Below are positions 1-64,000 of a stretch of DNA of 64,000 bases, one piece after another. The DNA is taken from NCBI RefSeq assembly GCF_025290835.2, contig NZ_JAOCQD020000001.1, positions 1,736,001 to 1,800,000 of the forward strand. Direction: 5' to 3'. Position 1 is the stretch's first letter. The number at the start of each line of letters is the position of its first letter. The stretch comes from Aquabacterium sp. OR-4. Lineage in GTDB: Bacteria; Pseudomonadota; Gammaproteobacteria; Burkholderiales; Burkholderiaceae_C. The position numbers and the translations under genes were made by a program. The notes below the pieces were generated by a model. The model was given only the letters and a program-made list of their open reading frames with translations, searched no databases and was not told where the DNA came from.

Positions 1-13
1 GCAGCGGCAGGCG

Positions 14-139
14 CTGTCCGGCGGCTGCCATGGATGCTAGAAACGGCCCGGGCGCCCGCGCTGTCGGGCGCCGCCCCCGGGCCTTGTCAGACAGCGCCGA
101 CACGCGCCGCGCCGGCCCGGCATGCGGTCTTGTCCTACA
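14..139 (+). promoter_or_regulatory. Cluster of TTGTCCTACA-type motifs upstream of the metallopeptidase gene
   Basis: Four related ten-base words are seen: CTGTCCGGCG at 14, CTGTCGGGCG at 61, TTGTCAGACA at 84 and TTGTCCTACA at 130. They are 47, 23 and 46 bases apart, so roughly multiples of 23. The last copy ends 56 bases before the ATG at 196. The same motif occurs upstream of several other genes here. No gene is seen in 1-195. Role as promoter element or protein-binding site is inferred from position and recurrence only. Confidence 0.4.
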
Positions 140-195
140 CGCGGGCGCGGCGTGCTGAGCTTGGTGCGGCGGCACCCGGCAGCCAGCATGGCGGC

Positions 196-1428
196 ATGAC
201 GCCGTTTCGATGTACCCAGTGCCAGGCCACGGTGTTTTTCGAGAACACCGAGTGCGTGCAGTGCCATGCCCTGCTCGGCTTCGAGCCCGCCGCCGGCCGC
301 ATGCAGGCCTACCGCGCCGACCCGGCCGCGCCCGCCGATGCCCCGCCACGCTGGCTGCCGGCGCTGGCCGGTGAACCCGCCACGCCCTGCCACAACCGCA
401 TCCGCCACCAGGTGTGCAACTGGATGGTTGACGACGCCGCGCAGGGCCACACGCTGTGCCGCAGCTGCCGCCTCACGCGCACCATCCCCGACCTGGGCGT
501 GCCCGGCCATCTGCAGCGCTGGGCCCGCATCGAGCAGGCCAAGCGCCGCCTGCTGTTCGGGCTGGATCGCCTGGGCCTGCGCCCGCAGCCGCGCCGCACG
601 CCGCCGGGGCCCGCCGGCGCCGGGCTGCCAGACATGGCGCCTGAGACCGCCACATCCGACACCGCCACGCCCGACACCGGCCTGTGCTTCGATCTGCTGG
701 CCGACGCGGCCGATGGCGTGCCGGTGCGCACCGGCCACGACCGCGGCGTGATCACGCTCAACATTGCCGAGGCCGACGACGCGCACCGCGAGGCCGAGCG
801 GGTGCGCCTGGGCGAGCCGCTGCGCACCCTGCTGGGCCACCTGCGCCACGAGGTGGCGCACTACCTGCAGTACCGCTGGATCGACGGTGACGCGCAGCGC
901 AGCGCGCACTGCCGTGCGGTGTTCGGCGACGAGCGCGCCGACTATGCGCAGGCGCTGCAGGCGCACTACCGCCAGGGCCCGGCCGAGGGCTGGGCACAGC
1001 GTCACATCTCGGCCTACGCCAGCGCCCATCCGTGGGAAGACTGGGCCGAGACCTGCGCGCACTGGCTGCTGATCGAGGACGCGGTGCAGACCGCCACCGC
1101 CTGGGGCCTGCAGCTCGACGGCCCGGCCCCGGCCCGGCCCGACGGCCTGCACCCCGGCGAGGCCCGCGACACCGTGGCCCGGGTGCTGCAGCAATGGTTG
1201 CCGGTGGCGCAGTTTCTCAACGCGATGAACCGCAGCATCGGCGTGCACGACAGCTACCCCTTCCTGATGCCCCAGGCGGTGCTGGACAAGCTGGCCGCCG
1301 TGGCCGCCCTGCTGGGCGAGCCGGCGCCTCAGGCCGGCCCCCCAGCCGTGCCGCAGCCCATGCCGCAGCCCGCGATGCCACGCGCGCCGCAGCCCCCGCA
1401 GCCCCCGCAGCCGACTACGCCGGCCTGA
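196..1428 (+). CDS. Putative zinc-binding metallopeptidase with N-terminal zinc ribbon
   Basis: This 410-residue protein matches the family of zinc-ribbon plus metallopeptidase proteins (DUF2248/Peptidase_Mx type). It opens with a zinc ribbon with cysteines at 6, 9, 20 and 23, followed by a second Cys set at 65, 74, 88 and 91. A gluzincin-like HEVAH motif starts at residue 218 and is the probable catalytic zinc site. An acidic and Trp-rich stretch (HPWEDWAET) follows about 55 residues later. The C-terminus is a Pro/Gln-rich tail. The ATG at 196 is chosen because the zinc ribbon starts right after it. An ATG at 34 would add 54 low-complexity residues that look like translated upstream DNA. No signal peptide is seen, so a cytoplasmic enzyme is likely. 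Substrate is unknown. Confidence 0.85.
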   Translation: MTPFRCTQCQATVFFENTECVQCHALLGFEPAAGRMQAYRADPAAPADAPPRWLPALAGEPATPCHNRIRHQVCNWMVDDAAQGHTLCRSCRLTRTIPDLGVPGHLQRWARIEQAKRRLLFGLDRLGLRPQPRRTPPGPAGAGLPDMAPETATSDTATPDTGLCFDLLADAADGVPVRTGHDRGVITLNIAEADDAHREAERVRLGEPLRTLLGHLRHEVAHYLQYRWIDGDAQRSAHCRAVFGDERADYAQALQAHYRQGPAEGWAQRHISAYASAHPWEDWAETCAHWLLIEDAVQTATAWGLQLDGPAPARPDGLHPGEARDTVARVLQQWLPVAQFLNAMNRSIGVHDSYPFLMPQAVLDKLAAVAALLGEPAPQAGPPAVPQPMPQPAMPRAPQPPQPPQPTTPA

Positions 1429-1507
1429 GCGGCTGAAGCCGCCCGCACCGGCCGTGCCGCAGGCCCATGCCATGATTCCCACTGCCCTTCGCTGAAACGA
1501 GCCCCGC

Positions 1508-4420
1508 ATGTTCCGCAACACCGGTCTGGCCATGCTGGATGTGCAGGCCATGTTCAACGCCTCGCCCAACGCCTATGTGGTGATGGACCGCGCGCTGGTG
1601 ATCGTGGGGGCCAACCAGGCCTATCTGACGGTGACCGGCCGCGCCGCGTCCGAGCTGATCGGGCGCGGCCTGTTCGAGGCCTTTCCCAGCGCCCCCGATG
1701 CCGCCCACGGCCAGCAGCTGCGCCAGTCGTTCGCGCGGGTGCTGGCCAGCGGCCTGGCCGACCATGTCGCGCGCATCCACTACCCGATCACCCTGCCCGA
1801 CGGCGGCCTGGGCGAGCAAGTGTGGAGCGCCACCCACATCCCGGTGTGCGACGGCGACGGCCGGGTCACGCACATCCTGCAGCACACCGAGAACATCACC
1901 GACCTCGAGGCCTGGCGCGCCCGCAGCCCGGCCGACGCGCCGGCGGTCACCGCCAGCATCCTGCGCCGCGCCGAGGCCAGCCAGGCCACCATCGCGTCGC
2001 TCAGCAACGAGCTGCAGCTGCTGCGCAGCATCTTCGAACAGGCGCCCGGCTTCACCGCCATCCTGCGCGGCCCGACGCACCAGTTCGAGCTGGTCAACAC
2101 GGCCTACCTGCAACTGGTGGGCCAGCGCGAGCTGATCGGCCGCACCGTGCGCGAGGCCCTGCCCGAGCTCGACGGCCAGGGCCTGCTCGAGCTGCTCGAC
2201 CAGGTGTATGCCGGTGGCCAGGCCCATGTGGGCCGCAACGTGGCCGTGCAGCTGCGCAGCGGTGCCGACGGGCCGCTCGAGGAGCGTTTTGTCGACTTCG
2301 TGTTCCAGCCGATCCGCCAGGCCGATGGCCAGGTGCGCGGCCTGTTCGTGCAGGGCCACGACCTGAGCGCCCAGGTCGCGGCGCAGCGGCGGGCCGACAG
2401 CGCCCAGCGCCAGGCCGACACCGCGCAGCGCCAGGCCGACACCGCGCAGCGCCAGGCTGACACCACCCAGCGCCGCTTCGAGACCCTGGCCCACACCCTG
2501 CCGCTGCATGTGTGGACGGCCCAGCCCGATGGCCGCATCGAGTGGTGCAACGGCCAGGTGCTTGACTACCTGGGCATGCCGCTGGACGAGGCCCTGGCCA
2601 CCGGCTGGCTGGACATCGTGCATCCCGAAGACCGCGCCGTGTCGCAGGCCGCCTGGCGCCGCAGCCTGGACGACGGGCGCGACTACCTGGTCGAGTTTCG
2701 CCTGCGCCACCGCGACGGCGGCTACCGCTGGCACCTGGCCCGCGCCAAGGCGGTGCGCGATGCCGACGGCCGCATCACCCAGTGGGTGGGCTCCAACACC
2801 GACATCCACGACCAGAAGGCCGGCAGCGCGCTGCTGGCCGACCTGAACAATGTGCTGGCCCGCCGCGTGGACGAGCGCACCGCCGAGCTGGTGCGCACCC
2901 AGGACGCCCTGCGCCACAGCCAGCAGCTTGAAGCCATCGGCAGCCTCAGCGGCGGCGTGGCGCACGAGTTCAACAACCTGCTGCAGGTGATCGGCGGCAA
3001 TCTGCAGATGATGGCCCGCGGCAGCCTGCCGGCCGACGACTGGGCCGAGCGCCTGGGCCAGGCCCTGGCCGGCGTGCAGCGCGGCGCCGACCTGTCGCGC
3101 CAGCTGCTGGCCTATGGCCGGCGCCAGCCGCTGCAGCCCGAGGTGGTGCGGCTCGACGCGCTGCTGCACGGCCTGCACGGCCTGCTGGGGCAGACGCTGG
3201 GCGAGCAGGTGCAGATCCACACCGTGGTGGCCGACGCGCTGTGGCCCACCCTGGTGGACCCGGCCAACCTCGAGACCGTGCTGCTGAACCTGGCACTCAA
3301 TGCACGCGACGCCATGGCCGGCAATGGCCGCCTGACCATCGAGGCCTCGAACGCGGTGCTCGACGAGGCCTATGCCCAGGCCGTGCCCGAGGTGCAGGCC
3401 GGCGACTACGTGCTGATCGCCGTGAGCGACAGCGGCCATGGCATGAGCGAGGCGGTGCAGGAGCGCGCCTTCGAGCCCTTCTTCACCACCAAGCCGCGTG
3501 GCAAGGGCAGCGGCCTGGGCCTGTCGATGGTGTTCGGCTTTGCCAAGCAGAGCGGTGGCCATGTCAAGCTGTACTCCGAGCTGGGCCATGGCACGACGGT
3601 GCGCCTGTACCTGCCGCGCAGCAACGCCTCGGCGCCCTCGGCACCGCAACCGCGCCCACCCGCGCCGGCGCCCGACGCCGCGCCCGCGCGCCGCGGCCGC
3701 GTATTGGTGGTCGAGGACGACGACGCGGTGCGCGACACGGTGGTGGCCATGCTGCGCCTGCTGGGCCACGAGGTGACCGCCGCGCGCGACGGCAGCAGCG
3801 CCCTGCAGGTGATCGACAGCGCGCAGCCGATCGACCTGCTGTTCACCGATGTGGTGATGCCGGGCCCGGTGTCCAGCACCGAGCTGGCGCGCCAGGCGCA
3901 GCTGGCACGGCCCGGCCTGCGGGTCTTGTTCACCTCGGGCTACACCGAGAACGCGCTGCTGCACGGCGGGCGCATCGACGCCGGCCTGCAGCTGCTCAGC
4001 AAGCCCTACACCCGCGAGGCCCTGGCGCGCAAGCTCGACCAGCTGCTCTCGCCCGCCGGCATCGCGGCGCAGCGCCATGTGCTGCTGTGCGAGGACGACG
4101 AGCTGGTGCGCGACTCGCTGACCGAGCTGCTCACCGGCATGGGCTGCTCAGTCAGCGCCTGCGGCTCGCTGGCCGAGGCGCGCAGCGCGCTGGCGGTGCA
4201 GACACCCGACCTGCTGATCACCGACCTGGCCCTGCCCGATGGCCAGGGCCTGGATCTGGCCCGCGAGGCCCGTGCGCTGTCGGCGCGCATGCTGATCGCG
4301 GTGGCCAGCGGGCGCGGCGGCCGCGAGGCAGCGGCCCAGGTGCGCGACGCGCTGCACCTCGACAAACCCTTCGGCATCGACGATCTGGAAGACCTGCTGG
4401 CCCGCATGGCCACGGGCTGA
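1508..4420 (+). CDS. Triple-PAS hybrid sensor histidine kinase with two receiver domains
   Basis: The 970-residue soluble protein carries PAS domains at about 5-125, 165-295 and 325-440, then a HisKA dimerisation domain with phospho-accepting His486 (context VAHEFNNLLQ). The HATPase domain has an N box (ALNARDAM), a DSGHGM G1 box and a GKGSGLGLS G2 box. Two receivers follow, with phospho-acceptors Asp781 (TDVVMP) and Asp906 (TDLALP). There is no transmembrane segment, so it should sense a cytoplasmic or diffusible signal. Between PAS2 and PAS3 a four-fold heptad repeat (residues 296-323) probably extends the signalling helix. The gene starts 79 bases after the metallopeptidase. No cognate output gene is adjacent except the convergent diguanylate cyclase, so pairing with it is only a guess. 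Confidence 0.92.
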   Translation: MFRNTGLAMLDVQAMFNASPNAYVVMDRALVIVGANQAYLTVTGRAASELIGRGLFEAFPSAPDAAHGQQLRQSFARVLASGLADHVARIHYPITLPDGGLGEQVWSATHIPVCDGDGRVTHILQHTENITDLEAWRARSPADAPAVTASILRRAEASQATIASLSNELQLLRSIFEQAPGFTAILRGPTHQFELVNTAYLQLVGQRELIGRTVREALPELDGQGLLELLDQVYAGGQAHVGRNVAVQLRSGADGPLEERFVDFVFQPIRQADGQVRGLFVQGHDLSAQVAAQRRADSAQRQADTAQRQADTAQRQADTTQRRFETLAHTLPLHVWTAQPDGRIEWCNGQVLDYLGMPLDEALATGWLDIVHPEDRAVSQAAWRRSLDDGRDYLVEFRLRHRDGGYRWHLARAKAVRDADGRITQWVGSNTDIHDQKAGSALLADLNNVLARRVDERTAELVRTQDALRHSQQLEAIGSLSGGVAHEFNNLLQVIGGNLQMMARGSLPADDWAERLGQALAGVQRGADLSRQLLAYGRRQPLQPEVVRLDALLHGLHGLLGQTLGEQVQIHTVVADALWPTLVDPANLETVLLNLALNARDAMAGNGRLTIEASNAVLDEAYAQAVPEVQAGDYVLIAVSDSGHGMSEAVQERAFEPFFTTKPRGKGSGLGLSMVFGFAKQSGGHVKLYSELGHGTTVRLYLPRSNASAPSAPQPRPPAPAPDAAPARRGRVLVVEDDDAVRDTVVAMLRLLGHEVTAARDGSSALQVIDSAQPIDLLFTDVVMPGPVSSTELARQAQLARPGLRVLFTSGYTENALLHGGRIDAGLQLLSKPYTREALARKLDQLLSPAGIAAQRHVLLCEDDELVRDSLTELLTGMGCSVSACGSLAEARSALAVQTPDLLITDLALPDGQGLDLAREARALSARMLIAVASGRGGREAAAQVRDALHLDKPFGIDDLEDLLARMATG
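2393..2476 (+). repeat. Four tandem 21-bp units encoding an exact heptad repeat
   Basis: Units at 2393, 2414, 2435 and 2456 encode ADSAQRQ, ADTAQRQ, ADTAQRQ and ADTTQRR. The second and third are identical at the DNA level. A 21-bp unit equals one coiled-coil heptad, so gain or loss of a copy would keep both reading frame and helix register between PAS2 and PAS3 of the kinase. Confidence 0.9.
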
Positions 4421-4503
4421 CGCCTGCGTTGGCAGTGGCGGTGGCCCGCGCGCCGCTCGGTCTGAGGCCCGCGGCGGCAGCGCCCGCGCGGCCGGCACGC
4501 CGC

Positions 4504-5562
4504 TCAATGTGGCTGCAAGGCCCGCGCCATCACGCTCAGGCGCGACATGGGCGCGGCGGCGGCTCGCCGGTGCGCGGCCTCGGTGGGCTCAGGCGCCGGC
4601 TGGCGCGCCAGGCTGCGCCAGGCCACGCCATCGCGGCCGTGGCGCTTGACGTCGTACAGCGCCGCATCGGCACAGGCCAGCAGCGCGGCCGCGCCGGGAT
4701 CGCCCGCACCGGGGGCCCAGGCCGAGACGCCGATCGACACGCTGACCCGCGGGCCGGCGCCACGGCCGCCGTGCGGCAGGGCCTGGTCGGCCACCGCGCG
4801 CTGCAGCAGATCGGCCACCACCAGGGCGCCGCGGCCATCGGTCTCGGACAGCAGCACCGCGAATTCTTCGCCGCCAAAGCGGCCCACCAGATCGGTCGGC
4901 CGGCGCACCGCCTGGCGCAGCAGCTGGGCCACCTGGCGCAGGCAGTCGTCGCCGGCCAGATGGCCGTGGCGGTCGTTGTAGGCCTTGAAGAAATCCAGGT
5001 CGACCATCAGCAGCGCCAGCGGGCGCTGCAGGCGCTGGGCGCGGCGCCATTCGCGCTGCAGCACCGCATCCAGCTGGCGGCGGTTGGCCAGGCCGGTCAG
5101 CGCATCGAACTGCGCGCTTTGCCGCCAGTAGCTGGCGCTGCGCAGCAGCTCGAGCGTGGCGCGCACCCGCGCCGCCACCAGCGCCGGCGTGGCCTGGCGC
5201 GGCAGGCAGGCCACCGCGCCGAGGTCCAGCGCGGCGATCTCGGCACGTTCGTCGGCCTGCGACAGCATCACCATCAGCGGCACCTGGGCCAGGGCGTCCT
5301 CGTCCAGGCAGCGCTGGCGCAGCACGGCCAGATCGGCCTCGGGCAAGGTGTCGCTCACCAGCAGCAGCTCGGGCCGCTCCAGCGCGGCGGCGGCCAGGCC
5401 ATCGGTCAGGCCCGAGGCCAGGCGCACCCGCGCCAGGGCCGACAGCGCCCGCACCATGCCGATGGCCCGGCGCGGATCGGGCTCGATCAGCAGCACCGGG
5501 CCGGGCGCGGCGGCCCAGTCGGGCGGCGTTTCGTCGGTCGATCCATCGGTCAGTCGGGCCAT
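4504..5562 (-). CDS. Receiver-GGDEF diguanylate cyclase (PleD-like arrangement)
   Basis: The 352-residue protein has an N-terminal receiver-like domain (about 20-135), with a probable phospho-acceptor Asp71 in LLLVSDTLPE, and a C-terminal GGDEF domain whose active-site motif is GGEEF at 230-234. An RxxD inhibitory site (Arg221-Asp224) sits exactly five residues before GGEEF, so product inhibition by c-di-GMP is expected. It should make c-di-GMP from two GTP, probably under phosphorylation control. The start at 5562 is favoured by a GGAGA Shine-Dalgarno six bases upstream; a start at 5580 is also possible. A much longer in-frame extension to 6738 is translated intergenic and antisense DNA. It converges on the hybrid kinase, whose stop lies 83 bases away. 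Confidence 0.92.
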   Translation of the reverse strand: MARLTDGSTDETPPDWAAAPGPVLLIEPDPRRAIGMVRALSALARVRLASGLTDGLAAAALERPELLLVSDTLPEADLAVLRQRCLDEDALAQVPLMVMLSQADERAEIAALDLGAVACLPRQATPALVAARVRATLELLRSASYWRQSAQFDALTGLANRRQLDAVLQREWRRAQRLQRPLALLMVDLDFFKAYNDRHGHLAGDDCLRQVAQLLRQAVRRPTDLVGRFGGEEFAVLLSETDGRGALVVADLLQRAVADQALPHGGRGAGPRVSVSIGVSAWAPGAGDPGAAALLACADAALYDVKRHGRDGVAWRSLARQPAPEPTEAAHRRAAAAPMSRLSVMARALQPH

Positions 5563-5935
5563 GTCAAATCTCCGTGTCATCCGGCGTCGGGCGCGGCGGC
5601 GGCGGTGTTCAGGCTGCCGCCACAGCGCAGCGGCGGCCAGCGTGGCAAAGCGGCCTGAGGCTGCTGGATGGCCCGAGCTTGCGCCGCAGCCCGCACAGCG
5701 TCTGTCGGACAACGCCGCATCGCACCCCGGCCGTGGGCCGCGGCGGCGGCGATGGTGGACGCGGGGCCCGGGTGCACGAGGGCATGCGGACATGCGGGCA
5801 TGAGGGCACGGGGGCATGCGGGCATGACGGCGCGGGCGGCTGGCCCAACAGCGTGCCAGGCCGGGCGCTTGTCCTACACCAGGCAGACACACTGGCCTGC
5901 ACCACCTGTCACGTGGCGCCGCCAAGATCTGCGGC
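5563..5935. other. 373-bp intergenic region with repeats and two motif copies
   Basis: No convincing gene is seen. The region holds CTGTCGGACA at 5702-5711, the octamer array at 5780-5827 and TTGTCCTACA at 5869-5878. The last lies 57 bases before the start at 5936, almost the same distance as in front of the metallopeptidase gene. Divergent promoters for the cyclase (minus) and the hypothetical gene (plus) should lie here. Confidence 0.55.
5780..5827. repeat. Six tandem 8-bp units, consensus GGGCATGM
   Basis: Units start at 5780, 5788, 5796, 5804, 5812 and 5820: GGGCATGC, GGACATGC, GGGCATGA, GGGCACGG, GGGCATGC, GGGCATGA. Several contain the palindrome GCATGC. The 8-bp period is not a codon multiple, which agrees with the tract being non-coding. 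Confidence 0.9.
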
Positions 5936-6481
5936 ATGCTGATGCCCTGCCCCCCGCTGCGCCGTGCCGCAGGCCGCCGTGACCTGCACGACGCCCTGCC
6001 CCACGCGCTGCCCCACGCGCTGCCCCACGCCCTGCCCAACACCTTGGCCGACACCTTGCCCGCTGCCGAGAACGCCGACCACCCGAGCCACGCCGTGCCG
6101 GCCCAACCCGGCCTGCCGGCCGTGGCCACGCTGCCGCTGCACGACGACGGCAGCGTGGCGGGCGAGCTCGACATCGTGTTCAGCACCCACCTCACCCTGG
6201 TGGTGCAGGCGCGGCTGGAGTTCGACGGTGCCGCTGCCGCGCAGGCGGTTGACCTGGTGGTGCCGCGCTCGCAGTGCCGCCAGGGCCGGCCGCTGCTGCC
6301 GGCCCTGCTCGAGGCCGCCCAGGCCGCGCTGGCCCGCGTGGCCGGCGCCGGCCGCGGCCCCGCACTGGCGCCGCGCGCCCTGCGCGCCCAGGTGGCCGGC
6401 CAGTGGCACGCCTTGTGGGCCGCCGCCTGCAGCGCCGCCGACCCCCAGCCCGGTGCCGGCCTTGCGCTGCAGGCCGCCTGA
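5936..6481 (+). CDS. Hypothetical protein with N-terminal ALPH repeats
   Basis: I do not recognise this 181-residue protein. Its N-terminus carries a 12-bp, four-residue repeat (ALPH, ALPH, ALPH, then ALPN, TLAD, TLPA) at about residues 20-44. After that the sequence looks like a folded alpha/beta protein, with a run of hydrophobic strands (ELDIVFSTHLTLVVQARLEF) and a helix-rich end. No signal peptide or membrane helix is clear. A second ATG at 5942 is equally possible; neither has a strong ribosome-binding site. The esterase gene follows 97 bases later on the same strand. Confidence 0.6.
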   Translation: MLMPCPPLRRAAGRRDLHDALPHALPHALPHALPNTLADTLPAAENADHPSHAVPAQPGLPAVATLPLHDDGSVAGELDIVFSTHLTLVVQARLEFDGAAAAQAVDLVVPRSQCRQGRPLLPALLEAAQAALARVAGAGRGPALAPRALRAQVAGQWHALWAAACSAADPQPGAGLALQAA

Positions 6482-6578
6482 GCGCGCCCGCGCGCTGGCC
6501 GCGCCGATGCGGCCAGCGCACCGGCCGGCTGACCCGGCACCGCCCGCCCGGCGCGTGCATCGGCGGGGCTGCTGAGGC

Positions 6579-7718
6579 ATGGCCAAGCGCCGTTCGCGCC
6601 GCAGCCCGGCCGCCACCAGCCTGGGCGCCGCCGCCGTGCTGGGGCGCAGCGGCCTGGCCATGGCCCAGCAGCTGCGCCGGGCCTCCAGCGCGGCATTGAA
6701 ACCCTGGCTGAAGGGCTGGCAGGACGGGCTCGACGCACGCCGCGACAAATGGCTGCACGACCACCGCCCGCCCCCCGCCAGCGGCCAGTGGGTGCGCGGC
6801 GTGGCGGCGGTGGCCGCCGGGCTGCGGCAGTTTCAGCTGTACCTGCCGGCCGGCCGACCGCCCGCCGGGGCCTGGCCGCTGATGGTGATGCTGCACGGCT
6901 GCCAGCAGGACGCCGCCACCTTTGCCCACAGCACCCGCATGCACCGCCTGGCCGACCGCGAGGCCTTTGCCGTGCTCTACCTGCAGCAAGACCGCCATGC
7001 CAATGCGCAGGGCTGCTGGAACTGGTTTGCCGTGCGCAATGGCCGTGCGGCGCAAGAGGCCCGCCTGGTGCTGGCCGCCATCGACCAGGCCTGCCTGCTG
7101 CACGGCGTGGACCGCGAGCGCGTGGCCGTGGCCGGGCTCTCGGCCGGCGCCGGCCTGGCCGCGCTGCTGGCCCAGCAGCATGGCGAGCGCTTTCGCGCGG
7201 TGATCATGCACAGCGGCGTGCCGCCAGGCCTGACCCACGATGCACGCGGCGCGCTGGCCGCCATGCAGGGCCGCGCGCCCGGCGGCGCGGCGCCGGCCGC
7301 GGCCGTGGCGCCCGGCGCCGGATCATCCGGTCTGGCAGCGGGTCTGATGCCTGGCCTGGCGCCCGGCGCCAGCCCGCGGGCCGAGCCGGCCTGGCCGCCG
7401 CTGCTGGTGATCCATGGCGACCGCGACACCGTGGTCTCGCCACGCAATGCCCAGCAGGCGGTGGCGCAGTGGGCGGTGGCCGGCCAGGGCCGGGCCCTGG
7501 CCACCCGGCAGCAGCAGCGCGGCAAGCGCCTGCCGATGGCCGTGACCCGCTGGGTGCGACGCGGCGGTGCCGACGTGGCCACGCTGGTGCTGGTGCAGGG
7601 CCTGGGCCATGCCTGGAGCGGTGGTGTGGCCAGCCTGCCCTTTGGCGAGCCCGGCGGCCCCGATGCCAGCACCCTGGCCTGGCGCTTTGCCCAGCGCCAG
7701 TGGCGGCACGGGGGCTGA
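6579..7718 (+). CDS. PHB-depolymerase-family alpha/beta hydrolase (esterase)
   Basis: This 379-residue enzyme matches the LpqC/poly(3-hydroxybutyrate) depolymerase esterase family. An oxyanion-region motif MLHGCQQDA is at 104-112, the lipase box GLSAG gives nucleophile Ser188, the likely acid is in HGDRDTVVSP (Asp283) and the catalytic His344 is in GLGHAWSGG. The N-terminus is basic with a modest hydrophobic stretch rather than a clear signal peptide, so it may act on intracellular polymer or oligomers. A Gly/Ala/Pro-rich insert (about 230-265) precedes the acid. A GAGG Shine-Dalgarno lies just before the ATG. True PHB activity is inferred from the family; a general short-chain esterase cannot be excluded. 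Confidence 0.85.
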   Translation: MAKRRSRRSPAATSLGAAAVLGRSGLAMAQQLRRASSAALKPWLKGWQDGLDARRDKWLHDHRPPPASGQWVRGVAAVAAGLRQFQLYLPAGRPPAGAWPLMVMLHGCQQDAATFAHSTRMHRLADREAFAVLYLQQDRHANAQGCWNWFAVRNGRAAQEARLVLAAIDQACLLHGVDRERVAVAGLSAGAGLAALLAQQHGERFRAVIMHSGVPPGLTHDARGALAAMQGRAPGGAAPAAAVAPGAGSSGLAAGLMPGLAPGASPRAEPAWPPLLVIHGDRDTVVSPRNAQQAVAQWAVAGQGRALATRQQQRGKRLPMAVTRWVRRGGADVATLVLVQGLGHAWSGGVASLPFGEPGGPDASTLAWRFAQRQWRHGG

Positions 7719-7720
7719 GT

Positions 7721-8422
7721 TCAGCGCGGCTGGCGCCAGGCCGGCAGCCGCTCCAGCAGCGGCACGGCCAGCGCCAGCCACAGCGCGCCCAGCGCCCAGG
7801 CAGCCAGCACGTCGCTGGGGTAGTGCACGCCCAGCAGCACGCGGCTGATGCCCACGCCCAGGGCCAGCGCGGCCGCCGGCAGCAGCACCCAGGCCGGTCG
7901 CAGCGGCGCAACCGCCGCCGCTGGCCGCGCCACCGCCACCGCATCGGCAAGCGCATCGGCAAGCGCGTCGGCACGCGTGTCGGCAAGCGCGTCCGCAGGC
8001 CGCGCCGGTGGCGGCGCCAGGCCTCGCAGCAGCACCCAGGCCAGCAGGCCATAGCCCACCAGGGCCGCGGCGGCATGGCCGCTGGGCAGGCTGCTGCCAC
8101 GCACCACCACCCAGTCGGCCAGCACCGGCCCCAGCGCAGGCCGCGGGCGCAGCGCCAGGTCCTTCAGCGCCCATACGGCCAGGCCCTGCCCGGCCATCAG
8201 CAGGGCCAGCGCCAGCGCCCGCGGCCACTGGCCACGCCACATGAGCCAGGCGCTGGCCGCGGCGATCAGGCCGCCGATCACCCAGCGGTCACCCAGGTGC
8301 GACAGGCCGGCCACGGCCAGCAGCGCCTGCGCCGGCCAGTCGAGCACCAGGGCCCGCGCCGCGGCCAGCAGGTGCAGATCCAGGGCCGGCAGCCAGGCCG
8401 CGGCATCGGGCAGGCCGCTCAT
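7721..8422 (-). CDS. PAP2-family membrane phosphatase, probably an undecaprenyl-diphosphate phosphatase
   Basis: The 233-residue polytopic membrane protein has all three PAP2 signatures: K-x6-RP (Lys87 to Arg94-Pro95), PSGH at 113-116 and SR-x5-H-x3-D (Ser193, Arg194, His200, Asp204). Family members dephosphorylate lipid phosphates such as undecaprenyl diphosphate or phosphatidic derivatives at the membrane. An Ala/Asp repeat (ADALADTRADALADALADA, about 143-161) is inserted in a loop between motifs 2 and 3. Its ATG overlaps the stop of the penicillin-binding protein gene as ATGA, so translation is coupled. That pairing makes lipid-carrier recycling for peptidoglycan synthesis the best guess. 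Confidence 0.88.
   Translation of the reverse strand: MSGLPDAAAWLPALDLHLLAAARALVLDWPAQALLAVAGLSHLGDRWVIGGLIAAASAWLMWRGQWPRALALALLMAGQGLAVWALKDLALRPRPALGPVLADWVVVRGSSLPSGHAAAALVGYGLLAWVLLRGLAPPPARPADALADTRADALADALADAVAVARPAAAVAPLRPAWVLLPAAALALGVGISRVLLGVHYPSDVLAAWALGALWLALAVPLLERLPAWRQPR
7941..8000 (-). repeat. Five 12-bp units in the PAP2 gene
   Basis: Consecutive 12-mers (on the plus strand GCATCGGCAAGC twice, then GCGTCGGCACGC, GTGTCGGCAAGC and GCGTCCGCAGGC) encode the ADAL/ADTR repeats of the loop between the second and third PAP2 motifs. The unit is a codon multiple, so copy-number change keeps the frame. Confidence 0.85.
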
Positions 8423-10806
8423 GGCGCGGGCCGCTCGCGGCCGGGCCGCTGCCCCACCGGCGAGAACCGCACGCCGGCCACGGTGGCCAGGCCGGTGTCG
8501 GCCAGGGTGGCGTGGTCGGCCGGCTCGCCGGCATGGGGTGGCGGCTGGGCGGCGGGCGAGGCCTCGTCCGGTGCCCCGTCCAGCGCCCCGTCCAGCGCCT
8601 CGGGGGCGATGGCGATGGCGATGGCGGGCCCGGCCGGCTCGGGCTCGCGCGGCACGGCCGGAAAGCGTGCGTCCTCAGGCAGCTGCCCGGCGGCCTGCAG
8701 CGCGGCCAGAAAATCACCGGCCAGGCGCAGCGCGCTGCGCCCGCCCTGCCCCCACTCGGTGCTGCGCATCGTCACCCGCGGGTCGTTGAAGCCGACCCAG
8801 GCGCCCACCACCAGGCGCGGGTGCGCGGCGATGAACCAGCCGTCGGTGTTGCGCTGGGTGGTGCCGGTCTTGCCCACCACATCACCGCGCACGCCAAACT
8901 GCGTGCGCAGCGCGCGGCCGGTGCCCTGGTCCACCGCGTCGCGCAGCATGTCCACCAGCAGCGCGGCATGGCCGGTGTCCAGCACCTGCTCGGCACGCCC
9001 GTCGGCCACAAACAGCGTGAGCCCGTGGCGGTCGGTGATGCGCTCGATGAACACCGGCGTGCGGCGCTGGCCCAGCGCGGCCAGCGTGCCGTAGGCCTGC
9101 GCCATCTCGAGCAGCGTGACCGGGCTGGTGCCGAGCGCCAGCGATGGCACGGCCTGCAGCGGCGAGCGGTCGACGCCCAGCAGCCGCGCATAGTGGGCCA
9201 CCCGCACCGGGCCCACCTCGTGCATGACCTGCGCGGTGATGGTGTTGCGCGAGCGGGCCAGGCCGCTGCGCAGGCTCATGGCCTGGCCGCTGGCGCCGCC
9301 GGCGTCGGCGGGTGACCAGCGCCCGCCGCTGGCCAGCGGGTAGTGCAAAACCTCGTCGACGAAGCGCCGGACCGGCGCCATGCCGTCGCGCAGCGCGGCG
9401 CCGTAGACAAAGGGCTTGAAGGTCGAGCCCGGCTGGCGCCGCGCCTGGGTCACATGGTCGAAGCGGTCGTGCGCGAAGTTGCGGCTGCCGACATGGGCGC
9501 GCACCGCGCCGCTGCGCGGGTCGAGCGCGATGAAGCCGGCCTCGAGCCGGGTGCGGTCGGCCTGCAGCGCGGCCAGCTGCGGGTCGCGCAGGGCCAGCGC
9601 CAGCGCCGCGGCTTCGTCGGCCCCGGCCGCGCGGGCGCGGCGATAGGCCGGCGTGGCCTGGGCCAGCTCGGCCAGCAGCTCGCCGCGCTCGCGCCAGAAG
9701 TGCGCAAAGGGCGTGGCCACCGTGGCCGCCGCAGGCGGGCCGGCGCGCAGCTCGGCACGCGACCACTCGGCCTCGGCCACCCGCTGCAGCAGCGCGGTCT
9801 GGCGCGCCACGGCCTGCTCGGCCAGCGCCTGCTGGCGCGTGTCCAGCGACACCTGCACCCGCAGGCCGTCGCGCTGCGGATCGAGGCCCTGGCTGCGGGC
9901 CCAGTCGCCCAGCTGCTGGCGCACCACGCGCAGGTAGTGCGGTGCCGGCGGCGCGGCCAGGTCGGCGCGCTGCAGCGCCAGGCCCAGGGCCTGGGCGCGG
10001 GCCTGGCGCGCCTGGCCGGCATCGAGCCGGCCGGTGGCCTGCATGCGGGCCAGCACCAGGTTGCGCCGGGCCAGTGCGCGTGCCGGAAAGCGCTCGGGGT
10101 CGTACTGGGCCGGGCCCTTCAGCAGCGCCACCAGCAGCGCGGCCTCGTGGGTGGCCAGCGCCGCGGCGGGCTTGCCGAAGTAGGTGCGCGCGGCGGCGCC
10201 CACGCCCACCACGTTGTAGCGGTAGGGCACCTGGTTCAGGTACAGGGCCAGCAGGGCGGGCTTGTCGTACAGGCCCTCGAGCTTCAGCGCCACGGCCAGC
10301 TCGCGCAGCTTGCGCATCAGGCTGCGCTGCTGGCCCACCTCGTCGGGAAACAGGTTGCGCGCCAGCTGCTGGGTGAGCGTGGAGCCGCCCTGCAGGTCGC
10401 CGCGCAGCGTGGCCAGCACCGAGCCCAGCACGCGACGCGGATCAACACCGCCATGGCTGTAGAAGCGCCGGTCCTCGGTGGCCAGCAGCGCATCGATCAG
10501 CGCGGCGGGCACCTGCTGCGGCGTGACCGGCTCGTGCACCCGGCTGTCCAGGCGCTGCAGCAGCACGCCGTCGCTGGACACGATCTGCGAGGGCTCGGCC
10601 GCCAGGCGCTGCGCGATGGCCGCTGCCGAGGGCGTGCCCCACCACACGGCCGCCAGCAGCGCGCCGCCAGCGGCCACGGCCAGGCCCAGCAGGGCCAGCG
10701 CGGCCCACAGCATGCCGCGCAGGCTGCGCCGCCAGCGCCGCTCGGGCAGCGGCACAAACGCTGCGCCGGCGGCGGCATCGGCGCTGGGTTCAGGGCGGTT
10801 CGGCAT
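8419..10806 (-). CDS. Class A penicillin-binding protein (transglycosylase/transpeptidase)
   Basis: The 795-residue bifunctional murein synthase has a short cytoplasmic tail, one membrane anchor at about 31-56, a GT51 transglycosylase with the catalytic Glu111 region (ATEDRRFYSHGGVD) and the GGSTLTQQLARN motif. A transpeptidase domain follows, with Ser461-x-x-Lys464 (STFK), Ser519-x-Asn521 (SRN) and KTG at 646-648. All catalytic residues are present. A Pro/Ala-rich C-terminal tail of about 60 residues has no known domain. It polymerises lipid II glycan and cross-links peptides in the periplasm. The downstream PAP2 gene overlaps by four bases. It is shorter than typical PBP1A and lacks the C-terminal domain of PBP1C, so I give no gene symbol. 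Confidence 0.93.
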   Translation of the reverse strand: MPNRPEPSADAAAGAAFVPLPERRWRRSLRGMLWAALALLGLAVAAGGALLAAVWWGTPSAAAIAQRLAAEPSQIVSSDGVLLQRLDSRVHEPVTPQQVPAALIDALLATEDRRFYSHGGVDPRRVLGSVLATLRGDLQGGSTLTQQLARNLFPDEVGQQRSLMRKLRELAVALKLEGLYDKPALLALYLNQVPYRYNVVGVGAAARTYFGKPAAALATHEAALLVALLKGPAQYDPERFPARALARRNLVLARMQATGRLDAGQARQARAQALGLALQRADLAAPPAPHYLRVVRQQLGDWARSQGLDPQRDGLRVQVSLDTRQQALAEQAVARQTALLQRVAEAEWSRAELRAGPPAAATVATPFAHFWRERGELLAELAQATPAYRRARAAGADEAAALALALRDPQLAALQADRTRLEAGFIALDPRSGAVRAHVGSRNFAHDRFDHVTQARRQPGSTFKPFVYGAALRDGMAPVRRFVDEVLHYPLASGGRWSPADAGGASGQAMSLRSGLARSRNTITAQVMHEVGPVRVAHYARLLGVDRSPLQAVPSLALGTSPVTLLEMAQAYGTLAALGQRRTPVFIERITDRHGLTLFVADGRAEQVLDTGHAALLVDMLRDAVDQGTGRALRTQFGVRGDVVGKTGTTQRNTDGWFIAAHPRLVVGAWVGFNDPRVTMRSTEWGQGGRSALRLAGDFLAALQAAGQLPEDARFPAVPREPEPAGPAIAIAIAPEALDGALDGAPDEASPAAQPPPHAGEPADHATLADTGLATVAGVRFSPVGQRPGRERPAP

Positions 10807-10867
10807 GGTGGGCCTCGCGGCGGGGTGGGTTGGTGGGGCGGGCGTTCAGGGGCATCACGGGCCGGCC

Positions 10868-11992
10868 TCACGGGCCGGCGACCGGCGCCGGCTCCAGCCC
10901 GCCCAGGCCTGGCGGCGCCACCAGGTTCACGGTGCGGGTGGGAAAGGCAAAGTCGATCTGGCGCTGCTTGAGCGCACGCATCAGCGCCAGGTTGACGGCC
11001 TGCTGGCGGTCCATGTAGACCTCGAAGCTCGGGTCCATCACGCGGTACACCACCTCGAAGTCGAGCGAGCTTTCGCCAAAGCCCTTGAAGTGCGCGCGGC
11101 CGAACTGCAGTGCGCTGTCGGCCTCGACGATGCCGCGCACGATGCCCGGCACCTCGGCCACCTGGTCGGCCGTGGCGTCGTAGGTGATGCCGAAGTTGAA
11201 GACCACGCGCCGCGTCTGCAGGCGCTTGAAGTTGGCCACCGTCTGGCGCAGCAGCTCGGCGTTGGACATCACCACCTGCTCGCCGCCGATGCTGCGGATG
11301 CGCGTGGTCTTCAGGCCCACCTTCTCGACCGTGCCCGAGACCTGGCCCACGGTGATGGCGTCGCCCACCTCGAAGGGCTTGTCCACCGCGATGGCCAGCG
11401 AGGCGAACAGATCGCCCAGCACGTTCTGCACCGCCAGCGCGATGGCGATGCCGCCGATGCCCAGGCTGGCCACGAAGGCGGTGATGTCCACGCCCATGTT
11501 CGACAGCACGGCCATCAGCACCACCAGCCAGAGCAGGCCGCGCAGGCCCCAGCCCATCAGCGTGCCCGAGGCCGACAGCGCCGTGCCCGGCGCCTGCTGC
11601 TCGTGGTGGGCGCGCAGCACCATGCCCACCGCCTGCTGGCCCCACAGGCCCAGCTGCAGCGCCACCACGGCAAACCACAGCTGCGACACGCGCCCGTGCC
11701 AGCGGTCGTCCAGCGGCAGCATGCCCAGCGCCACCAGCGCGCCCACCAGCATCAGCAGCGGCGTGCTGGTGCGCGCCAGCACCTGGGCCAGGCCGTCGTC
11801 GATGCGGGTGCGGGTGCGCGCCGAAAAGCGCTGCAGCCGCTGCACCGCCAGCCGCACGCCGGCCGACAGCGCCAGGTAGACCAGCAGGCCGGCGGCCAGC
11901 GCCAGTGCCACGTCGGACCAGTCGACGCCAGGAAACAGGCGCTGGCTGCGCTGCAGCAGCTCGCTCACGGAAGCAGGTAGGTTCAAGCTCAT
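10868..11992 (-). CDS. MscS-family small-conductance mechanosensitive channel
   Basis: The 374-residue protein has about four or five predicted membrane helices, ending in the pore-lining helix region (ITAFVASLGIGGIAIALAVQNVLGD contains the Gly/Ala-rich MscS signature), and then the cytoplasmic beta and alpha/beta vestibule domains (DKPFEVGDAITVG..VSGTVEKVGLKTTRIRS). It should open under membrane tension to release solutes in hypo-osmotic shock. The start at 11992 is the first in-frame ATG that gives a sensible N-terminus. An in-frame extension to 12535 is antisense to the DUF2789 gene and is rejected. The gene ends 61 bases before the penicillin-binding protein start, on the same strand. Confidence 0.9.
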   Translation of the reverse strand: MSLNLPASVSELLQRSQRLFPGVDWSDVALALAAGLLVYLALSAGVRLAVQRLQRFSARTRTRIDDGLAQVLARTSTPLLMLVGALVALGMLPLDDRWHGRVSQLWFAVVALQLGLWGQQAVGMVLRAHHEQQAPGTALSASGTLMGWGLRGLLWLVVLMAVLSNMGVDITAFVASLGIGGIAIALAVQNVLGDLFASLAIAVDKPFEVGDAITVGQVSGTVEKVGLKTTRIRSIGGEQVVMSNAELLRQTVANFKRLQTRRVVFNFGITYDATADQVAEVPGIVRGIVEADSALQFGRAHFKGFGESSLDFEVVYRVMDPSFEVYMDRQQAVNLALMRALKQRQIDFAFPTRTVNLVAPPGLGGLEPAPVAGP

Positions 11993-12132
11993 GGAGATGC
12001 CGGGTGGGCGGTCAGCGTCGGGGATGACGGTCCGCCGATCGTGCGGCGCGCGGGCGACGCTGTCTGTCGGTGCGGTGGTGGCGGCCGTGTCGGCCGGCGC
12101 CGACAGCCGGCGGCCGACGCCCACACGGCGGT

Positions 12133-12142
12133 TTGGCCTACA
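12133..12142 (+). promoter_or_regulatory. TTGGCCTACA motif upstream of the DUF2789 gene
   Basis: This is a one-base variant of the TTGTCCTACA motif, about 95 bases before the ATG at 12237. It lies in the 244-bp divergent gap between the MscS gene and the DUF2789 gene. Confidence 0.35.
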
Positions 12143-12236
12143 CGGGCCCGCCGGCCGCGCGCCTAGTCTGGTGGCCAGCAGAGTTGACCGGCCGGCGCGC
12201 CGCACTCGTTTTCGCCCACACGCCCCGGAGACCGCG

Positions 12237-12689
12237 ATGGACACCACCACCCACCACAGCATGCAGGACCTGTTTGCCCAGCTGGGCCTGCCGCAGGAGG
12301 CGCATGAGATCCGCGCCTTCGTGCGCCAGCACCGGCCGCTGCCCGACCACCTGCGCCTGCCCGACGCGCCGTTCTGGAGCGAGAGCCAGGCCGGATTTCT
12401 GCGCGAGAAGATCCGCGAAGACGGCGACTGGGCGGTGCTGGTCGACACGCTGAACGCGCAGCTGCGCGAGCACCCCAGCCCCGAGGCCCTGCCGCAGGCC
12501 GAGGCACCGGCCGAGGTCGAGGGCGAAGGCAACATCGGCGCGGCCCGTCGCTACAACGAGGCCACCCAGTTCTACGTGAGCCAGCACGACACCGCGGCCG
12601 ATGCGCGCGCCGCCGCCCCGCAAGGGGCTCGCGAGGCCGCCGAGCTGCACGCCGCCGAGCAGGCCGCCGCGGCCAAGGCACGACGCTGA
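12237..12689 (+). CDS. DUF2789-family protein fused to a C-terminal small helical domain
   Basis: The 150-residue protein starts with a full DUF2789 domain (about 1-80: MDTTTHHSMQDLFAQLGL, then IRAFVRQHRPLP and FWSESQAGFLREKI). An acidic Ala/Glu-rich linker leads to a second segment (about 100-150: GNIGAARRYNEATQFYV.., ending in AEQAAAAKARR). That segment resembles the short charged helical proteins with a YN(E/K)xT core and an alanine-rich end found alone in many proteobacteria. Function of either part is unknown. A GGAG sits eight bases upstream of the ATG. A hairpin follows the stop. Confidence 0.8.
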   Translation: MDTTTHHSMQDLFAQLGLPQEAHEIRAFVRQHRPLPDHLRLPDAPFWSESQAGFLREKIREDGDWAVLVDTLNAQLREHPSPEALPQAEAPAEVEGEGNIGAARRYNEATQFYVSQHDTAADARAAAPQGAREAAELHAAEQAAAAKARR

Positions 12690-12699
12690 CACGCTGCGG

Positions 12700-12723
12700 A
12701 TGAGCCGGCTCACGCCGGTTCAT
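12700..12723 (+). terminator. Hairpin after the DUF2789 gene, candidate terminator
   Basis: ATGAGCCGGC and GCCGGTTCAT pair over ten positions (one G-U) around the loop TCAC, ten bases past the stop codon. No T-run follows, so it is a structural candidate only. It could serve both convergent genes. Confidence 0.5.
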
Positions 12724-12778
12724 TCACCCCTGGTGCGCCGGCGGCGGGTGGCCGGCCGGCCTGCGCGCCCGCCGCTCG

Positions 12779-13618
12779 TCAGGTGGCCCAGGCGCCCGGG
12801 CGCCAGGGCAGCGGGTCGCGCAGCGCGCGCAGGGCATGGCGGGCGGCCGGCATGAAGGCCTGGCGCACGCCGTCGTAGTCATAGCGCAGGCAGCAGCGGC
12901 CCGGCGCGCAGCCGGGGCCGCTGGCCGGCTCGTCCACCAGCAGCTGCACGCTGTTGGCCACCGTGGGCGCCAGCCGGCGCGACACGCTGCTGCCGGCCTG
13001 CGCCACCCAGCAGCGCGGGCCCACGCGGATCAGCGCCGGCACATGCAGATGGCCCGAGATCAGCAGCTCGGCGCCGGCCTGCTGCCAGGCCTGCAGCGCG
13101 CGGCGGTGGCGCCAGGGGCGGTCTTCGTGGTCGGCCTCCTGGGCCACGGCCAGCGGGTGGTGGCTCATCACGATGCGCCAGGCACCGGCCGGCGCGTCGT
13201 GCAGGCGCTGCGCCACCGCGTCGATCTGCGCGGCCGACAAGGTGCCGTGGCGGTGCCGCCACCAGCGCGTGGTGTCCACCGCCACCACGCGCGCGCCCGG
13301 CAGATCGAACTGCGCCACGCCGCCCGGCGGGCGCAGCCCGCACACCTGCTCGTAGCCGGCGTAGGGCTGGCGCAGGCGCGGCCACAGCCGCCACAACGGG
13401 ATGTCGTGGTTGCCCGGGATCACCAGGCGCGGCACGGCCGGCAGGCGGGCCAGCAGGCCGGCCGCCGCGGCAAACTGCGCCGGCGTGGCGCGCTGGGTGA
13501 GATCGCCGCTGATCAGCAGGGCCTGCGGCGCCAGCCGGTGGGCCAGGCTCAGCAGCGCCTCCAGCACCACCGGCTGCTCGGTGCCCAGGTGCGGGTCAGA
13601 CAGGTGCAGCAAGCGCAT
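12779..13618 (-). CDS. Calcineurin-like metallophosphoesterase
   Basis: The 279-residue cytoplasmic enzyme shows the complete dimetal phosphoesterase signature: Asp8-x-His10 (SDPHLG), GDLTQR with Asp39, the GNHD block with Asn70-His71, MSHHP and GHLH near residue 205. The family includes CpdA-type phosphodiesterases and UDP-diacylglucosamine or nucleotide hydrolases; this sequence does not decide among them. It follows the lipid-kinase gene by 18 bases on the same strand, so the two form an operon, which hints at lipid or phospholipid headgroup chemistry. Confidence 0.88.
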   Translation of the reverse strand: MRLLHLSDPHLGTEQPVVLEALLSLAHRLAPQALLISGDLTQRATPAQFAAAAGLLARLPAVPRLVIPGNHDIPLWRLWPRLRQPYAGYEQVCGLRPPGGVAQFDLPGARVVAVDTTRWWRHRHGTLSAAQIDAVAQRLHDAPAGAWRIVMSHHPLAVAQEADHEDRPWRHRRALQAWQQAGAELLISGHLHVPALIRVGPRCWVAQAGSSVSRRLAPTVANSVQLLVDEPASGPGCAPGRCCLRYDYDGVRQAFMPAARHALRALRDPLPWRPGAWAT

Positions 13619-13636
13619 GCGCCGCGCCCTGCCCGC

Positions 13637-14872
13637 TCAGGCCTGGGCCACGCGGCCGGCCAGCGGCGCCGCGCTGCCTTCGGCCTGTGGCGCGGCGTTT
13701 TGCCCGGCTGCCTGCGGCGGCGGCGCCACCAGCCACAGCGGGTGGCTGGCCAGCGCAAAACGCAGCGGCAGGTGCATCCAGCTGCGCTCGCCGTCAAAGG
13801 CCACGCGCACGCGCTGGCTCAGTCGCCAGCCGGCGGCCTCGACGGTCAGGGCGGTGCAGCTGAAGCTGTCCACCGCCTCGTGCTGGCCCATGCGGCCACG
13901 CAGCGCCTGCCACAGCATCTGCAGCATCGACCAGGCGCTGCGCGGCGCCAGCGTGGTGGCCACCAGGCGGCGGCGGCCGGCCTTCTCGGCCTCGTCCACG
14001 CCCACCCGTTCGAGCTGCAGCGCGTTGTTGCCGACGAACAGCGTGCTGGTCAGGGTCATGCGCTGGCGTTCGCGGCCCTGGCCGTCGCGCTCGAGCAGGC
14101 GCAGCACCTGGCCACGCTGGGCCCGCAGCAGGCTCAGCAGCCCCGACACCAGGGCCACCGCACGGTGGCGGCCGAACTGCCGCTTGGCCGCCTCGCGCTC
14201 GGCCAGCAGGCGCGGGTACAGGCCCAGGCTGGCATTGACCAGAAAGGTCTGGCCATTGACCACGCCCGGCACCACCGGCCGCACCAGGCCCTGGTCGAGC
14301 GCCTGGGTGAACTGGCCGATGGCCTCGCCCAGGTCGGGCGAGATGCCCTGCTGGCGGCTGAAGAAGTTGAACGTGCCCTGGCACACCACGCCCATCGGCA
14401 CGCCGCGCTGCCAGCAGGCCTGCGCCGCGGCATTGATGGTGCCGTCGCCGCCGATGGCCAGCACCAGGCCGCCGGCGGCCGCCGCGGCACGGGCCGCCTG
14501 CTCGGCCGCGGCCGGGGTCTCGGCCGCCCGTGCCGGCACATGCCAGTGCAGCTGGCGCCCGGCCAGCGCCGGATGGCCGGCCACGGTGTCGCGGATGCGC
14601 TGCATCTGCGCCCGCTCGCGCCGGCCCATCAGCAGGTGCAGCGGCGCATCGGGCCGCAGCGGCGGTGGCGTGGCGGGTGTGGCGGGCGTGGCCGGCGTGG
14701 CTGACGTTGCGGGCGTGGCTGACGCGGGCGCCACGCCGCGCTGGCCAGGCCACACGCCCGCGGCCGGGCTGGACGGGTGGGCCAAGGGGTGAGCCAAGGG
14801 CTGGGCCAAAGCCTGGGCCATGGGGTGGCCGGTGGCGTGGCGGGGCGGAAAGGTGGGCCGGTCAGCGGTCAT
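13637..14872 (-). CDS. Diacylglycerol/lipid kinase-family protein (YegS/BmrU type)
   Basis: The DAGK catalytic domain begins near residue 75 and contains the nucleotide-binding GGDGT motif at 141-145, followed by INAAA. The CQGTFNFFSR segment occupies the place of the usual PxGTxNxxA motif, with Phe where Leu or Ala is common. Members phosphorylate diacylglycerol, sphingoid bases or related lipids with ATP. The first 70 residues are low complexity: a QALAQPLAHPLAHP stretch and an ATP/ATS tripeptide run, each from DNA tandem repeats. The true start may therefore be an internal ATG such as 14821. The metallophosphoesterase gene follows by 18 bases. Confidence 0.82.
   Translation of the reverse strand: MTADRPTFPPRHATGHPMAQALAQPLAHPLAHPSSPAAGVWPGQRGVAPASATPATSATPATPATPATPPPLRPDAPLHLLMGRRERAQMQRIRDTVAGHPALAGRQLHWHVPARAAETPAAAEQAARAAAAAGGLVLAIGGDGTINAAAQACWQRGVPMGVVCQGTFNFFSRQQGISPDLGEAIGQFTQALDQGLVRPVVPGVVNGQTFLVNASLGLYPRLLAEREAAKRQFGRHRAVALVSGLLSLLRAQRGQVLRLLERDGQGRERQRMTLTSTLFVGNNALQLERVGVDEAEKAGRRRLVATTLAPRSAWSMLQMLWQALRGRMGQHEAVDSFSCTALTVEAAGWRLSQRVRVAFDGERSWMHLPLRFALASHPLWLVAPPPQAAGQNAAPQAEGSAAPLAGRVAQA
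14670..14723 (-). repeat. Six 9-bp units in the lipid-kinase gene
   Basis: Nonamers related to GTGGCGGGC (plus-strand reading) run from 14670 to 14723 and encode the Ala-Thr-Pro/Ser tripeptide repeats of the N-terminal extension. Three units of the same kind recur inside the cheR gene near 52352. Confidence 0.85.
14775..14822 (-). repeat. Four 12-bp units in the lipid-kinase gene
   Basis: GGGTGGGCCAAG, GGGTGAGCCAAG, GGCTGGGCCAAA and GCCTGGGCCATG are adjacent and encode the ALAQ/PLAH repeats at the extreme N-terminus. They overlap the alternative start codon at 14821. Confidence 0.85.
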
Positions 14873-15178
14873 GTCGGGTCGCCGTGCGGCAAGCGCGGCG
14901 GTGGCTCGGGCGGCTTGCCCGCATGCCCGTCACAGTGCCGCGACACGGTGCCGCCGGGCCTCGGACGTTGGCGCAATGGCGTGTCAGCGTTGGCCTGCAC
15001 GGCCGCGTTGGCGCACGGCCGGCACCGGCCGCTGTAGGAATCGTCCGACGCCCGGCCGGGTGATGCGCCCGACTGCAGCCCGACCGCGCGGTGCCGATAA
15101 TGCTTGCAATCGTTCGCGCCCGGGCTGGCTGTGGCCCTGCTCCTGCCGAACTCCGCCGCTCACCGTGACAAGCCTTTC
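14873..15178. promoter_or_regulatory. Divergent promoter region between lipid kinase and receiver gene
   Basis: No gene is seen in these 306 bases. At 15033-15050 a minus-strand motif (GATTCCTACA, rc of 15033-15042) and a plus-strand TCGTCCGACG (15041-15050) abut, one facing each gene. GATAAT at 15096-15101 is the best -10-like hexamer. Transcription from it would start after the TTG at 15104, which supports the GTG at 15179 as start of the downstream gene. No good -35 hexamer is visible. Confidence 0.4.
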
Positions 15179-15556
15179 GTGCTGACCTGTTTCCTCGTCG
15201 AAGACAGCCCGGTCATCCAGCAGAACCTCGTGGCCACGCTGGAGGAGATGCTGCCCATGCGCGTGGTCGGCACCTGCGAGGACGAGGGCACCGCGGTGGC
15301 CTGGATCAGCAACAGCGCGCACCGCTGCGACCTGATGATCATCGACGTGTTCCTCAAGAGCGGCAGCGGGCTCGAGGTGCTGCGCCGCGCGCGCCTGCTG
15401 CGGCCCGACAGCCGCCTGGTGGTGCTGACCAACTACGCCACGCCCGACATGCGCAAGCGCGCGCAGCAGCTGGGCGCCGACCGCGTGTTCGACAAGTCGG
15501 CCGAGCTCGACGAGCTGCTCGCCTACTGCGAGACCCTGAGCGGCCCGCCGCACTGA
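15179..15556 (+). CDS. Single-domain response regulator (receiver only)
   Basis: The 125-residue protein is a stand-alone receiver: acidic pair Glu8-Asp9, phospho-acceptor Asp56 (LMIIDVFLKSGSG), switch Thr84 and conserved Lys106 (FDKS). There is no output domain, so it should act by protein contact or as a phosphate sink. The GTG start gives VLTCFLVEDSP, the usual beginning of such proteins. The longer reading from a TTG at 15104 adds 25 residues of atypical sequence and would begin upstream of any transcript from the -10-like site at 15096. It converges on the LuxR-type regulator with a palindromic terminator between them. Confidence 0.82.
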   Translation: MLTCFLVEDSPVIQQNLVATLEEMLPMRVVGTCEDEGTAVAWISNSAHRCDLMIIDVFLKSGSGLEVLRRARLLRPDSRLVVLTNYATPDMRKRAQQLGADRVFDKSAELDELLAYCETLSGPPH

Positions 15557-15613
15557 GCCCGCCGGCGCCTCGAGCCGGCCACAAGCCAGGCCCGCCGCAT
15601 CCGGGCCGGCGCC

Positions 15614-15647
15614 ATGTCAAACGGGGCCCGCGGGCCCCGTTTGACAT
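15614..15647. terminator. Perfect 34-bp palindrome, bidirectional terminator candidate
   Basis: The arm ATGTCAAACGGGGCCCG (15614-15630) is followed immediately by its exact reverse complement to 15647. In RNA it would form a GC-rich hairpin of about 15 pairs with a tight loop. It lies 57 bases after one convergent stop codon and 33 before the other, so it can end transcription in both directions. The AT-rich outer arms place A and T runs beside the GC core on either strand. Confidence 0.85.
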
Positions 15648-15680
15648 TGGCAGGCGGCGCCTGCGCCGCGGCGCGCCGGC

Positions 15681-16313
15681 CTACTGGATCAGGCCGTTCT
15701 TCAGCGCGTAGTAGGTCAGGTCGCTGTTGGTGGCCAGCTTCATCTTCTCCATCACGCGGGTGCGGTAGGTGCTGACCGTCTTGACCGACAGCGCCATGCT
15801 GTCGGCCATGTGGCTGATGGTCTCGCCCTTGGCCAGGCGCAGAAAGACCTGGAACTCGCGCTCGGACAGCAGCTCGTGCGGCGGCTTGTCGCTGTCGGCG
15901 CCCAGGCCGTCGGCCAGCAGCTCGGCCACCGCCGGGGTGATGTACTTGCGCCCGCGCACCACGGTGCGGATGGCCTTGACGATCTCCTCGGGGTCGCACT
16001 CCTTGTTCAGGTAGCCGCTGGCGCCCTGGCGCAGCAGCGTGGTGGCGTAGTGCGTCTCGGGGTAGCCGCTGAGGATCAGCACCGGCAGCTCGGGCTCGCG
16101 GGCCTTGATCGCGGCCAGCGCATCGACACCGCTCTGGTCGGGCATGCTCAGGTCCATCAGCACCACATCCAGATCGCCGCGGCGCACCAGGTCGAGCGCC
16201 TCGCGGCCGGTGGCGGCCTCGCCGGTGACACGCAGATCCACCTGGGTGGAGAAAAACTGGCGCAAGCCGGCGCGGACGATGGCGTGGTCATCGACGATGA
16301 CGATTCGGATCAT
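15681..16313 (-). CDS. NarL/FixJ-family response regulator with LuxR-type DNA-binding domain
   Basis: The 210-residue protein has a receiver (Asp8-Asp9, phospho-acceptor Asp54 in LMDLSMP, conserved Lys near 104) and a LuxR helix-turn-helix at about 145-205 (LSEREFQVFLRLAKGETISHMADSM.. then VKTVSTYRTRVMEKM). It should bind DNA as a phosphorylation-driven dimer. No kinase gene is adjacent. The ATG at 16313 directly gives MIRIVIVDDHAIVRAG, the standard start. Confidence 0.93.
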   Translation of the reverse strand: MIRIVIVDDHAIVRAGLRQFFSTQVDLRVTGEAATGREALDLVRRGDLDVVLMDLSMPDQSGVDALAAIKAREPELPVLILSGYPETHYATTLLRQGASGYLNKECDPEEIVKAIRTVVRGRKYITPAVAELLADGLGADSDKPPHELLSEREFQVFLRLAKGETISHMADSMALSVKTVSTYRTRVMEKMKLATNSDLTYYALKNGLIQ

Positions 16314-16660
16314 GGAGCGGGTTCCTTCGCGGTCTGCGGCCGGTGTGGCCGCGGCGGCCGATCGATGTGGGTCGATGCCCGGCTGCCATGGCCGGGCCCT
16401 TGCGATCCAGTGTAGGAGCAGGCCCGGCCGCCCGCCAGCGCCCCGGCCGGCCCCGGGGGCAGAACCCGGCATCGGCCGACGCCAGCGGTAGGCGCTGTCC
16501 GACAGGCCGCGCCTGCCGGCACCGACACCTGCCGCGTTGCGCCCCGCCTAGGCTTGCGGCCATGGATCCGGCGGCTGCCGCAGGGTCCATCGACCCCGGC
16601 CCCCCAACACCCCACGGCCCAGGCGGCCGCGACCCTCCACCGATCGAAAGGACCCTCACC
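16314..16660. promoter_or_regulatory. 347-bp divergent region with two facing motifs
   Basis: No gene is seen. TGCTCCTACA on the minus strand (16411-16420) lies 97 bases upstream of the LuxR-type regulator. CTGTCCGACA on the plus strand (16495-16504) lies 156 bases upstream of the BON lipoprotein. Both belong to the recurrent ten-base motif family. Confidence 0.4.
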
Positions 16661-17143
16661 ATGAACCGCATGAACCGCACGCCCACCTCCCGTTCCAGCA
16701 CCCTGCTCGTGGCCGCGATCGCGGCGCTGGTGCTCAGCGCCTGCAGCCGCGACGACAACCGCACCGCCGGCCAGCAGGTGGATGCCGCCATCGCCAAGAC
16801 CGAGGCCGCCACCGACAAGGCCGCCAGCGAGATCAAGCAGGAAAGCGCCGAGGCCAAGGCCGCCGTCGAGCGCTCGGCCGACAAGGCGGCCGGTGCGCTG
16901 GACAACGCCGCCAGCAAGGTGGCCGATGCCGGCGCCGATGCCCTGATCACCGCCGCGGTGAATGCCGAGCTGGCCAAGGACCCCAACCTCAGCGCGCTGA
17001 AGATCGACGTCGACACACGCAACGGCCGGGTGATGCTCAGCGGCACCGCGCCCAGCACCACGGCGCGCGAGCGCGCCACCAGCCTGGCGGCCAGCGTGAA
17101 GGGCGTCAGCAGCGTCGAAAACCGCCTCGAGGTGCGCGGCTGA
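16661..17143 (+). CDS. BON-domain lipoprotein
   Basis: The 160-residue protein has a lipoprotein signal (lipobox LVLSAC, Cys28). A long Ala/Lys/Glu helix with repeated ADKAA and AKAAVE elements runs from about 40 to 90. One BON domain (about 92-158: DALITAAVNAELAKDPNLSA.. then GVSSVENRLEV) completes it. BON domains bind membranes or phospholipid; OsmY and DolP are relatives. A GAAAGGA Shine-Dalgarno precedes the ATG. Its TGA overlaps the ATG of the MlaE-like permease gene (TGATG), so it is translated as the first gene of the lipid-transport operon. Confidence 0.9.
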   Translation: MNRMNRTPTSRSSTLLVAAIAALVLSACSRDDNRTAGQQVDAAIAKTEAATDKAASEIKQESAEAKAAVERSADKAAGALDNAASKVADAGADALITAAVNAELAKDPNLSALKIDVDTRNGRVMLSGTAPSTTARERATSLAASVKGVSSVENRLEVRG

Positions 17144-17955
17144 TGATGCCCGGTGCGGCGCACGCCGGCCTGCATGCCACCGGCGAGCGCGTGCTGCGCA
17201 GTGGCCGGCGCATGGCCGGCACGCTGCACTTTCTGGGCAGCGTGCTGCAGGCGCTGGGCCGGTTGCTGCGCGGCCGCGCCCAGATGCGCCGCGCCGACCT
17301 GCTGCTGCAGCTTGACCAGACCGGCCCGCGCAGCGTGCCCATCGTGGCCCTGGTGTGCGGCCTGGTCGGGCTGATCCTGGCCTACATGGGCGCGGCGCAG
17401 CTGCAGCGCTTTGGCGCCCAGTCCTTCATCGCCGATCTGGTGAGCGTGGGCGTGGTGCGCGAGATCGCCGCGCTGATGACCGGCGTGATCCTGTCGGGCC
17501 GCGTTGGCGCGGCCTTTGCCGCCCAGCTGGGCGCCATGCAGGCCAATGACGAGATCGACGCGCTGCGCGTGATGGGCATCGACCCGATCGACCACCTGGT
17601 CTTGCCGCGCGTGCTGGCGCTGACCCTGATCGCTCCGCTGCTCACCGCCATCGGCGCCGTGGTGGGCATGGCCGCCGGCTGGCTGATCGCGGTCAGCGTG
17701 TTCGGCATCCTGTCGGCCGACTTCCTGGCCCGCAGCGCCCAGGCGCTGAGCCTGGGCCATCTGCTGGTGGGCCTGGGCAAGGGCAGCGTGTATGCGCTGC
17801 TGGTGGGCCTGGCCGGCTGCCACCAGGGCCTGGCCTCGGGCCGCAGCGCGCAGGCGGTGGGCCAGGCCACCACGCTGGCGGTGGTGCGCGGCATCGTGTG
17901 GATCGTGGCCGCGGCCTCGGTACTCACCGTGCTGCTGCAAAGGCTGTCCTGGTGA
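17143..17955 (+). CDS. mlaE: MlaE/YrbE-type ABC lipid transporter permease
   Basis: The 270-residue membrane permease matches the MlaE family: an amphipathic N-terminus, about five or six helices and the conserved central block (VVREIAALMTGVILSGRVGAAFAAQLGAM, then DEIDALRVMGIDPIDHLVLPR), which contains the coupling region. It should move phospholipid between the inner membrane and the MCE protein. It overlaps the BON gene by one base and the ATPase gene by four bases (GTGA). A second ATG at 17146 would give the same protein minus one residue. Confidence 0.92.
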   Translation: MMPGAAHAGLHATGERVLRSGRRMAGTLHFLGSVLQALGRLLRGRAQMRRADLLLQLDQTGPRSVPIVALVCGLVGLILAYMGAAQLQRFGAQSFIADLVSVGVVREIAALMTGVILSGRVGAAFAAQLGAMQANDEIDALRVMGIDPIDHLVLPRVLALTLIAPLLTAIGAVVGMAAGWLIAVSVFGILSADFLARSAQALSLGHLLVGLGKGSVYALLVGLAGCHQGLASGRSAQAVGQATTLAVVRGIVWIVAAASVLTVLLQRLSW

Positions 17956-18761
17956 GCGGCGCGCCCGGGCCGCTGGTGCAGGTGCGGGGCCTCACGCTGT
18001 GCGCTGGCACGCGCGTGCTGCAGCGTGCGCTCAGCTTCGACATCCACCCCGCCGAGGTGCTGGTGATCATGGGCGGCAGCGGCTGCGGCAAGAGCACGCT
18101 GCTGCGCCACCTGGTGGGCCTGCAGGTGCCGGCGGCCGGCCGCATCTGCCACCGCGGGGTCGATCTGCACCGCGCCAGCGCGGACGCGCTGGTGCAGCTG
18201 CGCCGCGGCTTTGGCGTGATGTTCCAGGCCGGTGCGCTGTGGAGCTCGATGACCGTGGGCGAGAACGTGATGCTGCCGATGGAGATGTTCACCAGCATGA
18301 GCCCCCGCCAGCGCGCCGAGCGCGCGCAATCGCACCTGGCCGATGTGGGCCTGGCCGACGCCTTCGAGCTCGACCCCGCGGCGCTGAGCGGCGGCATGCG
18401 CAAGCGCGCGGCCATCGCCCGCGCACTGGCCCTCGACCCGCCGCTGCTGTTTCTCGACGAACCCTCGGCCGGCCTCGACCCGCCCACCTCGGCCCAGCTG
18501 GATGCGCTGCTGCTGTCGCTGCGCGAGCGCCAGGGCACCAGCATCGTGCTGGTGACGCACGAGCTCGACAGCATCTTCGCGGTGGCCGACCGGGCGCTGT
18601 TTCTCGATTCCCAAACCCGGACCATGCTGCCGCCCGACGCACCGCAGGCGCTGCGCGACCACGGCCCGGCCGTGGTGCGCGACTTTCTGCGCGGGCGTGT
18701 CGGGGCCAGGCCGTCACCGGCGCCCGCCGCGCCGGATGCCGCCCGCGGAGCCGCGCCATGA
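17952..18761 (+). CDS. mlaF: MlaF-type ABC transporter ATPase
   Basis: The 269-residue ATPase has Walker A GGSGCGKST (41-49), an MlaF-like signature LSGGMRKR, Walker B LLFLDEPSAGLD and the switch His in LVTHELDS. It powers the MlaE-like permease. The GTG at 17952 overlaps the permease stop as GTGA, which favours it over an upstream in-frame ATG at 17898 inside the permease gene. A Pro/Ala-rich C-terminal tail follows the core. The stop overlaps the next ATG as ATGA. Confidence 0.92.
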   Translation: MSGAPGPLVQVRGLTLCAGTRVLQRALSFDIHPAEVLVIMGGSGCGKSTLLRHLVGLQVPAAGRICHRGVDLHRASADALVQLRRGFGVMFQAGALWSSMTVGENVMLPMEMFTSMSPRQRAERAQSHLADVGLADAFELDPAALSGGMRKRAAIARALALDPPLLFLDEPSAGLDPPTSAQLDALLLSLRERQGTSIVLVTHELDSIFAVADRALFLDSQTRTMLPPDAPQALRDHGPAVVRDFLRGRVGARPSPAPAAPDAARGAAP

Positions 18762-19804
18762 ACCGGCGCGGCAATGCCACGCTGATCGGCCTGTTCGTGG
18801 TGGTCGGCCTGGCGCTGGTGGCGGCCGGCGTGCTGGTGGCCACCGGCGGGCGGCTGTTTGCGCGCAAGGAGCAGGCGGTGCTGTACTTTCAGGGCTCGAT
18901 CTACGGCCTGCAGGTGGGCGCGCCGGTGATGTTTCGCGGCGTGCGCCTGGGCGCGGTCAGCGCCATCGGCCTGCAGCACGAGGCGCCCACCGACCAGTTC
19001 ACCATCCCCGTGCGGGTGGAGCTCGACCGCGACGGCATCACCACCGTGCATGCCAACGGCACGCGCGAGCGCCGCGCGCTGACCCTGGCCGACATGGTGG
19101 CGCGCGGCCTGTCGGCGCAGCTGTCGCTGCAAAGCCTGCTCACCGGCCAGCAGTATGTCGACCTCGACCTGCGCCCCGACAAGCCGGGCATCCGCCACCG
19201 CGCGCCCGGCAGCACGCCGGTGATCGAGATTCCAACCACCTCGACCACCATCCAGAACCTCAAGGCCCAGCTTGAAAGCCTGGACGTGCGCGCCCTGGCC
19301 GACGATGTGAGCGGCACCGCGCGCGCGGTGCGCGATCTGGTGTCGGGCCCGGCGCTGCGCGAATCGGTGGCCAACCTGCAGCGCATCAGCGCCGACCTGC
19401 GGCAGGTGAGCGCCACGCTGGCGCGCCGCACCGACCCCGCGGCCCGCGAGCTGCAGGCCACGCTGCACGACACCCGCGCCGCACTGGCCCGCCTGGGCCA
19501 GGCCGCCGACCGGGTGGGCGACAGCGCGCAGCGTGTGGGCAGTGGCGCCGACCGGGTGGCGGCGCTGGCCGATCCGCAGGCCCCGCTGCTGCAGGCGCTG
19601 CAGCGCACGGCCGACGAGCTGGCCCTGGCCGCCGCCGGCCTGCGCAGCCACACCCAGCCGGATGCGCCGCTGGCCCAGGACCTGTCGCGCACGCTCAACG
19701 ATGTGTCGCGTGCCTCGCGCAGCCTGGGCGAGCTGGCCGACCTGCTCGAGCGCCACCCCGACGCACTGCTGCGCGGCCGCCCGCGCGAACAAGGCACCCC
19801 ATGA
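18758..19804 (+). CDS. mlaD: MCE-domain lipid-binding protein (MlaD-like, PqiB/YebT-related)
   Basis: The 348-residue protein has one N-terminal membrane anchor (about 8-30), an MCE domain (about 38-150, beginning VLYFQGSIYGLQVGAPVMFRG) and a long helical C-terminal region of about 180 residues that includes repeated ADRVG/SGADRV elements. The long helical tail resembles needle-forming MCE proteins more than short E. coli MlaD, so it may bridge part of the periplasm. ATGA overlaps on both sides place it in the operon. Confidence 0.9.
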   Translation: MNRRGNATLIGLFVVVGLALVAAGVLVATGGRLFARKEQAVLYFQGSIYGLQVGAPVMFRGVRLGAVSAIGLQHEAPTDQFTIPVRVELDRDGITTVHANGTRERRALTLADMVARGLSAQLSLQSLLTGQQYVDLDLRPDKPGIRHRAPGSTPVIEIPTTSTTIQNLKAQLESLDVRALADDVSGTARAVRDLVSGPALRESVANLQRISADLRQVSATLARRTDPAARELQATLHDTRAALARLGQAADRVGDSAQRVGSGADRVAALADPQAPLLQALQRTADELALAAAGLRSHTQPDAPLAQDLSRTLNDVSRASRSLGELADLLERHPDALLRGRPREQGTP

Positions 19805-20631
19805 CACCCGCGCCGACACCCACCCTCACCGCTTGCCACGCCAACACCAAAACCGGCGCAAACGCCAACGCGGCTGCGGCTGCGGTGCCCCAGGCTTGGT
19901 CGCCGTGGCTGATGGGCTGCGCGCTGGCGGCCCTGGTCACGCTGGCCGGTTGCGCCAGCCCGCCGCCGGCGCCGCCCTGGCTGCACCTGCCCACGCTGGC
20001 CGCGGGTGGGCAGAACGCAGGCTCCACCGCCGGCATGCCCCCGGCCGCCGCCGCCACACCATGGCGCCTGCAGCGGCCGGTGACCTTGCCCGCCGCGCTC
20101 GAGCGCGAGGCAGTGCTGGTGGCCGTGGCGCCAGGCCAGTGGGTGGCCTGGCAGGGCCTGCGCTGGAGCGAGCCGCTGCGCGATGCCTTGCCGCGGGTGC
20201 TGGCGGCCGACCTGGCCGAGCTGCGCCAGGCGCCGGTGTGGGACGGCCCCACCCCGCCGGTGCCCACGCTGCGTGTGCAGATCGACGACTGGGAAGCCTC
20301 GCTGCCGCTGGCCCAGGTGCAGCTGCGCGCACGCTGGACGCTGCTGGCACCGGGCGCCAGCGGGCCGATCGCACCGGTCGCACCAGGCGCACCAGGCGCA
20401 CCAGTCGTGCCCATCGGGCCCATCGCACCCACCGCGGCCACCCCCGGCCTGGCGAACCTCCCGAACGTCCCCAGCGTCCCCAGCGTCACCAGCATCAGCA
20501 GCGGCACCGTGCTGATCCGCCAGCCCTGGCCGCAGGCCACGCCCGCCGGCCTGGTGCAGGCCCAGCGGGCTGCGCTGCGCGCGCTGGCCGAGCAGCTGCT
20601 GCAGCAGGCGGGCGCCGCGCCGCAGTCGTAG
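19801..20631 (+). CDS. ABC-type transport auxiliary lipoprotein (PqiC-like)
   Basis: The 276-residue lipoprotein has a lipobox LAGC with Cys51, preceded by an unusually long 30-residue N-region. The core matches PqiC/DUF330 proteins: RPVTLPAALEREAVLVAV, WSEPLRDALPRVLAADLAEL and a C-terminal helix. A collagen-like insert rich in Gly, Pro, Ala and Ile (about 180-225) is unusual for the family. It should sit in the outer membrane facing the periplasm and dock the MCE protein. Overlap with the MCE gene is ATGA. Confidence 0.85.
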   Translation: MTPAPTPTLTACHANTKTGANANAAAAAVPQAWSPWLMGCALAALVTLAGCASPPPAPPWLHLPTLAAGGQNAGSTAGMPPAAAATPWRLQRPVTLPAALEREAVLVAVAPGQWVAWQGLRWSEPLRDALPRVLAADLAELRQAPVWDGPTPPVPTLRVQIDDWEASLPLAQVQLRARWTLLAPGASGPIAPVAPGAPGAPVVPIGPIAPTAATPGLANLPNVPSVPSVTSISSGTVLIRQPWPQATPAGLVQAQRAALRALAEQLLQQAGAAPQS

Positions 20632-20740
20632 GACAAGCCCCACAGCGGCATCTGCCGGCGTCCTGCTGCCCGCGGCGCGGCGTTTTTCTACAGTGGCTTC
20701 AACGCGGCCACGGTGGCCGCCGCAAGCCCAGGGAGCCGCC

Positions 20741-20896
20741 ATGAGACGCTGCAACACCGCCATCTACCTGCTCGTCAGCGCGGCCAGTCTGGTGCTGGCC
20801 ACGCTGCAGCCCAGCCTGGTGCCCGAGGCCCATGCCGCGGCCCTGCTCGACAGCGTGGCCGCCGGCCCCGCCACCCTGGCCTCCTCGCAGCCCTGA
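20741..20896 (+). CDS. Small secreted or membrane peptide, unknown function
   Basis: The 51-codon ORF has a GGGAG Shine-Dalgarno six bases before its ATG. A basic start and hydrophobic helix (YLLVSAASLVLATL) suggest a signal peptide with possible cleavage after AHA. The mature part would be under 20 residues. It precedes another small ORF and the cyclic glucan synthase gene on the same strand, with 14 bases to the next ATG. I recognise no family. Confidence 0.5.
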   Translation: MRRCNTAIYLLVSAASLVLATLQPSLVPEAHAAALLDSVAAGPATLASSQP

Positions 20897-20910
20897 CCGG
20901 AATCCACGCC

Positions 20911-21153
20911 ATGCTCCGCACCGCCTCCCTGCCCTACCCCGAGCGCTACCCCGAGCGCCCCCTCACCGAGCTGCCGCCGGCCCTCAAGGACCATGTGCGC
21001 AGCCTGGGCCGCCACCTGCAGCAATGCCGCCAGGCCCAGGGCCGCCTGTTCGGCCTGAACCGCCTGGCCACCGACATGCATGGCTGGGTGGCGCCGCGCT
21101 TCGTCACCACGCTGGCCGTGGCGGCGGTGCTCATCGCGCTGGCCAGCAGCTGA
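20911..21153 (+). CDS. Small C-tail-anchored protein upstream of glucan synthase
   Basis: The 80-residue product has a charged helical N-terminal part (ALKDHVRSLGRHLQQCRQAQGRLFGL) and one C-terminal membrane helix (FVTTLAVAAVLIALASS), so it may be tail-anchored in the inner membrane. It lies 12 bases before the glucan synthase ATG and is probably cotranscribed. No family recognised. An in-frame extension upstream to 20713 overlaps the preceding small gene and is not favoured. Confidence 0.6.
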   Translation: MLRTASLPYPERYPERPLTELPPALKDHVRSLGRHLQQCRQAQGRLFGLNRLATDMHGWVAPRFVTTLAVAAVLIALASS

Positions 21154-21165
21154 GCGGGCGCGCGC

Positions 21166-24100
21166 ATGGCGCCGCCTGCCACCCCCCCGCTCGGCAGCCC
21201 GCTGGCCGCGCAGCTCGACGCCGATCTCGCCACCTTGCTGGGCAAGGCCCCGGCACCCAGCGAAAACCCGGTGCGCGCGGTGATCTTCGGCCGCGCCCGC
21301 TTCGAGCAGCATGGCCGCAGCCTGGCCGCCACGCACGAGGTGGTGGCCGGCCGCCAGGCGGGCGACTTCTTTCCGCGCCTGGCCTCCAACATCGCGTTGC
21401 TGCAGCAGGCCCGGGCGGTGCTCGAGCGCCATGTGCTCGAGGGCCAGCACCTGGGCCCGGCGGCGCACTGGCTGCTTGACAACGCGGCCCTGGTCGACGA
21501 GCAGCTGCACCTGATCCGCCAGGGCCTGTCACCCGGCTTCTACCGCCGGCTGCCGCGCCTGCGCGACGAGCCGCTGGCCGGCCTGCCGCGGGTCTATGGC
21601 GTGGCCTGGGCCTGGGTGGCGCACACCGACAGCGGCCTCGACGAAGGCCTGCTGTCCGCGTATCTGTCGGCTTATCAATCGGTGCGGCCGCTCACGCTGG
21701 CCGAGCTGTGGGCCCTGCCCACCACGCTGCGCGTGGTGATGCTGGAGAACCTGCGCCGCCTGGCCGAACGCACCGCCATGCTCGAGCTGGCGCGCGACGC
21801 CGCGCACCGCTGGATCGACCAGCCCGACGCCACCCGCCAGCTGGCGCCGCTGGACGCGCTGGCCGAGCGCCTGACCGCGCGTGGCGTCGACAGTGCCTTC
21901 TTGCTGCAGCTGCAGCAGCGCGAGGACGAGCTGCCGCAGGCCCAGGCCCGCGCGCTGTCGGCCTGGCTGAGCCTGCGCCTGCCCGACCCCGCTGCGGCAC
22001 TGGCCGCCCAGCAAAGCCTGGCCACCGAAGACCACCAGAGCATCCGCAACGCCATCACCACGCTGCGCCAGCTCGACCGGCTCGACTGGCGCCGCATCGT
22101 GCTGGCCACCAGCCCGCTGATGCAGACGCTGGCGCAGTCGCCGGTGTTCAGCGCCGAGCGCGAGGACACCCAGGACGCCACCCTGCACGCCGTCGAGAAG
22201 CTGGCCCGCCGCAGCGGCCATGGCGAGACCGAGGTGGCGCGTGCGCTGCTGGCACTGACCGAGCGCCACACCGACCGCACCGCCCCGGCCGCCGCGCCGC
22301 GCTACTGGTGGCACGGCCCCGGACGGCCCGAGCTGCTGCGCGCACTGGGCCTGGGCGCCGCCCCGGCCGATGCCGCGCCCACGCCACCCACGGCGCCGAT
22401 GCGCCTGCGCACCACGGTCTACCTGGGCGGCATGGCGGCGCTGGCCGCGCTGGCCACCGCCTGGCTGATGCGCCACCAGGCCAGCGCCGAGGCCCCGCTG
22501 TGGCTGCTGGTGCTGTGCACCCTGCTGCTGCTGGGGCCGGTGGGCGAGGCGGTGGTGGCCGTGGTCAACCGCCTGATCAGCGAGTCGGCCCGGCCGATGC
22601 GCCTGCCACGGCTGGCACTGGCCGATGGCCTGCCCGCCGACGAGCGGGTGCTGGTGGTGATGCCCTGCCTGCTCACCAGCGGCCATGGCATCGACGGCCT
22701 GAGCCAGCAGCTGCTGCAGCATGCGGTGGCCAATCCGCAGCGCCATGTGCAGTTCGCGCTGCTCAGCGACTGGGCCGATGCCGACCAGGCCGAGCAGCCG
22801 GCTGATGCCGCGCTGCTGGGCCAGGCCGCGCAGGCCGTGCAGCAGCTCAATGCGCGCCAGCCGGCGCCGCCCGGCGAGCCGCCGCGCTTCTTGCTGCTGC
22901 ACCGGCCGCGCCAGTGGAGCGAGACCGAGCAGCGCTGGATCGGCTGGGAGCGCAAGCGCGGCAAGATCGAGCAGCTGGTGCAGCTGCTGGCGGCACCGGC
23001 CGATGCCGGCGCGCCCTTTGTCGACCTGGGGGCGATCTCGCGCCCGCATCCCGGCACCCGCCACCTGCTGAGCCTGGACGCCGACACCGACCTGCCGCCC
23101 GGCCGCCTGCTCGAGCTGATGGGCGTGGCCCTGCACCCGCTGAACCGCCCGCGGGTCGACATGCGCCAGCGCCGCGTGGTCAGCGGCTACGGCATCCTGC
23201 AGCCGCGCGTGGTCACGCCGCTGCCGCCGCCCGAGGCCTCGACCTGGTACCACGCGCTGTTTTCGGGCGAGTGCGGCATCGACCCCTACAGCGCCGCCAG
23301 CTCCGAGGTCTATCAAGACCTGTTTGGCGAGGGCAGCTTCAGCGGCAAGGGCCTGCTCAACGTGATGGCCCTGCACTGGACGCTGGGCCAGCGCCTGCCC
23401 CAGGGCCAGGTGCTGAGCCACGACCTGCTCGAAGGCGCGCTGGCGCGCTGCGCCGCGGTGAGCGACATCACGGTGGTGGAAGACGCGCCCGGCCATGCCG
23501 ACGTGGCCGCCTCGCGCCTGCACCGCTGGACACGCGGCGACTGGCAGCTGCTGCCCTTTGTGCTGCGTCCGGGGCGCTGGCCGATGGCCGCGATCAGCCG
23601 CTGGAAGATCATCGACAACCTGCGCCGCTCGCTGGTGGCGCCGATGTCGCTGGCGCTGCTGCTGCTGGTGCTGGCCACCAGCGTGCTGCCGCTGGGCTGG
23701 ACATTGGCCAGCGTGGCCGCCGCCTTCTGCGCCGGGCCGCTGCTGGGGGCGCTGGCCGGGCTGGCGCCCAGCCGCGACGACATCGCGCTGCCATTGTTCT
23801 TTCGCCGCGCCGGCGCCGAGCTGCTGCGCGTGGCCGGGCTGGCGGCCTGGCACCTGGCGCAGCTGGTGTCGCTGGCCTGGCTGCATGCCGATGCCGTGCT
23901 GCGTGCGCTGTGGCGCCAGGCCTTCAGCCGCCGCGGCCTGCTGCAGTGGACCACCGCCGCCGCGGCCCAGGCCGCCGCCCGCAGCACGCTGCCAGCGCTG
24001 CTGCGCCAGCACCGCCGGCCGGTGGTGCTGGCCCTGGCCCTGGGCGCCGGCGCGCTGGCCCTGGCCGCGGCCGGCCGCCTGGCCATGCCGCTGGCCACCG

Positions 24101-27100
24101 CGCTGCTGGTGGCGCTGTGGGCCGCCAGCCCGGTGTGGACCTGGTGGGCCAGCGTGCCGCGGCCGCTGCCGCGACGCGAGCGCCTGGACCTGCGCGAGCG
24201 CGACTGGCTGCGCGGCGTGGCCCGCGACACCTGGCGCTTCTATGCCCACCACGTGGGCACCGACGACCACTTTCTGCCGCCCGACAACGTGCAGCAGCAG
24301 CCGCGCGAGATCGTGGCCCACCGCACCTCGCCCACCAACATCGGCATGTACCTGCTCAGCGCGGCCTGCGCGCAGGCGCTGGGCTTCATCGGCCGGGCCG
24401 ACCTGGCCGAGCGCCTGGCTGCCACGCTGGACACGCTGGAGCGCCTGCCGCGCTGGCAGGGCCACTTCTACAACTGGTACGACACGCGCAGCCTGGCCGT
24501 GCTGCCGCCGGCCTATGTGTCCACCGTGGACAGCGGCAACTGCGCCGGCCACCTGCTGGCCGTGGCCGCGGCCTGCGAGCGCCTGGCCGCCACCCTGCCC
24601 GACCCCGGCCGCGCCGCGCAGCTGCTGGCCCAATCACAGCGCCGGCTGCGTGCGCTGCAGCCGGTGCTGGCCGGCGCGCCCACGCTGCGCGACGTCGCCG
24701 AGCTGGTGGCGCTGCGCTGGAACCCGGCCGACGCCGCCGACGCCGCCGACCCGCAGGGCACGCTGCATGCGCTGGTGCAGCGCGCCCGCCTGCAGCTCGA
24801 TGCCCTGGGGCAAGGCCAAGGCCAGGGCCGGGCCGGCCCGCACGACGAATCGATGCTGCGCCAGCTGCACGACCATGTGGCCCTGGTGGCCTCGCTGCTG
24901 CGCGACGCCGTGCCCGATGGCCGCCATGTGGGCGCCGACGCGCAGGCCTGGCGCGCGCTGGGCCGGCGCTGCCGCGCGCTGGCCCTGGCACCCGACTTTG
25001 CCGCGCTGTACGACCCGCAGCGCAAGCTGCTGCACATCGGCTACCGGGTCGAGGCCCAGCAGCTCGACGACAGCCACTACGACCTGCTGGCCAGCGAGGC
25101 GCGCCTGACCAGCCTGCTGGCCATCGGCAAGGGCGATGTACCGCCGGCCCACTGGGCGGCGCTGGGGCGGCCGTTTTTTGCCTGGGGCCGCGGCGTGGGC
25201 CTCAAGTCGTGGTCGGGCTCGATGTTCGAGTACCTGATGCCCTCGCTGCTGCTCGACGAGCCGCCGGGCAGCGTGCTGCACCAGGCCACGCGCAGCGCGG
25301 TGCAGGCGCAGCAGCTCGAGGCGCGCGAGCACGGCACGCCCTGGGGCATCTCCGAATCGGCCATCGCCGGCCAGGACCACACGCTGGCCTATCAGTACGG
25401 CCCGCAGGGCGTGCCGGCACTGGCGCTGCGCCGCGCCCCGGCCGACGAGCGCGTGCTGGCGCCCTATGCCTCGGCCATGGCGGTGCTGGTGGCGCCGCGT
25501 GCCGCGGTGGCCAACCTGCGCGCGCTGCAGGCGCTGGGGGCGCGCGGCGCCTACGGCTTCATCGAGGCGCTGGACTACACGCCGCAGCGGCAGGTGGACG
25601 GCAGCCCCTTCGTGCCGGTGCACACCTTCATGGCCCACCACCAGGGCATGGCGCTGGTGGCCATTGCCGATCAGCTGCTCGACGGCCTGCCGCGGCGCTG
25701 GGCGGCCGACGATCCGGTGCTGCGCGCCACCCGCTCGCTGCTGCACGAACGCGCGCCACGCGAGGTGCCGGCGCTGCGCGCCCCGGTGCCCGCGCCTGCG
25801 CCGCGGCGCCAGCGCGGCACCCGCCTGGTGGCCGAGGTGATGCCGCTGGCCGAGCCGCTGCCCAGCACCCAGTTGCTGACCAATGGCCGCCATGCCGTGG
25901 TGCTGCGCAGCCATGGCGCCGGCCAGTCGCTGTGGCAGGGCCTGGCGCTGAGCCGCTGGCGCGACGATCTGCCCGGTGATGCGCTGGGCCAGTTCATGAT
26001 GATCCGGCGCGACGCTGCGGCCGGCCAGCCGCCGCAGCCCTGGGTGTCGCTGAGCGCCCATCCGGCGCCCGATGCGGCCGCGCTGTACCGCTGCCGCCAC
26101 CTGGCCGACCGCAGCGTGTTCGAGGCCGAATGGCCCGACCTGCTGGCCCGCACCACGGTGTGGGTGAGCCCCGAAGACGATTGCGAGCTGCGCGAGGTGA
26201 CGCTGATCGCCCGTGGCGACACGCCGGTGGCACTGACCCTGGCCAGCCATGCCGAGCTGGTGCTGGCACCGCAGCGCGCCGACGAGGCCCACCCGGCCTT
26301 TGCCAACCTGTTTGTGCGCGCCAGCTGGGACGCCGACAACCAGGCCCTGTACCTGGCCCGCCAGCCGCGCCTGCCCGACGAGCAGCCGGTGCTGGCCGCC
26401 CACTTTCTGGCCTGGGGCGCGGCCGCCACGCTGCCGGTGCAGCCGCTGGCCGACCGCCGCCGCGTGCTCGGCCGCCATGGCCGCAGCGGCCAGTGGCTGG
26501 GCGATGGCGGCGTGAGCTGGCTCGACGAGCCGGCCGACGCGGCTGAAGCAGATGCCGGTCAAGCAGATGCCGGCCAAGCCGATGCCGGCGAAGCCGCCGT
26601 CGGCAGCGCCCCGGCCCTGCGCCTGCCCGGCCGGCCGCTGGACACCGGGCTCGACCCGGTGGCCTCGCTGCGCGTGGTGCTGCAGGTGCAGCCGGGCCAG
26701 GAGCAGCGCATCACCTTCTGCACCGCCGCGGCACGCGAGCTCGAGCCGCTGGAGACCCTGGTCGACCGCTACCGCCAGAGCGGCCAGGCCGAGCGCAGCT
26801 CGGGCATGTCGCACACCATGGCCGGCATCCGCCTGCGCGAGCTGCAGTTCGACGCCGACAGCTGGGCCGCACTGCTGCGGCTGAACACCCTGGTCACGGC
26901 CCTGGTCACGCGCGATCCGCCGCCGCCATCGCGCAGCGGCAGCACGCTGCGCTGCGAGCGCCGCCTGCTGTGGCGCCACGGCCTGTCGGGCGAGCGGCCG
27001 ATCGTGCTGGTGACCATCACCGCCGAGCTGGGCCTGGCCCTGGTGCAGACGCTCAAGAAGGCGCTGTGGCTGTGGAACGCCGCCGGCCTGGGCGTCGACC

Positions 27101-29985
27101 TGGTGGTGCTGAACGCCGAGCCGGCCTCGTACCTGTCGCCGGTGCAGCACCAGCTGCAGATGCTGCGCGAGCGCCTGCAGCAGCAGCAGCAGCATCCGGC
27201 CGCCGGCGCCGGCGCGGCGCGCGGCGAGATGCATGTGCTGCCGCTGGCCCTGCTGGGGCCCGATGAGCGCCACACCCTGCAGGTGCTGGCGCGGGTGCGC
27301 CTGCTGGCCGATGGCCGCTCGCTGGCCCAGCAGCTGGAACGCGAGCTCGACGAGCACCGCATCGCCCGGCTCGACCGCCTGGCCGGCCAGGCGCTGCCGG
27401 TGGCCGCCGCCTGGCCGCTGCAGGCCGCCGCGCCGCGCACCCCGGTGCCCGCGCCCGAGCTGCAGTTCCAGGGGCCGCTGAGCGATGCCGGCTTCGAGGT
27501 CTCGCTGCAGCGGCATCCGGCCCGGCCGTGGGTCAATGTGCTGGCCAACGAGGGCTTCGGCTGCCTGGTCTCGGAGATGGGCGCCGGCTTCACCTGGGCC
27601 GGCAACAGCCGCATGCAGCAGCTCACCGGCTGGTCGAACGATGCGCTGTGCGATCCGCCGTCCGAGCAGCTGCTGCTGCACGATCTGGACAGCGGCCAGG
27701 TCTGGCCCCTGGGCCAGGGCCTGGGCGCGGCCGACGAGGGCCCGCGCCGCGTGCGCCATGGCCTGGGCTTTTGCGCCATGCAGCAGCGCGTGGCCGGCAT
27801 CGAGGTGGCGCTGAGCTGGTGTGTCGACGTGCAGGCCGCTGTCAAGCAGTGGCTGGCCGTGCTGCGCCTGCCGGCCGGCGCCGCGCCACGCCGCGTGCGC
27901 CTGGTGGCCACGGCCGAGTGGCAGCTGGGCGCGCAGCGGGCAGACCGCCTGTCGGTGGCCACGCAACGGCACCGCTTTGCCAGCCAGGCGGGCGGCGAGG
28001 GCCTGCCGCGCCCACGCGAGGTGAGCGCGCTGCTGGCCACCCAGCTCGACCCCCTGGGCAGCGGCAGCGACGCTGGCCAGGCCGGCGGCAGCACCGCCTT
28101 TCTGGCCCTGCGCTGCGACGCCCCGGGCCATGCACCCCAGGACGCCGACGCCGACGACTGGACCTGCGACCGCCGCGAGTTCAGCAACGGCGCCGGCCGC
28201 GCCATGCTGCCGCGCCGCCTGGGCCGGCGCCAGGGCCTGGGGCTCGACCCCTGCGCCGCGCTGGGCGTGGTGCTGGCCCTGAGCCCCGGCAGCGAGCGCG
28301 CCGTGTGCGTGCTGCTGGGCCATGCCGGCACCGCCGACGCGGCCCGCGCGCTGGCCGCCAGCGCCTGGGCCGTTGCCCCCACCGAGCGCCTGGCGGCACA
28401 GCGCGCGCAATGGCCGGCGCGCCTGGGCGCGGTGCAGGTGGCCACGCCCGACCCGGCCTTCGACGCGCTGGTCAACCACTGGCTGCCCTACCAGACCCTG
28501 GTGTCGCGCCTGTGGGCCCGCGCCGGCTTCTACCAGGCCGGCGGCGCCTTCGGCTTTCGCGACCAGCTGCAGGACGCGATGTCGCTGGTCTCGCGTGAGC
28601 CGGCGCTGCTGGCCGCGCAGATCCGCCTGCATGCCACGCGCCAGTTTGCCGAGGGCGACGTGCAGCACTGGTGGCACCAGCCCGGCGGTGCCGGCGTGCG
28701 CACCCATTTCAGCGACGACCTGCTGTGGCTGCCGCTGGCCTGCGCGCTGTACGTCGAGCGCAGCGGCGATCACGCGCTGCTGGACGAGGCCCTGCCCTTC
28801 CTGGACGGCGCGCCGGTGCCCGCCGGCCAGGAAGATTTGTACGAGACCCCGCGCGCCAGCCTGGCCACGGCGTCGGTCTACGAGCATGCCGCGCGCGCCA
28901 TCGACCACAGCCTGCGCATCGGCGCGCACGGCCTGCCGCTGATGGGCACCGGCGACTGGAACGACGGCATGAACCGCGTGGGCCATGGCGGGCGCGGTGA
29001 ATCGGTGTGGCTGGCCTGGTTTCTGTGCCGCGTGGTCGATGCCATGCTGCCGCTGGCCGAGGCCCGCGGCGACCAGGCCCGTGCCGGCACCTGGCGTGCC
29101 GCCCGCGCCGGCTGGGTGCGGGCGCTCGAAGCCCAGGCCTGGGACGGGCGCTGGTACTGCCGCGGCTTCTTCGACGACGGCTCGCCGCTGGGCAGCGCCG
29201 CCAATGCCGAGTGCCGCATCGACCTGATCGCCCAGGCCTGGGCCGTGCTGTCGGGTGCCGGCCAGCCCGAGCGCGCGCGCCAGGCCATGGCCAGCGCCGA
29301 GGCCCTGCTGCTGGACGAGCGTGCCGGCGTGCTGCGCCTGCTCGACCCGCCGCTGCAGCATGCGCGGCCGAGCGCCGGCTACATCCAGGCCTATCCACCC
29401 GGCGTGCGCGAGAACGGCGGCCAGTACAACCATGCCGCCGTGTGGGCCCTGATGGCCTGGGCCCAGCTGGGCCAGGCCGGCGCGGCCTGGGCCGCCTTTC
29501 GGCTGATGAGCCCGGCGCACCGCTGGCAGCAGCCGCGGCAGGCCGAGGCCTATGCGCTCGAGCCCTATGTGATGGCGGGCGACATCTACACCCAGCCGCC
29601 CTACCAGGGCCGCGGCGGCTGGAGCTGGTACACCGGCTCGGCGGGCTGGCTGATGCGCGCGGCGCAGGAGTCGCTGCTGGGCGTCACTGCCCGCCACGAC
29701 GGCCTGCTGCTGCAGCCCTGCCTGCCGCCGCACTGGCCACTGGCCACGGTGCGGCTGCTGCACCAGGGCCACCGCCTCACCGTGCACCTGTGCGGCAACG
29801 CCGCCACCTGGCAATCGGCCGTGGCCGCCTTTGCGCAGGCCGCCACCGCGGCCCCGGGCGAGCTGCTGCCCTGGGCCGCGCTGGCCGGGGTGAGCGATGT
29901 GCTGGTGCGCCCGGGCACGGCGGCCCCGGGCGCAGCGATGACCCCGCAGACCGCGCCGGAAACTGCGCCGGAACCTGCACCCTGA
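21166..29985 (+). CDS. ndvB: Cyclic beta-1,2-glucan synthase (NdvB/ChvB family)
   Basis: The 2939-residue protein has the length and order of cyclic beta-1,2-glucan synthases. An N-terminal helical region is followed by membrane helices near 415-470. A GT84 glycosyltransferase domain has the DADTD motif at 638-642 and an RW motif (HRWTRGDW, 786-793). More helices lie at about 825-1000, then a glucoamylase-like domain (DDHFLPPDNVQ.., SPTNIGMYL) and a C-terminal GH94-type phosphorylase region with GDWNDG at 2596-2601, whose last Asp (2600) is the expected catalytic acid. It initiates, elongates and cyclises periplasmic glucans from UDP-glucose, important in osmoadaptation and host interaction in rhizobia. 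No exporter (NdvA) is adjacent. A 15-bp repeat lies at 26545-26604. Confidence 0.95.
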   Translation: MAPPATPPLGSPLAAQLDADLATLLGKAPAPSENPVRAVIFGRARFEQHGRSLAATHEVVAGRQAGDFFPRLASNIALLQQARAVLERHVLEGQHLGPAAHWLLDNAALVDEQLHLIRQGLSPGFYRRLPRLRDEPLAGLPRVYGVAWAWVAHTDSGLDEGLLSAYLSAYQSVRPLTLAELWALPTTLRVVMLENLRRLAERTAMLELARDAAHRWIDQPDATRQLAPLDALAERLTARGVDSAFLLQLQQREDELPQAQARALSAWLSLRLPDPAAALAAQQSLATEDHQSIRNAITTLRQLDRLDWRRIVLATSPLMQTLAQSPVFSAEREDTQDATLHAVEKLARRSGHGETEVARALLALTERHTDRTAPAAAPRYWWHGPGRPELLRALGLGAAPADAAPTPPTAPMRLRTTVYLGGMAALAALATAWLMRHQASAEAPLWLLVLCTLLLLGPVGEAVVAVVNRLISESARPMRLPRLALADGLPADERVLVVMPCLLTSGHGIDGLSQQLLQHAVANPQRHVQFALLSDWADADQAEQPADAALLGQAAQAVQQLNARQPAPPGEPPRFLLLHRPRQWSETEQRWIGWERKRGKIEQLVQLLAAPADAGAPFVDLGAISRPHPGTRHLLSLDADTDLPPGRLLELMGVALHPLNRPRVDMRQRRVVSGYGILQPRVVTPLPPPEASTWYHALFSGECGIDPYSAASSEVYQDLFGEGSFSGKGLLNVMALHWTLGQRLPQGQVLSHDLLEGALARCAAVSDITVVEDAPGHADVAASRLHRWTRGDWQLLPFVLRPGRWPMAAISRWKIIDNLRRSLVAPMSLALLLLVLATSVLPLGWTLASVAAAFCAGPLLGALAGLAPSRDDIALPLFFRRAGAELLRVAGLAAWHLAQLVSLAWLHADAVLRALWRQAFSRRGLLQWTTAAAAQAAARSTLPALLRQHRRPVVLALALGAGALALAAAGRLAMPLATALLVALWAASPVWTWWASVPRPLPRRERLDLRERDWLRGVARDTWRFYAHHVGTDDHFLPPDNVQQQPREIVAHRTSPTNIGMYLLSAACAQALGFIGRADLAERLAATLDTLERLPRWQGHFYNWYDTRSLAVLPPAYVSTVDSGNCAGHLLAVAAACERLAATLPDPGRAAQLLAQSQRRLRALQPVLAGAPTLRDVAELVALRWNPADAADAADPQGTLHALVQRARLQLDALGQGQGQGRAGPHDESMLRQLHDHVALVASLLRDAVPDGRHVGADAQAWRALGRRCRALALAPDFAALYDPQRKLLHIGYRVEAQQLDDSHYDLLASEARLTSLLAIGKGDVPPAHWAALGRPFFAWGRGVGLKSWSGSMFEYLMPSLLLDEPPGSVLHQATRSAVQAQQLEAREHGTPWGISESAIAGQDHTLAYQYGPQGVPALALRRAPADERVLAPYASAMAVLVAPRAAVANLRALQALGARGAYGFIEALDYTPQRQVDGSPFVPVHTFMAHHQGMALVAIADQLLDGLPRRWAADDPVLRATRSLLHERAPREVPALRAPVPAPAPRRQRGTRLVAEVMPLAEPLPSTQLLTNGRHAVVLRSHGAGQSLWQGLALSRWRDDLPGDALGQFMMIRRDAAAGQPPQPWVSLSAHPAPDAAALYRCRHLADRSVFEAEWPDLLARTTVWVSPEDDCELREVTLIARGDTPVALTLASHAELVLAPQRADEAHPAFANLFVRASWDADNQALYLARQPRLPDEQPVLAAHFLAWGAAATLPVQPLADRRRVLGRHGRSGQWLGDGGVSWLDEPADAAEADAGQADAGQADAGEAAVGSAPALRLPGRPLDTGLDPVASLRVVLQVQPGQEQRITFCTAAARELEPLETLVDRYRQSGQAERSSGMSHTMAGIRLRELQFDADSWAALLRLNTLVTALVTRDPPPPSRSGSTLRCERRLLWRHGLSGERPIVLVTITAELGLALVQTLKKALWLWNAAGLGVDLVVLNAEPASYLSPVQHQLQMLRERLQQQQQHPAAGAGAARGEMHVLPLALLGPDERHTLQVLARVRLLADGRSLAQQLERELDEHRIARLDRLAGQALPVAAAWPLQAAAPRTPVPAPELQFQGPLSDAGFEVSLQRHPARPWVNVLANEGFGCLVSEMGAGFTWAGNSRMQQLTGWSNDALCDPPSEQLLLHDLDSGQVWPLGQGLGAADEGPRRVRHGLGFCAMQQRVAGIEVALSWCVDVQAAVKQWLAVLRLPAGAAPRRVRLVATAEWQLGAQRADRLSVATQRHRFASQAGGEGLPRPREVSALLATQLDPLGSGSDAGQAGGSTAFLALRCDAPGHAPQDADADDWTCDRREFSNGAGRAMLPRRLGRRQGLGLDPCAALGVVLALSPGSERAVCVLLGHAGTADAARALAASAWAVAPTERLAAQRAQWPARLGAVQVATPDPAFDALVNHWLPYQTLVSRLWARAGFYQAGGAFGFRDQLQDAMSLVSREPALLAAQIRLHATRQFAEGDVQHWWHQPGGAGVRTHFSDDLLWLPLACALYVERSGDHALLDEALPFLDGAPVPAGQEDLYETPRASLATASVYEHAARAIDHSLRIGAHGLPLMGTGDWNDGMNRVGHGGRGESVWLAWFLCRVVDAMLPLAEARGDQARAGTWRAARAGWVRALEAQAWDGRWYCRGFFDDGSPLGSAANAECRIDLIAQAWAVLSGAGQPERARQAMASAEALLLDERAGVLRLLDPPLQHARPSAGYIQAYPPGVRENGGQYNHAAVWALMAWAQLGQAGAAWAAFRLMSPAHRWQQPRQAEAYALEPYVMAGDIYTQPPYQGRGGWSWYTGSAGWLMRAAQESLLGVTARHDGLLLQPCLPPHWPLATVRLLHQGHRLTVHLCGNAATWQSAVAAFAQAATAAPGELLPWAALAGVSDVLVRPGTAAPGAAMTPQTAPETAPEPAP
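26545..26604 (+). repeat. Four 15-bp units in the glucan synthase gene
   Basis: Units at 26545, 26560, 26575 and 26590 encode EADAG, QADAG, QADAG and EAAVG. They form a hydrophilic linker between conserved segments of the protein. Confidence 0.85.
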
Positions 29986-30030
29986 GCGCGCCCGGCCAGC
30001 ACCCGGCGTGGCCCGCTGCCGCAGGCCGGG

Positions 30031-31758
30031 TCAGTGCGTCACGCAGCTGAACGAGGTGGCCAGGTTGACATCGCCGCTGCCGCCGTAGCGCGGCCAGCGC
30101 GGGTACTCGCACAGCGGCCGGGTGCGGGTGGCCGTGCCGGTGGCGGTGTCGGCCATGGTCTGGGGCGGTGGCGCGGTCTTCTTCTCCACCCAGTTCTCCA
30201 GCGTGGTCAGCGAGTCCCAGGCCACGTTGAACTGGCTGCTCAGCGCATGGCCGTAGCCGGGCGCCTCGTAGTAGCGGGCAAAGCGGTGCACCTCGCCCGG
30301 CGTCATGCGCGCCTGCAGGCGCTGGTAGTACTCGGCGCTGCCACGCGCACTGACCAGCACATCGGCCACGCCGTGCGCCAGCAGCAGCTTGCCGCCGCGG
30401 GCGGCAAAGGCGTCCAGGTTCACCGGCACATCGAGCAGCGTGGACAGCTCGCTGATCCGCGAGCCCCAGGCGCCGGGGTTCTCGGGGTCCAGCGACAGCG
30501 GGTTGTACTGCAGGTCGCGCGTGATGGCGTAGCGGATCAGCGCATCGGTCTGCCGCGCCACATAGGGCGCACCGGTGGGCATCGGGTGGGCCGGCGGCTC
30601 GGTGCCGAGGTTGAGGAAGGTGATGACCGGCTGCATGGCATTGCTGCCGGCGATGCCCAGATCGGAGCCCCACAGGTTGTAGCCCGGGTACGAGGTTTCG
30701 CCGCTGGCCAGCGGGAAGTTGAAGCGCGTGGCGCTGTTCATGGCCTTGAGGGTGCTGATCTGGAGGTCAGACAGGCAGAAGTCGCCGCTGTCCACGCCGC
30801 CGGCGCAGCGCAGCGGCGTGCCGTTGAGGCTGGCGGTGGCGGGGTCGAAGCGGTCGTTGCAGCGGCTCTGGTCGCTGACCACGCCATCGCTCAGGCCATC
30901 GAGCGCGTCGCAGGCGGCCAGCGCGACGTTGAGCAGCAGCAGGCGCTTGGCCTGGTTCGGGTAGGCGCCGGGTTGCGACAGCGCGCGGCTGGCGCGGTGG
31001 CCGGCCAGCATGGCCGACAGCTGCTTCCAGGCCGGGTACCAGGCAATGATGCCGTCCCAGTCGGCCGGCCAGCGCGTGGCCACTTCCAGGGCCTCGCGGC
31101 CGCCGGTCGAGCCGCCGGCAAAGTAGGCCTGCGCCACGCTGTCGGCCGCGTAGCGTGCCTTGATCACATGCAGGGCCGCGTCGCGGGTCTTCTTCAGTGC
31201 CTCGCCGGCCCAGTTGCGCAGCGACTCCTCGTTGAGCAAAAAGCTGCCGTCGAGCGAACCCAGCGCGCCGGCAGCGTGGCCGCCATTGCTGGCCAGCACG
31301 GCATACCCGCGCGCAATCGGCCGGGGCTGGTCAACCGGGCCGGCCGGCACATTGCCCGTGACATTGGGAATGCTGCCGTTGAAGCCGCCACCGCCCAGCA
31401 TCATCAGCTTGTTGTTCCATTGCGCCGGCAGCGCAATGCGCAGGCTGATGTCGGGCGCGCTCTTGTCCAGCGGCGCGATGCTGGCCGTCACCAGGCAATG
31501 CTCGGGCACCAGGTTGGCGCCGGCACCGGCGGCCGGCACCACCACGGCCGAGAGCACGCTGCCCCCCGAGGTGGGCAGCCCGATCACGCTGGCCGGGATG
31601 CCCAGGCCGACCAGCTGCTCGCAGCCCAGCGGCCGGGCGGCGGCCGGCCCGGCCGCGGGCGCGGCGGCCGATTCACCGTCGGCGCCACCGCAGGCCATCA
31701 AGGGCAGCGCGGTGGCAAGAACCAGTGCGCGTTGGCGCATCGGGGCAAGGGGGTACAT
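30031..31758 (-). CDS. Tannase/feruloyl-esterase-family lipoprotein, copy 1
   Basis: The 575-residue protein has a lipoprotein signal (LPLMAC, Cys23) and a tannase-family alpha/beta hydrolase. Nucleophile Ser217 lies in GGSTGGRE, acid Asp466 in HGVADVLVS and His504 in PGYGHALSS. A calcium-site-like segment (CDALDGLSDGVV) lies in the lid. Family members hydrolyse esters of aromatic acids (tannins, feruloyl esters, the PET monomer MHET). The family's CS-D-HC disulfide is absent: Gly216 precedes the Ser and Ala505 follows the His. The start at 31758 has a GGAG five bases upstream and gives a short basic n-region. The GGAG falls in a hairpin (31764-31796). The gene is last in the minus-strand cluster. 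Confidence 0.88.
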   Translation of the reverse strand: MYPLAPMRQRALVLATALPLMACGGADGESAAAPAAGPAAARPLGCEQLVGLGIPASVIGLPTSGGSVLSAVVVPAAGAGANLVPEHCLVTASIAPLDKSAPDISLRIALPAQWNNKLMMLGGGGFNGSIPNVTGNVPAGPVDQPRPIARGYAVLASNGGHAAGALGSLDGSFLLNEESLRNWAGEALKKTRDAALHVIKARYAADSVAQAYFAGGSTGGREALEVATRWPADWDGIIAWYPAWKQLSAMLAGHRASRALSQPGAYPNQAKRLLLLNVALAACDALDGLSDGVVSDQSRCNDRFDPATASLNGTPLRCAGGVDSGDFCLSDLQISTLKAMNSATRFNFPLASGETSYPGYNLWGSDLGIAGSNAMQPVITFLNLGTEPPAHPMPTGAPYVARQTDALIRYAITRDLQYNPLSLDPENPGAWGSRISELSTLLDVPVNLDAFAARGGKLLLAHGVADVLVSARGSAEYYQRLQARMTPGEVHRFARYYEAPGYGHALSSQFNVAWDSLTTLENWVEKKTAPPPQTMADTATGTATRTRPLCEYPRWPRYGGSGDVNLATSFSCVTH

Positions 31759-31763
31759 GGCGT

Positions 31764-31796
31764 CTCCAGGAGCGCCTTGTGAGGTGGCGCCTGGAG
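31764..31796 (-). promoter_or_regulatory. Hairpin that would cover the ribosome-binding site of esterase copy 1
   Basis: In the transcript, CTCCAGGCGCC (from 31796 down to 31786) can pair with GGCGCTCCTGGAG (31776 to 31764), leaving a small bulge. The 3' arm contains the GGAG used by the start at 31758. This could limit translation or act as a weak terminator for the regulator gene upstream. It is seen by eye only. Confidence 0.45.
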
Positions 31797-31839
31797 CCGC
31801 AGTGTTGGCACATCGCGGCTGCGCCGCCATGTGCCCGGC

Positions 31840-33816
31840 TCACACCGGGCTGGTGTGGCCGGTGTGTCCGGGTGCCACCGGCTCGGTGCGCAGGCTCCAC
31901 AGGCGCAGCGCGATGTGGATCTCGAGCGCGCGCATCGCCTGGCCCCAATGGCCCAACAGGTCTTCCACGGTGGCCAGCCGCTGGCGCACGGTGTTGGCGT
32001 GGATGTTCAGCCGTTGCGCCGTGGTCTTGGCGTTCTGGTTGCAGTCGAAATAACACAGCAGGGTGTCGGCCAGGCCGGAGCGGCGCTTGCGGTCGTGCTC
32101 GAGCAGCGGGCCGATGGTGGCGTGCAGAAACTGGTCCAGGCTGGACGGGTCCTGGGTCTCGAACAGCGTGGAGTACAGCGCCAGCTCGTTCTGGCCCACC
32201 ACCTGGCCCTGCACCCCCAGCCGCTGCAGCACCCCCAGGGACCGCCGCAGCGTGGCAAACACGCCCGGCAGCGCGGCCGGGTTGCTCATCGGGCGCGAGA
32301 ACACCCCGCGGTGCCCGGCACCGGCCTCGCGGCGAGCCCAGCCGGCCACCGCCTGGCGCACGCCGTCGGCCCGCGGTGCGCCGCACAGCACGACCAGCAG
32401 GCCGTCGATGTCTTCGACCAGGCAGCGCTCGAGCGCGCCCATGGGCCGCAGGCGGCGCGCCGCATAGGCACTGCCCGGCGCGTCCAGCTCGAGCAGCAGC
32501 AGCGACAGCGGCTGGCCCAGGTCGAGGCCCAGGTGCGCGGCACGGTCGGCCATGGCCGCCAGGTCGTCCTGGCGCGGTGACAACAGGGCGCGCAGCAGCG
32601 CCGCGGTGTCGCGGCTTTGCGCGGCCTCGCGCCGCTCCTGCGACAGCAGCACGATGCCCACCACGCTGGAGCTGCGCTCGAGCGTGCGCACCGCCAGCTC
32701 CGACAGCGCACCGGCATGAAACAGCGCCAGCGCGCCCAGCATGCCGTCGCCGCCGATGACGGGCATCACGCGGCAATGCTCGCCATCGTCCTGATAGGCC
32801 GGCACCGAGCGGCCGATGCGGCGCGCCTGGCGCAGGGCCTCGGCCATGGCCGCGCTGCGCTGGTCGTGCGGCGCGTAGCGCGCGGCGCCGCTGCCGCCAT
32901 AGCCCTCGGCCGTGCCGCGGCTCAGCACCTGGGCGGCCTCGTCGAGCACCAGCACGCTGCCGCCCAGGCGCTGGGCCACCGACTGGCACAGCGTGGCCAG
33001 CGAGGCGCCGCGCGCCAGCAGCGAGGTCATTTCCTCGTGGGCATCGGCTGCGGCCTGCACGTCGCGCGCATGCTGCTCCAGCGCGGCGCGTGCGGCGTCG
33101 GCCTGGCACAGCGCGGCCTGCACACGGCCGAAGTCGCGCGCGTTCTTCAGCGCCACCGCGGCGTGCGTGGCCAGGGTGCTCAGGATGGCCAGGTTGTGGG
33201 CCGTGTGCACGCGCGGGTAGCGGTCGGCCACGAACAGCAGGCCGATGACCTCGTCGGCCCAGATCAGCGGCACGCCGGCCAGGGCCACGATGCCCTCGTC
33301 GCGAAACACGCTGTCGAGCCCGACATCGTGGGTGAAGCGGCGGTCGTGCAGGTAGTCGGGCGTGGTGAAGGCCTGGCGCGTGGACATCACCACGCTGACC
33401 ACCCCGCGCTCGCGGCCCACCACCATGGCTGCCGTGCCGGGCGCCAGCGAACCTTCGGCCACCACCACGCGGAACACGCCCTGCGCGCCGTCCAGGATCG
33501 ACAGCCAGGCCATGTCGCCACCCAGCAGGGCCCGCGCACGGCGCACGATGGTGCGCAGCAGTTCGTCCAGGTCGAGCCGGCTGGACAGGTCTTGCGCCGA
33601 CTCGACGATGGCCAGCAGCCCCTGCTCGCGCTGCTGCAGCAGCTCCAGCCGGTTGCGCACGGCCATGGCCATGCGCACACGCTCGATCAGCGCCGTCTTG
33701 CTGTTCGATCCGGGCAGGGCCTCGGCAGCCAGCAGGCGGGCGCCGAACTCGTCCGCCAGGGCCCCCTGGTGCAAGAGATCCACCAGGTCGGCGGCAATCT
33801 GTTCGGCGGACTCCAT
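31840..33816 (-). CDS. GAF-domain, PucR/CdaR-type transcriptional regulator, copy 1
   Basis: The 658-residue protein has an N-terminal helical region, a GAF domain (about 70-230; GLLAIVESAQDLSSRLDLDEL to ALKNARDF), a coiled-coil stretch, a second GAF-like part (about 255-400) and a C-terminal PucR-type helix-turn-helix (LCYFDCNQNAKTTAQRLNIHANTVRQRL). Such regulators sense small molecules and activate catabolic operons. It has a close paralog at 39065-41002; the NTVRQRL here replaces NTVRYRL. It lies 81 bases upstream of esterase copy 1 and 76 after the dehydrogenase, all on one strand, so it probably controls this cluster. Confidence 0.88.
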   Translation of the reverse strand: MESAEQIAADLVDLLHQGALADEFGARLLAAEALPGSNSKTALIERVRMAMAVRNRLELLQQREQGLLAIVESAQDLSSRLDLDELLRTIVRRARALLGGDMAWLSILDGAQGVFRVVVAEGSLAPGTAAMVVGRERGVVSVVMSTRQAFTTPDYLHDRRFTHDVGLDSVFRDEGIVALAGVPLIWADEVIGLLFVADRYPRVHTAHNLAILSTLATHAAVALKNARDFGRVQAALCQADAARAALEQHARDVQAAADAHEEMTSLLARGASLATLCQSVAQRLGGSVLVLDEAAQVLSRGTAEGYGGSGAARYAPHDQRSAAMAEALRQARRIGRSVPAYQDDGEHCRVMPVIGGDGMLGALALFHAGALSELAVRTLERSSSVVGIVLLSQERREAAQSRDTAALLRALLSPRQDDLAAMADRAAHLGLDLGQPLSLLLLELDAPGSAYAARRLRPMGALERCLVEDIDGLLVVLCGAPRADGVRQAVAGWARREAGAGHRGVFSRPMSNPAALPGVFATLRRSLGVLQRLGVQGQVVGQNELALYSTLFETQDPSSLDQFLHATIGPLLEHDRKRRSGLADTLLCYFDCNQNAKTTAQRLNIHANTVRQRLATVEDLLGHWGQAMRALEIHIALRLWSLRTEPVAPGHTGHTSPV

Positions 33817-33892
33817 GGGCGGCGATGCATTCAGAAGGCCGCCGAGGTTAGCAGAGCAGGCCCCGCCGCCGGGCCGCCAGCGATGTGATCCA

Positions 33893-34840
33893 TCAACACT
33901 GGCAACCCCCTTCCCATGTGTGCGGATCACGGGGGGCTGCGGCGAGCGGGGCTTGAAGATGGGCCGCGAGCCGGCGCCGCAGGGCTTCGGCTTCGCCATC
34001 ACGCCAGAGCCGCAGGCCCTGCCCCGTCTGCATGCCGAGGTGGCCATCGTCGATCAGCCGGTCCAGCAGCGGCGAGGCCTGCGGCGTGGCCCGCAGCGAC
34101 GGAAACAGATAGCGATGCACCGCACGGGTCAGGTCCAGGCCCACCAGATCGGCGTTCTCCATCGGGCCCAGCACCGGGAGGCGCAAGCCAAAGCTGTTCT
34201 TGACCACCAGGTCGATGGCCTCGGCATCGCAGACGCCGTCCTCGACCAGGCCGATGGCCTCGCGCCACAGTGCGTGCTGCAGCCGGTTGCCGATGAAGCC
34301 GGGCACATCGTGATGCACCTTGACCGGCAGCTTGCCAATGGCGGCCAGCCATTCAAAGGCCGCCTCGAACACTGCCGCATCGGTGTGCGGCGTGCGCACC
34401 AGTTCCACCAGCGGAATCAGGTGCGGCGGGTTCCACCAATGCATGCCCAGCAGGCGGGCGCGTGCGCTGCCGGCCAGGCCTTCGCCGATGCGCGTGATCG
34501 GGATCACCGAGGTGTTGCTGGCCAGGATGGCGTGGCCCGGCGCGGCCTCGGCCATGCGGGTGAACAGCTGCTGCTTCAGCGCAAGCCGCTCGGGCACGGC
34601 CTCGATGACCAGGTCGGCGTGCGCCACTGCCTCCTCGAGCCCGGCCTCGAGCGAGATGCGCGCCATCACCGGGCCGGGCTCGCGCCCTTCGTCGCGCAGG
34701 TTGGCCGCCACGCGCGCCAGGGCGGCAGCGCGCGCGCCCAGGTCGGGATCGCTCAGCACCACGGCATGGCCGGCCGTGGCAAACACCTGGGCGATGCCAT
34801 GCCCCATCAGGCCGGCGCCGATGACAGTGACGGACTTCAT
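33893..34840 (-). CDS. 3-hydroxyacyl-CoA dehydrogenase-family NAD-dependent dehydrogenase
   Basis: The 315-residue enzyme has the N-terminal Rossmann motif GAGLMG (8-13), SNTS at 108-111, catalytic His134 in GMHWWNPP with its partner Glu146, and the C-terminal helical domain (PGFIGNRLQHALWREA). Single-domain members of this size include 3-hydroxybutyryl-CoA, L-carnitine and L-gulonate dehydrogenases. It should oxidise a 3-hydroxy acid or its CoA ester to the 3-keto compound. Its start is six bases after the esterase copy 2 stop, so the two are one operon. The BKACE enzyme encoded at 46898 cleaves free 3-keto acids, which makes a free 3-hydroxy acid a plausible substrate. Confidence 0.88.
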   Translation of the reverse strand: MKSVTVIGAGLMGHGIAQVFATAGHAVVLSDPDLGARAAALARVAANLRDEGREPGPVMARISLEAGLEEAVAHADLVIEAVPERLALKQQLFTRMAEAAPGHAILASNTSVIPITRIGEGLAGSARARLLGMHWWNPPHLIPLVELVRTPHTDAAVFEAAFEWLAAIGKLPVKVHHDVPGFIGNRLQHALWREAIGLVEDGVCDAEAIDLVVKNSFGLRLPVLGPMENADLVGLDLTRAVHRYLFPSLRATPQASPLLDRLIDDGHLGMQTGQGLRLWRDGEAEALRRRLAAHLQAPLAAAPRDPHTWEGGCQC

Positions 34841-34846
34841 CTTCGC

Positions 34847-36550
34847 TCAATGGCTGCTGCAGGTGAACGACTCGGCAGCGTTCAGATCGCCGCTGCCGCG
34901 GTACCTGGGCCACAGCGGGTAGTCGCACAGCGGGCGGGTTCGGCCGGGCACGCCCACGGTGTCGGTGGTCACCTGCCGCTCGGGTGCATGTCCCTGCTCA
35001 ACCCATTGCTCGAGTGCACTGAGCGAGTCCCAGGTGGCGTTGAACACACTGCTGACGGCATGGTTGTAGCCCGGCACCTCGTAGTAGCGCACAAAGCTGC
35101 GCAGCGGCCCGGCCCCCATCTGTGCCAGCCAGACGTTGTAGAGCGCGCGTGTAGAACGGCTGCTCACCAGCACATCGTTCAGGCCGTGGGCCAGCAGCAG
35201 CTTGCCGCCCTTGGCGGCAAAGGCCGACAGGTCGCGGCGGTTGTCCAGACTGGCGCTCAGCAGGCCGATGCGCGCGGCCCAGGCGCCCGGGTTCTCGGGG
35301 TCGAGCGACAGCGCGTCGTAGCTGGGGTCGCGGGTGACGTGAAAGCGGACCCACTGGTCCAGGTAGATGCTGATGTAGGGCGCGTCGGCCGGCATGGGCC
35401 GGCCGGGCGCCGACTTGTTGAACGCCAGGAAATTGACGATGGGCTGCACCGCGTGGGTGCGGGTGTGGATGCCGGTGTCGGCGCCCCAGATGTTGTAGCC
35501 GGGGTGCTGGTGCTCGCCGCTGGCAAGGTAGTCCAGACGGGTGGGCGTGTTGATCACCTTCATGGCCGTGATCTGGACGTCGGACAGGCAGTGGTCGCCC
35601 GTGTCGGCACCGTCCGCACAACGCAGCGCCTGATCGCCCAGCCGGGCCGTGGCGGGATCGAACACCGCATTGCAGCGGTCCTGGTGGCTGATCAGGCCGT
35701 CGAGCGCGCCGTCCAGGCCGTCACAGGCCTGCAACGCGGCCCGCAGCAGCGCGTCGCGCTTGGCTGCATTGGGGTAGGCACCGGGCTGGGCCAGCGCGCG
35801 GTTCATGCGGTGGCCACCGAGGATGCTCACCATGCCGGCGCTGGCCGGGTACCAGGCGATCGCGCCATCCCAGTCGGCCGGCCAGCGCTGCACGGCCTGG
35901 ATGGCTTCGCGCCCGCCCGTCGAACCGCCGCTGAAATAGGCCCGCACCGGTGGCCGCCCGTAACGATGGGCGATCAGGGCAATGGCCACGTCGCGGGTCT
36001 TCTTCAGTGCGTCGCCGGCATAGTTGGCCAGCGCCTCGTCGTTCAGGCCGAACGACGCATCCAGGCTGCCCAGCGCATTGGCCTGGTGGCCCGAGTCGCT
36101 GCCGAAGGTGGCGTAGCCGCGCGCCATCGGCAAGGGCTTGTCCACCGGGCCGGCCGACACATTGCCCAGCACATTGGGAACGGTGCCATTGAGTCCGCCG
36201 CCGCCGAACATCAGCGCTTTGCCGTTCCACGCGTCGGGCAGGGCCAACTGAAACCGGATGGGTGGCGCCGCCGGATCGACCGGCCCGATCTCACCGGCCA
36301 CCAGGCAGTGCGCTGGCCGCAGCGCGGCGCCGCTGCCTGAGGCTGCCACCGCGGTGGCGGTGGTGACCCGCGCGCCGCGGGTGGGCAGGCCGATGCGGTC
36401 GGCGTCGACGCTGTGCGAGGCCATCTCGGCACAGCCGCGTGGTGGCTGGGGTGGCGTCGGCACGTGGAGGCTGGCGCACCCCGTGGTGGCCAGCAGCATG
36501 GCGGCCGGCAGGCAGAGGGTCAGCAAGGCGTGGATGGGTCTGACGGTCAT
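34847..36550 (-). CDS. Tannase/feruloyl-esterase-family lipoprotein, copy 2
   Basis: The 567-residue protein has a lipoprotein signal (LLATTGC, Cys25) and the same architecture as copy 1. The triad is Ser210 (SGGSTGGRE), Asp459 (HGLNDVLVS) and His497 (PGYNHAVSS). As in copy 1, the cysteines normally next to Ser and His are replaced, by Gly209 and Ala498. The copies share long blocks such as GGGG(F/L)NG, GGSTGGREA, RWPADWDG, SLDPENPGAW and the C-terminal WPRY-GSGD. The start at 36550 gives a compact lipoprotein signal; an ATG at 36583 is also open. It lies 70 bases after the TonB receptor and 6 bases before the dehydrogenase. Confidence 0.88.
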   Translation of the reverse strand: MTVRPIHALLTLCLPAAMLLATTGCASLHVPTPPQPPRGCAEMASHSVDADRIGLPTRGARVTTATAVAASGSGAALRPAHCLVAGEIGPVDPAAPPIRFQLALPDAWNGKALMFGGGGLNGTVPNVLGNVSAGPVDKPLPMARGYATFGSDSGHQANALGSLDASFGLNDEALANYAGDALKKTRDVAIALIAHRYGRPPVRAYFSGGSTGGREAIQAVQRWPADWDGAIAWYPASAGMVSILGGHRMNRALAQPGAYPNAAKRDALLRAALQACDGLDGALDGLISHQDRCNAVFDPATARLGDQALRCADGADTGDHCLSDVQITAMKVINTPTRLDYLASGEHQHPGYNIWGADTGIHTRTHAVQPIVNFLAFNKSAPGRPMPADAPYISIYLDQWVRFHVTRDPSYDALSLDPENPGAWAARIGLLSASLDNRRDLSAFAAKGGKLLLAHGLNDVLVSSRSTRALYNVWLAQMGAGPLRSFVRYYEVPGYNHAVSSVFNATWDSLSALEQWVEQGHAPERQVTTDTVGVPGRTRPLCDYPLWPRYRGSGDLNAAESFTCSSH

Positions 36551-36620
36551 GGTGGCGGTCTCGGGCTGGGTGGCTGCGGGCATGGAAGGGTTGGCAACGT
36601 GCGGGCGGCTGCGGCGGTGA

Positions 36621-38852
36621 TCAGAAGAAGCGGGTCACGCGCAAGCCGTACTGGCGGGGCGCCCCGGCGAAACGCAGGCCGGAGCTGATGGCCGCCACAT
36701 AGCGCTCGTCGGTCAGGTTGCTGCCGTAGAGGCTGGCCATCCACTCACCCTGCTCGAGGTCGATCTGCGCGCCGAGCAAGCTGCGGCTGCCCAAGCGGTC
36801 GCCCCGCGCCGCGTCGGCAAACAAGGTGGCCCACTGCGGGCCGACGTGGGCCCACAGCAGCCTCGGCGTGAGCACCGTGTCGCCAACCTGCATCCGGCGC
36901 TCGAGCCCCAGGTTGAAGGTGAACTCGGGCGCATAGGTCTGCTGCCGACCGGCGAGGTGGATGCAACTGGTGCTGGCCGGGCCCTGCAGCGGATCACACC
37001 GGCTGACGGCCGGCGCGCGCGGATCGGTGGCATAGAACTGGCCCAGCGCGCTGCGCAGCCAGCCGAGGTTCATGCGCGCCGACCAGCCCTGGCCCAGGCG
37101 TGCCTGGATCTGCTGCTCGAGGCCGTGGATGCGGGTGGGCCGCGGCGTGTTGACCTCGACCCCGAACACCGGCAGTGTCGGGTTGCCGATGGTGACCTGG
37201 AAGTTCTTGTAGTGGTTGTAGAACACCGAGGTCTGCGCGTTCAGTCGCCCGCCCAGCCAGCTGGCCTTCCAGCCCAGCTCGGCCGACAGCACCTTCTCGG
37301 CCTCGAACGGGCTGGCCTGCCCCAGGCCCACCGGCACGTTCAGGCCGCCGGGCCGGTTCGCGCTGGCAACGAAGCCGTACACGAAGTGCTGATCGTTGAT
37401 CGTCCAGTTCAGCGCCGCCTTGCCCGGGAAGCCTTTGAAGTCGACCGTCTGGCGCTGCGACAGTGGCAGGCCGTACTGCAGGATGTCGAGGTTCAGCGCA
37501 TGGTGCGTCACCGAGTAGCGCCCCTCGACCACCAGCTTGAGCTCCGGGCTCAGCTGCTGGCCCAGTTGGCCAAACACCGCCTGCGTGCGGCGCGGCGTGT
37601 CGCCATGAAAGCTGTACTCGGTGGCCGGGTTGCCCGCCGGCGTGCCGATCACCAGGTTGCCTGGCGCCACCTTGAACGACTGCCGATTGACATAGGCCCC
37701 CAGCACCCAGGTGCGGTCACCGCCATCGGCCGAGATCAGGTTGAGCTCCTGCGAGTGGCTGCGTTCGTCGGTTGAGTCGAAGAAGCGGTTGTTCGCGAAC
37801 GCGGTGCCGTCCAGGTCACCGGCGTAGGCCGTGTTGCCGGTCTGGTAGCCGGTCACTGCGCGCAGGCGGCTGCCGTCGTCGAAGCGGTACTCGAGCTTCA
37901 GCACGGTGCGCGCAAAACGGTCGCGCGCCATCTGCTCGGCATTGGCGCCGATGGTGAACGGGTCCTGGGTGGCGCTCACCGGGTCGGCCGGATACCCGCC
38001 CATGTCGATGTGGTGGATGTCCGTCTTGAGCAGCGCCGACAGGGCCGGCGACGGCTTCCACAGCAGGCCCAGGCGCGCGCTGCTGGAGCGCAGGCGCCCC
38101 GGATGGCTCGCATGCGGGCCGGTGACGGTCCAGAAGCTGTCGCGGCGCTGGCTGTTGAAGGCCACTCGCGCCGCCAGCTCGCTGCCCAGCGGCAGGTTGA
38201 CCGCGCCCTGGGCGGCCAGGTCACGGTAGTTGCCAAGCTGGCCCAGCACATAGCCGTGCACGCCGCCCTGGATGACCGGGTCGTTGGAATCAACCAGGAC
38301 GGCGCCGCCGGTGGCGTTCTGTCCGCCAAAGGTGCCCTGCGGGCCGCGCAGGATCTGCACCGAGGCGATGTCGTAGTAGGGCTCCGAGCTGAAGTAGCCC
38401 GGAGAGGTGGCCACGCCGTCGCGGTAGGTGATCACGCCGGTGGTGGTCTGGGTGTTGGTCTCGGCCTTGCCGATGCCACGGATGGTCACGTTCAGACCCT
38501 GGCCGTAGTTGTTGGCCGCCACCGAGGGCGTGGCGAACTGAAGCTGCTCGAGCACGGCCACGCCGGCGCGGGCCAGGTCGTCGCCGCTCAGCACCGTGGC
38601 CGAGACCGGCGCGGTCTTCAGCGGCTCGGCGCGGCGCGATGCGGTGATGGTGAGCGTTTCCACGGCGGGGGTGTCAGCGGCCCGGCCCCTGTCGGCCAGC
38701 TTGTCCGCCAGCTTGTCGGCAGGCTTTTCGGCCACCTTGTCGGCTGGCGGCGGATTGGCCTGGCCCTGGGCCTGCGCCAGGGTGCAACCGGCCAGGGCCA
38801 GCAGGGTCAGGCGCCGGCGGCCGGCGTCGCGGTGTCGAGTGGGGGTGTTCAT
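36621..38852 (-). CDS. TonB-dependent outer-membrane receptor
   Basis: The 743-residue receptor has a signal peptide (about 1-28, ending AQAQ). A Lys/Ala/Asp-rich repeat linker (KPADKLADKLADR) and a TonB-box-like start (ETLTITASRR) lead into the plug domain, with conserved LQFATPSVAANNYG, IRGIG and the VQILRGPQGTFGGQNATGG block. The beta barrel ends with the terminal phenylalanine (VTRFF). It should import a substrate too large for porins. The ATG at 38852 has a perfect AGGAG four bases upstream. Esterase copy 2 follows by 70 bases, so the receptor's ligand is probably that esterase's substrate. Similarity to fatty-acid, sphingolipid or siderophore receptors was not resolved. Confidence 0.92.
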   Translation of the reverse strand: MNTPTRHRDAGRRRLTLLALAGCTLAQAQGQANPPPADKVAEKPADKLADKLADRGRAADTPAVETLTITASRRAEPLKTAPVSATVLSGDDLARAGVAVLEQLQFATPSVAANNYGQGLNVTIRGIGKAETNTQTTTGVITYRDGVATSPGYFSSEPYYDIASVQILRGPQGTFGGQNATGGAVLVDSNDPVIQGGVHGYVLGQLGNYRDLAAQGAVNLPLGSELAARVAFNSQRRDSFWTVTGPHASHPGRLRSSSARLGLLWKPSPALSALLKTDIHHIDMGGYPADPVSATQDPFTIGANAEQMARDRFARTVLKLEYRFDDGSRLRAVTGYQTGNTAYAGDLDGTAFANNRFFDSTDERSHSQELNLISADGGDRTWVLGAYVNRQSFKVAPGNLVIGTPAGNPATEYSFHGDTPRRTQAVFGQLGQQLSPELKLVVEGRYSVTHHALNLDILQYGLPLSQRQTVDFKGFPGKAALNWTINDQHFVYGFVASANRPGGLNVPVGLGQASPFEAEKVLSAELGWKASWLGGRLNAQTSVFYNHYKNFQVTIGNPTLPVFGVEVNTPRPTRIHGLEQQIQARLGQGWSARMNLGWLRSALGQFYATDPRAPAVSRCDPLQGPASTSCIHLAGRQQTYAPEFTFNLGLERRMQVGDTVLTPRLLWAHVGPQWATLFADAARGDRLGSRSLLGAQIDLEQGEWMASLYGSNLTDERYVAAISSGLRFAGAPRQYGLRVTRFF
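38698..38745 (-). repeat. Four 12-bp units in the TonB receptor gene
   Basis: Adjacent 12-mers related to CAGCTTGTCGGC (plus-strand reading) encode the KVAEKPADKLADKLAD stretch between signal peptide and plug domain. Confidence 0.7.
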
Positions 38853-38956
38853 GGTCTCCTTGCCTTCTTGTGATGGGCTGGCGTGCGTGGCATCCACGGG
38901 CCCGCCGACAGCTGCCGTGTGTGGCCTGCCGCCGGGCACCGCATGCAAGGAGAGTC

Positions 38957-38996
38957 TGTCGGGCGGCCGCGGGCCGGCCCATGTCGGCCGCCGACA
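38957..38996. promoter_or_regulatory. Inverted repeat upstream of the TonB receptor
   Basis: TGTCGGGCGGCCG (38957-38969) and CGGCCGCCGACA (38985-38996) are complementary with one bulged base. They lie in the 212-bp gap between regulator copy 2 and the TonB receptor, about 105 bases before the receptor start. It could be a regulator site or a terminator-like hairpin. Nothing else stands out in the gap. Confidence 0.45.
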
Positions 38997-39064
38997 AGAA
39001 GTCGGGTCGAGTCTTGTGCAGCCGCGCCAAGGCGGGCTGCTGCCCAGGGTTTGCCAGGGGGCGA

Positions 39065-41002
39065 TCAGCCCCGCAGGCTCCACAGCCGCAGCGCCATGTG
39101 CAGCTCGAGCGCGCGTGCCGCCTGGCCCCAGTGGCCCAGCAGTTCCTCGGCGGTGGCCAGCCGGTAGCGCACGGTGTTGACGTGGATGTCCAGGCGCTGC
39201 GCCGCGGTCTTGGCGTTCTGGCTGCTCTCGAAGTAGCACAGCAGGGTGGACGCCAGGTCGGTGCCACGCTTGCGGTCGTGCTCCAGCAGCGGGCCGATGC
39301 AGGCCTGCAGAAACTCGCCCAGGCTGTGCGGGTCATGCGTCTCGAACAGCGTGGAGTACAGCGCCAGCTCGTTTTGCCCCACCAGCCGGCCCTGCACTCC
39401 CAGCCGCCCCAGCACACCCAGCGCACGGCGCAGCGTGGTGTAGAGCGCCGGCAGCTCGGCCAGCGAGGCGGTGGGGCGTGACAGCACGCCGCGGTGCGCG
39501 TCGCCGGCCTCGCGCCGCCCCCAGGCCCCCAGGCTCTGACGCAGCTCCAGCGAGCGCGTGGCATTGCACAGCACCACCAGGTTGCCGTCGATCTCGTCGA
39601 CCAGGCAGCGCTCCAGGCTGCCCAGCTGCAGCAGGCGCCGCGCGGCGTAAGACGCACCGGGCTTGTCGATCTCGGCCAGCACCAGGGTCAGCGGCTGCAT
39701 CAGGTCCAGGCCGAAGCGCTCGGCCCGGTTGACCAGCGTGGCCGCTTCGTCCTGCCGCGGCGACACCAGCGCGCGCAGCAGCGAAGCCATGTCGCGGCCC
39801 TTGCTGGCCTGCTGCCGCTCCTGTGACAGCAGCACGATGCCGATGACGCTGGAGCTGCGCTCGAAGGTGCGTTCGGCCACCTCCTCCAGCTTGCCGCGAT
39901 GGAACAAGGCCAGGGCACCGAGCACATCGTCGCCGCCAATGACCGGCACCACACGGCAGGTCTCACCGTCGACCTCGTAGGCCTCGACCGAGCGACCGGT
40001 CTGCCGCGCCAGGCGCAGCGCATTGCTCAGGTCTGCGCTGTGGGGGCCGTGTGGCGCATACCCGTCGGCGGCGCTGCCGGCATGGCCCTCGGCCGCACCC
40101 CGGCTGATGACCTGGGCCGCCTCGTCCAGCACCAGCAGGCAGCCGCCCAGCAGGCTGGCCACGGTCTGGCACAGGCTGGCCAGTGAGGCGCCGCGCGCCA
40201 GCAGCGCGGTGATGCGCGCATGCGCGTCGGCCGCCGTCTGCACGCCCCGCACGTGGCGCTCGAGCTCGGCCCGCGCGGCATCGGCCCGCCCGAGTGCGGT
40301 GTGCAGCCGGTCGAAGTCGCGCGCATTCTTCAAGGCCACCGCGCAATGCGTGGCCAGCGTGCGCAGGATGGCCAGGCTGTGGGCCGTGTGCACGCGGTGG
40401 TAGCGGTTGGCGGCGAACAGCAGGCCGATGACCTTGTCCTGCCAGATCAGCGGCACGCCCACCACGGCACAGATGCCTTCGGCGCGAAAGATGTCGTCGA
40501 ACTCGGGTTCGTGCTGGAAGCGCGTGTCGTGCAGGTAGTCCGGCGTGGTGAACGGGGTGCGCGTGGCCATCACCACGCTGGCCGTGCCGCGGTCGCTGCG
40601 GATGCACATGCCCAGCGAGCCCTGCGTCAGCGCGCCTTCGATGGCCAGCGACTGGAACACGCCACGCGACTCGTCCAGCTCGGAGATCCAGGCCATGTCG
40701 GCCCCCAGCAGGTTGCGCGTGCGCGAGACCAGGGCCGCGAGCAGATTGGGCAGATCGAGCCGGCCCGACAGATCCTGGGCCGACTCCATCACCGCCTGCA
40801 TGCCCTGCTCGCGCTGTTGCAGCAGCTCCAGCCGGTTGCGCACGGCCATCGCCATGCGCACGGCCTCGACCCGGCTGTCGCGGTCGGGGGCGTCACCCGG
40901 CAAGGCTTCGGCCTCGCTCAGCCGCAGCGTGAAGTCCTCGGGCGGCGCGCTCTTGTGCAGCATGCCGATCAATGCCCGTGCGAGCGGCTCAGCGGTGTCC
41001 AA
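39065..41002 (-). CDS. GAF-domain, PucR/CdaR-type transcriptional regulator, copy 2
   Basis: The 645-residue paralog of the regulator at 31840-33816 shares the same order: helical start, GAF domain, second GAF-like region and PucR-type helix-turn-helix (FESSQNAKTAAQRLDIHVNTVRYRL). Long shared blocks include MAMAVRNRLELLQQREQG, FTTPDYLHD and LVGQNELALYSTLFET-type stretches. No ATG is available at the aligned start. A TTG at 41002, seven bases after an AGGAGG, gives LDTAEPLARALIGMLHKS, which aligns with the start of copy 1. It is the first gene of the minus-strand cluster and is divergent from the SDR and Liv operon, so it may control both. Confidence 0.87.
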   Translation of the reverse strand: MDTAEPLARALIGMLHKSAPPEDFTLRLSEAEALPGDAPDRDSRVEAVRMAMAVRNRLELLQQREQGMQAVMESAQDLSGRLDLPNLLAALVSRTRNLLGADMAWISELDESRGVFQSLAIEGALTQGSLGMCIRSDRGTASVVMATRTPFTTPDYLHDTRFQHEPEFDDIFRAEGICAVVGVPLIWQDKVIGLLFAANRYHRVHTAHSLAILRTLATHCAVALKNARDFDRLHTALGRADAARAELERHVRGVQTAADAHARITALLARGASLASLCQTVASLLGGCLLVLDEAAQVISRGAAEGHAGSAADGYAPHGPHSADLSNALRLARQTGRSVEAYEVDGETCRVVPVIGGDDVLGALALFHRGKLEEVAERTFERSSSVIGIVLLSQERQQASKGRDMASLLRALVSPRQDEAATLVNRAERFGLDLMQPLTLVLAEIDKPGASYAARRLLQLGSLERCLVDEIDGNLVVLCNATRSLELRQSLGAWGRREAGDAHRGVLSRPTASLAELPALYTTLRRALGVLGRLGVQGRLVGQNELALYSTLFETHDPHSLGEFLQACIGPLLEHDRKRGTDLASTLLCYFESSQNAKTAAQRLDIHVNTVRYRLATAEELLGHWGQAARALELHMALRLWSLRG

Positions 41003-41172
41003 GTGGGGGCCTCCTTTCGCGGGGTGTCGAAGGCTACCAGAGCCGATTGGCCCGGCCGCCGCAGCCCATCGTCCTTCGATCACAACGCCAGCCGGGGCTT
41101 TGTGTGCGCCGGCCACATAGGGCTGGCGGGGCCGATTGCGCAGACTGGCGGCACGTTTCAACAGCCAGCGCC
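41003..41172. promoter_or_regulatory. Divergent promoter region of the esterase and Liv clusters
   Basis: These 170 bases separate regulator copy 2 (minus) from the SDR-Liv operon (plus). GCCGATTG occurs at 41042 and 41131, 89 bases apart, in the same orientation. No clear -10 or -35 hexamers were found. This is the likely place for a substrate-responsive operator. Confidence 0.4.
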
Positions 41173-41964
41173 ATGCCTCTTCACGACACCCTTTGTCCCC
41201 GGCCCGATCTGCGGGTGCTGGTCACCGCCGGCGCCAACGGCATCGGTGCGGCCATTGCCCGCGCCTTCCATGCCGCCGGTGCCCGCGTGCATGTCTGCGA
41301 CATCGACCGCAGTGCCATCGATCGCCTGGTGTGCAGCACGCCCGGCATCACCGGCAGCATGGCCGATGCCTCGGTGGCGGCCGACGCCGACAACGTCTTC
41401 GACGATGTGCTCAGCCATCTGGGCGGCCTGGATGTGCTGATCAACAACGTCGGCATCGCCGGCCCCACCGGGCCCATCGAGGATCTCGACGTCAGCGGCT
41501 GGGAGCGCACGGTCTCGGTCAACCTGAACAGCCAGTTCTACTTTGCGCGCCGCGCCGTGCCCCTGCTCAAGGCCTCCGACCGCGACCCCTGCCTGATCGC
41601 GATGGGCTCGGTGGCCGGCCGCCTGGGCTATGCCTTTCGCACGCCCTATGCCGCCACCAAGTGGGCGGTGGTGGGACTGACGCAGTCGCTGGCCATCGAG
41701 CTGGGCCCGCAGGGCGTGCGCGTCAACGCCATCCTGCCGGGCGTGGTCGAGGGCGACCGCATGGACGGCGTGATTGCCGCACGCGCGGCCGCGCTCGGCA
41801 TCGACGTGGCCCGCATGCGCCAGCAGTACCTCGACAAGATTTCCCTGCGCCGCATGGTCACGGCCGACGACGTGGCTGCCACGGCGCTGTTTCTCTGCTC
41901 GCCCGCCGCCCGCAACCTGACCGGCCAGGTCATCAGCGTGGACGGCAACGTCGAGTACCTCTGA
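41173..41964 (+). CDS. Short-chain dehydrogenase/reductase, first gene of the Liv operon
   Basis: The 263-residue classical SDR has the cofactor motif AGANGIG (19-25), NNVG near 94, Ser of MGSVAG, and catalytic Tyr159-x3-Lys163 (YAATK). The C-terminus ISVDGNVEYL is typical of the family. It should oxidise or reduce an alcohol or ketone with NAD(P). It is 30 bases before the substrate-binding-protein gene, so its substrate is likely related to the imported compound. Confidence 0.9.
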   Translation: MPLHDTLCPRPDLRVLVTAGANGIGAAIARAFHAAGARVHVCDIDRSAIDRLVCSTPGITGSMADASVAADADNVFDDVLSHLGGLDVLINNVGIAGPTGPIEDLDVSGWERTVSVNLNSQFYFARRAVPLLKASDRDPCLIAMGSVAGRLGYAFRTPYAATKWAVVGLTQSLAIELGPQGVRVNAILPGVVEGDRMDGVIAARAAALGIDVARMRQQYLDKISLRRMVTADDVAATALFLCSPAARNLTGQVISVDGNVEYL

Positions 41965-41994
41965 TCCCACTTCAACAAACGGAGACAAACCAGC

Positions 41995-43233
41995 ATGAAC
42001 CCCACTCCCCGCCTCGCCGCCCTGCCCGCCGCCTTGCTGATGGCCACGGCCAGCCAGGCCGCGCCGGTCAAGATCGGCCTGCTCGAAACCCTCTCGGGAC
42101 CGCAGGCCTCGACCGGCCAGACCTTCCGCGCCGGCGTGCGCTTTGCCATCGACCGCATCAACGCCGCCGGCGGCTGGAACGGCGAGCCGGTGCAGCTGGT
42201 GGAGTACGACAACCAGGGCGGCCCGGCCGGCGCCTCCGACAAGCTCAAGGCGGCCATCGCCGATGGCGTGCAGATCGTCGTGCAGGGGGCCTCGTCGGCG
42301 ATTGCCGGCCAGATCACCGAAGACGTGCGCAAGCACAACCTGCGCAACCCCGGCAAGGAGCTGGCCTTCATCAACATCGGCGCCGAGGCGCTGGAGCTCA
42401 CCGGCGAGAAGTGCAACTTCCACCACTTCCGCCTGACCGGCAACGCCCAGGTGCGCACCAAGGTGCTGGTGCAGGGCATGAAGCAGGCCAAGGCGCTGGG
42501 AACCAAGGTCTACTCGATCAACCAGAACTACTCCTGGGGCCAGGACATGGAGCGCGCCATTGGCGACAACGCCGCGGCCGGTGGCTACAAGGTGGTCGAG
42601 AAGACGCTGCACGATGTCAACAAGATCCAGGACTTCGCGCCCTACATCGCCAAGATCACCGCCTCGGGCGCCGAAACGGTGATCACCGGCAACTGGTCCA
42701 ACGACCTGCTGCTGATGATGAAGGCGGCCAAGGCGGCCGGCCTGAAGGCCGACTTCGGCACCGTCTTCCTCGACCAGCCGGGCAACATCAGCAATGCCGG
42801 CGATACCGCGATCGGCCACTTCATCGCGCATGTGTTCAATGGCGAGGCCGGCGGCGCCGAGGGCGCCAAGTTCGTCAGCGAGTACACCGCCAAGACCGGC
42901 CACGCACCGGTCTTTGTCGAGGCCCAGTCGGTGTTTGCGCTCGAGATGGTGGCCGACGCGCTGCGCCGCACCAAGCCGGTGGGCGGCGCGCTCAGCGTCA
43001 ACGCCTTCGCCCGCGCGATGGAGACGGCCAAGATCCGCACGCCCATGGGCGAGATGAGCATGCGCGCCGCCGACCACCAGGTGCTGCTGCCGCTGGTGGT
43101 GTCCACGGTCTCCAGAGAGGCGCGCTACAAGGTCGATGGCACCGACCTGGGCTTCAAGCCGGTGCGGGTCTACAGCGCCGAAGAGTCGGCCATGCCGGTG
43201 CAGGCCGCGTGCACCATGCAGCGCCCGTCCTGA
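41995..43233 (+). CDS. Branched-chain-amino-acid-type ABC transporter substrate-binding protein
   Basis: The 412-residue periplasmic protein has a signal peptide (about 1-22, cleavage after SQA) and a type I binding fold of the LivK family (VKIGLLETLSGPQASTGQ, INAAGGWNGEPVQLVEYD, VVQGASSAIAGQIT, INQNYSWGQDM). The family binds amino acids, but relatives bind aromatic acids, amides, urea and other small organic acids. Here the neighbours (SDRs, BKACE) argue for a carboxylic acid other than a branched-chain amino acid. A strong purine-rich site (GGAGAC) precedes the ATG. Confidence 0.92.
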   Translation: MNPTPRLAALPAALLMATASQAAPVKIGLLETLSGPQASTGQTFRAGVRFAIDRINAAGGWNGEPVQLVEYDNQGGPAGASDKLKAAIADGVQIVVQGASSAIAGQITEDVRKHNLRNPGKELAFINIGAEALELTGEKCNFHHFRLTGNAQVRTKVLVQGMKQAKALGTKVYSINQNYSWGQDMERAIGDNAAAGGYKVVEKTLHDVNKIQDFAPYIAKITASGAETVITGNWSNDLLLMMKAAKAAGLKADFGTVFLDQPGNISNAGDTAIGHFIAHVFNGEAGGAEGAKFVSEYTAKTGHAPVFVEAQSVFALEMVADALRRTKPVGGALSVNAFARAMETAKIRTPMGEMSMRAADHQVLLPLVVSTVSREARYKVDGTDLGFKPVRVYSAEESAMPVQAACTMQRPS

Positions 43234-43237
43234 CGCC

Positions 43238-44179
43238 ATGGACACCCTGCTGTTCGGCCTGCTCAACGGGCTCATCTACGGGCTGCTGCTGTTCATGGTG
43301 TCGGCCGGCCTGACGCTGATCTTCGGCATGATGGGCGTGCTGAACTTCGCCCACGCTTCGTTCTACATGCTGGGGGCGTACTTCGCGTACACCCTGCAGG
43401 GCCTGCTGGGCTTTGGCGCGGCGGTGGTGGTGGCCACCGTGCTGGCCGGCGGTGTGGGAGCGCTGGTCGAGCGCTTCTTCCTGCGCCGGGTTCACCACCA
43501 TGGCCACGCGCACGAGCTGCTGCTGACCTTCGGCCTGTCGTTCATCGTGGCCGAGGCCATCAAGCTGCTGTTCGGCAACTTCCCGGTCGACTACCACGTG
43601 CCCGCGGCGCTCGACGGCCCGGCCTTCATGCTGGGCGGCCAGCAGTACCCGCGCTACCGGCTGCTGATGGGCGGCGTGGCGCTGGCGATGTTCGGCCTGC
43701 TCTACCTGCTGCTGACGCGCACCCGCGTGGGCATCATCGTGCGCTCGGCCATCTACCGGCCGCGCATGGTCGAGGCGCTGGGCCACAACGTGCAGCAGGT
43801 GTTCATGGGCGTGTTCGGCGTGGGTGCGGCCCTGGCCGGCCTGGCCGGGGCCATTGCCGGCGCCTTCTACACCACCAGCCCGAACATGGCGCTCGAGGTG
43901 GGCGTGATGGTGTTCGTGGTGGTGGTGGTCGGTGGCCTCGGATCGCTGGGCGGCGCCATGCTGGCCTCGCTGCTGATCGGCCTGATGACCTCGCTGGCCG
44001 TGGGCATCGACCACAGTCTGGCCGACGCCCTGACGCTGGTGGGCGCCGGCACCTGGGCCCAGGGCGTGGGCGGGCTGCTGACGCTCAAGCTGTCCAGCCT
44101 GGCGGCCACGCTGCCGTTCGCCCTGATGTTGTTGGTCCTGCTGCTGCGTCCGCAAGGGCTGCTCGGCGACAAGACCTGA
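43238..44179 (+). CDS. livH: LivH-type ABC transporter permease
   Basis: The 313-residue permease has about eight membrane helices and the LivH signatures GLIYGLLLFMVSAGLTLIFGMMGVLNFAHASFYMLGAY-like start and the loop GLGSLGGAMLASLLIGL near residue 230. It pairs with the LivM-type permease. It starts four bases after the binding-protein stop. Confidence 0.93.
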   Translation: MDTLLFGLLNGLIYGLLLFMVSAGLTLIFGMMGVLNFAHASFYMLGAYFAYTLQGLLGFGAAVVVATVLAGGVGALVERFFLRRVHHHGHAHELLLTFGLSFIVAEAIKLLFGNFPVDYHVPAALDGPAFMLGGQQYPRYRLLMGGVALAMFGLLYLLLTRTRVGIIVRSAIYRPRMVEALGHNVQQVFMGVFGVGAALAGLAGAIAGAFYTTSPNMALEVGVMVFVVVVVGGLGSLGGAMLASLLIGLMTSLAVGIDHSLADALTLVGAGTWAQGVGGLLTLKLSSLAATLPFALMLLVLLLRPQGLLGDKT

Positions 44180-44200
44180 TCTCTCCCCATTCCCCCTTCC

Positions 44201-45427
44201 ATGCGCAACTCCACTTCCCTGTTGCTGGGCGGCGTGGCCCTGCTCGCCGCCTTGCCGGCCCTGCTCAGCGCGGGCCTGCTCAACGCCGCGGTGCAGATGC
44301 TGATCGCAGCGCTGTTTGCCAGTGCCTACGGCCTGCTCGCCGGCCGCGCCGGCATGCTCTCGTTCGGCCATGCGGCCTACTTCGGTGTGGGCGCGTACGC
44401 CACGGTGCATGCGATGAACGCGTTCAACGGCGCCGGCCTGCTGCCCACGCCCTTGATGCCGCTGGCCGGTGCCGGCGCCGGGCTGGTGTTCGGCATCGTG
44501 GCCGGATGGTTTGCCACCCAGCGCAGCGGCACCGCGTTCGCCATGATCACGCTGGCCATCGCCGAGCTGCTGCACGCGCTGGCGCCGCAGCTCAAGTCGC
44601 TGTTCGGTGGCGAGTCGGGCATCTCGGCCATGCGCAGTGCGGCCTGGGGCCTGGACTTCGGCTCCACCACCCAGGTCTATTACCTGACCCTGGCCTGGGT
44701 GCTGCTCTCGCTGGCGCTGCTGCACTTCCACACCCGCACGCCGGCCGGCCGCCTGACCCTGGGCCTGCGCGAGAACAGCCACCGCCTGCGCTTTCTGGGC
44801 CACGACGTGCACTGGCTGGGTGTCTCGGCCTTTGCCATCTCGGGCCTGTTCTCGGGCGTGGCCGGTGCGCTGCAGGTGCTGGCCAACGAGGCGGTGAACT
44901 ACGTGGTGTTCGACGCCCATGTCTCGGCCAGCGTGGTGCTCAACAGCTACATCGGCGGCGTCGGCGTGTTTCTCGGCCCGGCCCTGGGCGCCGCGCTGAT
45001 GAGCTTTTTCGGCTATGCGGTGTCCGACGCCACCCAGGCCTGGCTGCTGTACCAGGGGCTGCTGTTCGTGCTGGTGATGATGTTCATGCCCGAGGGCCTG
45101 GTGGTGCTGGGCGGGGCCGCCATGCGCCGGCTGCGCCAGATGGGCGTGGCGCGCGCCCTGCCCTGGCTGCTGGCCTGGCTGTTGGCCGTGCTGCTGCTGG
45201 CGGCCGGCACCGTGTTTCTGGTGGAACTGCTGCAGCGGCTGTGCGCGCAGGACTACCGCGCCCTGGCCCGCGCGGCCGGCGCCTGGCCGCCGGTGAGCCT
45301 GTTCGGGCGCGCCTGGGCCCCGGCGGCGGCGGCCACCTGGGCCTGGCCGGCGCTGATGCTGGCCGGCGGCGGCGCGCTGCTGGCCTGGGCGCAACGTCGA
45401 CTGCAAGCCAAGGAGACCCCGGCATGA
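44201..45427 (+). CDS. livM: LivM-type ABC transporter permease with C-terminal extension
   Basis: The 408-residue permease has the LivM core (YGLLAGRAGMLSFGHAAYFGVGAYA, SYIGGVGVFLGPALGA) up to about residue 310. The last 90 residues add another hydrophobic segment (LPWLLAWLLAVLLLAAGTVFLVELL) and a final helix (AALMLAGGGALLAW type). That makes it longer than usual LivM (about 330 to 360 residues). The stop overlaps the ATPase start as ATGA. Confidence 0.92.
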   Translation: MRNSTSLLLGGVALLAALPALLSAGLLNAAVQMLIAALFASAYGLLAGRAGMLSFGHAAYFGVGAYATVHAMNAFNGAGLLPTPLMPLAGAGAGLVFGIVAGWFATQRSGTAFAMITLAIAELLHALAPQLKSLFGGESGISAMRSAAWGLDFGSTTQVYYLTLAWVLLSLALLHFHTRTPAGRLTLGLRENSHRLRFLGHDVHWLGVSAFAISGLFSGVAGALQVLANEAVNYVVFDAHVSASVVLNSYIGGVGVFLGPALGAALMSFFGYAVSDATQAWLLYQGLLFVLVMMFMPEGLVVLGGAAMRRLRQMGVARALPWLLAWLLAVLLLAAGTVFLVELLQRLCAQDYRALARAAGAWPPVSLFGRAWAPAAAATWAWPALMLAGGGALLAWAQRRLQAKETPA

Positions 45428-46179
45428 GCCCCCCCATCCTGCAGCTGAGCGGCCTGCGCAAGTCGTTCGGCGAGACCGACATCATCCGCGGTGTCGAGCT
45501 CGACCTCGCCGCCGGCGAACGCCGCGCGCTGATCGGCCCCAACGGCGCCGGCAAGTCAACGCTGTTCCACCTGATCTCGGGCAATCTGGCGCCGAGTGCC
45601 GGCACCATCCGCTTCCAGGGGCGCGACATCACCGGCCTGGCGCCCCAGCGCATCAACCGCCAGGGGCTGGCGCGCTCGTTCCAGATCACCAACATCTTTC
45701 CCCGGCTCAGCGTCTTCGAGAACATCCGCCTGGCCGTGTTGCGCCTGCAGCCGCAGCCCACCGCGTTCTGGCGCCGCATCGACCGCCTGCCCGGCCTGCG
45801 CGAGGCCACCGAGGCCCTGCTGGAGCGGGTGCGCCTGCAGGGCCGTGCCCAGGGGCTGGCCGGCGAGCTGAGCTACTCGGAGCAGCGCTCGCTGGAGATC
45901 GCCATGACCCTGGCCTCGGACCCGCAGCTGATCCTGCTGGACGAACCCATGGCCGGCATGTCGGGCGAGGAGACCGACTACACGATGGAACTGATCCGCG
46001 AGCTGACCGAAGGCCGCGCGCTGCTGATCGTCGAGCACGACATGGACGTGGTCTTCAAGCTGGCCGACCAGATCAGCGTGCTGGTGTATGGCGAGCTCAT
46101 CGCCACCGGCACGCCCGAGCAGATCCGCCAGCACCAGGGTGTGCGCGAAGCCTACCTGGGCGAGGAGACGGCGGCATGA
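45424..46179 (+). CDS. livG: LivG-type ABC transporter ATPase
   Basis: The 251-residue ATPase has Walker A GPNGAGKST (38-46), Walker B LILLDEPMAG and switch His in VEHDMDVV. The signature is LSYSEQ, with Ser where LSGGQ or LSYGEQ has Gly. I have the impression that this variant recurs in a LivG subfamily, but could not check. ATGA overlaps at both ends place it in the operon. Confidence 0.92.
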   Translation: MSPPILQLSGLRKSFGETDIIRGVELDLAAGERRALIGPNGAGKSTLFHLISGNLAPSAGTIRFQGRDITGLAPQRINRQGLARSFQITNIFPRLSVFENIRLAVLRLQPQPTAFWRRIDRLPGLREATEALLERVRLQGRAQGLAGELSYSEQRSLEIAMTLASDPQLILLDEPMAGMSGEETDYTMELIRELTEGRALLIVEHDMDVVFKLADQISVLVYGELIATGTPEQIRQHQGVREAYLGEETAA

Positions 46180-46886
46180 GCGCCTTGCTGACGGTCGAGA
46201 ACCTGCACGCCCACTACGGCAAGAGCCACATCCTGCAAGGCGTGAACTTCAGCGTCGGCGAGGCCCAGGTGCTCAGCCTGCTGGGCCGCAACGGCTCGGG
46301 GCGCTCCACCACCCTCAAGGCCCTGATGGGCCTGGTGCCGCCCAGCGCTGGCAGCGTGCGCCTGGCCACGCGCGAACTGGCGGGCAACCCACCCAACCGC
46401 ATCTGCCGCGCCGGCCTGGCCTATGTGCCCGAGGAACGCGAGGTCTTCGCCAACCTGAGCGTGGACGAGAACCTGCGCATGGGCGAGCAGCCCGCCGCGC
46501 CGGACGCACCGCGCTGGACGACGCAGCAGATGTTCGAGTACTTCCCGCGCCTGAAGGAGCGCCGGCACACCCGCGCCGGCAGCCTGTCGGGCGGCGAGCA
46601 GCAGATGCTGACCATCTGCCGCTCGCTGCTGGGCAACCCGCGCGTGATCCTGATCGACGAACCCACCGAAGGCCTGGCGCCGATGATCGTGGCGCAGGTG
46701 GGTGAGTGCATCAAGGACATGCGCGCCAAGGGCGTCTCGGTGGTGCTGGTGGAACAAAAGCTGGCCATCGCGCTGAAGGTCTCGGACCGGGTGTGCGTGA
46801 TGGGCCATGGGCGCATCGTGTTCGACGGCACGCCCGGTCAACTGCAGTCCGACCCCGCCCTGCTGGCGCAGTGGCTGGCGGTTTGA
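46176..46886 (+). CDS. livF: LivF-type ABC transporter ATPase with Arg in the Walker A Lys position
   Basis: The 236-residue ATPase has Walker B VILIDEPTEGL, signature LSGGEQQ and switch region VLVEQKL. Walker A reads GRNGSGRST (37-45): the invariant Lys is Arg43, encoded by CGC at 46302-46304. Everything else looks intact and in frame. It may hydrolyse ATP poorly and leave the work to the LivG partner, or belong to a subfamily that tolerates Arg. It overlaps LivG by four bases and ends 11 bases before the BKACE gene. Confidence 0.92.
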   Translation: MSALLTVENLHAHYGKSHILQGVNFSVGEAQVLSLLGRNGSGRSTTLKALMGLVPPSAGSVRLATRELAGNPPNRICRAGLAYVPEEREVFANLSVDENLRMGEQPAAPDAPRWTTQQMFEYFPRLKERRHTRAGSLSGGEQQMLTICRSLLGNPRVILIDEPTEGLAPMIVAQVGECIKDMRAKGVSVVLVEQKLAIALKVSDRVCVMGHGRIVFDGTPGQLQSDPALLAQWLAV

Positions 46887-46897
46887 GGAGCCAATCC

Positions 46898-47830
46898 ATG
46901 TCCGACAAAGTCATCATCTCCTGCGCCATCACCGGCTCGGTGCACACGCCCACGATGTCACCGCATCTGCCGCTGACACCCGAGCAGATCGCCCAGCAGG
47001 CCATCGAGGCCGCCGAGGCCGGCGCCGCCATCCTGCACCTGCACGCGCGCGACCCGGTGGACGGCCGCCCCACGCCCGACCCGGCGGTGTTTGCCCAGTT
47101 CGTGCCCCGCATCCGGGCGGCCACCGACGCGGTGATCAACATCACCACCGGCGGCAGCACCCGCATGACGCTCGACGAGCGCCTGGCCTACCCGCTGCAG
47201 GCCGCCCCCGAGATGTGCTCGCTGAACATGGGCTCGATGAACTTCAGCATCCACCCGGCGGCACGCAAGTACACGCACTGGCAGCACGACTGGGAGAAGC
47301 CCTACATCGAGGGCATGGAGGACCTGATCTTCCGCAACACCTTCCGCGACATCCGCCACATCCTGCAGGTGCTGGGCCACGAGCGCGGCACCCGCTTCGA
47401 GTTCGAGTGCTACGACGTGGGCCACCTCTACACGCTGGCCCACTTTCGCGACGAAGGGCTGATCAGCGGGCCGATCTTCCTGCAGTGCATCTTCGGCATC
47501 CTCGGCGGCCTGGGCCCCGATCCCGAGAACCTGGCCACCATGCGCACCACGGCCGACCGCCTGTTCGGCCGCGGCGGCTACCGCTTCTCGGTGCTGGGCG
47601 CCGGCCGCCACCAGATGCCCCTGCTGACCATGGCGGCGGTGATGGGCGGCCATGTGCGGGTGGGGCTGGAGGACAGCCTCTACCTGGGCCGCGGCCAGCT
47701 GGCCCGCAGCTGCGCCGAGCAGGTGCGCAAGATCCGCCGCATCCTCGACGAGCTGTCGCTCGAGGTGGCCACGCCCGCCGAGGCGCGCGCGATGCTGGCG
47801 CTCAAGGGCGCCGATGCCGTCAACTTCTGA
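46898..47830 (+). CDS. BKACE (DUF849) beta-keto acid cleavage enzyme
   Basis: The 310-residue TIM-barrel enzyme matches the beta-keto acid cleavage family: IISCAITGSVHTPTMSPHLPLTPEQI at the start, metal-binding His47 and His49 in LHLHARDP, GGSTRMT, and the EFECYD block. The family condenses a beta-keto acid with acetyl-CoA to give acetoacetate and a new acyl-CoA; known substrates include 3-keto-5-aminohexanoate and dehydrocarnitine. A GAGGAG Shine-Dalgarno precedes the ATG. It sits in one operon with the Liv transporter, so the imported compound probably becomes a beta-keto acid. Confidence 0.92.
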   Translation: MSDKVIISCAITGSVHTPTMSPHLPLTPEQIAQQAIEAAEAGAAILHLHARDPVDGRPTPDPAVFAQFVPRIRAATDAVINITTGGSTRMTLDERLAYPLQAAPEMCSLNMGSMNFSIHPAARKYTHWQHDWEKPYIEGMEDLIFRNTFRDIRHILQVLGHERGTRFEFECYDVGHLYTLAHFRDEGLISGPIFLQCIFGILGGLGPDPENLATMRTTADRLFGRGGYRFSVLGAGRHQMPLLTMAAVMGGHVRVGLEDSLYLGRGQLARSCAEQVRKIRRILDELSLEVATPAEARAMLALKGADAVNF

Positions 47831-47846
47831 ACCCGACCCCCAACCC

Positions 47847-48749
47847 ATGGAAAAACTTCTGCAAGACCGCGTGGCCCTGGTCACCGGCGCCGGTGGCGGC
47901 CTGGGCCGCGCCCACGCACTCGAGCTCGCGCGCCACGGCGCACGGGTGATCGTCAACGACATTGCCGGCGCCGACTTCGGTGCCGCCGCACGCAGCGTGG
48001 TGGCCGAGATCCGCGCCCAGGGCGGCGACGCCCAGCTGCACCTGGGCGACGTGACCCGCAGCGACGACATGCAACAGATGGCGCAGCAGGCGCACACGGC
48101 CTGGGGCCGCATCGACATCCTGGTCAACAACGCCGGCATCCTGCGCGACAAGAGCTTTGCCAAGATGGGCCTGGACGACTTTCGCCGCGTGCTCGACGTG
48201 CATGTGATGGGTGCCGTGCACGCCACCAAGGCGGTGTGGGCGCAGATGCAGGCGCAGCACTACGGCCGCATCGTGATGACGACCTCGTCGTCGGGCCTGT
48301 ACGGCAACTTCGGCCAGTCGAACTACGGCGCGGCCAAGATGGCCCTGGTGGGCCTGATGCAGACGCTGGCCCTGGAAGGCGCCCGGCGCAACATCCGGGT
48401 CAACTGCCTGGCCCCCACTGCCGCCACCGGCATGACCCACGGCATCCTGCCGGCCGAGGCGCTGGAGCGCCTGACACCCGAGCGGGTGAGCCCGGCCCTG
48501 ATTGCGCTGTGTACCGAGGATGCCCCCACGCGCATGATTCTTCTGGCGGGCGCGGGCAGCTTCGAGGCCGCCCACGTCACCCTGACCCAGGGCATCCAGC
48601 TGCCCGATGGCGCCGACACCGGCGCACGCCTGTGCGGCCTGCTCGACCAGGTGCGGCAGCGTGACGGCGAACTCGTGCCCGAGGAGGGCTGGGCGCAATA
48701 CCAGCTCGAGCTGCAGAAGGCCGCCGACGCCGCGCGGGCGGCGGCATGA
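47847..48749 (+). CDS. Short-chain dehydrogenase/reductase, MFE-2/HSD17B4-like
   Basis: The 300-residue SDR has TGAGGGLG (13-20), NNAGILRD near 95, Ser of TTSSSG and catalytic Tyr160-x3-Lys164 (YGAAK). The sequence resembles the 3-hydroxyacyl-CoA dehydrogenase part of peroxisomal-type multifunctional enzyme 2, including a C-terminal extension (about 235-300) beyond the usual 250 residues. It would act on a 3-hydroxyacyl-CoA. It follows BKACE by 16 bases and closes the operon. Its stop overlaps the ATG of a short degenerate ORF. Confidence 0.9.
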   Translation: MEKLLQDRVALVTGAGGGLGRAHALELARHGARVIVNDIAGADFGAAARSVVAEIRAQGGDAQLHLGDVTRSDDMQQMAQQAHTAWGRIDILVNNAGILRDKSFAKMGLDDFRRVLDVHVMGAVHATKAVWAQMQAQHYGRIVMTTSSSGLYGNFGQSNYGAAKMALVGLMQTLALEGARRNIRVNCLAPTAATGMTHGILPAEALERLTPERVSPALIALCTEDAPTRMILLAGAGSFEAAHVTLTQGIQLPDGADTGARLCGLLDQVRQRDGELVPEEGWAQYQLELQKAADAARAAA

Positions 48750-48910
48750 GCCAGCGCACGCTGGGGCGCCGGCTGGCCTGGATCACCGGCACCGGCAAGC
48801 GGGCACGCAGGCACGGAGCACGGTGGCGCAGAGTCGCCGCGGCTCAGGGGCGCAGCGGCTCAGGCGCGCAGCGGCCCAGGGACGCCGCGGCTCAAAGGTG
48901 CAGCGCGCCG
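48746..48910 (+). pseudogene. Short ORF coupled to the SDR, possible remnant of a lost operon gene
   Basis: An ATG at 48746 overlaps the SDR stop as ATGA, the same coupling used by several genes upstream. The reading begins MSQRTLGRRLAWITGTGKR and then becomes Arg/Ala/Gln-rich, running into 16-bp repeats before a TAG near 48909. No domain is recognisable. The start looks like a normal operon gene whose body has been deleted and replaced by repeat DNA, but chance cannot be excluded. Confidence 0.3.
48835..48898. repeat. Four tandem 16-bp units
   Basis: CGCCGCGGCTCAGGGG, CGCAGCGGCTCAGGCG, CGCAGCGGCCCAGGGA and CGCCGCGGCTCAAAGG are adjacent. The array lies between the SDR stop and the PRC-barrel gene and runs over the last codons of the latter (its stop is at 48892-48894). 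Sixteen is not a codon multiple. Confidence 0.9.
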
Positions 48911-49233
48911 TAGTGCTCGCTGACGCTGCGGCCATAGCTGTCGCTGTAGTCGGGCAGCGTGTCCTTGTCGTACTTGGGTGCGGCTTCCAGCTGATCGGCG
49001 GTGATCGGCACCACGTAGCCGCCCAGAGAGGTGTCGTAGCGCAGCACGCTCCAGGGCACCGGGTACAGGTCGGTGCCCATGCCCAGGAAGCCGCCGAACT
49101 CCAGCACGGCGTAGCGAGTGTGGCCGCTCAGCTTGTCGATCATCACGCAGTCGATCGTGCCCAGCTTGTCGCCGGCCAGGTTGTAGACGCTGGTGCCTTC
49201 CACGCGGTCAGAGGAAATCAGGGTCGGGTTCAT
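48892..49233 (-). CDS. PRC-barrel domain protein
   Basis: The 113-residue protein is a PRC-barrel: MNPTLISSDRVEGTSVYNLAGDKLGTIDCVMIDK, then YAVLEFGGFLGMG and the YPVPWSVLRYD strand. Such small proteins occur as stress-induced, membrane-associated or RNA-binding modules in proteobacteria; the exact role is unknown. The start at 49233 has a GGAG six bases upstream. The longer in-frame reading to 49452 is translated repeat DNA. Three motif copies lie upstream. Confidence 0.88.
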   Translation of the reverse strand: MNPTLISSDRVEGTSVYNLAGDKLGTIDCVMIDKLSGHTRYAVLEFGGFLGMGTDLYPVPWSVLRYDTSLGGYVVPITADQLEAAPKYDKDTLPDYSDSYGRSVSEHYGALHL

Positions 49234-49336
49234 CACTTGCTCCGGTAGCGGCGGCAGCAGCTGCCGCCTTGGGGTGGGCCGGGGCGCTGCCCCGGTGCGA
49301 GAACCCCGATGCTGCGCGGCCCGGGCGGTGGGCCGC

Positions 49337-49420
49337 GTGAGGCGATGGCCGGCCTGGGTGTAGGCAAAGGCCGGCCGGCTGTAGGCAATGGCCGGCCGGC
49401 GTGTAGGCGATGGCCGCCCC
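49337..49420 (-). promoter_or_regulatory. Four phased repeats with CCTACA motifs upstream of the PRC-barrel gene
   Basis: On the minus strand, ATCGCCTACA (49411-49402), ATTGCCTACA (49389-49380) and TTTGCCTACA (49368-49359) are 22 and 21 bases apart, each followed by a GGCCGGCC-type block. A fourth degraded unit is at 49337-49357. All face the PRC-barrel gene, the nearest ending about 125 bases before its start. The 21 to 22-base period is two helical turns, so the sites lie on one face of DNA. Confidence 0.5.
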
Positions 49421-49479
49421 ATGCGCAGGCGCTCATCATGCGCGTTGGGCATGTCGGCCGCCCCGCGCGACCGGGGCGC

Positions 49480-50277
49480 CTACAGCATGCCGGCCGCGAT
49501 GTTGACGCCCAGCGCCAGCGTGGTGGCGTTGAACACCCAGGCCTGCATGCAGTGCAGCGCACCCACACGGCGCAGGCGCGAGGTGCTGAAGGCCACATCG
49601 GCCGTCTGGCCCGAGGTGCCGATGACGCAGGCGAAGTAGAAGAAGTCGCCGTAGTCGGGGTCGGGCGTCTGCGGAAACTGCAGCGGATCGGGCAGGCCGT
49701 GCAGCCGGGCCACGTAAAAGTCATGCGCGTAGTGCAGCGCAAACAGCGCCTGGGTCACCAGCCAGGCGGTGGCCACGGTCAACACCGCCAGCGCCAGATG
49801 GGCCTGCCGCGCCAGGCCGTGCAGCGTGCGCACCGCACCCAGCTGCGAGGCAATGGCCAGCAGCGCCACCAGCACCGCCGCCACGCCGAGCGCCAGCACC
49901 GCGTGGCGGCCGTCGTGCTGCGAGACGGCGCGCTGGCGCACGGCCTCGTGCGAGGCGCCATGCACCAGGTGCCAGGCCAGTGCCAGGTAGATCAGCGCAA
50001 AGCTGTTCCAGCCCAGCAAGAAGGGCGTGGCCCAGGCGCCCTGCACGGGCAGGCCGGTGAGGCCGGCCGCCGCGGCCAGGCCCACGGCCAGCCCGCTGCC
50101 GGCCGACCACCACAGCCGTGGCCGGCTGCGCAGCAGCGTCGCCAGTCGGGGCCGCCGGGCAGGGTTGCCGGCCGGGCTGCCGGATGCGGTGCCGGCCGGG
50201 TGGCCGGGTGCGTTGCTGCGCACAGTGCTGCGCGGCCCGCTGTGCGGGCTGCCCTGCGCCGGCTTGCGCGAGCCCAT
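49480..50277 (-). CDS. DUF1345-family integral membrane protein
   Basis: The 265-residue protein has about five hydrophobic helices and the DUF1345 signatures (FALHYAHDFYV, then DYGDFFYFACVIGTSGQTADV..S..LRRVGALHCMQAWVFN). Function is unknown. An unusual 50-residue Ser/Pro/Arg-rich N-terminal tail precedes the first helix. It starts three bases after the stop of the receiver-kinase gene, so it is cotranscribed with the signalling operon. Confidence 0.9.
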   Translation of the reverse strand: MGSRKPAQGSPHSGPRSTVRSNAPGHPAGTASGSPAGNPARRPRLATLLRSRPRLWWSAGSGLAVGLAAAAGLTGLPVQGAWATPFLLGWNSFALIYLALAWHLVHGASHEAVRQRAVSQHDGRHAVLALGVAAVLVALLAIASQLGAVRTLHGLARQAHLALAVLTVATAWLVTQALFALHYAHDFYVARLHGLPDPLQFPQTPDPDYGDFFYFACVIGTSGQTADVAFSTSRLRRVGALHCMQAWVFNATTLALGVNIAAGML

Positions 50278-50280
50278 GGC

Positions 50281-51387
50281 TCAGGGCGCACCGCCGCCCG
50301 GCTGGCGCGGCAGCATCAGCTCGAACAGCGTGCCGTCGCGCGCGCGCGAACGGCCGATCAGCGAGCCGCCATGGCTGCGCGCAATGCGCTCCACCAGCGC
50401 CAGGCCGGGGCCCACGCGCACGCCGGCCACCCCCGGCTGATGCGGGCCGCCGCCAAACAGGTGGGCCTGCACCGCCTCGGGCAGCACGGCCGGCGTGTGC
50501 AGGCGCAACAGCACCAGCCGGCGTGCGTGGCCGTCGATCTGCAGCTGCACCGTCTGCTCGCCGCGGTGCGCGGCCATCAGGATCATCAGCTGGTCGAGGG
50601 CCTGGGTCACCAGGGTGGGGTCGAAGGCCAGTGCGGCGTCGCCATCGATGTTCAGCTGCAGCTGGCCGGCCTCCAGCAGGCCGGGCAGGCAGGCCTGGGC
50701 GCGCTCGCGCACCAGGGTCGGCAGGTCGCCATCGGCGATGCGCGGCTCGAGCATGCCGTCGGTCAGGCTGGCCAGGTTGACCAGGTGGTCGATCTGCCGG
50801 CCCAGCATGCCGATGGCGGCCTTGATGCGCTGGCCGGCCTCCTGCACCGCCGGGTTCTCGGCACGGCGCATCACCAGCTCGGCGTTCAGCGTCAGGGCCG
50901 CCAGCGGCGTGCGGATGTCGTGCGACAGCGAGCCGATGACCATCTGGTTGAGCGCCACCGCGCGCTCGAGCTCGCGCATGCGCGCATCCAGCTCGCGCTG
51001 CTGGCGGTGCAGCGACAGAAACACCTCGACCTTCGAGCGCAGCACCACCGGCTCGACCGGCTTGTAGACGAAGTCGACCGCACCGGCCTCGTAGCCGCGG
51101 TAGCGGCGCTGCGGATCGGGATCGATGGCGGTGACGAAGATGATCGGCACCAGGCGTGTGCGCTCGGTGCCGCGCATCAGCGTGGCCAGCGCCGGGCCGT
51201 CCATCTCGGGCATCTGCACATCCAGCAGCGCCAGCGCCACATCGTGCAGCAGCAGCAGCTCCAGCGCCTCGGGGCCGGAGCGCGCGGTGAGCACCTGCAC
51301 ATCGTCGCGGGCCAGCAGCGCCTGCATCACCATCAGGTTGGAGGCGGTGTCGTCGACGACCAGGATCTTGGCGGGGGGGTGGGTCAT
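50281..51387 (-). CDS. Receiver-histidine kinase protein with degenerate ATP-binding domain
   Basis: The 368-residue protein has an N-terminal receiver (Asp56 in LLDVQMPEMDG, Lys109 in YKPVEP), a coiled coil and a HisKA domain with His156 (SLSHDIRTPL). The C-terminal HATPase-like domain has a recognisable GVRVGPGLALVERIA block, but the N-box Asn (ALDQLMILMAAHR in its place) and the G1 DxGxG are missing. It may be unable to bind ATP and instead pass phosphate between the upstream hybrid kinase and another partner. It follows cheR by 112 bases. Confidence 0.88.
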   Translation of the reverse strand: MTHPPAKILVVDDTASNLMVMQALLARDDVQVLTARSGPEALELLLLHDVALALLDVQMPEMDGPALATLMRGTERTRLVPIIFVTAIDPDPQRRYRGYEAGAVDFVYKPVEPVVLRSKVEVFLSLHRQQRELDARMRELERAVALNQMVIGSLSHDIRTPLAALTLNAELVMRRAENPAVQEAGQRIKAAIGMLGRQIDHLVNLASLTDGMLEPRIADGDLPTLVRERAQACLPGLLEAGQLQLNIDGDAALAFDPTLVTQALDQLMILMAAHRGEQTVQLQIDGHARRLVLLRLHTPAVLPEAVQAHLFGGGPHQPGVAGVRVGPGLALVERIARSHGGSLIGRSRARDGTLFELMLPRQPGGGAP

Positions 51388-51499
51388 GTCTTGCTCCAGA
51401 ACGCACGCGCATGCAGGCGCCGTGCCATCGCGTCCAGGCCGAGTATTCCATCGGCGCCCGCAGCGGGGCCGGCGCTGGCCGCGCGGACATCGGTTGCCA

Positions 51500-52443
51500 T
51501 CACAGGCGCTGGTACCAGCGCACCTCGGCCGGCAGGCCGGGCAGCGCGCGAAAGGCCGGCGCATGCGGGCCGAACTGCAGCGTCTCGCGCCCGCCCAGGC
51601 CCAGAAAGCCGCGCCGCACCAAGGCCTCGCGAAACAGCCCCACGGCACGCGCCTGCAGCGCATCGTCAAAGTAGATCAGCACATTGCGGCACGACACCAG
51701 GTGCAGCTCGGAAAACACCGCGTCGGTGGCCAGGCTGTGGTCGGCAAACACGATCTGGCGACGCAGCGAGCGCTTGAACACCAGCGTGTCGCGCCCGGCA
51801 TGCCAGTGCGCCGACAGCGCACCGTGGCCACCGGCCAGGCGGTGGTTGCGCTCGAACTGCGCCGCACGCTCGAGCGCGAATACGCCCGACTCGGCCTGCT
51901 GCAGGGCCTGCGGGTTGATGTCGGTGGCGTAGATGATGCTGCGCTCCAGCAGGCCGGCCTCGTGCAGCAGCACGGCCAGCGACCACACCTCTTCGCCGCG
52001 GCTGCAGCCGGCCACCCACAGCTTGAGCGAGGGGTAGGTGGCCAGCTCGGGCAGCACCTGCTCGCGCAGCGCGAGAAAGTAGCCGGGGTCGCGGAACATG
52101 TCGCTCACCTGCACGGTCAGGTACTGCAGCAGGCAGTTGAACAGTGCCTCGTCGCGCAGTACCGCATGCTGCAGATCGCTGAGGCGCGCAAAGCCCAGGC
52201 CGTCCATGGCCTGGCGCATGCGGCGGCGCATGGAGGCCGGCGCGTACTGGCGAAAGTCGTGCTGGTAGCGCAGGTGCACGGCCTGCAGCAGCAGCTGCAG
52301 TTCCATGCTCTCGAGCCGCGCCTCGAAGCCGGCCTTGATCTGATGCACCGTGGCGGGTGTGGCGGGTGTGGCCGGCCTGGTGCAGGCCAGCGCATGGTTT
52401 GCCGGCGCAGGGGCATCGGGCCGGCCGCGGCCGCTGGCGAGGC

Positions 52444-52447
<4 letters not shown>
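51500..52447 (-). CDS. CheR-family protein-glutamate methyltransferase
   Basis: The 315-residue enzyme has the CheR N-terminal helical domain (about 35-95, RYQHDFRQYAPASMRRRM) and the SAM-binding methyltransferase (LWVAGCSRGEEVWSLA, YATDINPQALQQA, SCRNVLIYFD). It methylates glutamates of signalling proteins using S-adenosylmethionine. ATGA overlap couples it to the hybrid kinase gene. No CheB methylesterase is present nearby, unlike the usual CheB-CheR-kinase clusters. Its N-terminus carries an ATPATPAT repeat from 9-bp DNA units. Confidence 0.92.
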
Positions 52448-55278
<2,831 letters not shown>

Positions 55279-55452
55279 GCAGTGGCGTGGCGGGCGCGGC
55301 CAGGCGCGCCGGCCGGGGTGCGGGAGGTGTCGATGCGGGCGCCCGGCCCGGGGCCTGGCGGCTCATGGCGGCGGGCGTGGGCCGCGTTGCCGATGGCCGA
55401 ACCCATCACCCTGGATGGCCCCTTGATTCTCACCAGCGGCCGCGCCGCCGCG

Positions 55453-55470
55453 TGTAGGCGGCCGCCTACA
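55453..55470. promoter_or_regulatory. Perfect 18-bp palindrome upstream of the hybrid kinase
   Basis: TGTAGGCGGCCGCCTACA is its own reverse complement. Each half ends in the CCTACA of the recurrent motif, so it reads as two fused motif copies. It lies 174 bases upstream of the kinase start at 55278 and 54 bases after the end of the hypothetical gene at 55525 (both minus strand). No gene is seen in 55279-55524. Confidence 0.55.
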
Positions 55471-55524
55471 TTGCACAGGCGGCATTGGCTGACAGACGCT
55501 GCGCCGCGCACCCGCGCGGCGGGC

Positions 55525-56034
55525 TCACCACTGGCTGCTGAGCTGCAGGTTCACGCGCCCGGCACGCGGCTTGACGGTGAGCGTGGTGCTGCCGCTGAGC
55601 TCCATGCGCCAGGCCAGGCTGCGGCGCAGCGCGTCGTGCGGGCCGCGGCGGCTGAAGCTCAGGCCCATGCGCAACTCGCCGCGCGGTGGCAGGCTGGCGG
55701 CGCCATCGGCCAGGCTGTCGGCCAGCGGCTGCAGGCCCGGCCCGCCATGCCGCGTGGCGGCCACGGCGGTGGCCGGCAGCGGCCAGGCCGCCGTGAGGCC
55801 CAGGCCCAGCGTGCCACGCTCGGGGCCCAGCTGCACCAGCGCATGCCGCCAATGCAGCTGCTGCACGCCGGCCGCGCCGCGCGCCGGCACCAGGCTGTCG
55901 AGGATCAGGCCCTGGCCGGCCTGCGGCGCGGCCGCTGTCTCATGCAGCGCGAGCGCCGGCGCGGCCAGGCAGGCACTGCAGGCCGCCAGGGCCCAGGCGG
56001 CAGGGCGGCGGATGGCGCGCAAGGGGCTGGGCAT
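55525..56034 (-). CDS. Hypothetical exported protein
   Basis: The 169-residue product has a clear signal peptide (basic start, [15 protein letters not shown], cleavage near residue 30) and then a strand-rich region with amphipathic segments ([48 protein letters not shown]), ending in a Trp. The terminal strand pattern hints at an outer-membrane or periplasmic beta protein. I recognise no family. The start at 56034 is chosen over 56079 because it gives a standard signal peptide. Confidence 0.65.
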
Positions 56035-56097
56035 GGCGGGTGCCTGGCTGCGGGTGGATCGGAGCGCGTGGATCGGCAACCCGGGGGCCGGCGGGCC

Positions 56098-56667
56098 TCA
56101 GCGCGGCGCGTGGCCCACGGGATCGGCGTCTTCGTTGTCCATCACCACCGGCTGGCCCCGGCGCTGGGCACGGCGCAGGCGCTCGCCCTCGTGCAGCCAC
56201 ACGGCAACCAGCGCACGCAGGCGGTCGGCATCGGCCGCGGCATCCAGTGCACGCAGCAGCACGGTGTTGCGCAGCTGGTGGCGCTGCAGCTCCTCGGCCA
56301 GCACGGCGCAGCGGGCATCGGCCATGGGGTCGTGCTCACCGGCGCCCAGGGCCTGCTCGGTGAGGCCGCGCAGCAGCTCCAGCCGCACCTCGGCGCGGTC
56401 GACCGACCGTGTGTCGGCGCACAGCTCGCGCCACAGCGGCAGCAGCTGGCTGGCGGTGAGGAACAGGTGCACGCTCAGCGGCGGCAGGATGTCGTGCCAG
56501 GCCGAGGTGGGCGGCTGGGTGCCCGACTGCCATGCGCCAAGGCGACGGCACAGCACCGACAGCTCGTCTTCCACCGGCGCCAGCAGGCGGCGTGCCGGCG
56601 CGGGCCGCGGCTGGGGCCGGTGCGCGGCACTGGGCCAAGGGTGGCGGGTGGGGGCAAGGCTCGGCAT
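56098..56667 (-). CDS. Hypothetical protein, unknown function
   Basis: The 189-residue protein has a Pro/Arg-rich start and then a mostly helical body ([91 protein letters not shown] read as separate helices). No signal peptide or membrane helix. The start at 56667 has a GGAG seven bases upstream. It lies 63 bases before the exported hypothetical gene on the same strand and is divergent from the chemoreceptor. No family recognised. Confidence 0.65.
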
Positions 56668-56995
56668 GGCAGCACTCCGGTCGCAACAGGGCTTGATCGG
56701 GCGGAGGGTCGGGGCTTTGACGCCACCGCCCCTCCATGCCCTGGATGCTGCGGGCCTGGCCTGGCGGCGCGCGTGCGACGCCGGCGGGCAGCGTCGTGGG
56801 CCCGCAGCGCGCCGGCCTGTGGGCATCGTCCGACAGGCCGGCCCGGCCCATGGCGGCGAAATGCGGGCCGAACGCGCCGCTTATCGCCACCACCGCGCGG
56901 CCGGTGCTGGCGATAGTTGCAACTTTGTTGTCCGCCGAGTTCGGGCTGCCGCTGTGGCTGGCCGCGGATCTTGGCTGTTGTCGGGGTTGATCGAG
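56668..56995. other. 328-bp divergent region upstream of the chemoreceptor
   Basis: TCGTCCGACA at 56826-56835 is a copy of the recurrent motif, 160 bases before the chemoreceptor start. The stretch after 56910 is locally less GC-rich (GTTGCAACTTTGTTG) and probably holds the promoter. No flagellar sigma-28 match was seen and no gene is supported. Confidence 0.4.
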
Positions 56996-58558
56996 ATGCA
57001 GTTCCTGTCCAATTTGAAGATCGGTACCCGCCTGGGTGCCGCGTTTGCCCTGCTGGTGGGCCTGTCCCTGGTGATTGCCGTGCTGGCGCTGGTCGAGCTG
57101 CGTGCCATCCAGTCGAACCTGGAGGACGTGGTGCTCGACAACAATGTCAAGCTGCGGCTCAGCAACGAGATGTCGGAGTCGGTGCACATCGTCTCGCGGG
57201 TCACGCGCACGATCGCCCTGCTTGACGAGCCGCAGGCCAAGCTCGACGAGCGGCAGAAGGTGCTGCAGGCGCGTGCCGCCTACGACAAGGCCTGGGACGA
57301 GCTGAACCGCTTTCCGGCCAGCGAGACCGGCAAGGCCAATCGCGCCCGCATCCACGAAGCCGCCAACACGGCGCGGCCGCTGAACACCCGGGTGCTCGAG
57401 CTGGCCATTGCCGGCGGCAAGGACGCCGAGCTGCTGGCGCTGCTGCTCAAGCAGGCCGGTCCGGCCACCGCCGCCTGGCAGGCCGCGATCGACGAGAACC
57501 TCAAGCTGCAGGAGAACAACAACGCCAAGCAGTACGCGAGCTCGGTCTCGGCCTACGGCACGGCACGTGCGCTGCTGATCGGCGTGGCGCTGGCCTGCGT
57601 GGCCGCCGCGGCGGCCATGGGCTGGATGATCACCCGCTCGGTGACGCAGCCGATGAACCAGGCCCGCGCCGCCGCCGATCGCGTGGCCCGCGGCGACCTG
57701 AGCCTGACGTTCGAGGTGAGCGGCCGCGACGAGACCGCCGAGATGCTGCATTCGCTGTCCACCATGCAGGGCAATCTGTCGCGCATCGTGGCCGAGGTGC
57801 GCAACAACTCCGAGAGCGTGGCCACCGCCAGCGCGCAGATCGCCCAGGGCAATACCGACCTGAGCCAGCGCACCGAGCAGCAGGCCAGTGCGCTGGAGCA
57901 GACCGCCGCCACGATGGAGGAGCTGGGCACCACCGTGCGCCAGAACGCCGACAACGCGCTGCGCGCCAACCAGCTGGCCCAGCAGGCCTCGGACGTGGCC
58001 GTGCAGGGCGGCGCGGTGGTGGGCCAGGTGGTCGAGACCATGAAGGGCATCAGCGACAGCTCGCGCCAGATCGCCGACATCATCGGCACCATCGACGGCA
58101 TTGCCTTCCAGACCAACATCCTGGCGCTGAACGCGGCGGTGGAAGCCGCCCGCGCCGGCGAGCAGGGCCGCGGCTTCGCGGTGGTGGCTGGCGAGGTGCG
58201 CAACCTGGCCCAGCGCAGCGCCGAGGCGGCCAAGGAGATCAAGAGCCTGATCGGCGCCAGCGTCGAGCGGGTCGAGCAAGGCACGGCCCTGGTCGACCGC
58301 GCCGGCCAGACCATGGACGAGGTGGTGGGCGCGATCCGCCGCGTCACCGACATCATGGGCGAGATCAGCGCGGCCTCGTCCGAGCAGAGCACCGGCGTGG
58401 CCCAGGTGGGCCTGGCGGTCAACCAGATGGACCAGGCCACCCAGCAGAACGCCTCGCTGGTGGAAGAAAGCGCCGCCGCGGCGGCCAGCCTGCGCAGTCA
58501 GGCCGGCGCGCTGGTGCAGGTGGTGAGCGTGTTCAAGCTGAACCACGCCGCGCTCTGA
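56996..58558 (+). CDS. Methyl-accepting chemotaxis protein
   Basis: The 520-residue receptor has a first membrane helix at about 10-33, a four-helix-bundle-type periplasmic sensor of about 155 residues, a second helix (about 190-212), HAMP, and the conserved signalling hairpin ([40 protein letters not shown] in the tip). Methylation-type Gln/Glu segments lie on both sides ([32 protein letters not shown]). It lacks a C-terminal NWETF-like CheR tether. It would signal through CheW-CheA. No chemotaxis kinase gene is in the window. Confidence 0.93.
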
Positions 58559-58578
58559 CGCGCCCGGCCCTCGCCGGC

Positions 58579-60681
<2,103 letters not shown>

Positions 60682-60832
60682 GGGCGGGTCTCCTGAAGGG
60701 TGTGGCGGGCCGCCACTGCAGCCCGCCGCCCATTGCAGCCCTCGCCCGCCACGCCGCCCATCGGGCAGGCCGCCGTTGCCGCGTCAGCGTTTGCCGACAC
60801 GCCGCCGCGGGCGCTGCCGGCCCCGGCCGGGC

Positions 60833-61435
60833 TCAGCGGCCCAGGGTGTAGAACTCGTCGTTGGGCCGCATGCTGGTCACGTTGGCCATGCGGTTCGACA
60901 GGCCGAAAAACGCCGCGATGCCGGCGATGTCCCACACATCGTCCATGTCGAAGCCATGGCCGCGCAAGCTGTCGAAATCGGCGTCGCCCACCGCATGGGC
61001 CTGGGTCGAGACCTTCATTGCGAAGTCGAGCATGGCCTTTTGCCGCGGCGTGATGTCGGCCTTGCGGTAGTTGACCGCCACCTGGTCGGCCAGCAGCGGG
61101 TTCTTGGCGCGGATGCGCAGGATCGCGCCATGCGCCACCACGCAGTACTGGCACTGGTTGGCATTGCTGGTGGCCACCACGATCATCTCGCGCTCGGCCT
61201 TGCTGAGCGCGCCCTTCTTGTCCATCAGCGCATCGTGGTACGCGAAGAACGCGCGAAACTCATCGGGCCGGTGCGCCAGCACCAGAAACACGTTGGGCAC
61301 AAAGCCCGACTTCTCCTGCACCGCCAGGATGCGGGCGCGGATGTCCTCGGGCAGATCCTTCAGTTCGGGCACTGGAAAACGGCTGATCGGCAGGGCCTGG
61401 GTTGCGGGCGCCTGGCTGCTGGGCGGATGGCTCAT
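60833..61435 (-). CDS. Peroxidase-related protein of the AhpD/carboxymuconolactone decarboxylase family
   Basis: The 200-residue protein has the AhpD-like redox motif Cys95-x-x-Cys98-x3-His102 (CQYCVVAH) and the surrounding family blocks (LPEDIRARILAVQEKSGFVPNVFLVLAHRP, LSKAEREMIVVATSNANQ). Such proteins reduce peroxides or serve as disulfide carriers. A clean AGGAGATGCC precedes the ATG. It follows the AcuI-like gene by 42 bases and precedes KatE, which supports a peroxide or electrophile defence role. Confidence 0.9.
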   Translation of the reverse strand: MSHPPSSQAPATQALPISRFPVPELKDLPEDIRARILAVQEKSGFVPNVFLVLAHRPDEFRAFFAYHDALMDKKGALSKAEREMIVVATSNANQCQYCVVAHGAILRIRAKNPLLADQVAVNYRKADITPRQKAMLDFAMKVSTQAHAVGDADFDSLRGHGFDMDDVWDIAGIAAFFGLSNRMANVTSMRPNDEFYTLGR

Positions 61436-61477
61436 GGCATCTCCTGAAGCGGTGGGTAAAACGATGGCAACGCGAAT

Positions 61478-62467
61478 TCAGTGCTCACCACCGATGCGCA
61501 CCACGACGCGGCCGCGCACCTGGCCGGCCAGCAGTTCGGGCGCCACGGTGATGGCCTGCTCGAGCGAGATCTCGCGCAGCAGGCTTTCCAGCAGCGCGGG
61601 GTCGAGGTCGTCGGCCAGGCGCTGCCAGGCCAGCAGGCGGTCGGCGGTGGGCACCATCACGCTGTCAACCCCGGCCAGCGTGACGCCGCGCAGGATGAAG
61701 GGCGCCACGCTGGCCGGCCAGGCCATGCCCGCAGCCAGGCCGCAGGCCGCCACGGTGCCGCGGTAGCGCATGGCCGCGCAGACGTTGGCCAGCACCTGGC
61801 CGCCCGCCACGTCCACCGCACCGGCCCAGCGCTCTTTCTCGAGCGGCTTGCCGGGCTGGGCGAACTCGGCGCGGTCGATGATCTGGCGCGCCCCCAGCCG
61901 GGTGAGAAAGTCGGCCTCCTGCACACGCCCGGTCACCGCCGCCACCTCGTAACCGCGCCGGGCCAGCAGGGCCACGGCCACGCTGCCCACGCCGCCGGCG
62001 GCGCCGGTCACCAGCACCGGGCCCTGCGCCGGCGTGAGCCCGTGGCGCTCGAGCGCCAGCACGCACAGGGCGGCGGTGTAGCCGGCCGTGCCGATGCCCA
62101 TGGCCTGGCGCAGCGTGAACGGTGCCTGCAGCGGGATCAGCCAGCGCCCCGGCACGCGGGCGCGTTCGGCCAGGCCGCCCCAGTGCACCTCGCCCACGCC
62201 CCAGCCGTTGAGCACCACGCGGTCGCCCACTGCGTAGCGAGGGTCGGCCGAGCTTTCCACCGTGCCGGCAAAGTCGATGCCCGGCACCATCGGAAAGCGC
62301 CGCACCACCGGCGAGCGGCCGGTGATGGCCAGCGCATCCTTGTAGTTCAGCGTCGACCAGGCGACGCGCACGGTCACCTCGCCTTCGGGCAGCGCGGCAT
62401 CGTCCAGCGCTGTCACGGCGGCCGTCTGCTGGCCCTCGTGGCGATCAATGAGCAGGCCTTGGAACAT
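61478..62467 (-). CDS. acuI: AcuI/YhdH-family acryloyl-CoA reductase-type quinone oxidoreductase
   Basis: The 329-residue medium-chain reductase lacks catalytic zinc ligands and has the NADPH motif [12 protein letters not shown] near 155-166 and family blocks ([40 protein letters not shown]). YhdH and AcuI reduce acryloyl-CoA, a toxic electrophile, with NADPH. Neighbouring TetR and peroxidase-related genes fit detoxification of reactive unsaturated compounds. A GGGAG site precedes the ATG. It starts 77 bases after the TetR gene; that gap holds a GTGG/GTGA repeat. Confidence 0.9.
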
Positions 62468-62483
62468 GCGGTTCTCCCTGTGC

Positions 62484-62510
62484 GTGAGTGGGTGGGTGGG
62501 TGAGTGGGTG
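62484..62510. repeat. Tetranucleotide GTGG/GTGA repeat
   Basis: The tract reads GTGA GTGG GTGG GTGG GTGA GTGG GTG in the leader between the TetR and AcuI-like genes. Slippage could alter the leader length of the reductase mRNA. Confidence 0.8.
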
Positions 62511-62544
62511 CCTGACGGTGGCTTGGGCCCGGTTGGCCGCCGGC

Positions 62545-63216
62545 TCAGCGCGGCGCGGCAAGCAGCGCAAAAAATCCGGCGGCGTAGTCGTCCAGCGGGT
62601 CGGCGGCCTGCTGCAGCTTGGCGCGCAGCACGGCGCCTTCCCAGCCGATCCAGAAGAAGCGGGCCAGTGCCGGTGCATCGTGCTGCGGCCCGATGTCGCC
62701 GCCTGCCTGGGCCTCGGCCAGGCAGGCGGTGCGCTGCTGCCAGTCGACGAACACCTGCTCAAGCTGGGCGCGAAACGATTCGGGCAGCGTGCCCATCTCC
62801 TGGCCCAGGTTGCCCACCAGGCAGCCGCGGCGAAAGCCGTGGCGCGCCATGCCGGCCTTGGCATCGTCGACAAACAGGCGCAGCCGGGCCAGCGGCGAGA
62901 CGCGCGTATCGAGCAGGCAGCGGTCAAGCTTGCGCGCAAAGTACGCGGCATAAGCCTCGATCAGCGCCTGGCCAAAGGCTTCCTTGCTGCTGAAGTAGTA
63001 ATAGAACGACCCCTTGGGCACCTGCGCCGCGCGCAGCAGCTCGTCGATGCCCACTGCCGAGTAGCCCTTCTCGGTCAGCACCGCCACGCCGCTGCGCAGC
63101 AGCTGCGCACGGGTGTCCAGCCCGCCCGGGGTGCCCGGGTTGCGGGGCGGGCGACCGCGCCGCCGGGGCAGGCCCGGTTCGGCGGCAGGGGTCGGTTTGA
63201 GGGGCTGCTGTGGCAT
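62545..63216 (-). CDS. TetR/AcrR-family regulator (AcuR/NemR-like)
   Basis: The 223-residue repressor has a basic Pro-rich start, an N-terminal helix-turn-helix (about 35-80; [30 protein letters not shown]) and a C-terminal domain with the [12 protein letters not shown] block seen in AcuR/NemR-type regulators, whose Cys can sense electrophiles. It probably represses itself and the AcuI-AhpD-KatE genes until an electrophile or acrylate-like ligand appears. A palindrome at 63254-63268 lies 38 bases upstream of its start. Confidence 0.9.
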
Positions 63217-63253
63217 GGCTCGGGTGTGCTGCCGGCCGATTGTGCACAGAATT

Positions 63254-63268
63254 TAGACCGATCGTCTA
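63254..63268. promoter_or_regulatory. Palindromic TetR operator candidate
   Basis: TAGAC at 63254-63258 and GTCTA at 63264-63268 flank CGATC. From memory, it resembles the TAGACC-N4-GGTCTA boxes linked to NemR-type regulators, but one G is missing from the second arm. The flanks (ATTTAGACC, GTCTATTAAAT) are the most AT-rich sequence in the region and would also hold the promoter. TGTGCACA at 63241-63248 is another short palindrome beside it. Confidence 0.7.
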
Positions 63269-63352
63269 TTAAATCCATTCCGCCAGCCTGGCCGCGCTGG
63301 CCATCCCCTTGCCTGCCGCAGGTGCCCGCTGCGCTGGCCAGCGCACGCGGCC

Positions 63353-63362
63353 TTGTCCTACA
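63353..63362 (+). promoter_or_regulatory. TTGTCCTACA motif upstream of the leader and heme oxygenase genes
   Basis: This exact copy of the motif lies 112 bases before the leader ORF at 63475. It is identical to the copies at 130 and 5869. No gene is seen in 63217-63474. Confidence 0.45.
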
Positions 63363-63474
63363 GCGCGCCAGCGCCCGGGCTGATCGCCCCGGCCGGCCGC
63401 GGCCGGCAGCATGGCCTGGCCAGCCGCGCGAGCCCGCCGGCGGCAGATCACAAACCAATCGTGAGGGAGCTGCG

Positions 63475-63588
63475 ATGACGGTTTTGCGCTCGGCATGGCC
63501 GATGAACCCGAGGCGCCGCGCTGCAGGCGCTGCAGCCGATGCAGTCGCGGCTGTCGGCCAGACCGCCCGGACGGGCCGGTGCGCGTGA
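63475..63588 (+). CDS. 37-residue leader ORF coupled to heme oxygenase
   Basis: An ATG with GGGAG six bases upstream opens a 37-residue ORF (MTVLRSAWPMNPRRRAAGAA.., basic and Ala-rich). Its TGA overlaps the GTG of the heme oxygenase gene (GTGA). No ribosome-binding site stands out at that GTG, so translation of the leader may be what delivers ribosomes to it. Function of the peptide itself is unknown; it may have none. Confidence 0.5.
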   Translation: MTVLRSAWPMNPRRRAAGAAADAVAAVGQTARTGRCA

Positions 63589-64000
63589 GCGCGGCCTGCC
63601 CTCGCCACCCGGCCAAGGCCGAGGCCCACGCCGCCGCCACGCTGGCGCCAGCCGCGCCGCCCTCGCTGCACGCCGCGCTGCGCCAGGGCACGCGCCACAG
63701 CCATGCACGCATCGAGGCCGCGCTGGCGCTGGACCGCCTGGGCACCGATCCGCACGCCGTGGCCCGCTACGGCCGGGTGCTGCAGGCGCTGGCGCTGTTT
63801 CACGGCCACTGGCAGCCGCAGGTGCGCGCGGCCCTGCCCGCGGCCTGGCGCGGCTGGCTCGACGACGCGCCGCGCCAGCGCTGGCTGGCCGATGACCTGG
63901 CCGCGCTGGGCCTGGACTGGCCCGACGCGCACACGGGCGATGCACGTTATGAGCTGGGCCTGGTCGACGCGCTCGAGGCCCTGGCCTCGCTGTACGTGGT
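63585..64000 (+). CDS. Biliverdin-producing heme oxygenase, partial (cut by window edge)
   Basis: 138 codons are visible. The sequence LHAALRQGTRHSHARIEAAL contains the expected proximal heme-ligand His, followed by helices with FHGHWQPQV and GLVDALEALASLYVV, the latter leading toward the distal helix. It degrades heme to biliverdin, iron and CO. In many betaproteobacteria such a gene precedes a bacteriophytochrome, whose chromophore is biliverdin; that neighbour would lie outside the window. The GTG start is set by its overlap with the leader ORF and by the length before the first helix. Confidence 0.85.
   Translation, partial: MSAACPRHPAKAEAHAAATLAPAAPPSLHAALRQGTRHSHARIEAALALDRLGTDPHAVARYGRVLQALALFHGHWQPQVRAALPAAWRGWLDDAPRQRWLADDLAALGLDWPDAHTGDARYELGLVDALEALASLYV

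Follow-up and report, generated by a model that had tools for sequence, protein, structure and literature searches.

A gene cluster of Aquabacterium sp. OR-4 joins lipoprotein esterases and a Liv transporter to a beta-keto acid cleavage enzyme: a possible catabolic island for esters of short 3-hydroxy acids

The window, a stretch of 64,000 nucleotides from Aquabacterium sp. OR-4, carries two divergent gene sets: one arm with esterases, a receptor, regulators and a dehydrogenase, and another that runs from a short-chain dehydrogenase (SDR1) through a Liv transporter to a beta-keto acid cleavage enzyme (BKACE) and a second short-chain dehydrogenase (SDR2) (Table 1). All the genes named in the first-pass annotation were recovered by a Pfam profile search with strong matches, including 345 and 367 bits on PF07519 for tannases 1 and 2 (tan1 and tan2; cut-off 29.8), 361.6 bits on PF05853 for BKACE (cut-off 24.8) and a 3HCDH_N match of 180 bits for the hydroxyacyl-CoA dehydrogenase (HCDH). 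The likely starts of tan1, PucR-A, the TonB receptor, SDR1, permease 1, BKACE and SDR2 are shifted slightly from those of the longest open reading frames. PucR-B probably starts at the TTG at 41002, behind AAAGGAGG; coding potential places its start at 40963. Tandem repeats in a neighbouring large gene revealed nothing of note.

Table 1. Genes and predicted regulatory features of the cluster, in window coordinates.
Feature	Coordinates	Strand	Description
Tannase 1 (tan1)	30031..31758	-	PF07519 esterase, lipobox LMAC, GGSTGG nucleophile, 575 aa
Second exact TGTG-N7-CACAT copy	31829..31844	-	About 70 bases upstream of tan1 start; suggestive only
PucR-A	31840..33816	-	GAF, GGDEF-like, PucR-HTH transcription regulator
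HCDH	33893..34840	-	3-hydroxyacyl-CoA dehydrogenase family, 315 aa
Tannase 2 (tan2)	34847..36583	-	PF07519 esterase, lipobox TTGC, 578 aa
TonB-dependent receptor	36621..38852	-	Plug and barrel Pfam matches
PucR-B	39065..41002	-	GAF-PucR regulator, transcribed away from SDR1; start probably TTG
Palindromic motif	41099..41122	+	PucR-B/SDR1 intergenic region; conserved in relatives
SDR1	41173..41964	+	Short-chain dehydrogenase
Liv periplasmic binding protein	41995..43233	+	PBP PF13458, 239 bits
Liv permease 1	43238..44179	+	BPD_transp_2
Liv permease 2	44201..45427	+	BPD_transp_2
Liv ATPase 1	45424..46179	+	ABC ATPase
Liv ATPase 2	46176..46886	+	ABC ATPase
BKACE	46898..47830	+	Beta-keto acid cleavage enzyme, PF05853; NF053538 above cut-off
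SDR2	47847..48749	+	Second short-chain dehydrogenase, 300 aa

The first-pass annotation had treated the two arms as one system, and their linkage in related genomes bears this out. We compared 22 loci with an orthologous BKACE, 76-93% identical (group W), with 82 other BKACE loci, taking 10 kb as the linkage distance and identity floors of 40% for PucR, 55% for SDR1, the Liv binding protein and SDR2, and 45% for HCDH. A GAF-PucR regulator and an orthologous Liv binding protein were each linked to BKACE in 17 of the 22 W loci and in none of the 82 others, SDR2 in 12 and none, and a tannase in 10 and one, respectively; these counts are not independent, because the rows are related and the control flanks often shorter. 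SDR1 was linked in 20/22 W loci. Since the order PucR | SDR1-Liv-BKACE is found again across genera, the grouping is far beyond chance; by the counts above, the two arms belong together. With a tannase within 10 kb in just 10/22 W loci, an esterase nearby is not obligatory; when flanks of roughly -14 to +9 kb were considered, a tannase with GGSTGGRE was present in 13/21. HCDH is not specific to W (4/22 within 10 kb vs 13/72 others). At E <= 1e-130, a search of 5 genomes from the genus of the window gave no hit for this BKACE.

The loci also vary in composition. AraC takes the place of GAF-PucR in 3/21 W loci, and two (G052W and G328) have in common an MFS-like gene, recognised by position. The tannase gene lies directly ahead of SDR1 in G358, and on the same strand after BKACE or SDR2 in G267, G229, G136, G308 and L036. 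The L036 operon includes a gluconolactonase-like gene, and in L033 HCDH is followed by CoA-transferase genes. The annotation's proposal that the TonB receptor takes up the ester is weakened, because none of the 22 W loci has a relative of the receptor (at least 25% identity over 200 residues) at a distance of 10 kb or less from BKACE, and the receptor operon lacks the motif described below.

Enzymes of the BKACE family cleave beta-keto acids in an acetyl-CoA-dependent manner. The window protein scores 515.9 bits on the NCBIfam model for 3,5-dioxohexanoate BKACE (NF053538, cut-off 430), a model that does not discriminate, since the phloroglucinol-type BKACE of locus L045 scores 538.8 bits. In the BKACE tree, W forms a clade (99/91) that is sister to, and not inside, a group that we call D (100/97), provisionally assigned to the deoxyribonate type by the gene order of its locus L038. 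The SDR1 tree places W and D together (100/99) against other SDRs, and of the two SDRs in the D clusters it is the second to which SDR1 is closest; both proteins thus group with D rather than with the phloroglucinol type (P). Identity to 10 D-type loci is 61-66% for SDR1 and 70-74% for BKACE, and the W and D BKACEs share the commonest residue at 20 of 37 listed positions, a comparison that pointed to no substrate. SDR1 gives a weak match to TIGR01963, the model for 3-hydroxybutyrate dehydrogenase (166 bits, cut-off 307), and the best 120 of its 7277 homologues carry no informative names. Relatives of HCDH adjoin BKACE in phloroglucinol-type clusters. A carnitine route was rejected, as HCDH falls far under the cut-offs of two carnitine dehydrogenase models (136.5 vs 414 and 155.7 vs 592). 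A vanilloyl-acetate route through VceA (PMC11837543) was set aside as well. Phenolic esters of deoxyribonolactone were a further candidate; among the 15 papers listed of 4,115, none mentioned deoxyribonolactone.

Both esterases have a lipobox, read by eye, in agreement with the earlier suggestion that they would act outside the inner membrane. The linked tannases of relatives are 57-70% identical to tan1. Among solved structures, tan1 and tan2 come closest to MHETase (190-200 bits to its chains) and feruloyl esterases, enzymes that cut aromatic esters, and alignment located the Ser-Asp-His positions in both. The tannase/feruloyl esterase family is marked by a CS-D-HC cysteine pair around the catalytic Ser and His; tan1 and tan2 have GGSTGG and GHA/NHA where MHETase has GCSEGG and NHC. 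Moreover, three genomes, G358 (by Pfam) and G296 and G133 (by alignment), encode the tannase and a carboxylesterase as one fused protein, and carboxylesterase relatives occur in 7/22 W loci (in G308 as fragments only) vs 0/82 other BKACE loci.

As for the transporter, the nearest solved relatives of its binding protein are 4xfk and 7jfn, titled Leu/Ile/Val/Thr/Ala-binding protein. PA4913 binds small amino acids (PMC6829864). A PA4913-like ligand was not adopted, as these solved relatives come from another organism, and no ligand was inferred; PMC9262955 and PMC3480352 contributed nothing further. Structure models of the binding protein reached a pLDDT of 39.7 from the single sequence (poor) and 63 from an alignment.

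Of 16 distinct PucR|SDR1 intergenic regions, the window included, 13 contain the palindrome TGTG-N7-CAC(A/G)T. It recurs in weaker form upstream of tan1, which is suggestive only: the matrix score there is 14.6, matched or beaten by 2% of random segments, compared with 29.5, 21.0 and 18.7 upstream of the tannase genes of L035, G078 and G358 (the highest score among the 1204 random background segments was 27.6). The linked tannases of relatives (n=13) exceed the 95th percentile of this background (7.3) in 6 cases and the 99th (16.5) in 3, and about half have a low upstream score. Low scores also precede the TonB-tan2 operon (4.0) and window tan2 (-1.0), and the motif core with one mismatch is not enriched in the window (11 vs 13.2 in shuffles). 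As a predicted sequence element, the palindrome joins SDR1 with some tannase genes, and it would probably be the operator through which the GAF-PucR regulators act.

We would give an even chance to the reading that the cluster is an island for the catabolism of an ester whose acid part is a short 3-hydroxy acid, perhaps of a deoxyaldonate-like kind. The lipoprotein esterases (two tannases in the window; a tannase and a carboxylesterase elsewhere, sometimes in one polypeptide) would hydrolyse the ester on the outer side of the inner membrane, and the Liv system would import the released acid. Judged from homology, SDR1 would then oxidise the 3-hydroxyl to give the 3-keto acid, with HCDH and SDR2 perhaps serving other stereoisomers or hydroxyls, and BKACE, by the chemistry of its family, would use acetyl-CoA to split this product into an acyl-CoA and acetoacetate. 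Since the closest counterparts of SDR1 and BKACE are the deoxyribonate-type pair, the most likely acid is a C4-C6 hydroxy acid of the 2-deoxyaldonate type. Weighing against the island are the sister position of the W BKACE, outside D, the amino-acid binders named as nearest solved relatives of the Liv binding protein, the same-genus genomes in which BKACE was not found, the lack of W specificity of HCDH and the low motif scores upstream of the TonB-tan2 operon, tan2 and about half of the linked tannases.

Other substrates would suit parts of the cluster. In a variant of the phloroglucinol/triacetate route, which we consider rather unlikely, a polyphenol ester would yield 3-hydroxy-5-oxohexanoate, HCDH would convert it to 3,5-dioxohexanoate and BKACE would split the latter. 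Enzymes of these kinds are described in PMC10470551, the window BKACE passes the NF053538 cut-off, and in L045 and L050 relatives of HCDH and BKACE lie close together with a Cyclase a few kb off. However, that model also accepts the L045 enzyme, BKACE and SDR1 cluster with D and not P, and HCDH is linked in few W loci. Moreover, no Cyclase is linked to the cluster: PF04199 matches just three unlinked places in the genome, the best, on another contig, with 86 bits vs 133 bits near BKACE in L045; and two Azospirillum genomes (L051 and L061) have HCDH-BKACE pairs and no Cyclase match at E <= 1e-8. We assign a similarly low probability to aliphatic 3-hydroxy-acid oligoesters, such as those of the 3-hydroxyvalerate or 3-hydroxyhexanoate units of polyhydroxyalkanoates, from which esterases and dehydrogenases would produce 3-keto acids and BKACE propionyl- or butyryl-CoA plus acetoacetate. 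A substrate with two ester bonds would fit esterases that come in pairs or as fusions, but we know of no tannase-family action on such oligoesters, no PHA depolymerase family occurs among the neighbours scanned, and SDR1 is weak on TIGR01963. A related BKACE, matching at 372 bits, has reported activity on C5-C6 beta-keto acids, beta-ketopentanoate and beta-ketohexanoate being accepted (PMC11961710), which favours this possibility and the island for short 3-hydroxy acids alike.

The scavenging of aromatic esters appears unlikely. Here the tannases would release a phenolic acid, and BKACE and SDR1 would act on an aromatic beta-keto acid or side chain. The solved relatives of the tannases agree with this, but the window cluster genes include none for ring cleavage or aromatic activation, and D, the neighbouring clade, suggests a short hydroxy acid. 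Finally, an ester module and a hydroxy-acid module could lie side by side with no common substrate, as the 12/22 W loci without a tannase within 10 kb and the missing receptor relatives might suggest; we regard this as very unlikely, given the recurrent tannase linkage in W, the motif common to both arms, and tannase genes placed ahead of SDR1 or in line after BKACE or SDR2.

If the ester island exists, it would add an ester-fed branch to BKACE catabolism and supply a defined set of genes with which to find out what natural esters enter it. PMC6365646 raises the question of the natural substrates of SDR-BKACE clusters and puts forward deoxyribonate, without giving a measured source in plants or soil. 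With a related clade that carries esterases, the question becomes testable. Tentatively, and with some doubt, we propose that esters of short 3-hydroxy (deoxyaldonate-like) acids have a regulated, previously undescribed pathway of their own: lipoprotein esterases, paired and sometimes fused, would supply a dedicated Liv transporter and an SDR1-BKACE core, and esters of this sort would be a natural substrate class of SDR-BKACE clusters. The fusion is also a candidate tool enzyme.

The first-pass interpretation is thus partly supported. Its statement that no described pathway has the full set needs narrowing: the pair of SDR1 and BKACE is reminiscent of the deoxyribonate route (PMC6365646), and that of HCDH and BKACE of the last steps of phloroglucinol degradation (PMC10470551). 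No description of the esterase and Liv front end was found in the literature searched. The parts are of known kinds, and their combination seems undescribed. The tannases are alike to the MHETase/tannase/feruloyl esterase family (PF07519) in family match, Ser-Asp-His positions and lipobox; they differ from MHETase in having Gly and Ala in place of the Cys residues that flank the catalytic Ser and His, and the present system differs from the family in the carboxylesterase fusion of three relatives. The window BKACE matches its family (PF05853; 8rip, 3e02) over the full length but has its own clade and neighbourhood, and its function is predicted from sequence. The phloroglucinol pathway is described with HCDH-type and BKACE-type enzymes (PMC10470551), both present in the window, which lacks a linked cyclase and adds esterase genes; for the phloroglucinol reductase of that pathway, the SDRs of the window are at most candidate counterparts. 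The oxidative 2-deoxy-D-ribonate pathway of P. bryophila, B. phytofirmans and P. simiae (PMC6365646) likewise has an SDR dehydrogenase and BKACE in one cluster, and the order of D locus L038 (AraC, BKACE, MFS, SDR, SDR) is that of the P. bryophila deoxyribonate genes in the same source. In contrast to these clusters, which use MFS and whose BKACEs form a separate sister clade, the W loci mostly have Liv (the window has Liv and no MFS), most carry GAF-PucR, and lipoprotein esterases are added.

All of the genes that the first-pass annotation had named in the cluster were confirmed (see the table). Both tannases (PF07519) carry a lipobox, recognised by eye rather than with a signal-peptide program, and the GGSTGG nucleophile motif, and in both of them the two cysteines that lie beside the catalytic Ser and His in MHETase are substituted. 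Among the matches listed, GGSxGG was found in all of the at least 120 tannase 2 homologues and GCSxGG in none. Note that the plus strand at 21166-29985 encodes a 2939-residue protein with GH94 catalytic, supersandwich and glycoamylase domains, which we take to resemble cyclic beta-1,2-glucan synthase. The neighbours at 48892-60681 look ordinary (a PRC-barrel protein, a DUF1345 protein, response-regulator/histidine-kinase proteins and a long catalase).

Genes of the two arms, the minus-strand arm in its 5' to 3' order
Feature	Coordinates	Strand	Remark
PucR-B	39065-41002	minus	first of arm
TonB receptor	36621-38852	minus	
Tannase 2	34847-36583	minus	
HCDH (3-hydroxyacyl-CoA dehydrogenase family)	33893-34840	minus	
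PucR-A	31840-33816	minus	
Tannase 1	30031-31758	minus	last of arm
SDR1, Liv binding protein, two permeases, two ATPases, BKACE, SDR2	41173-48749	plus	in this order

The beta-keto acid cleavage enzyme (BKACE) is present in 10 of 100 family genomes at E <= 1e-60 and in 27 of 399 genomes at E <= 1e-130, the window's own genome being included in both counts; the stricter of these thresholds gave no match in the 5 further genomes of its genus. The scan of named genomes for BKACE loci took the best 80 of 589. Group W, the loci with an orthologous BKACE (76-93% identical), has 22 members, two of them in the genome G056, and includes Variovorax, Caenimonas, Azohydromonas, Achromobacter, Alcaligenes and one Rhodocyclaceae MAG. 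Typically, a GAF-PucR gene is divergent from SDR1, which is followed by the Liv genes, BKACE and often SDR2.

The two arms, read as one system in the first-pass annotation, are indeed linked in other genomes. Within 10 kb of BKACE, PucR (at least 40% identity) was found in 17/22 W loci, 0/10 deoxyribonate-type (D) loci and 0/72 other loci, the last two sets being our 82 controls. The corresponding counts were 10/22, 1/10 and 0/72 for tannase, 20/22, 10/10 and 0/72 for SDR1 (at least 55%), 12/22, 0/10 and 0/72 for SDR2 (at least 55%), 4/22, 0/10 and 13/72 for HCDH (at least 45%), and 0/22, 0/10 and 1/72 for TonB-receptor relatives. The Liv binding protein (at least 55%) gave 17/22, 0/10 and 0/72, counts that depend on the threshold, as many other loci have Liv genes of another type, at 25-48% identity. 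The tannase enrichment has a nominal Fisher p = 2.4e-7, from related rows and control flanks that are often shorter; when both flanks reached at least 8 kb, tannase was present in 10/19 W, 1/6 D and 0/37 other loci. A GGSTGGRE tannase occurs in 13/21 W loci (flanks about -14 to +9 kb), or 14 with looser clustering. Since the 20 genomes examined hold 1-12 tannase genes each, a chance neighbourhood of tannase and BKACE is unlikely. Note that G056 has its Liv-BKACE block twice (L018 and L019, 97% identical over 5975 bases), with tannase and HCDH beside one and PucR beside the other. A third SDR (251 aa) immediately follows SDR2 in the W loci of G312 and G308 (L113:1401-2156 and L114:16148-16903), and G358 has a gene in a similar position.

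The linked tannases of three genomes (G358, G296 and G133) have lengths of 1124-1129 residues. The G358 protein (L116:8753-12127), a lipoprotein of 1124 residues, has by Pfam a tannase at 83-569 followed by a carboxylesterase at 578-1104, and alignment revealed the same fusion in the other two. In G312 the carboxylesterase is a separate protein, with no tannase within 10 kb, and locus L036 also has a separate one, 70% identical to that of G312; G401 has two more distant carboxylesterases close to its tannase, and G308 has fragments. The DNA retrieved for the 82 control loci yielded no carboxylesterase. Because tannase and carboxylesterase are fused or linked, they probably share a single substrate, possibly one with two ester bonds. 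In the window, two tannases stand in place of this pair.

The palindrome TGTG-N7-CAC(A/G)T was present in 14/17 aligned PucR-SDR1 intergenic rows (13/16 without L031, a duplicate of G052W), being absent from those of G401, L033 and G056b (for which just 74 bases were used). Its exact core occurs twice in the window, at 41103-41118 and, some 70 bases upstream of tannase 1, at 31829-31844. A matrix derived from the intergenic copies scored 14.6 upstream of tannase 1, -1.0 for tannase 2 and 4.0 for the TonB operon. Upstream of relatives' tannases it scored 29.5 (L035, with a second copy between tannase and binding protein), 21.0 (G078) and 18.7 (G358), the last two in divergent regions adjoining SDR1 or PucR, then 12.6 (G229), 12.0 (G136) and 10.0 (G401), and at most 6.8 in seven others. 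Given the background of 1204 random segments (95th percentile 7.3, 99th 16.5, maximum 27.6), and since cores with one mismatch are no commoner in the window than in shuffles (11 versus 13.2), the copy upstream of tannase 1 is suggestive of a shared element, not proof of one. A weaker copy within the BKACE gene (47214-47229) has the second best score in the window, 16.2.

We infer every substrate step of what is most likely the cluster's working, a route from esterase through Liv and SDR1 to BKACE. The lipoprotein esterases would free a short 3-hydroxy acid, which would be imported via Liv and oxidised by SDR1, with HCDH or SDR2; BKACE would then move the acyl part to CoA, releasing acetoacetate. 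The L036 operon contains a gluconolactonase-like gene, L033 has CoA-transferase genes after HCDH, and L018 has a 2-hydroxyacid dehydrogenase gene, a relative of which lies near G328; all of these fit this hydroxy-acid route. BKACE15 of Paracoccus denitrificans, which scores 372 bits to the window BKACE, is reported in PMC11961710 to be active on C5-C6 beta-keto acids.

The first-pass annotation knew of no described pathway with the full set. This holds for the combination of tannase with BKACE, which was not found in open-licence literature; the cluster's parts and its SDR-BKACE core are already known. Tannase together with 'beta-keto acid cleavage' or '3-keto-5-aminohexanoate' retrieved from that literature only the phloroglucinol paper PMC10470551, in which tannase appears in the introduction and references. 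DUF849 together with feruloyl esterase was not found there, and the BKACE term was absent among the matches listed in a wider open-licence search.

In the BKACE tree (92 rows, with W as the window plus 9 loci, the remainder having been identified afterwards), the sister clade of W (99/91) is D (100/97), and the phloroglucinol-like L045 and L049, with L030, fall just outside both. The SDR1 tree joins W and D (100/99) apart from all other SDRs. Here 20/21 W rows make up one clade (100/98) that sits within the D rows, and the W row L037 is paired with the D row L042. An SDR pair follows BKACE in 8/10 D loci (G016 among those examined). The D locus L038 (AraC, BKACE, MFS, SDR, SDR), whose MFS falls under the cut-off of the D-galactonate transporter model, has the same gene order as the deoxyribonate cluster of Paraburkholderia bryophila, as given in PMC6365646. 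No Cyclase gene lies near the window's cluster, the three matches in its genome being elsewhere. In phloroglucinol-type loci BKACE is accompanied by HCDH and often by another Liv set; in L045 and L050 a Cyclase gene is also close to BKACE, matching the phloroglucinol system described in PMC10470551.
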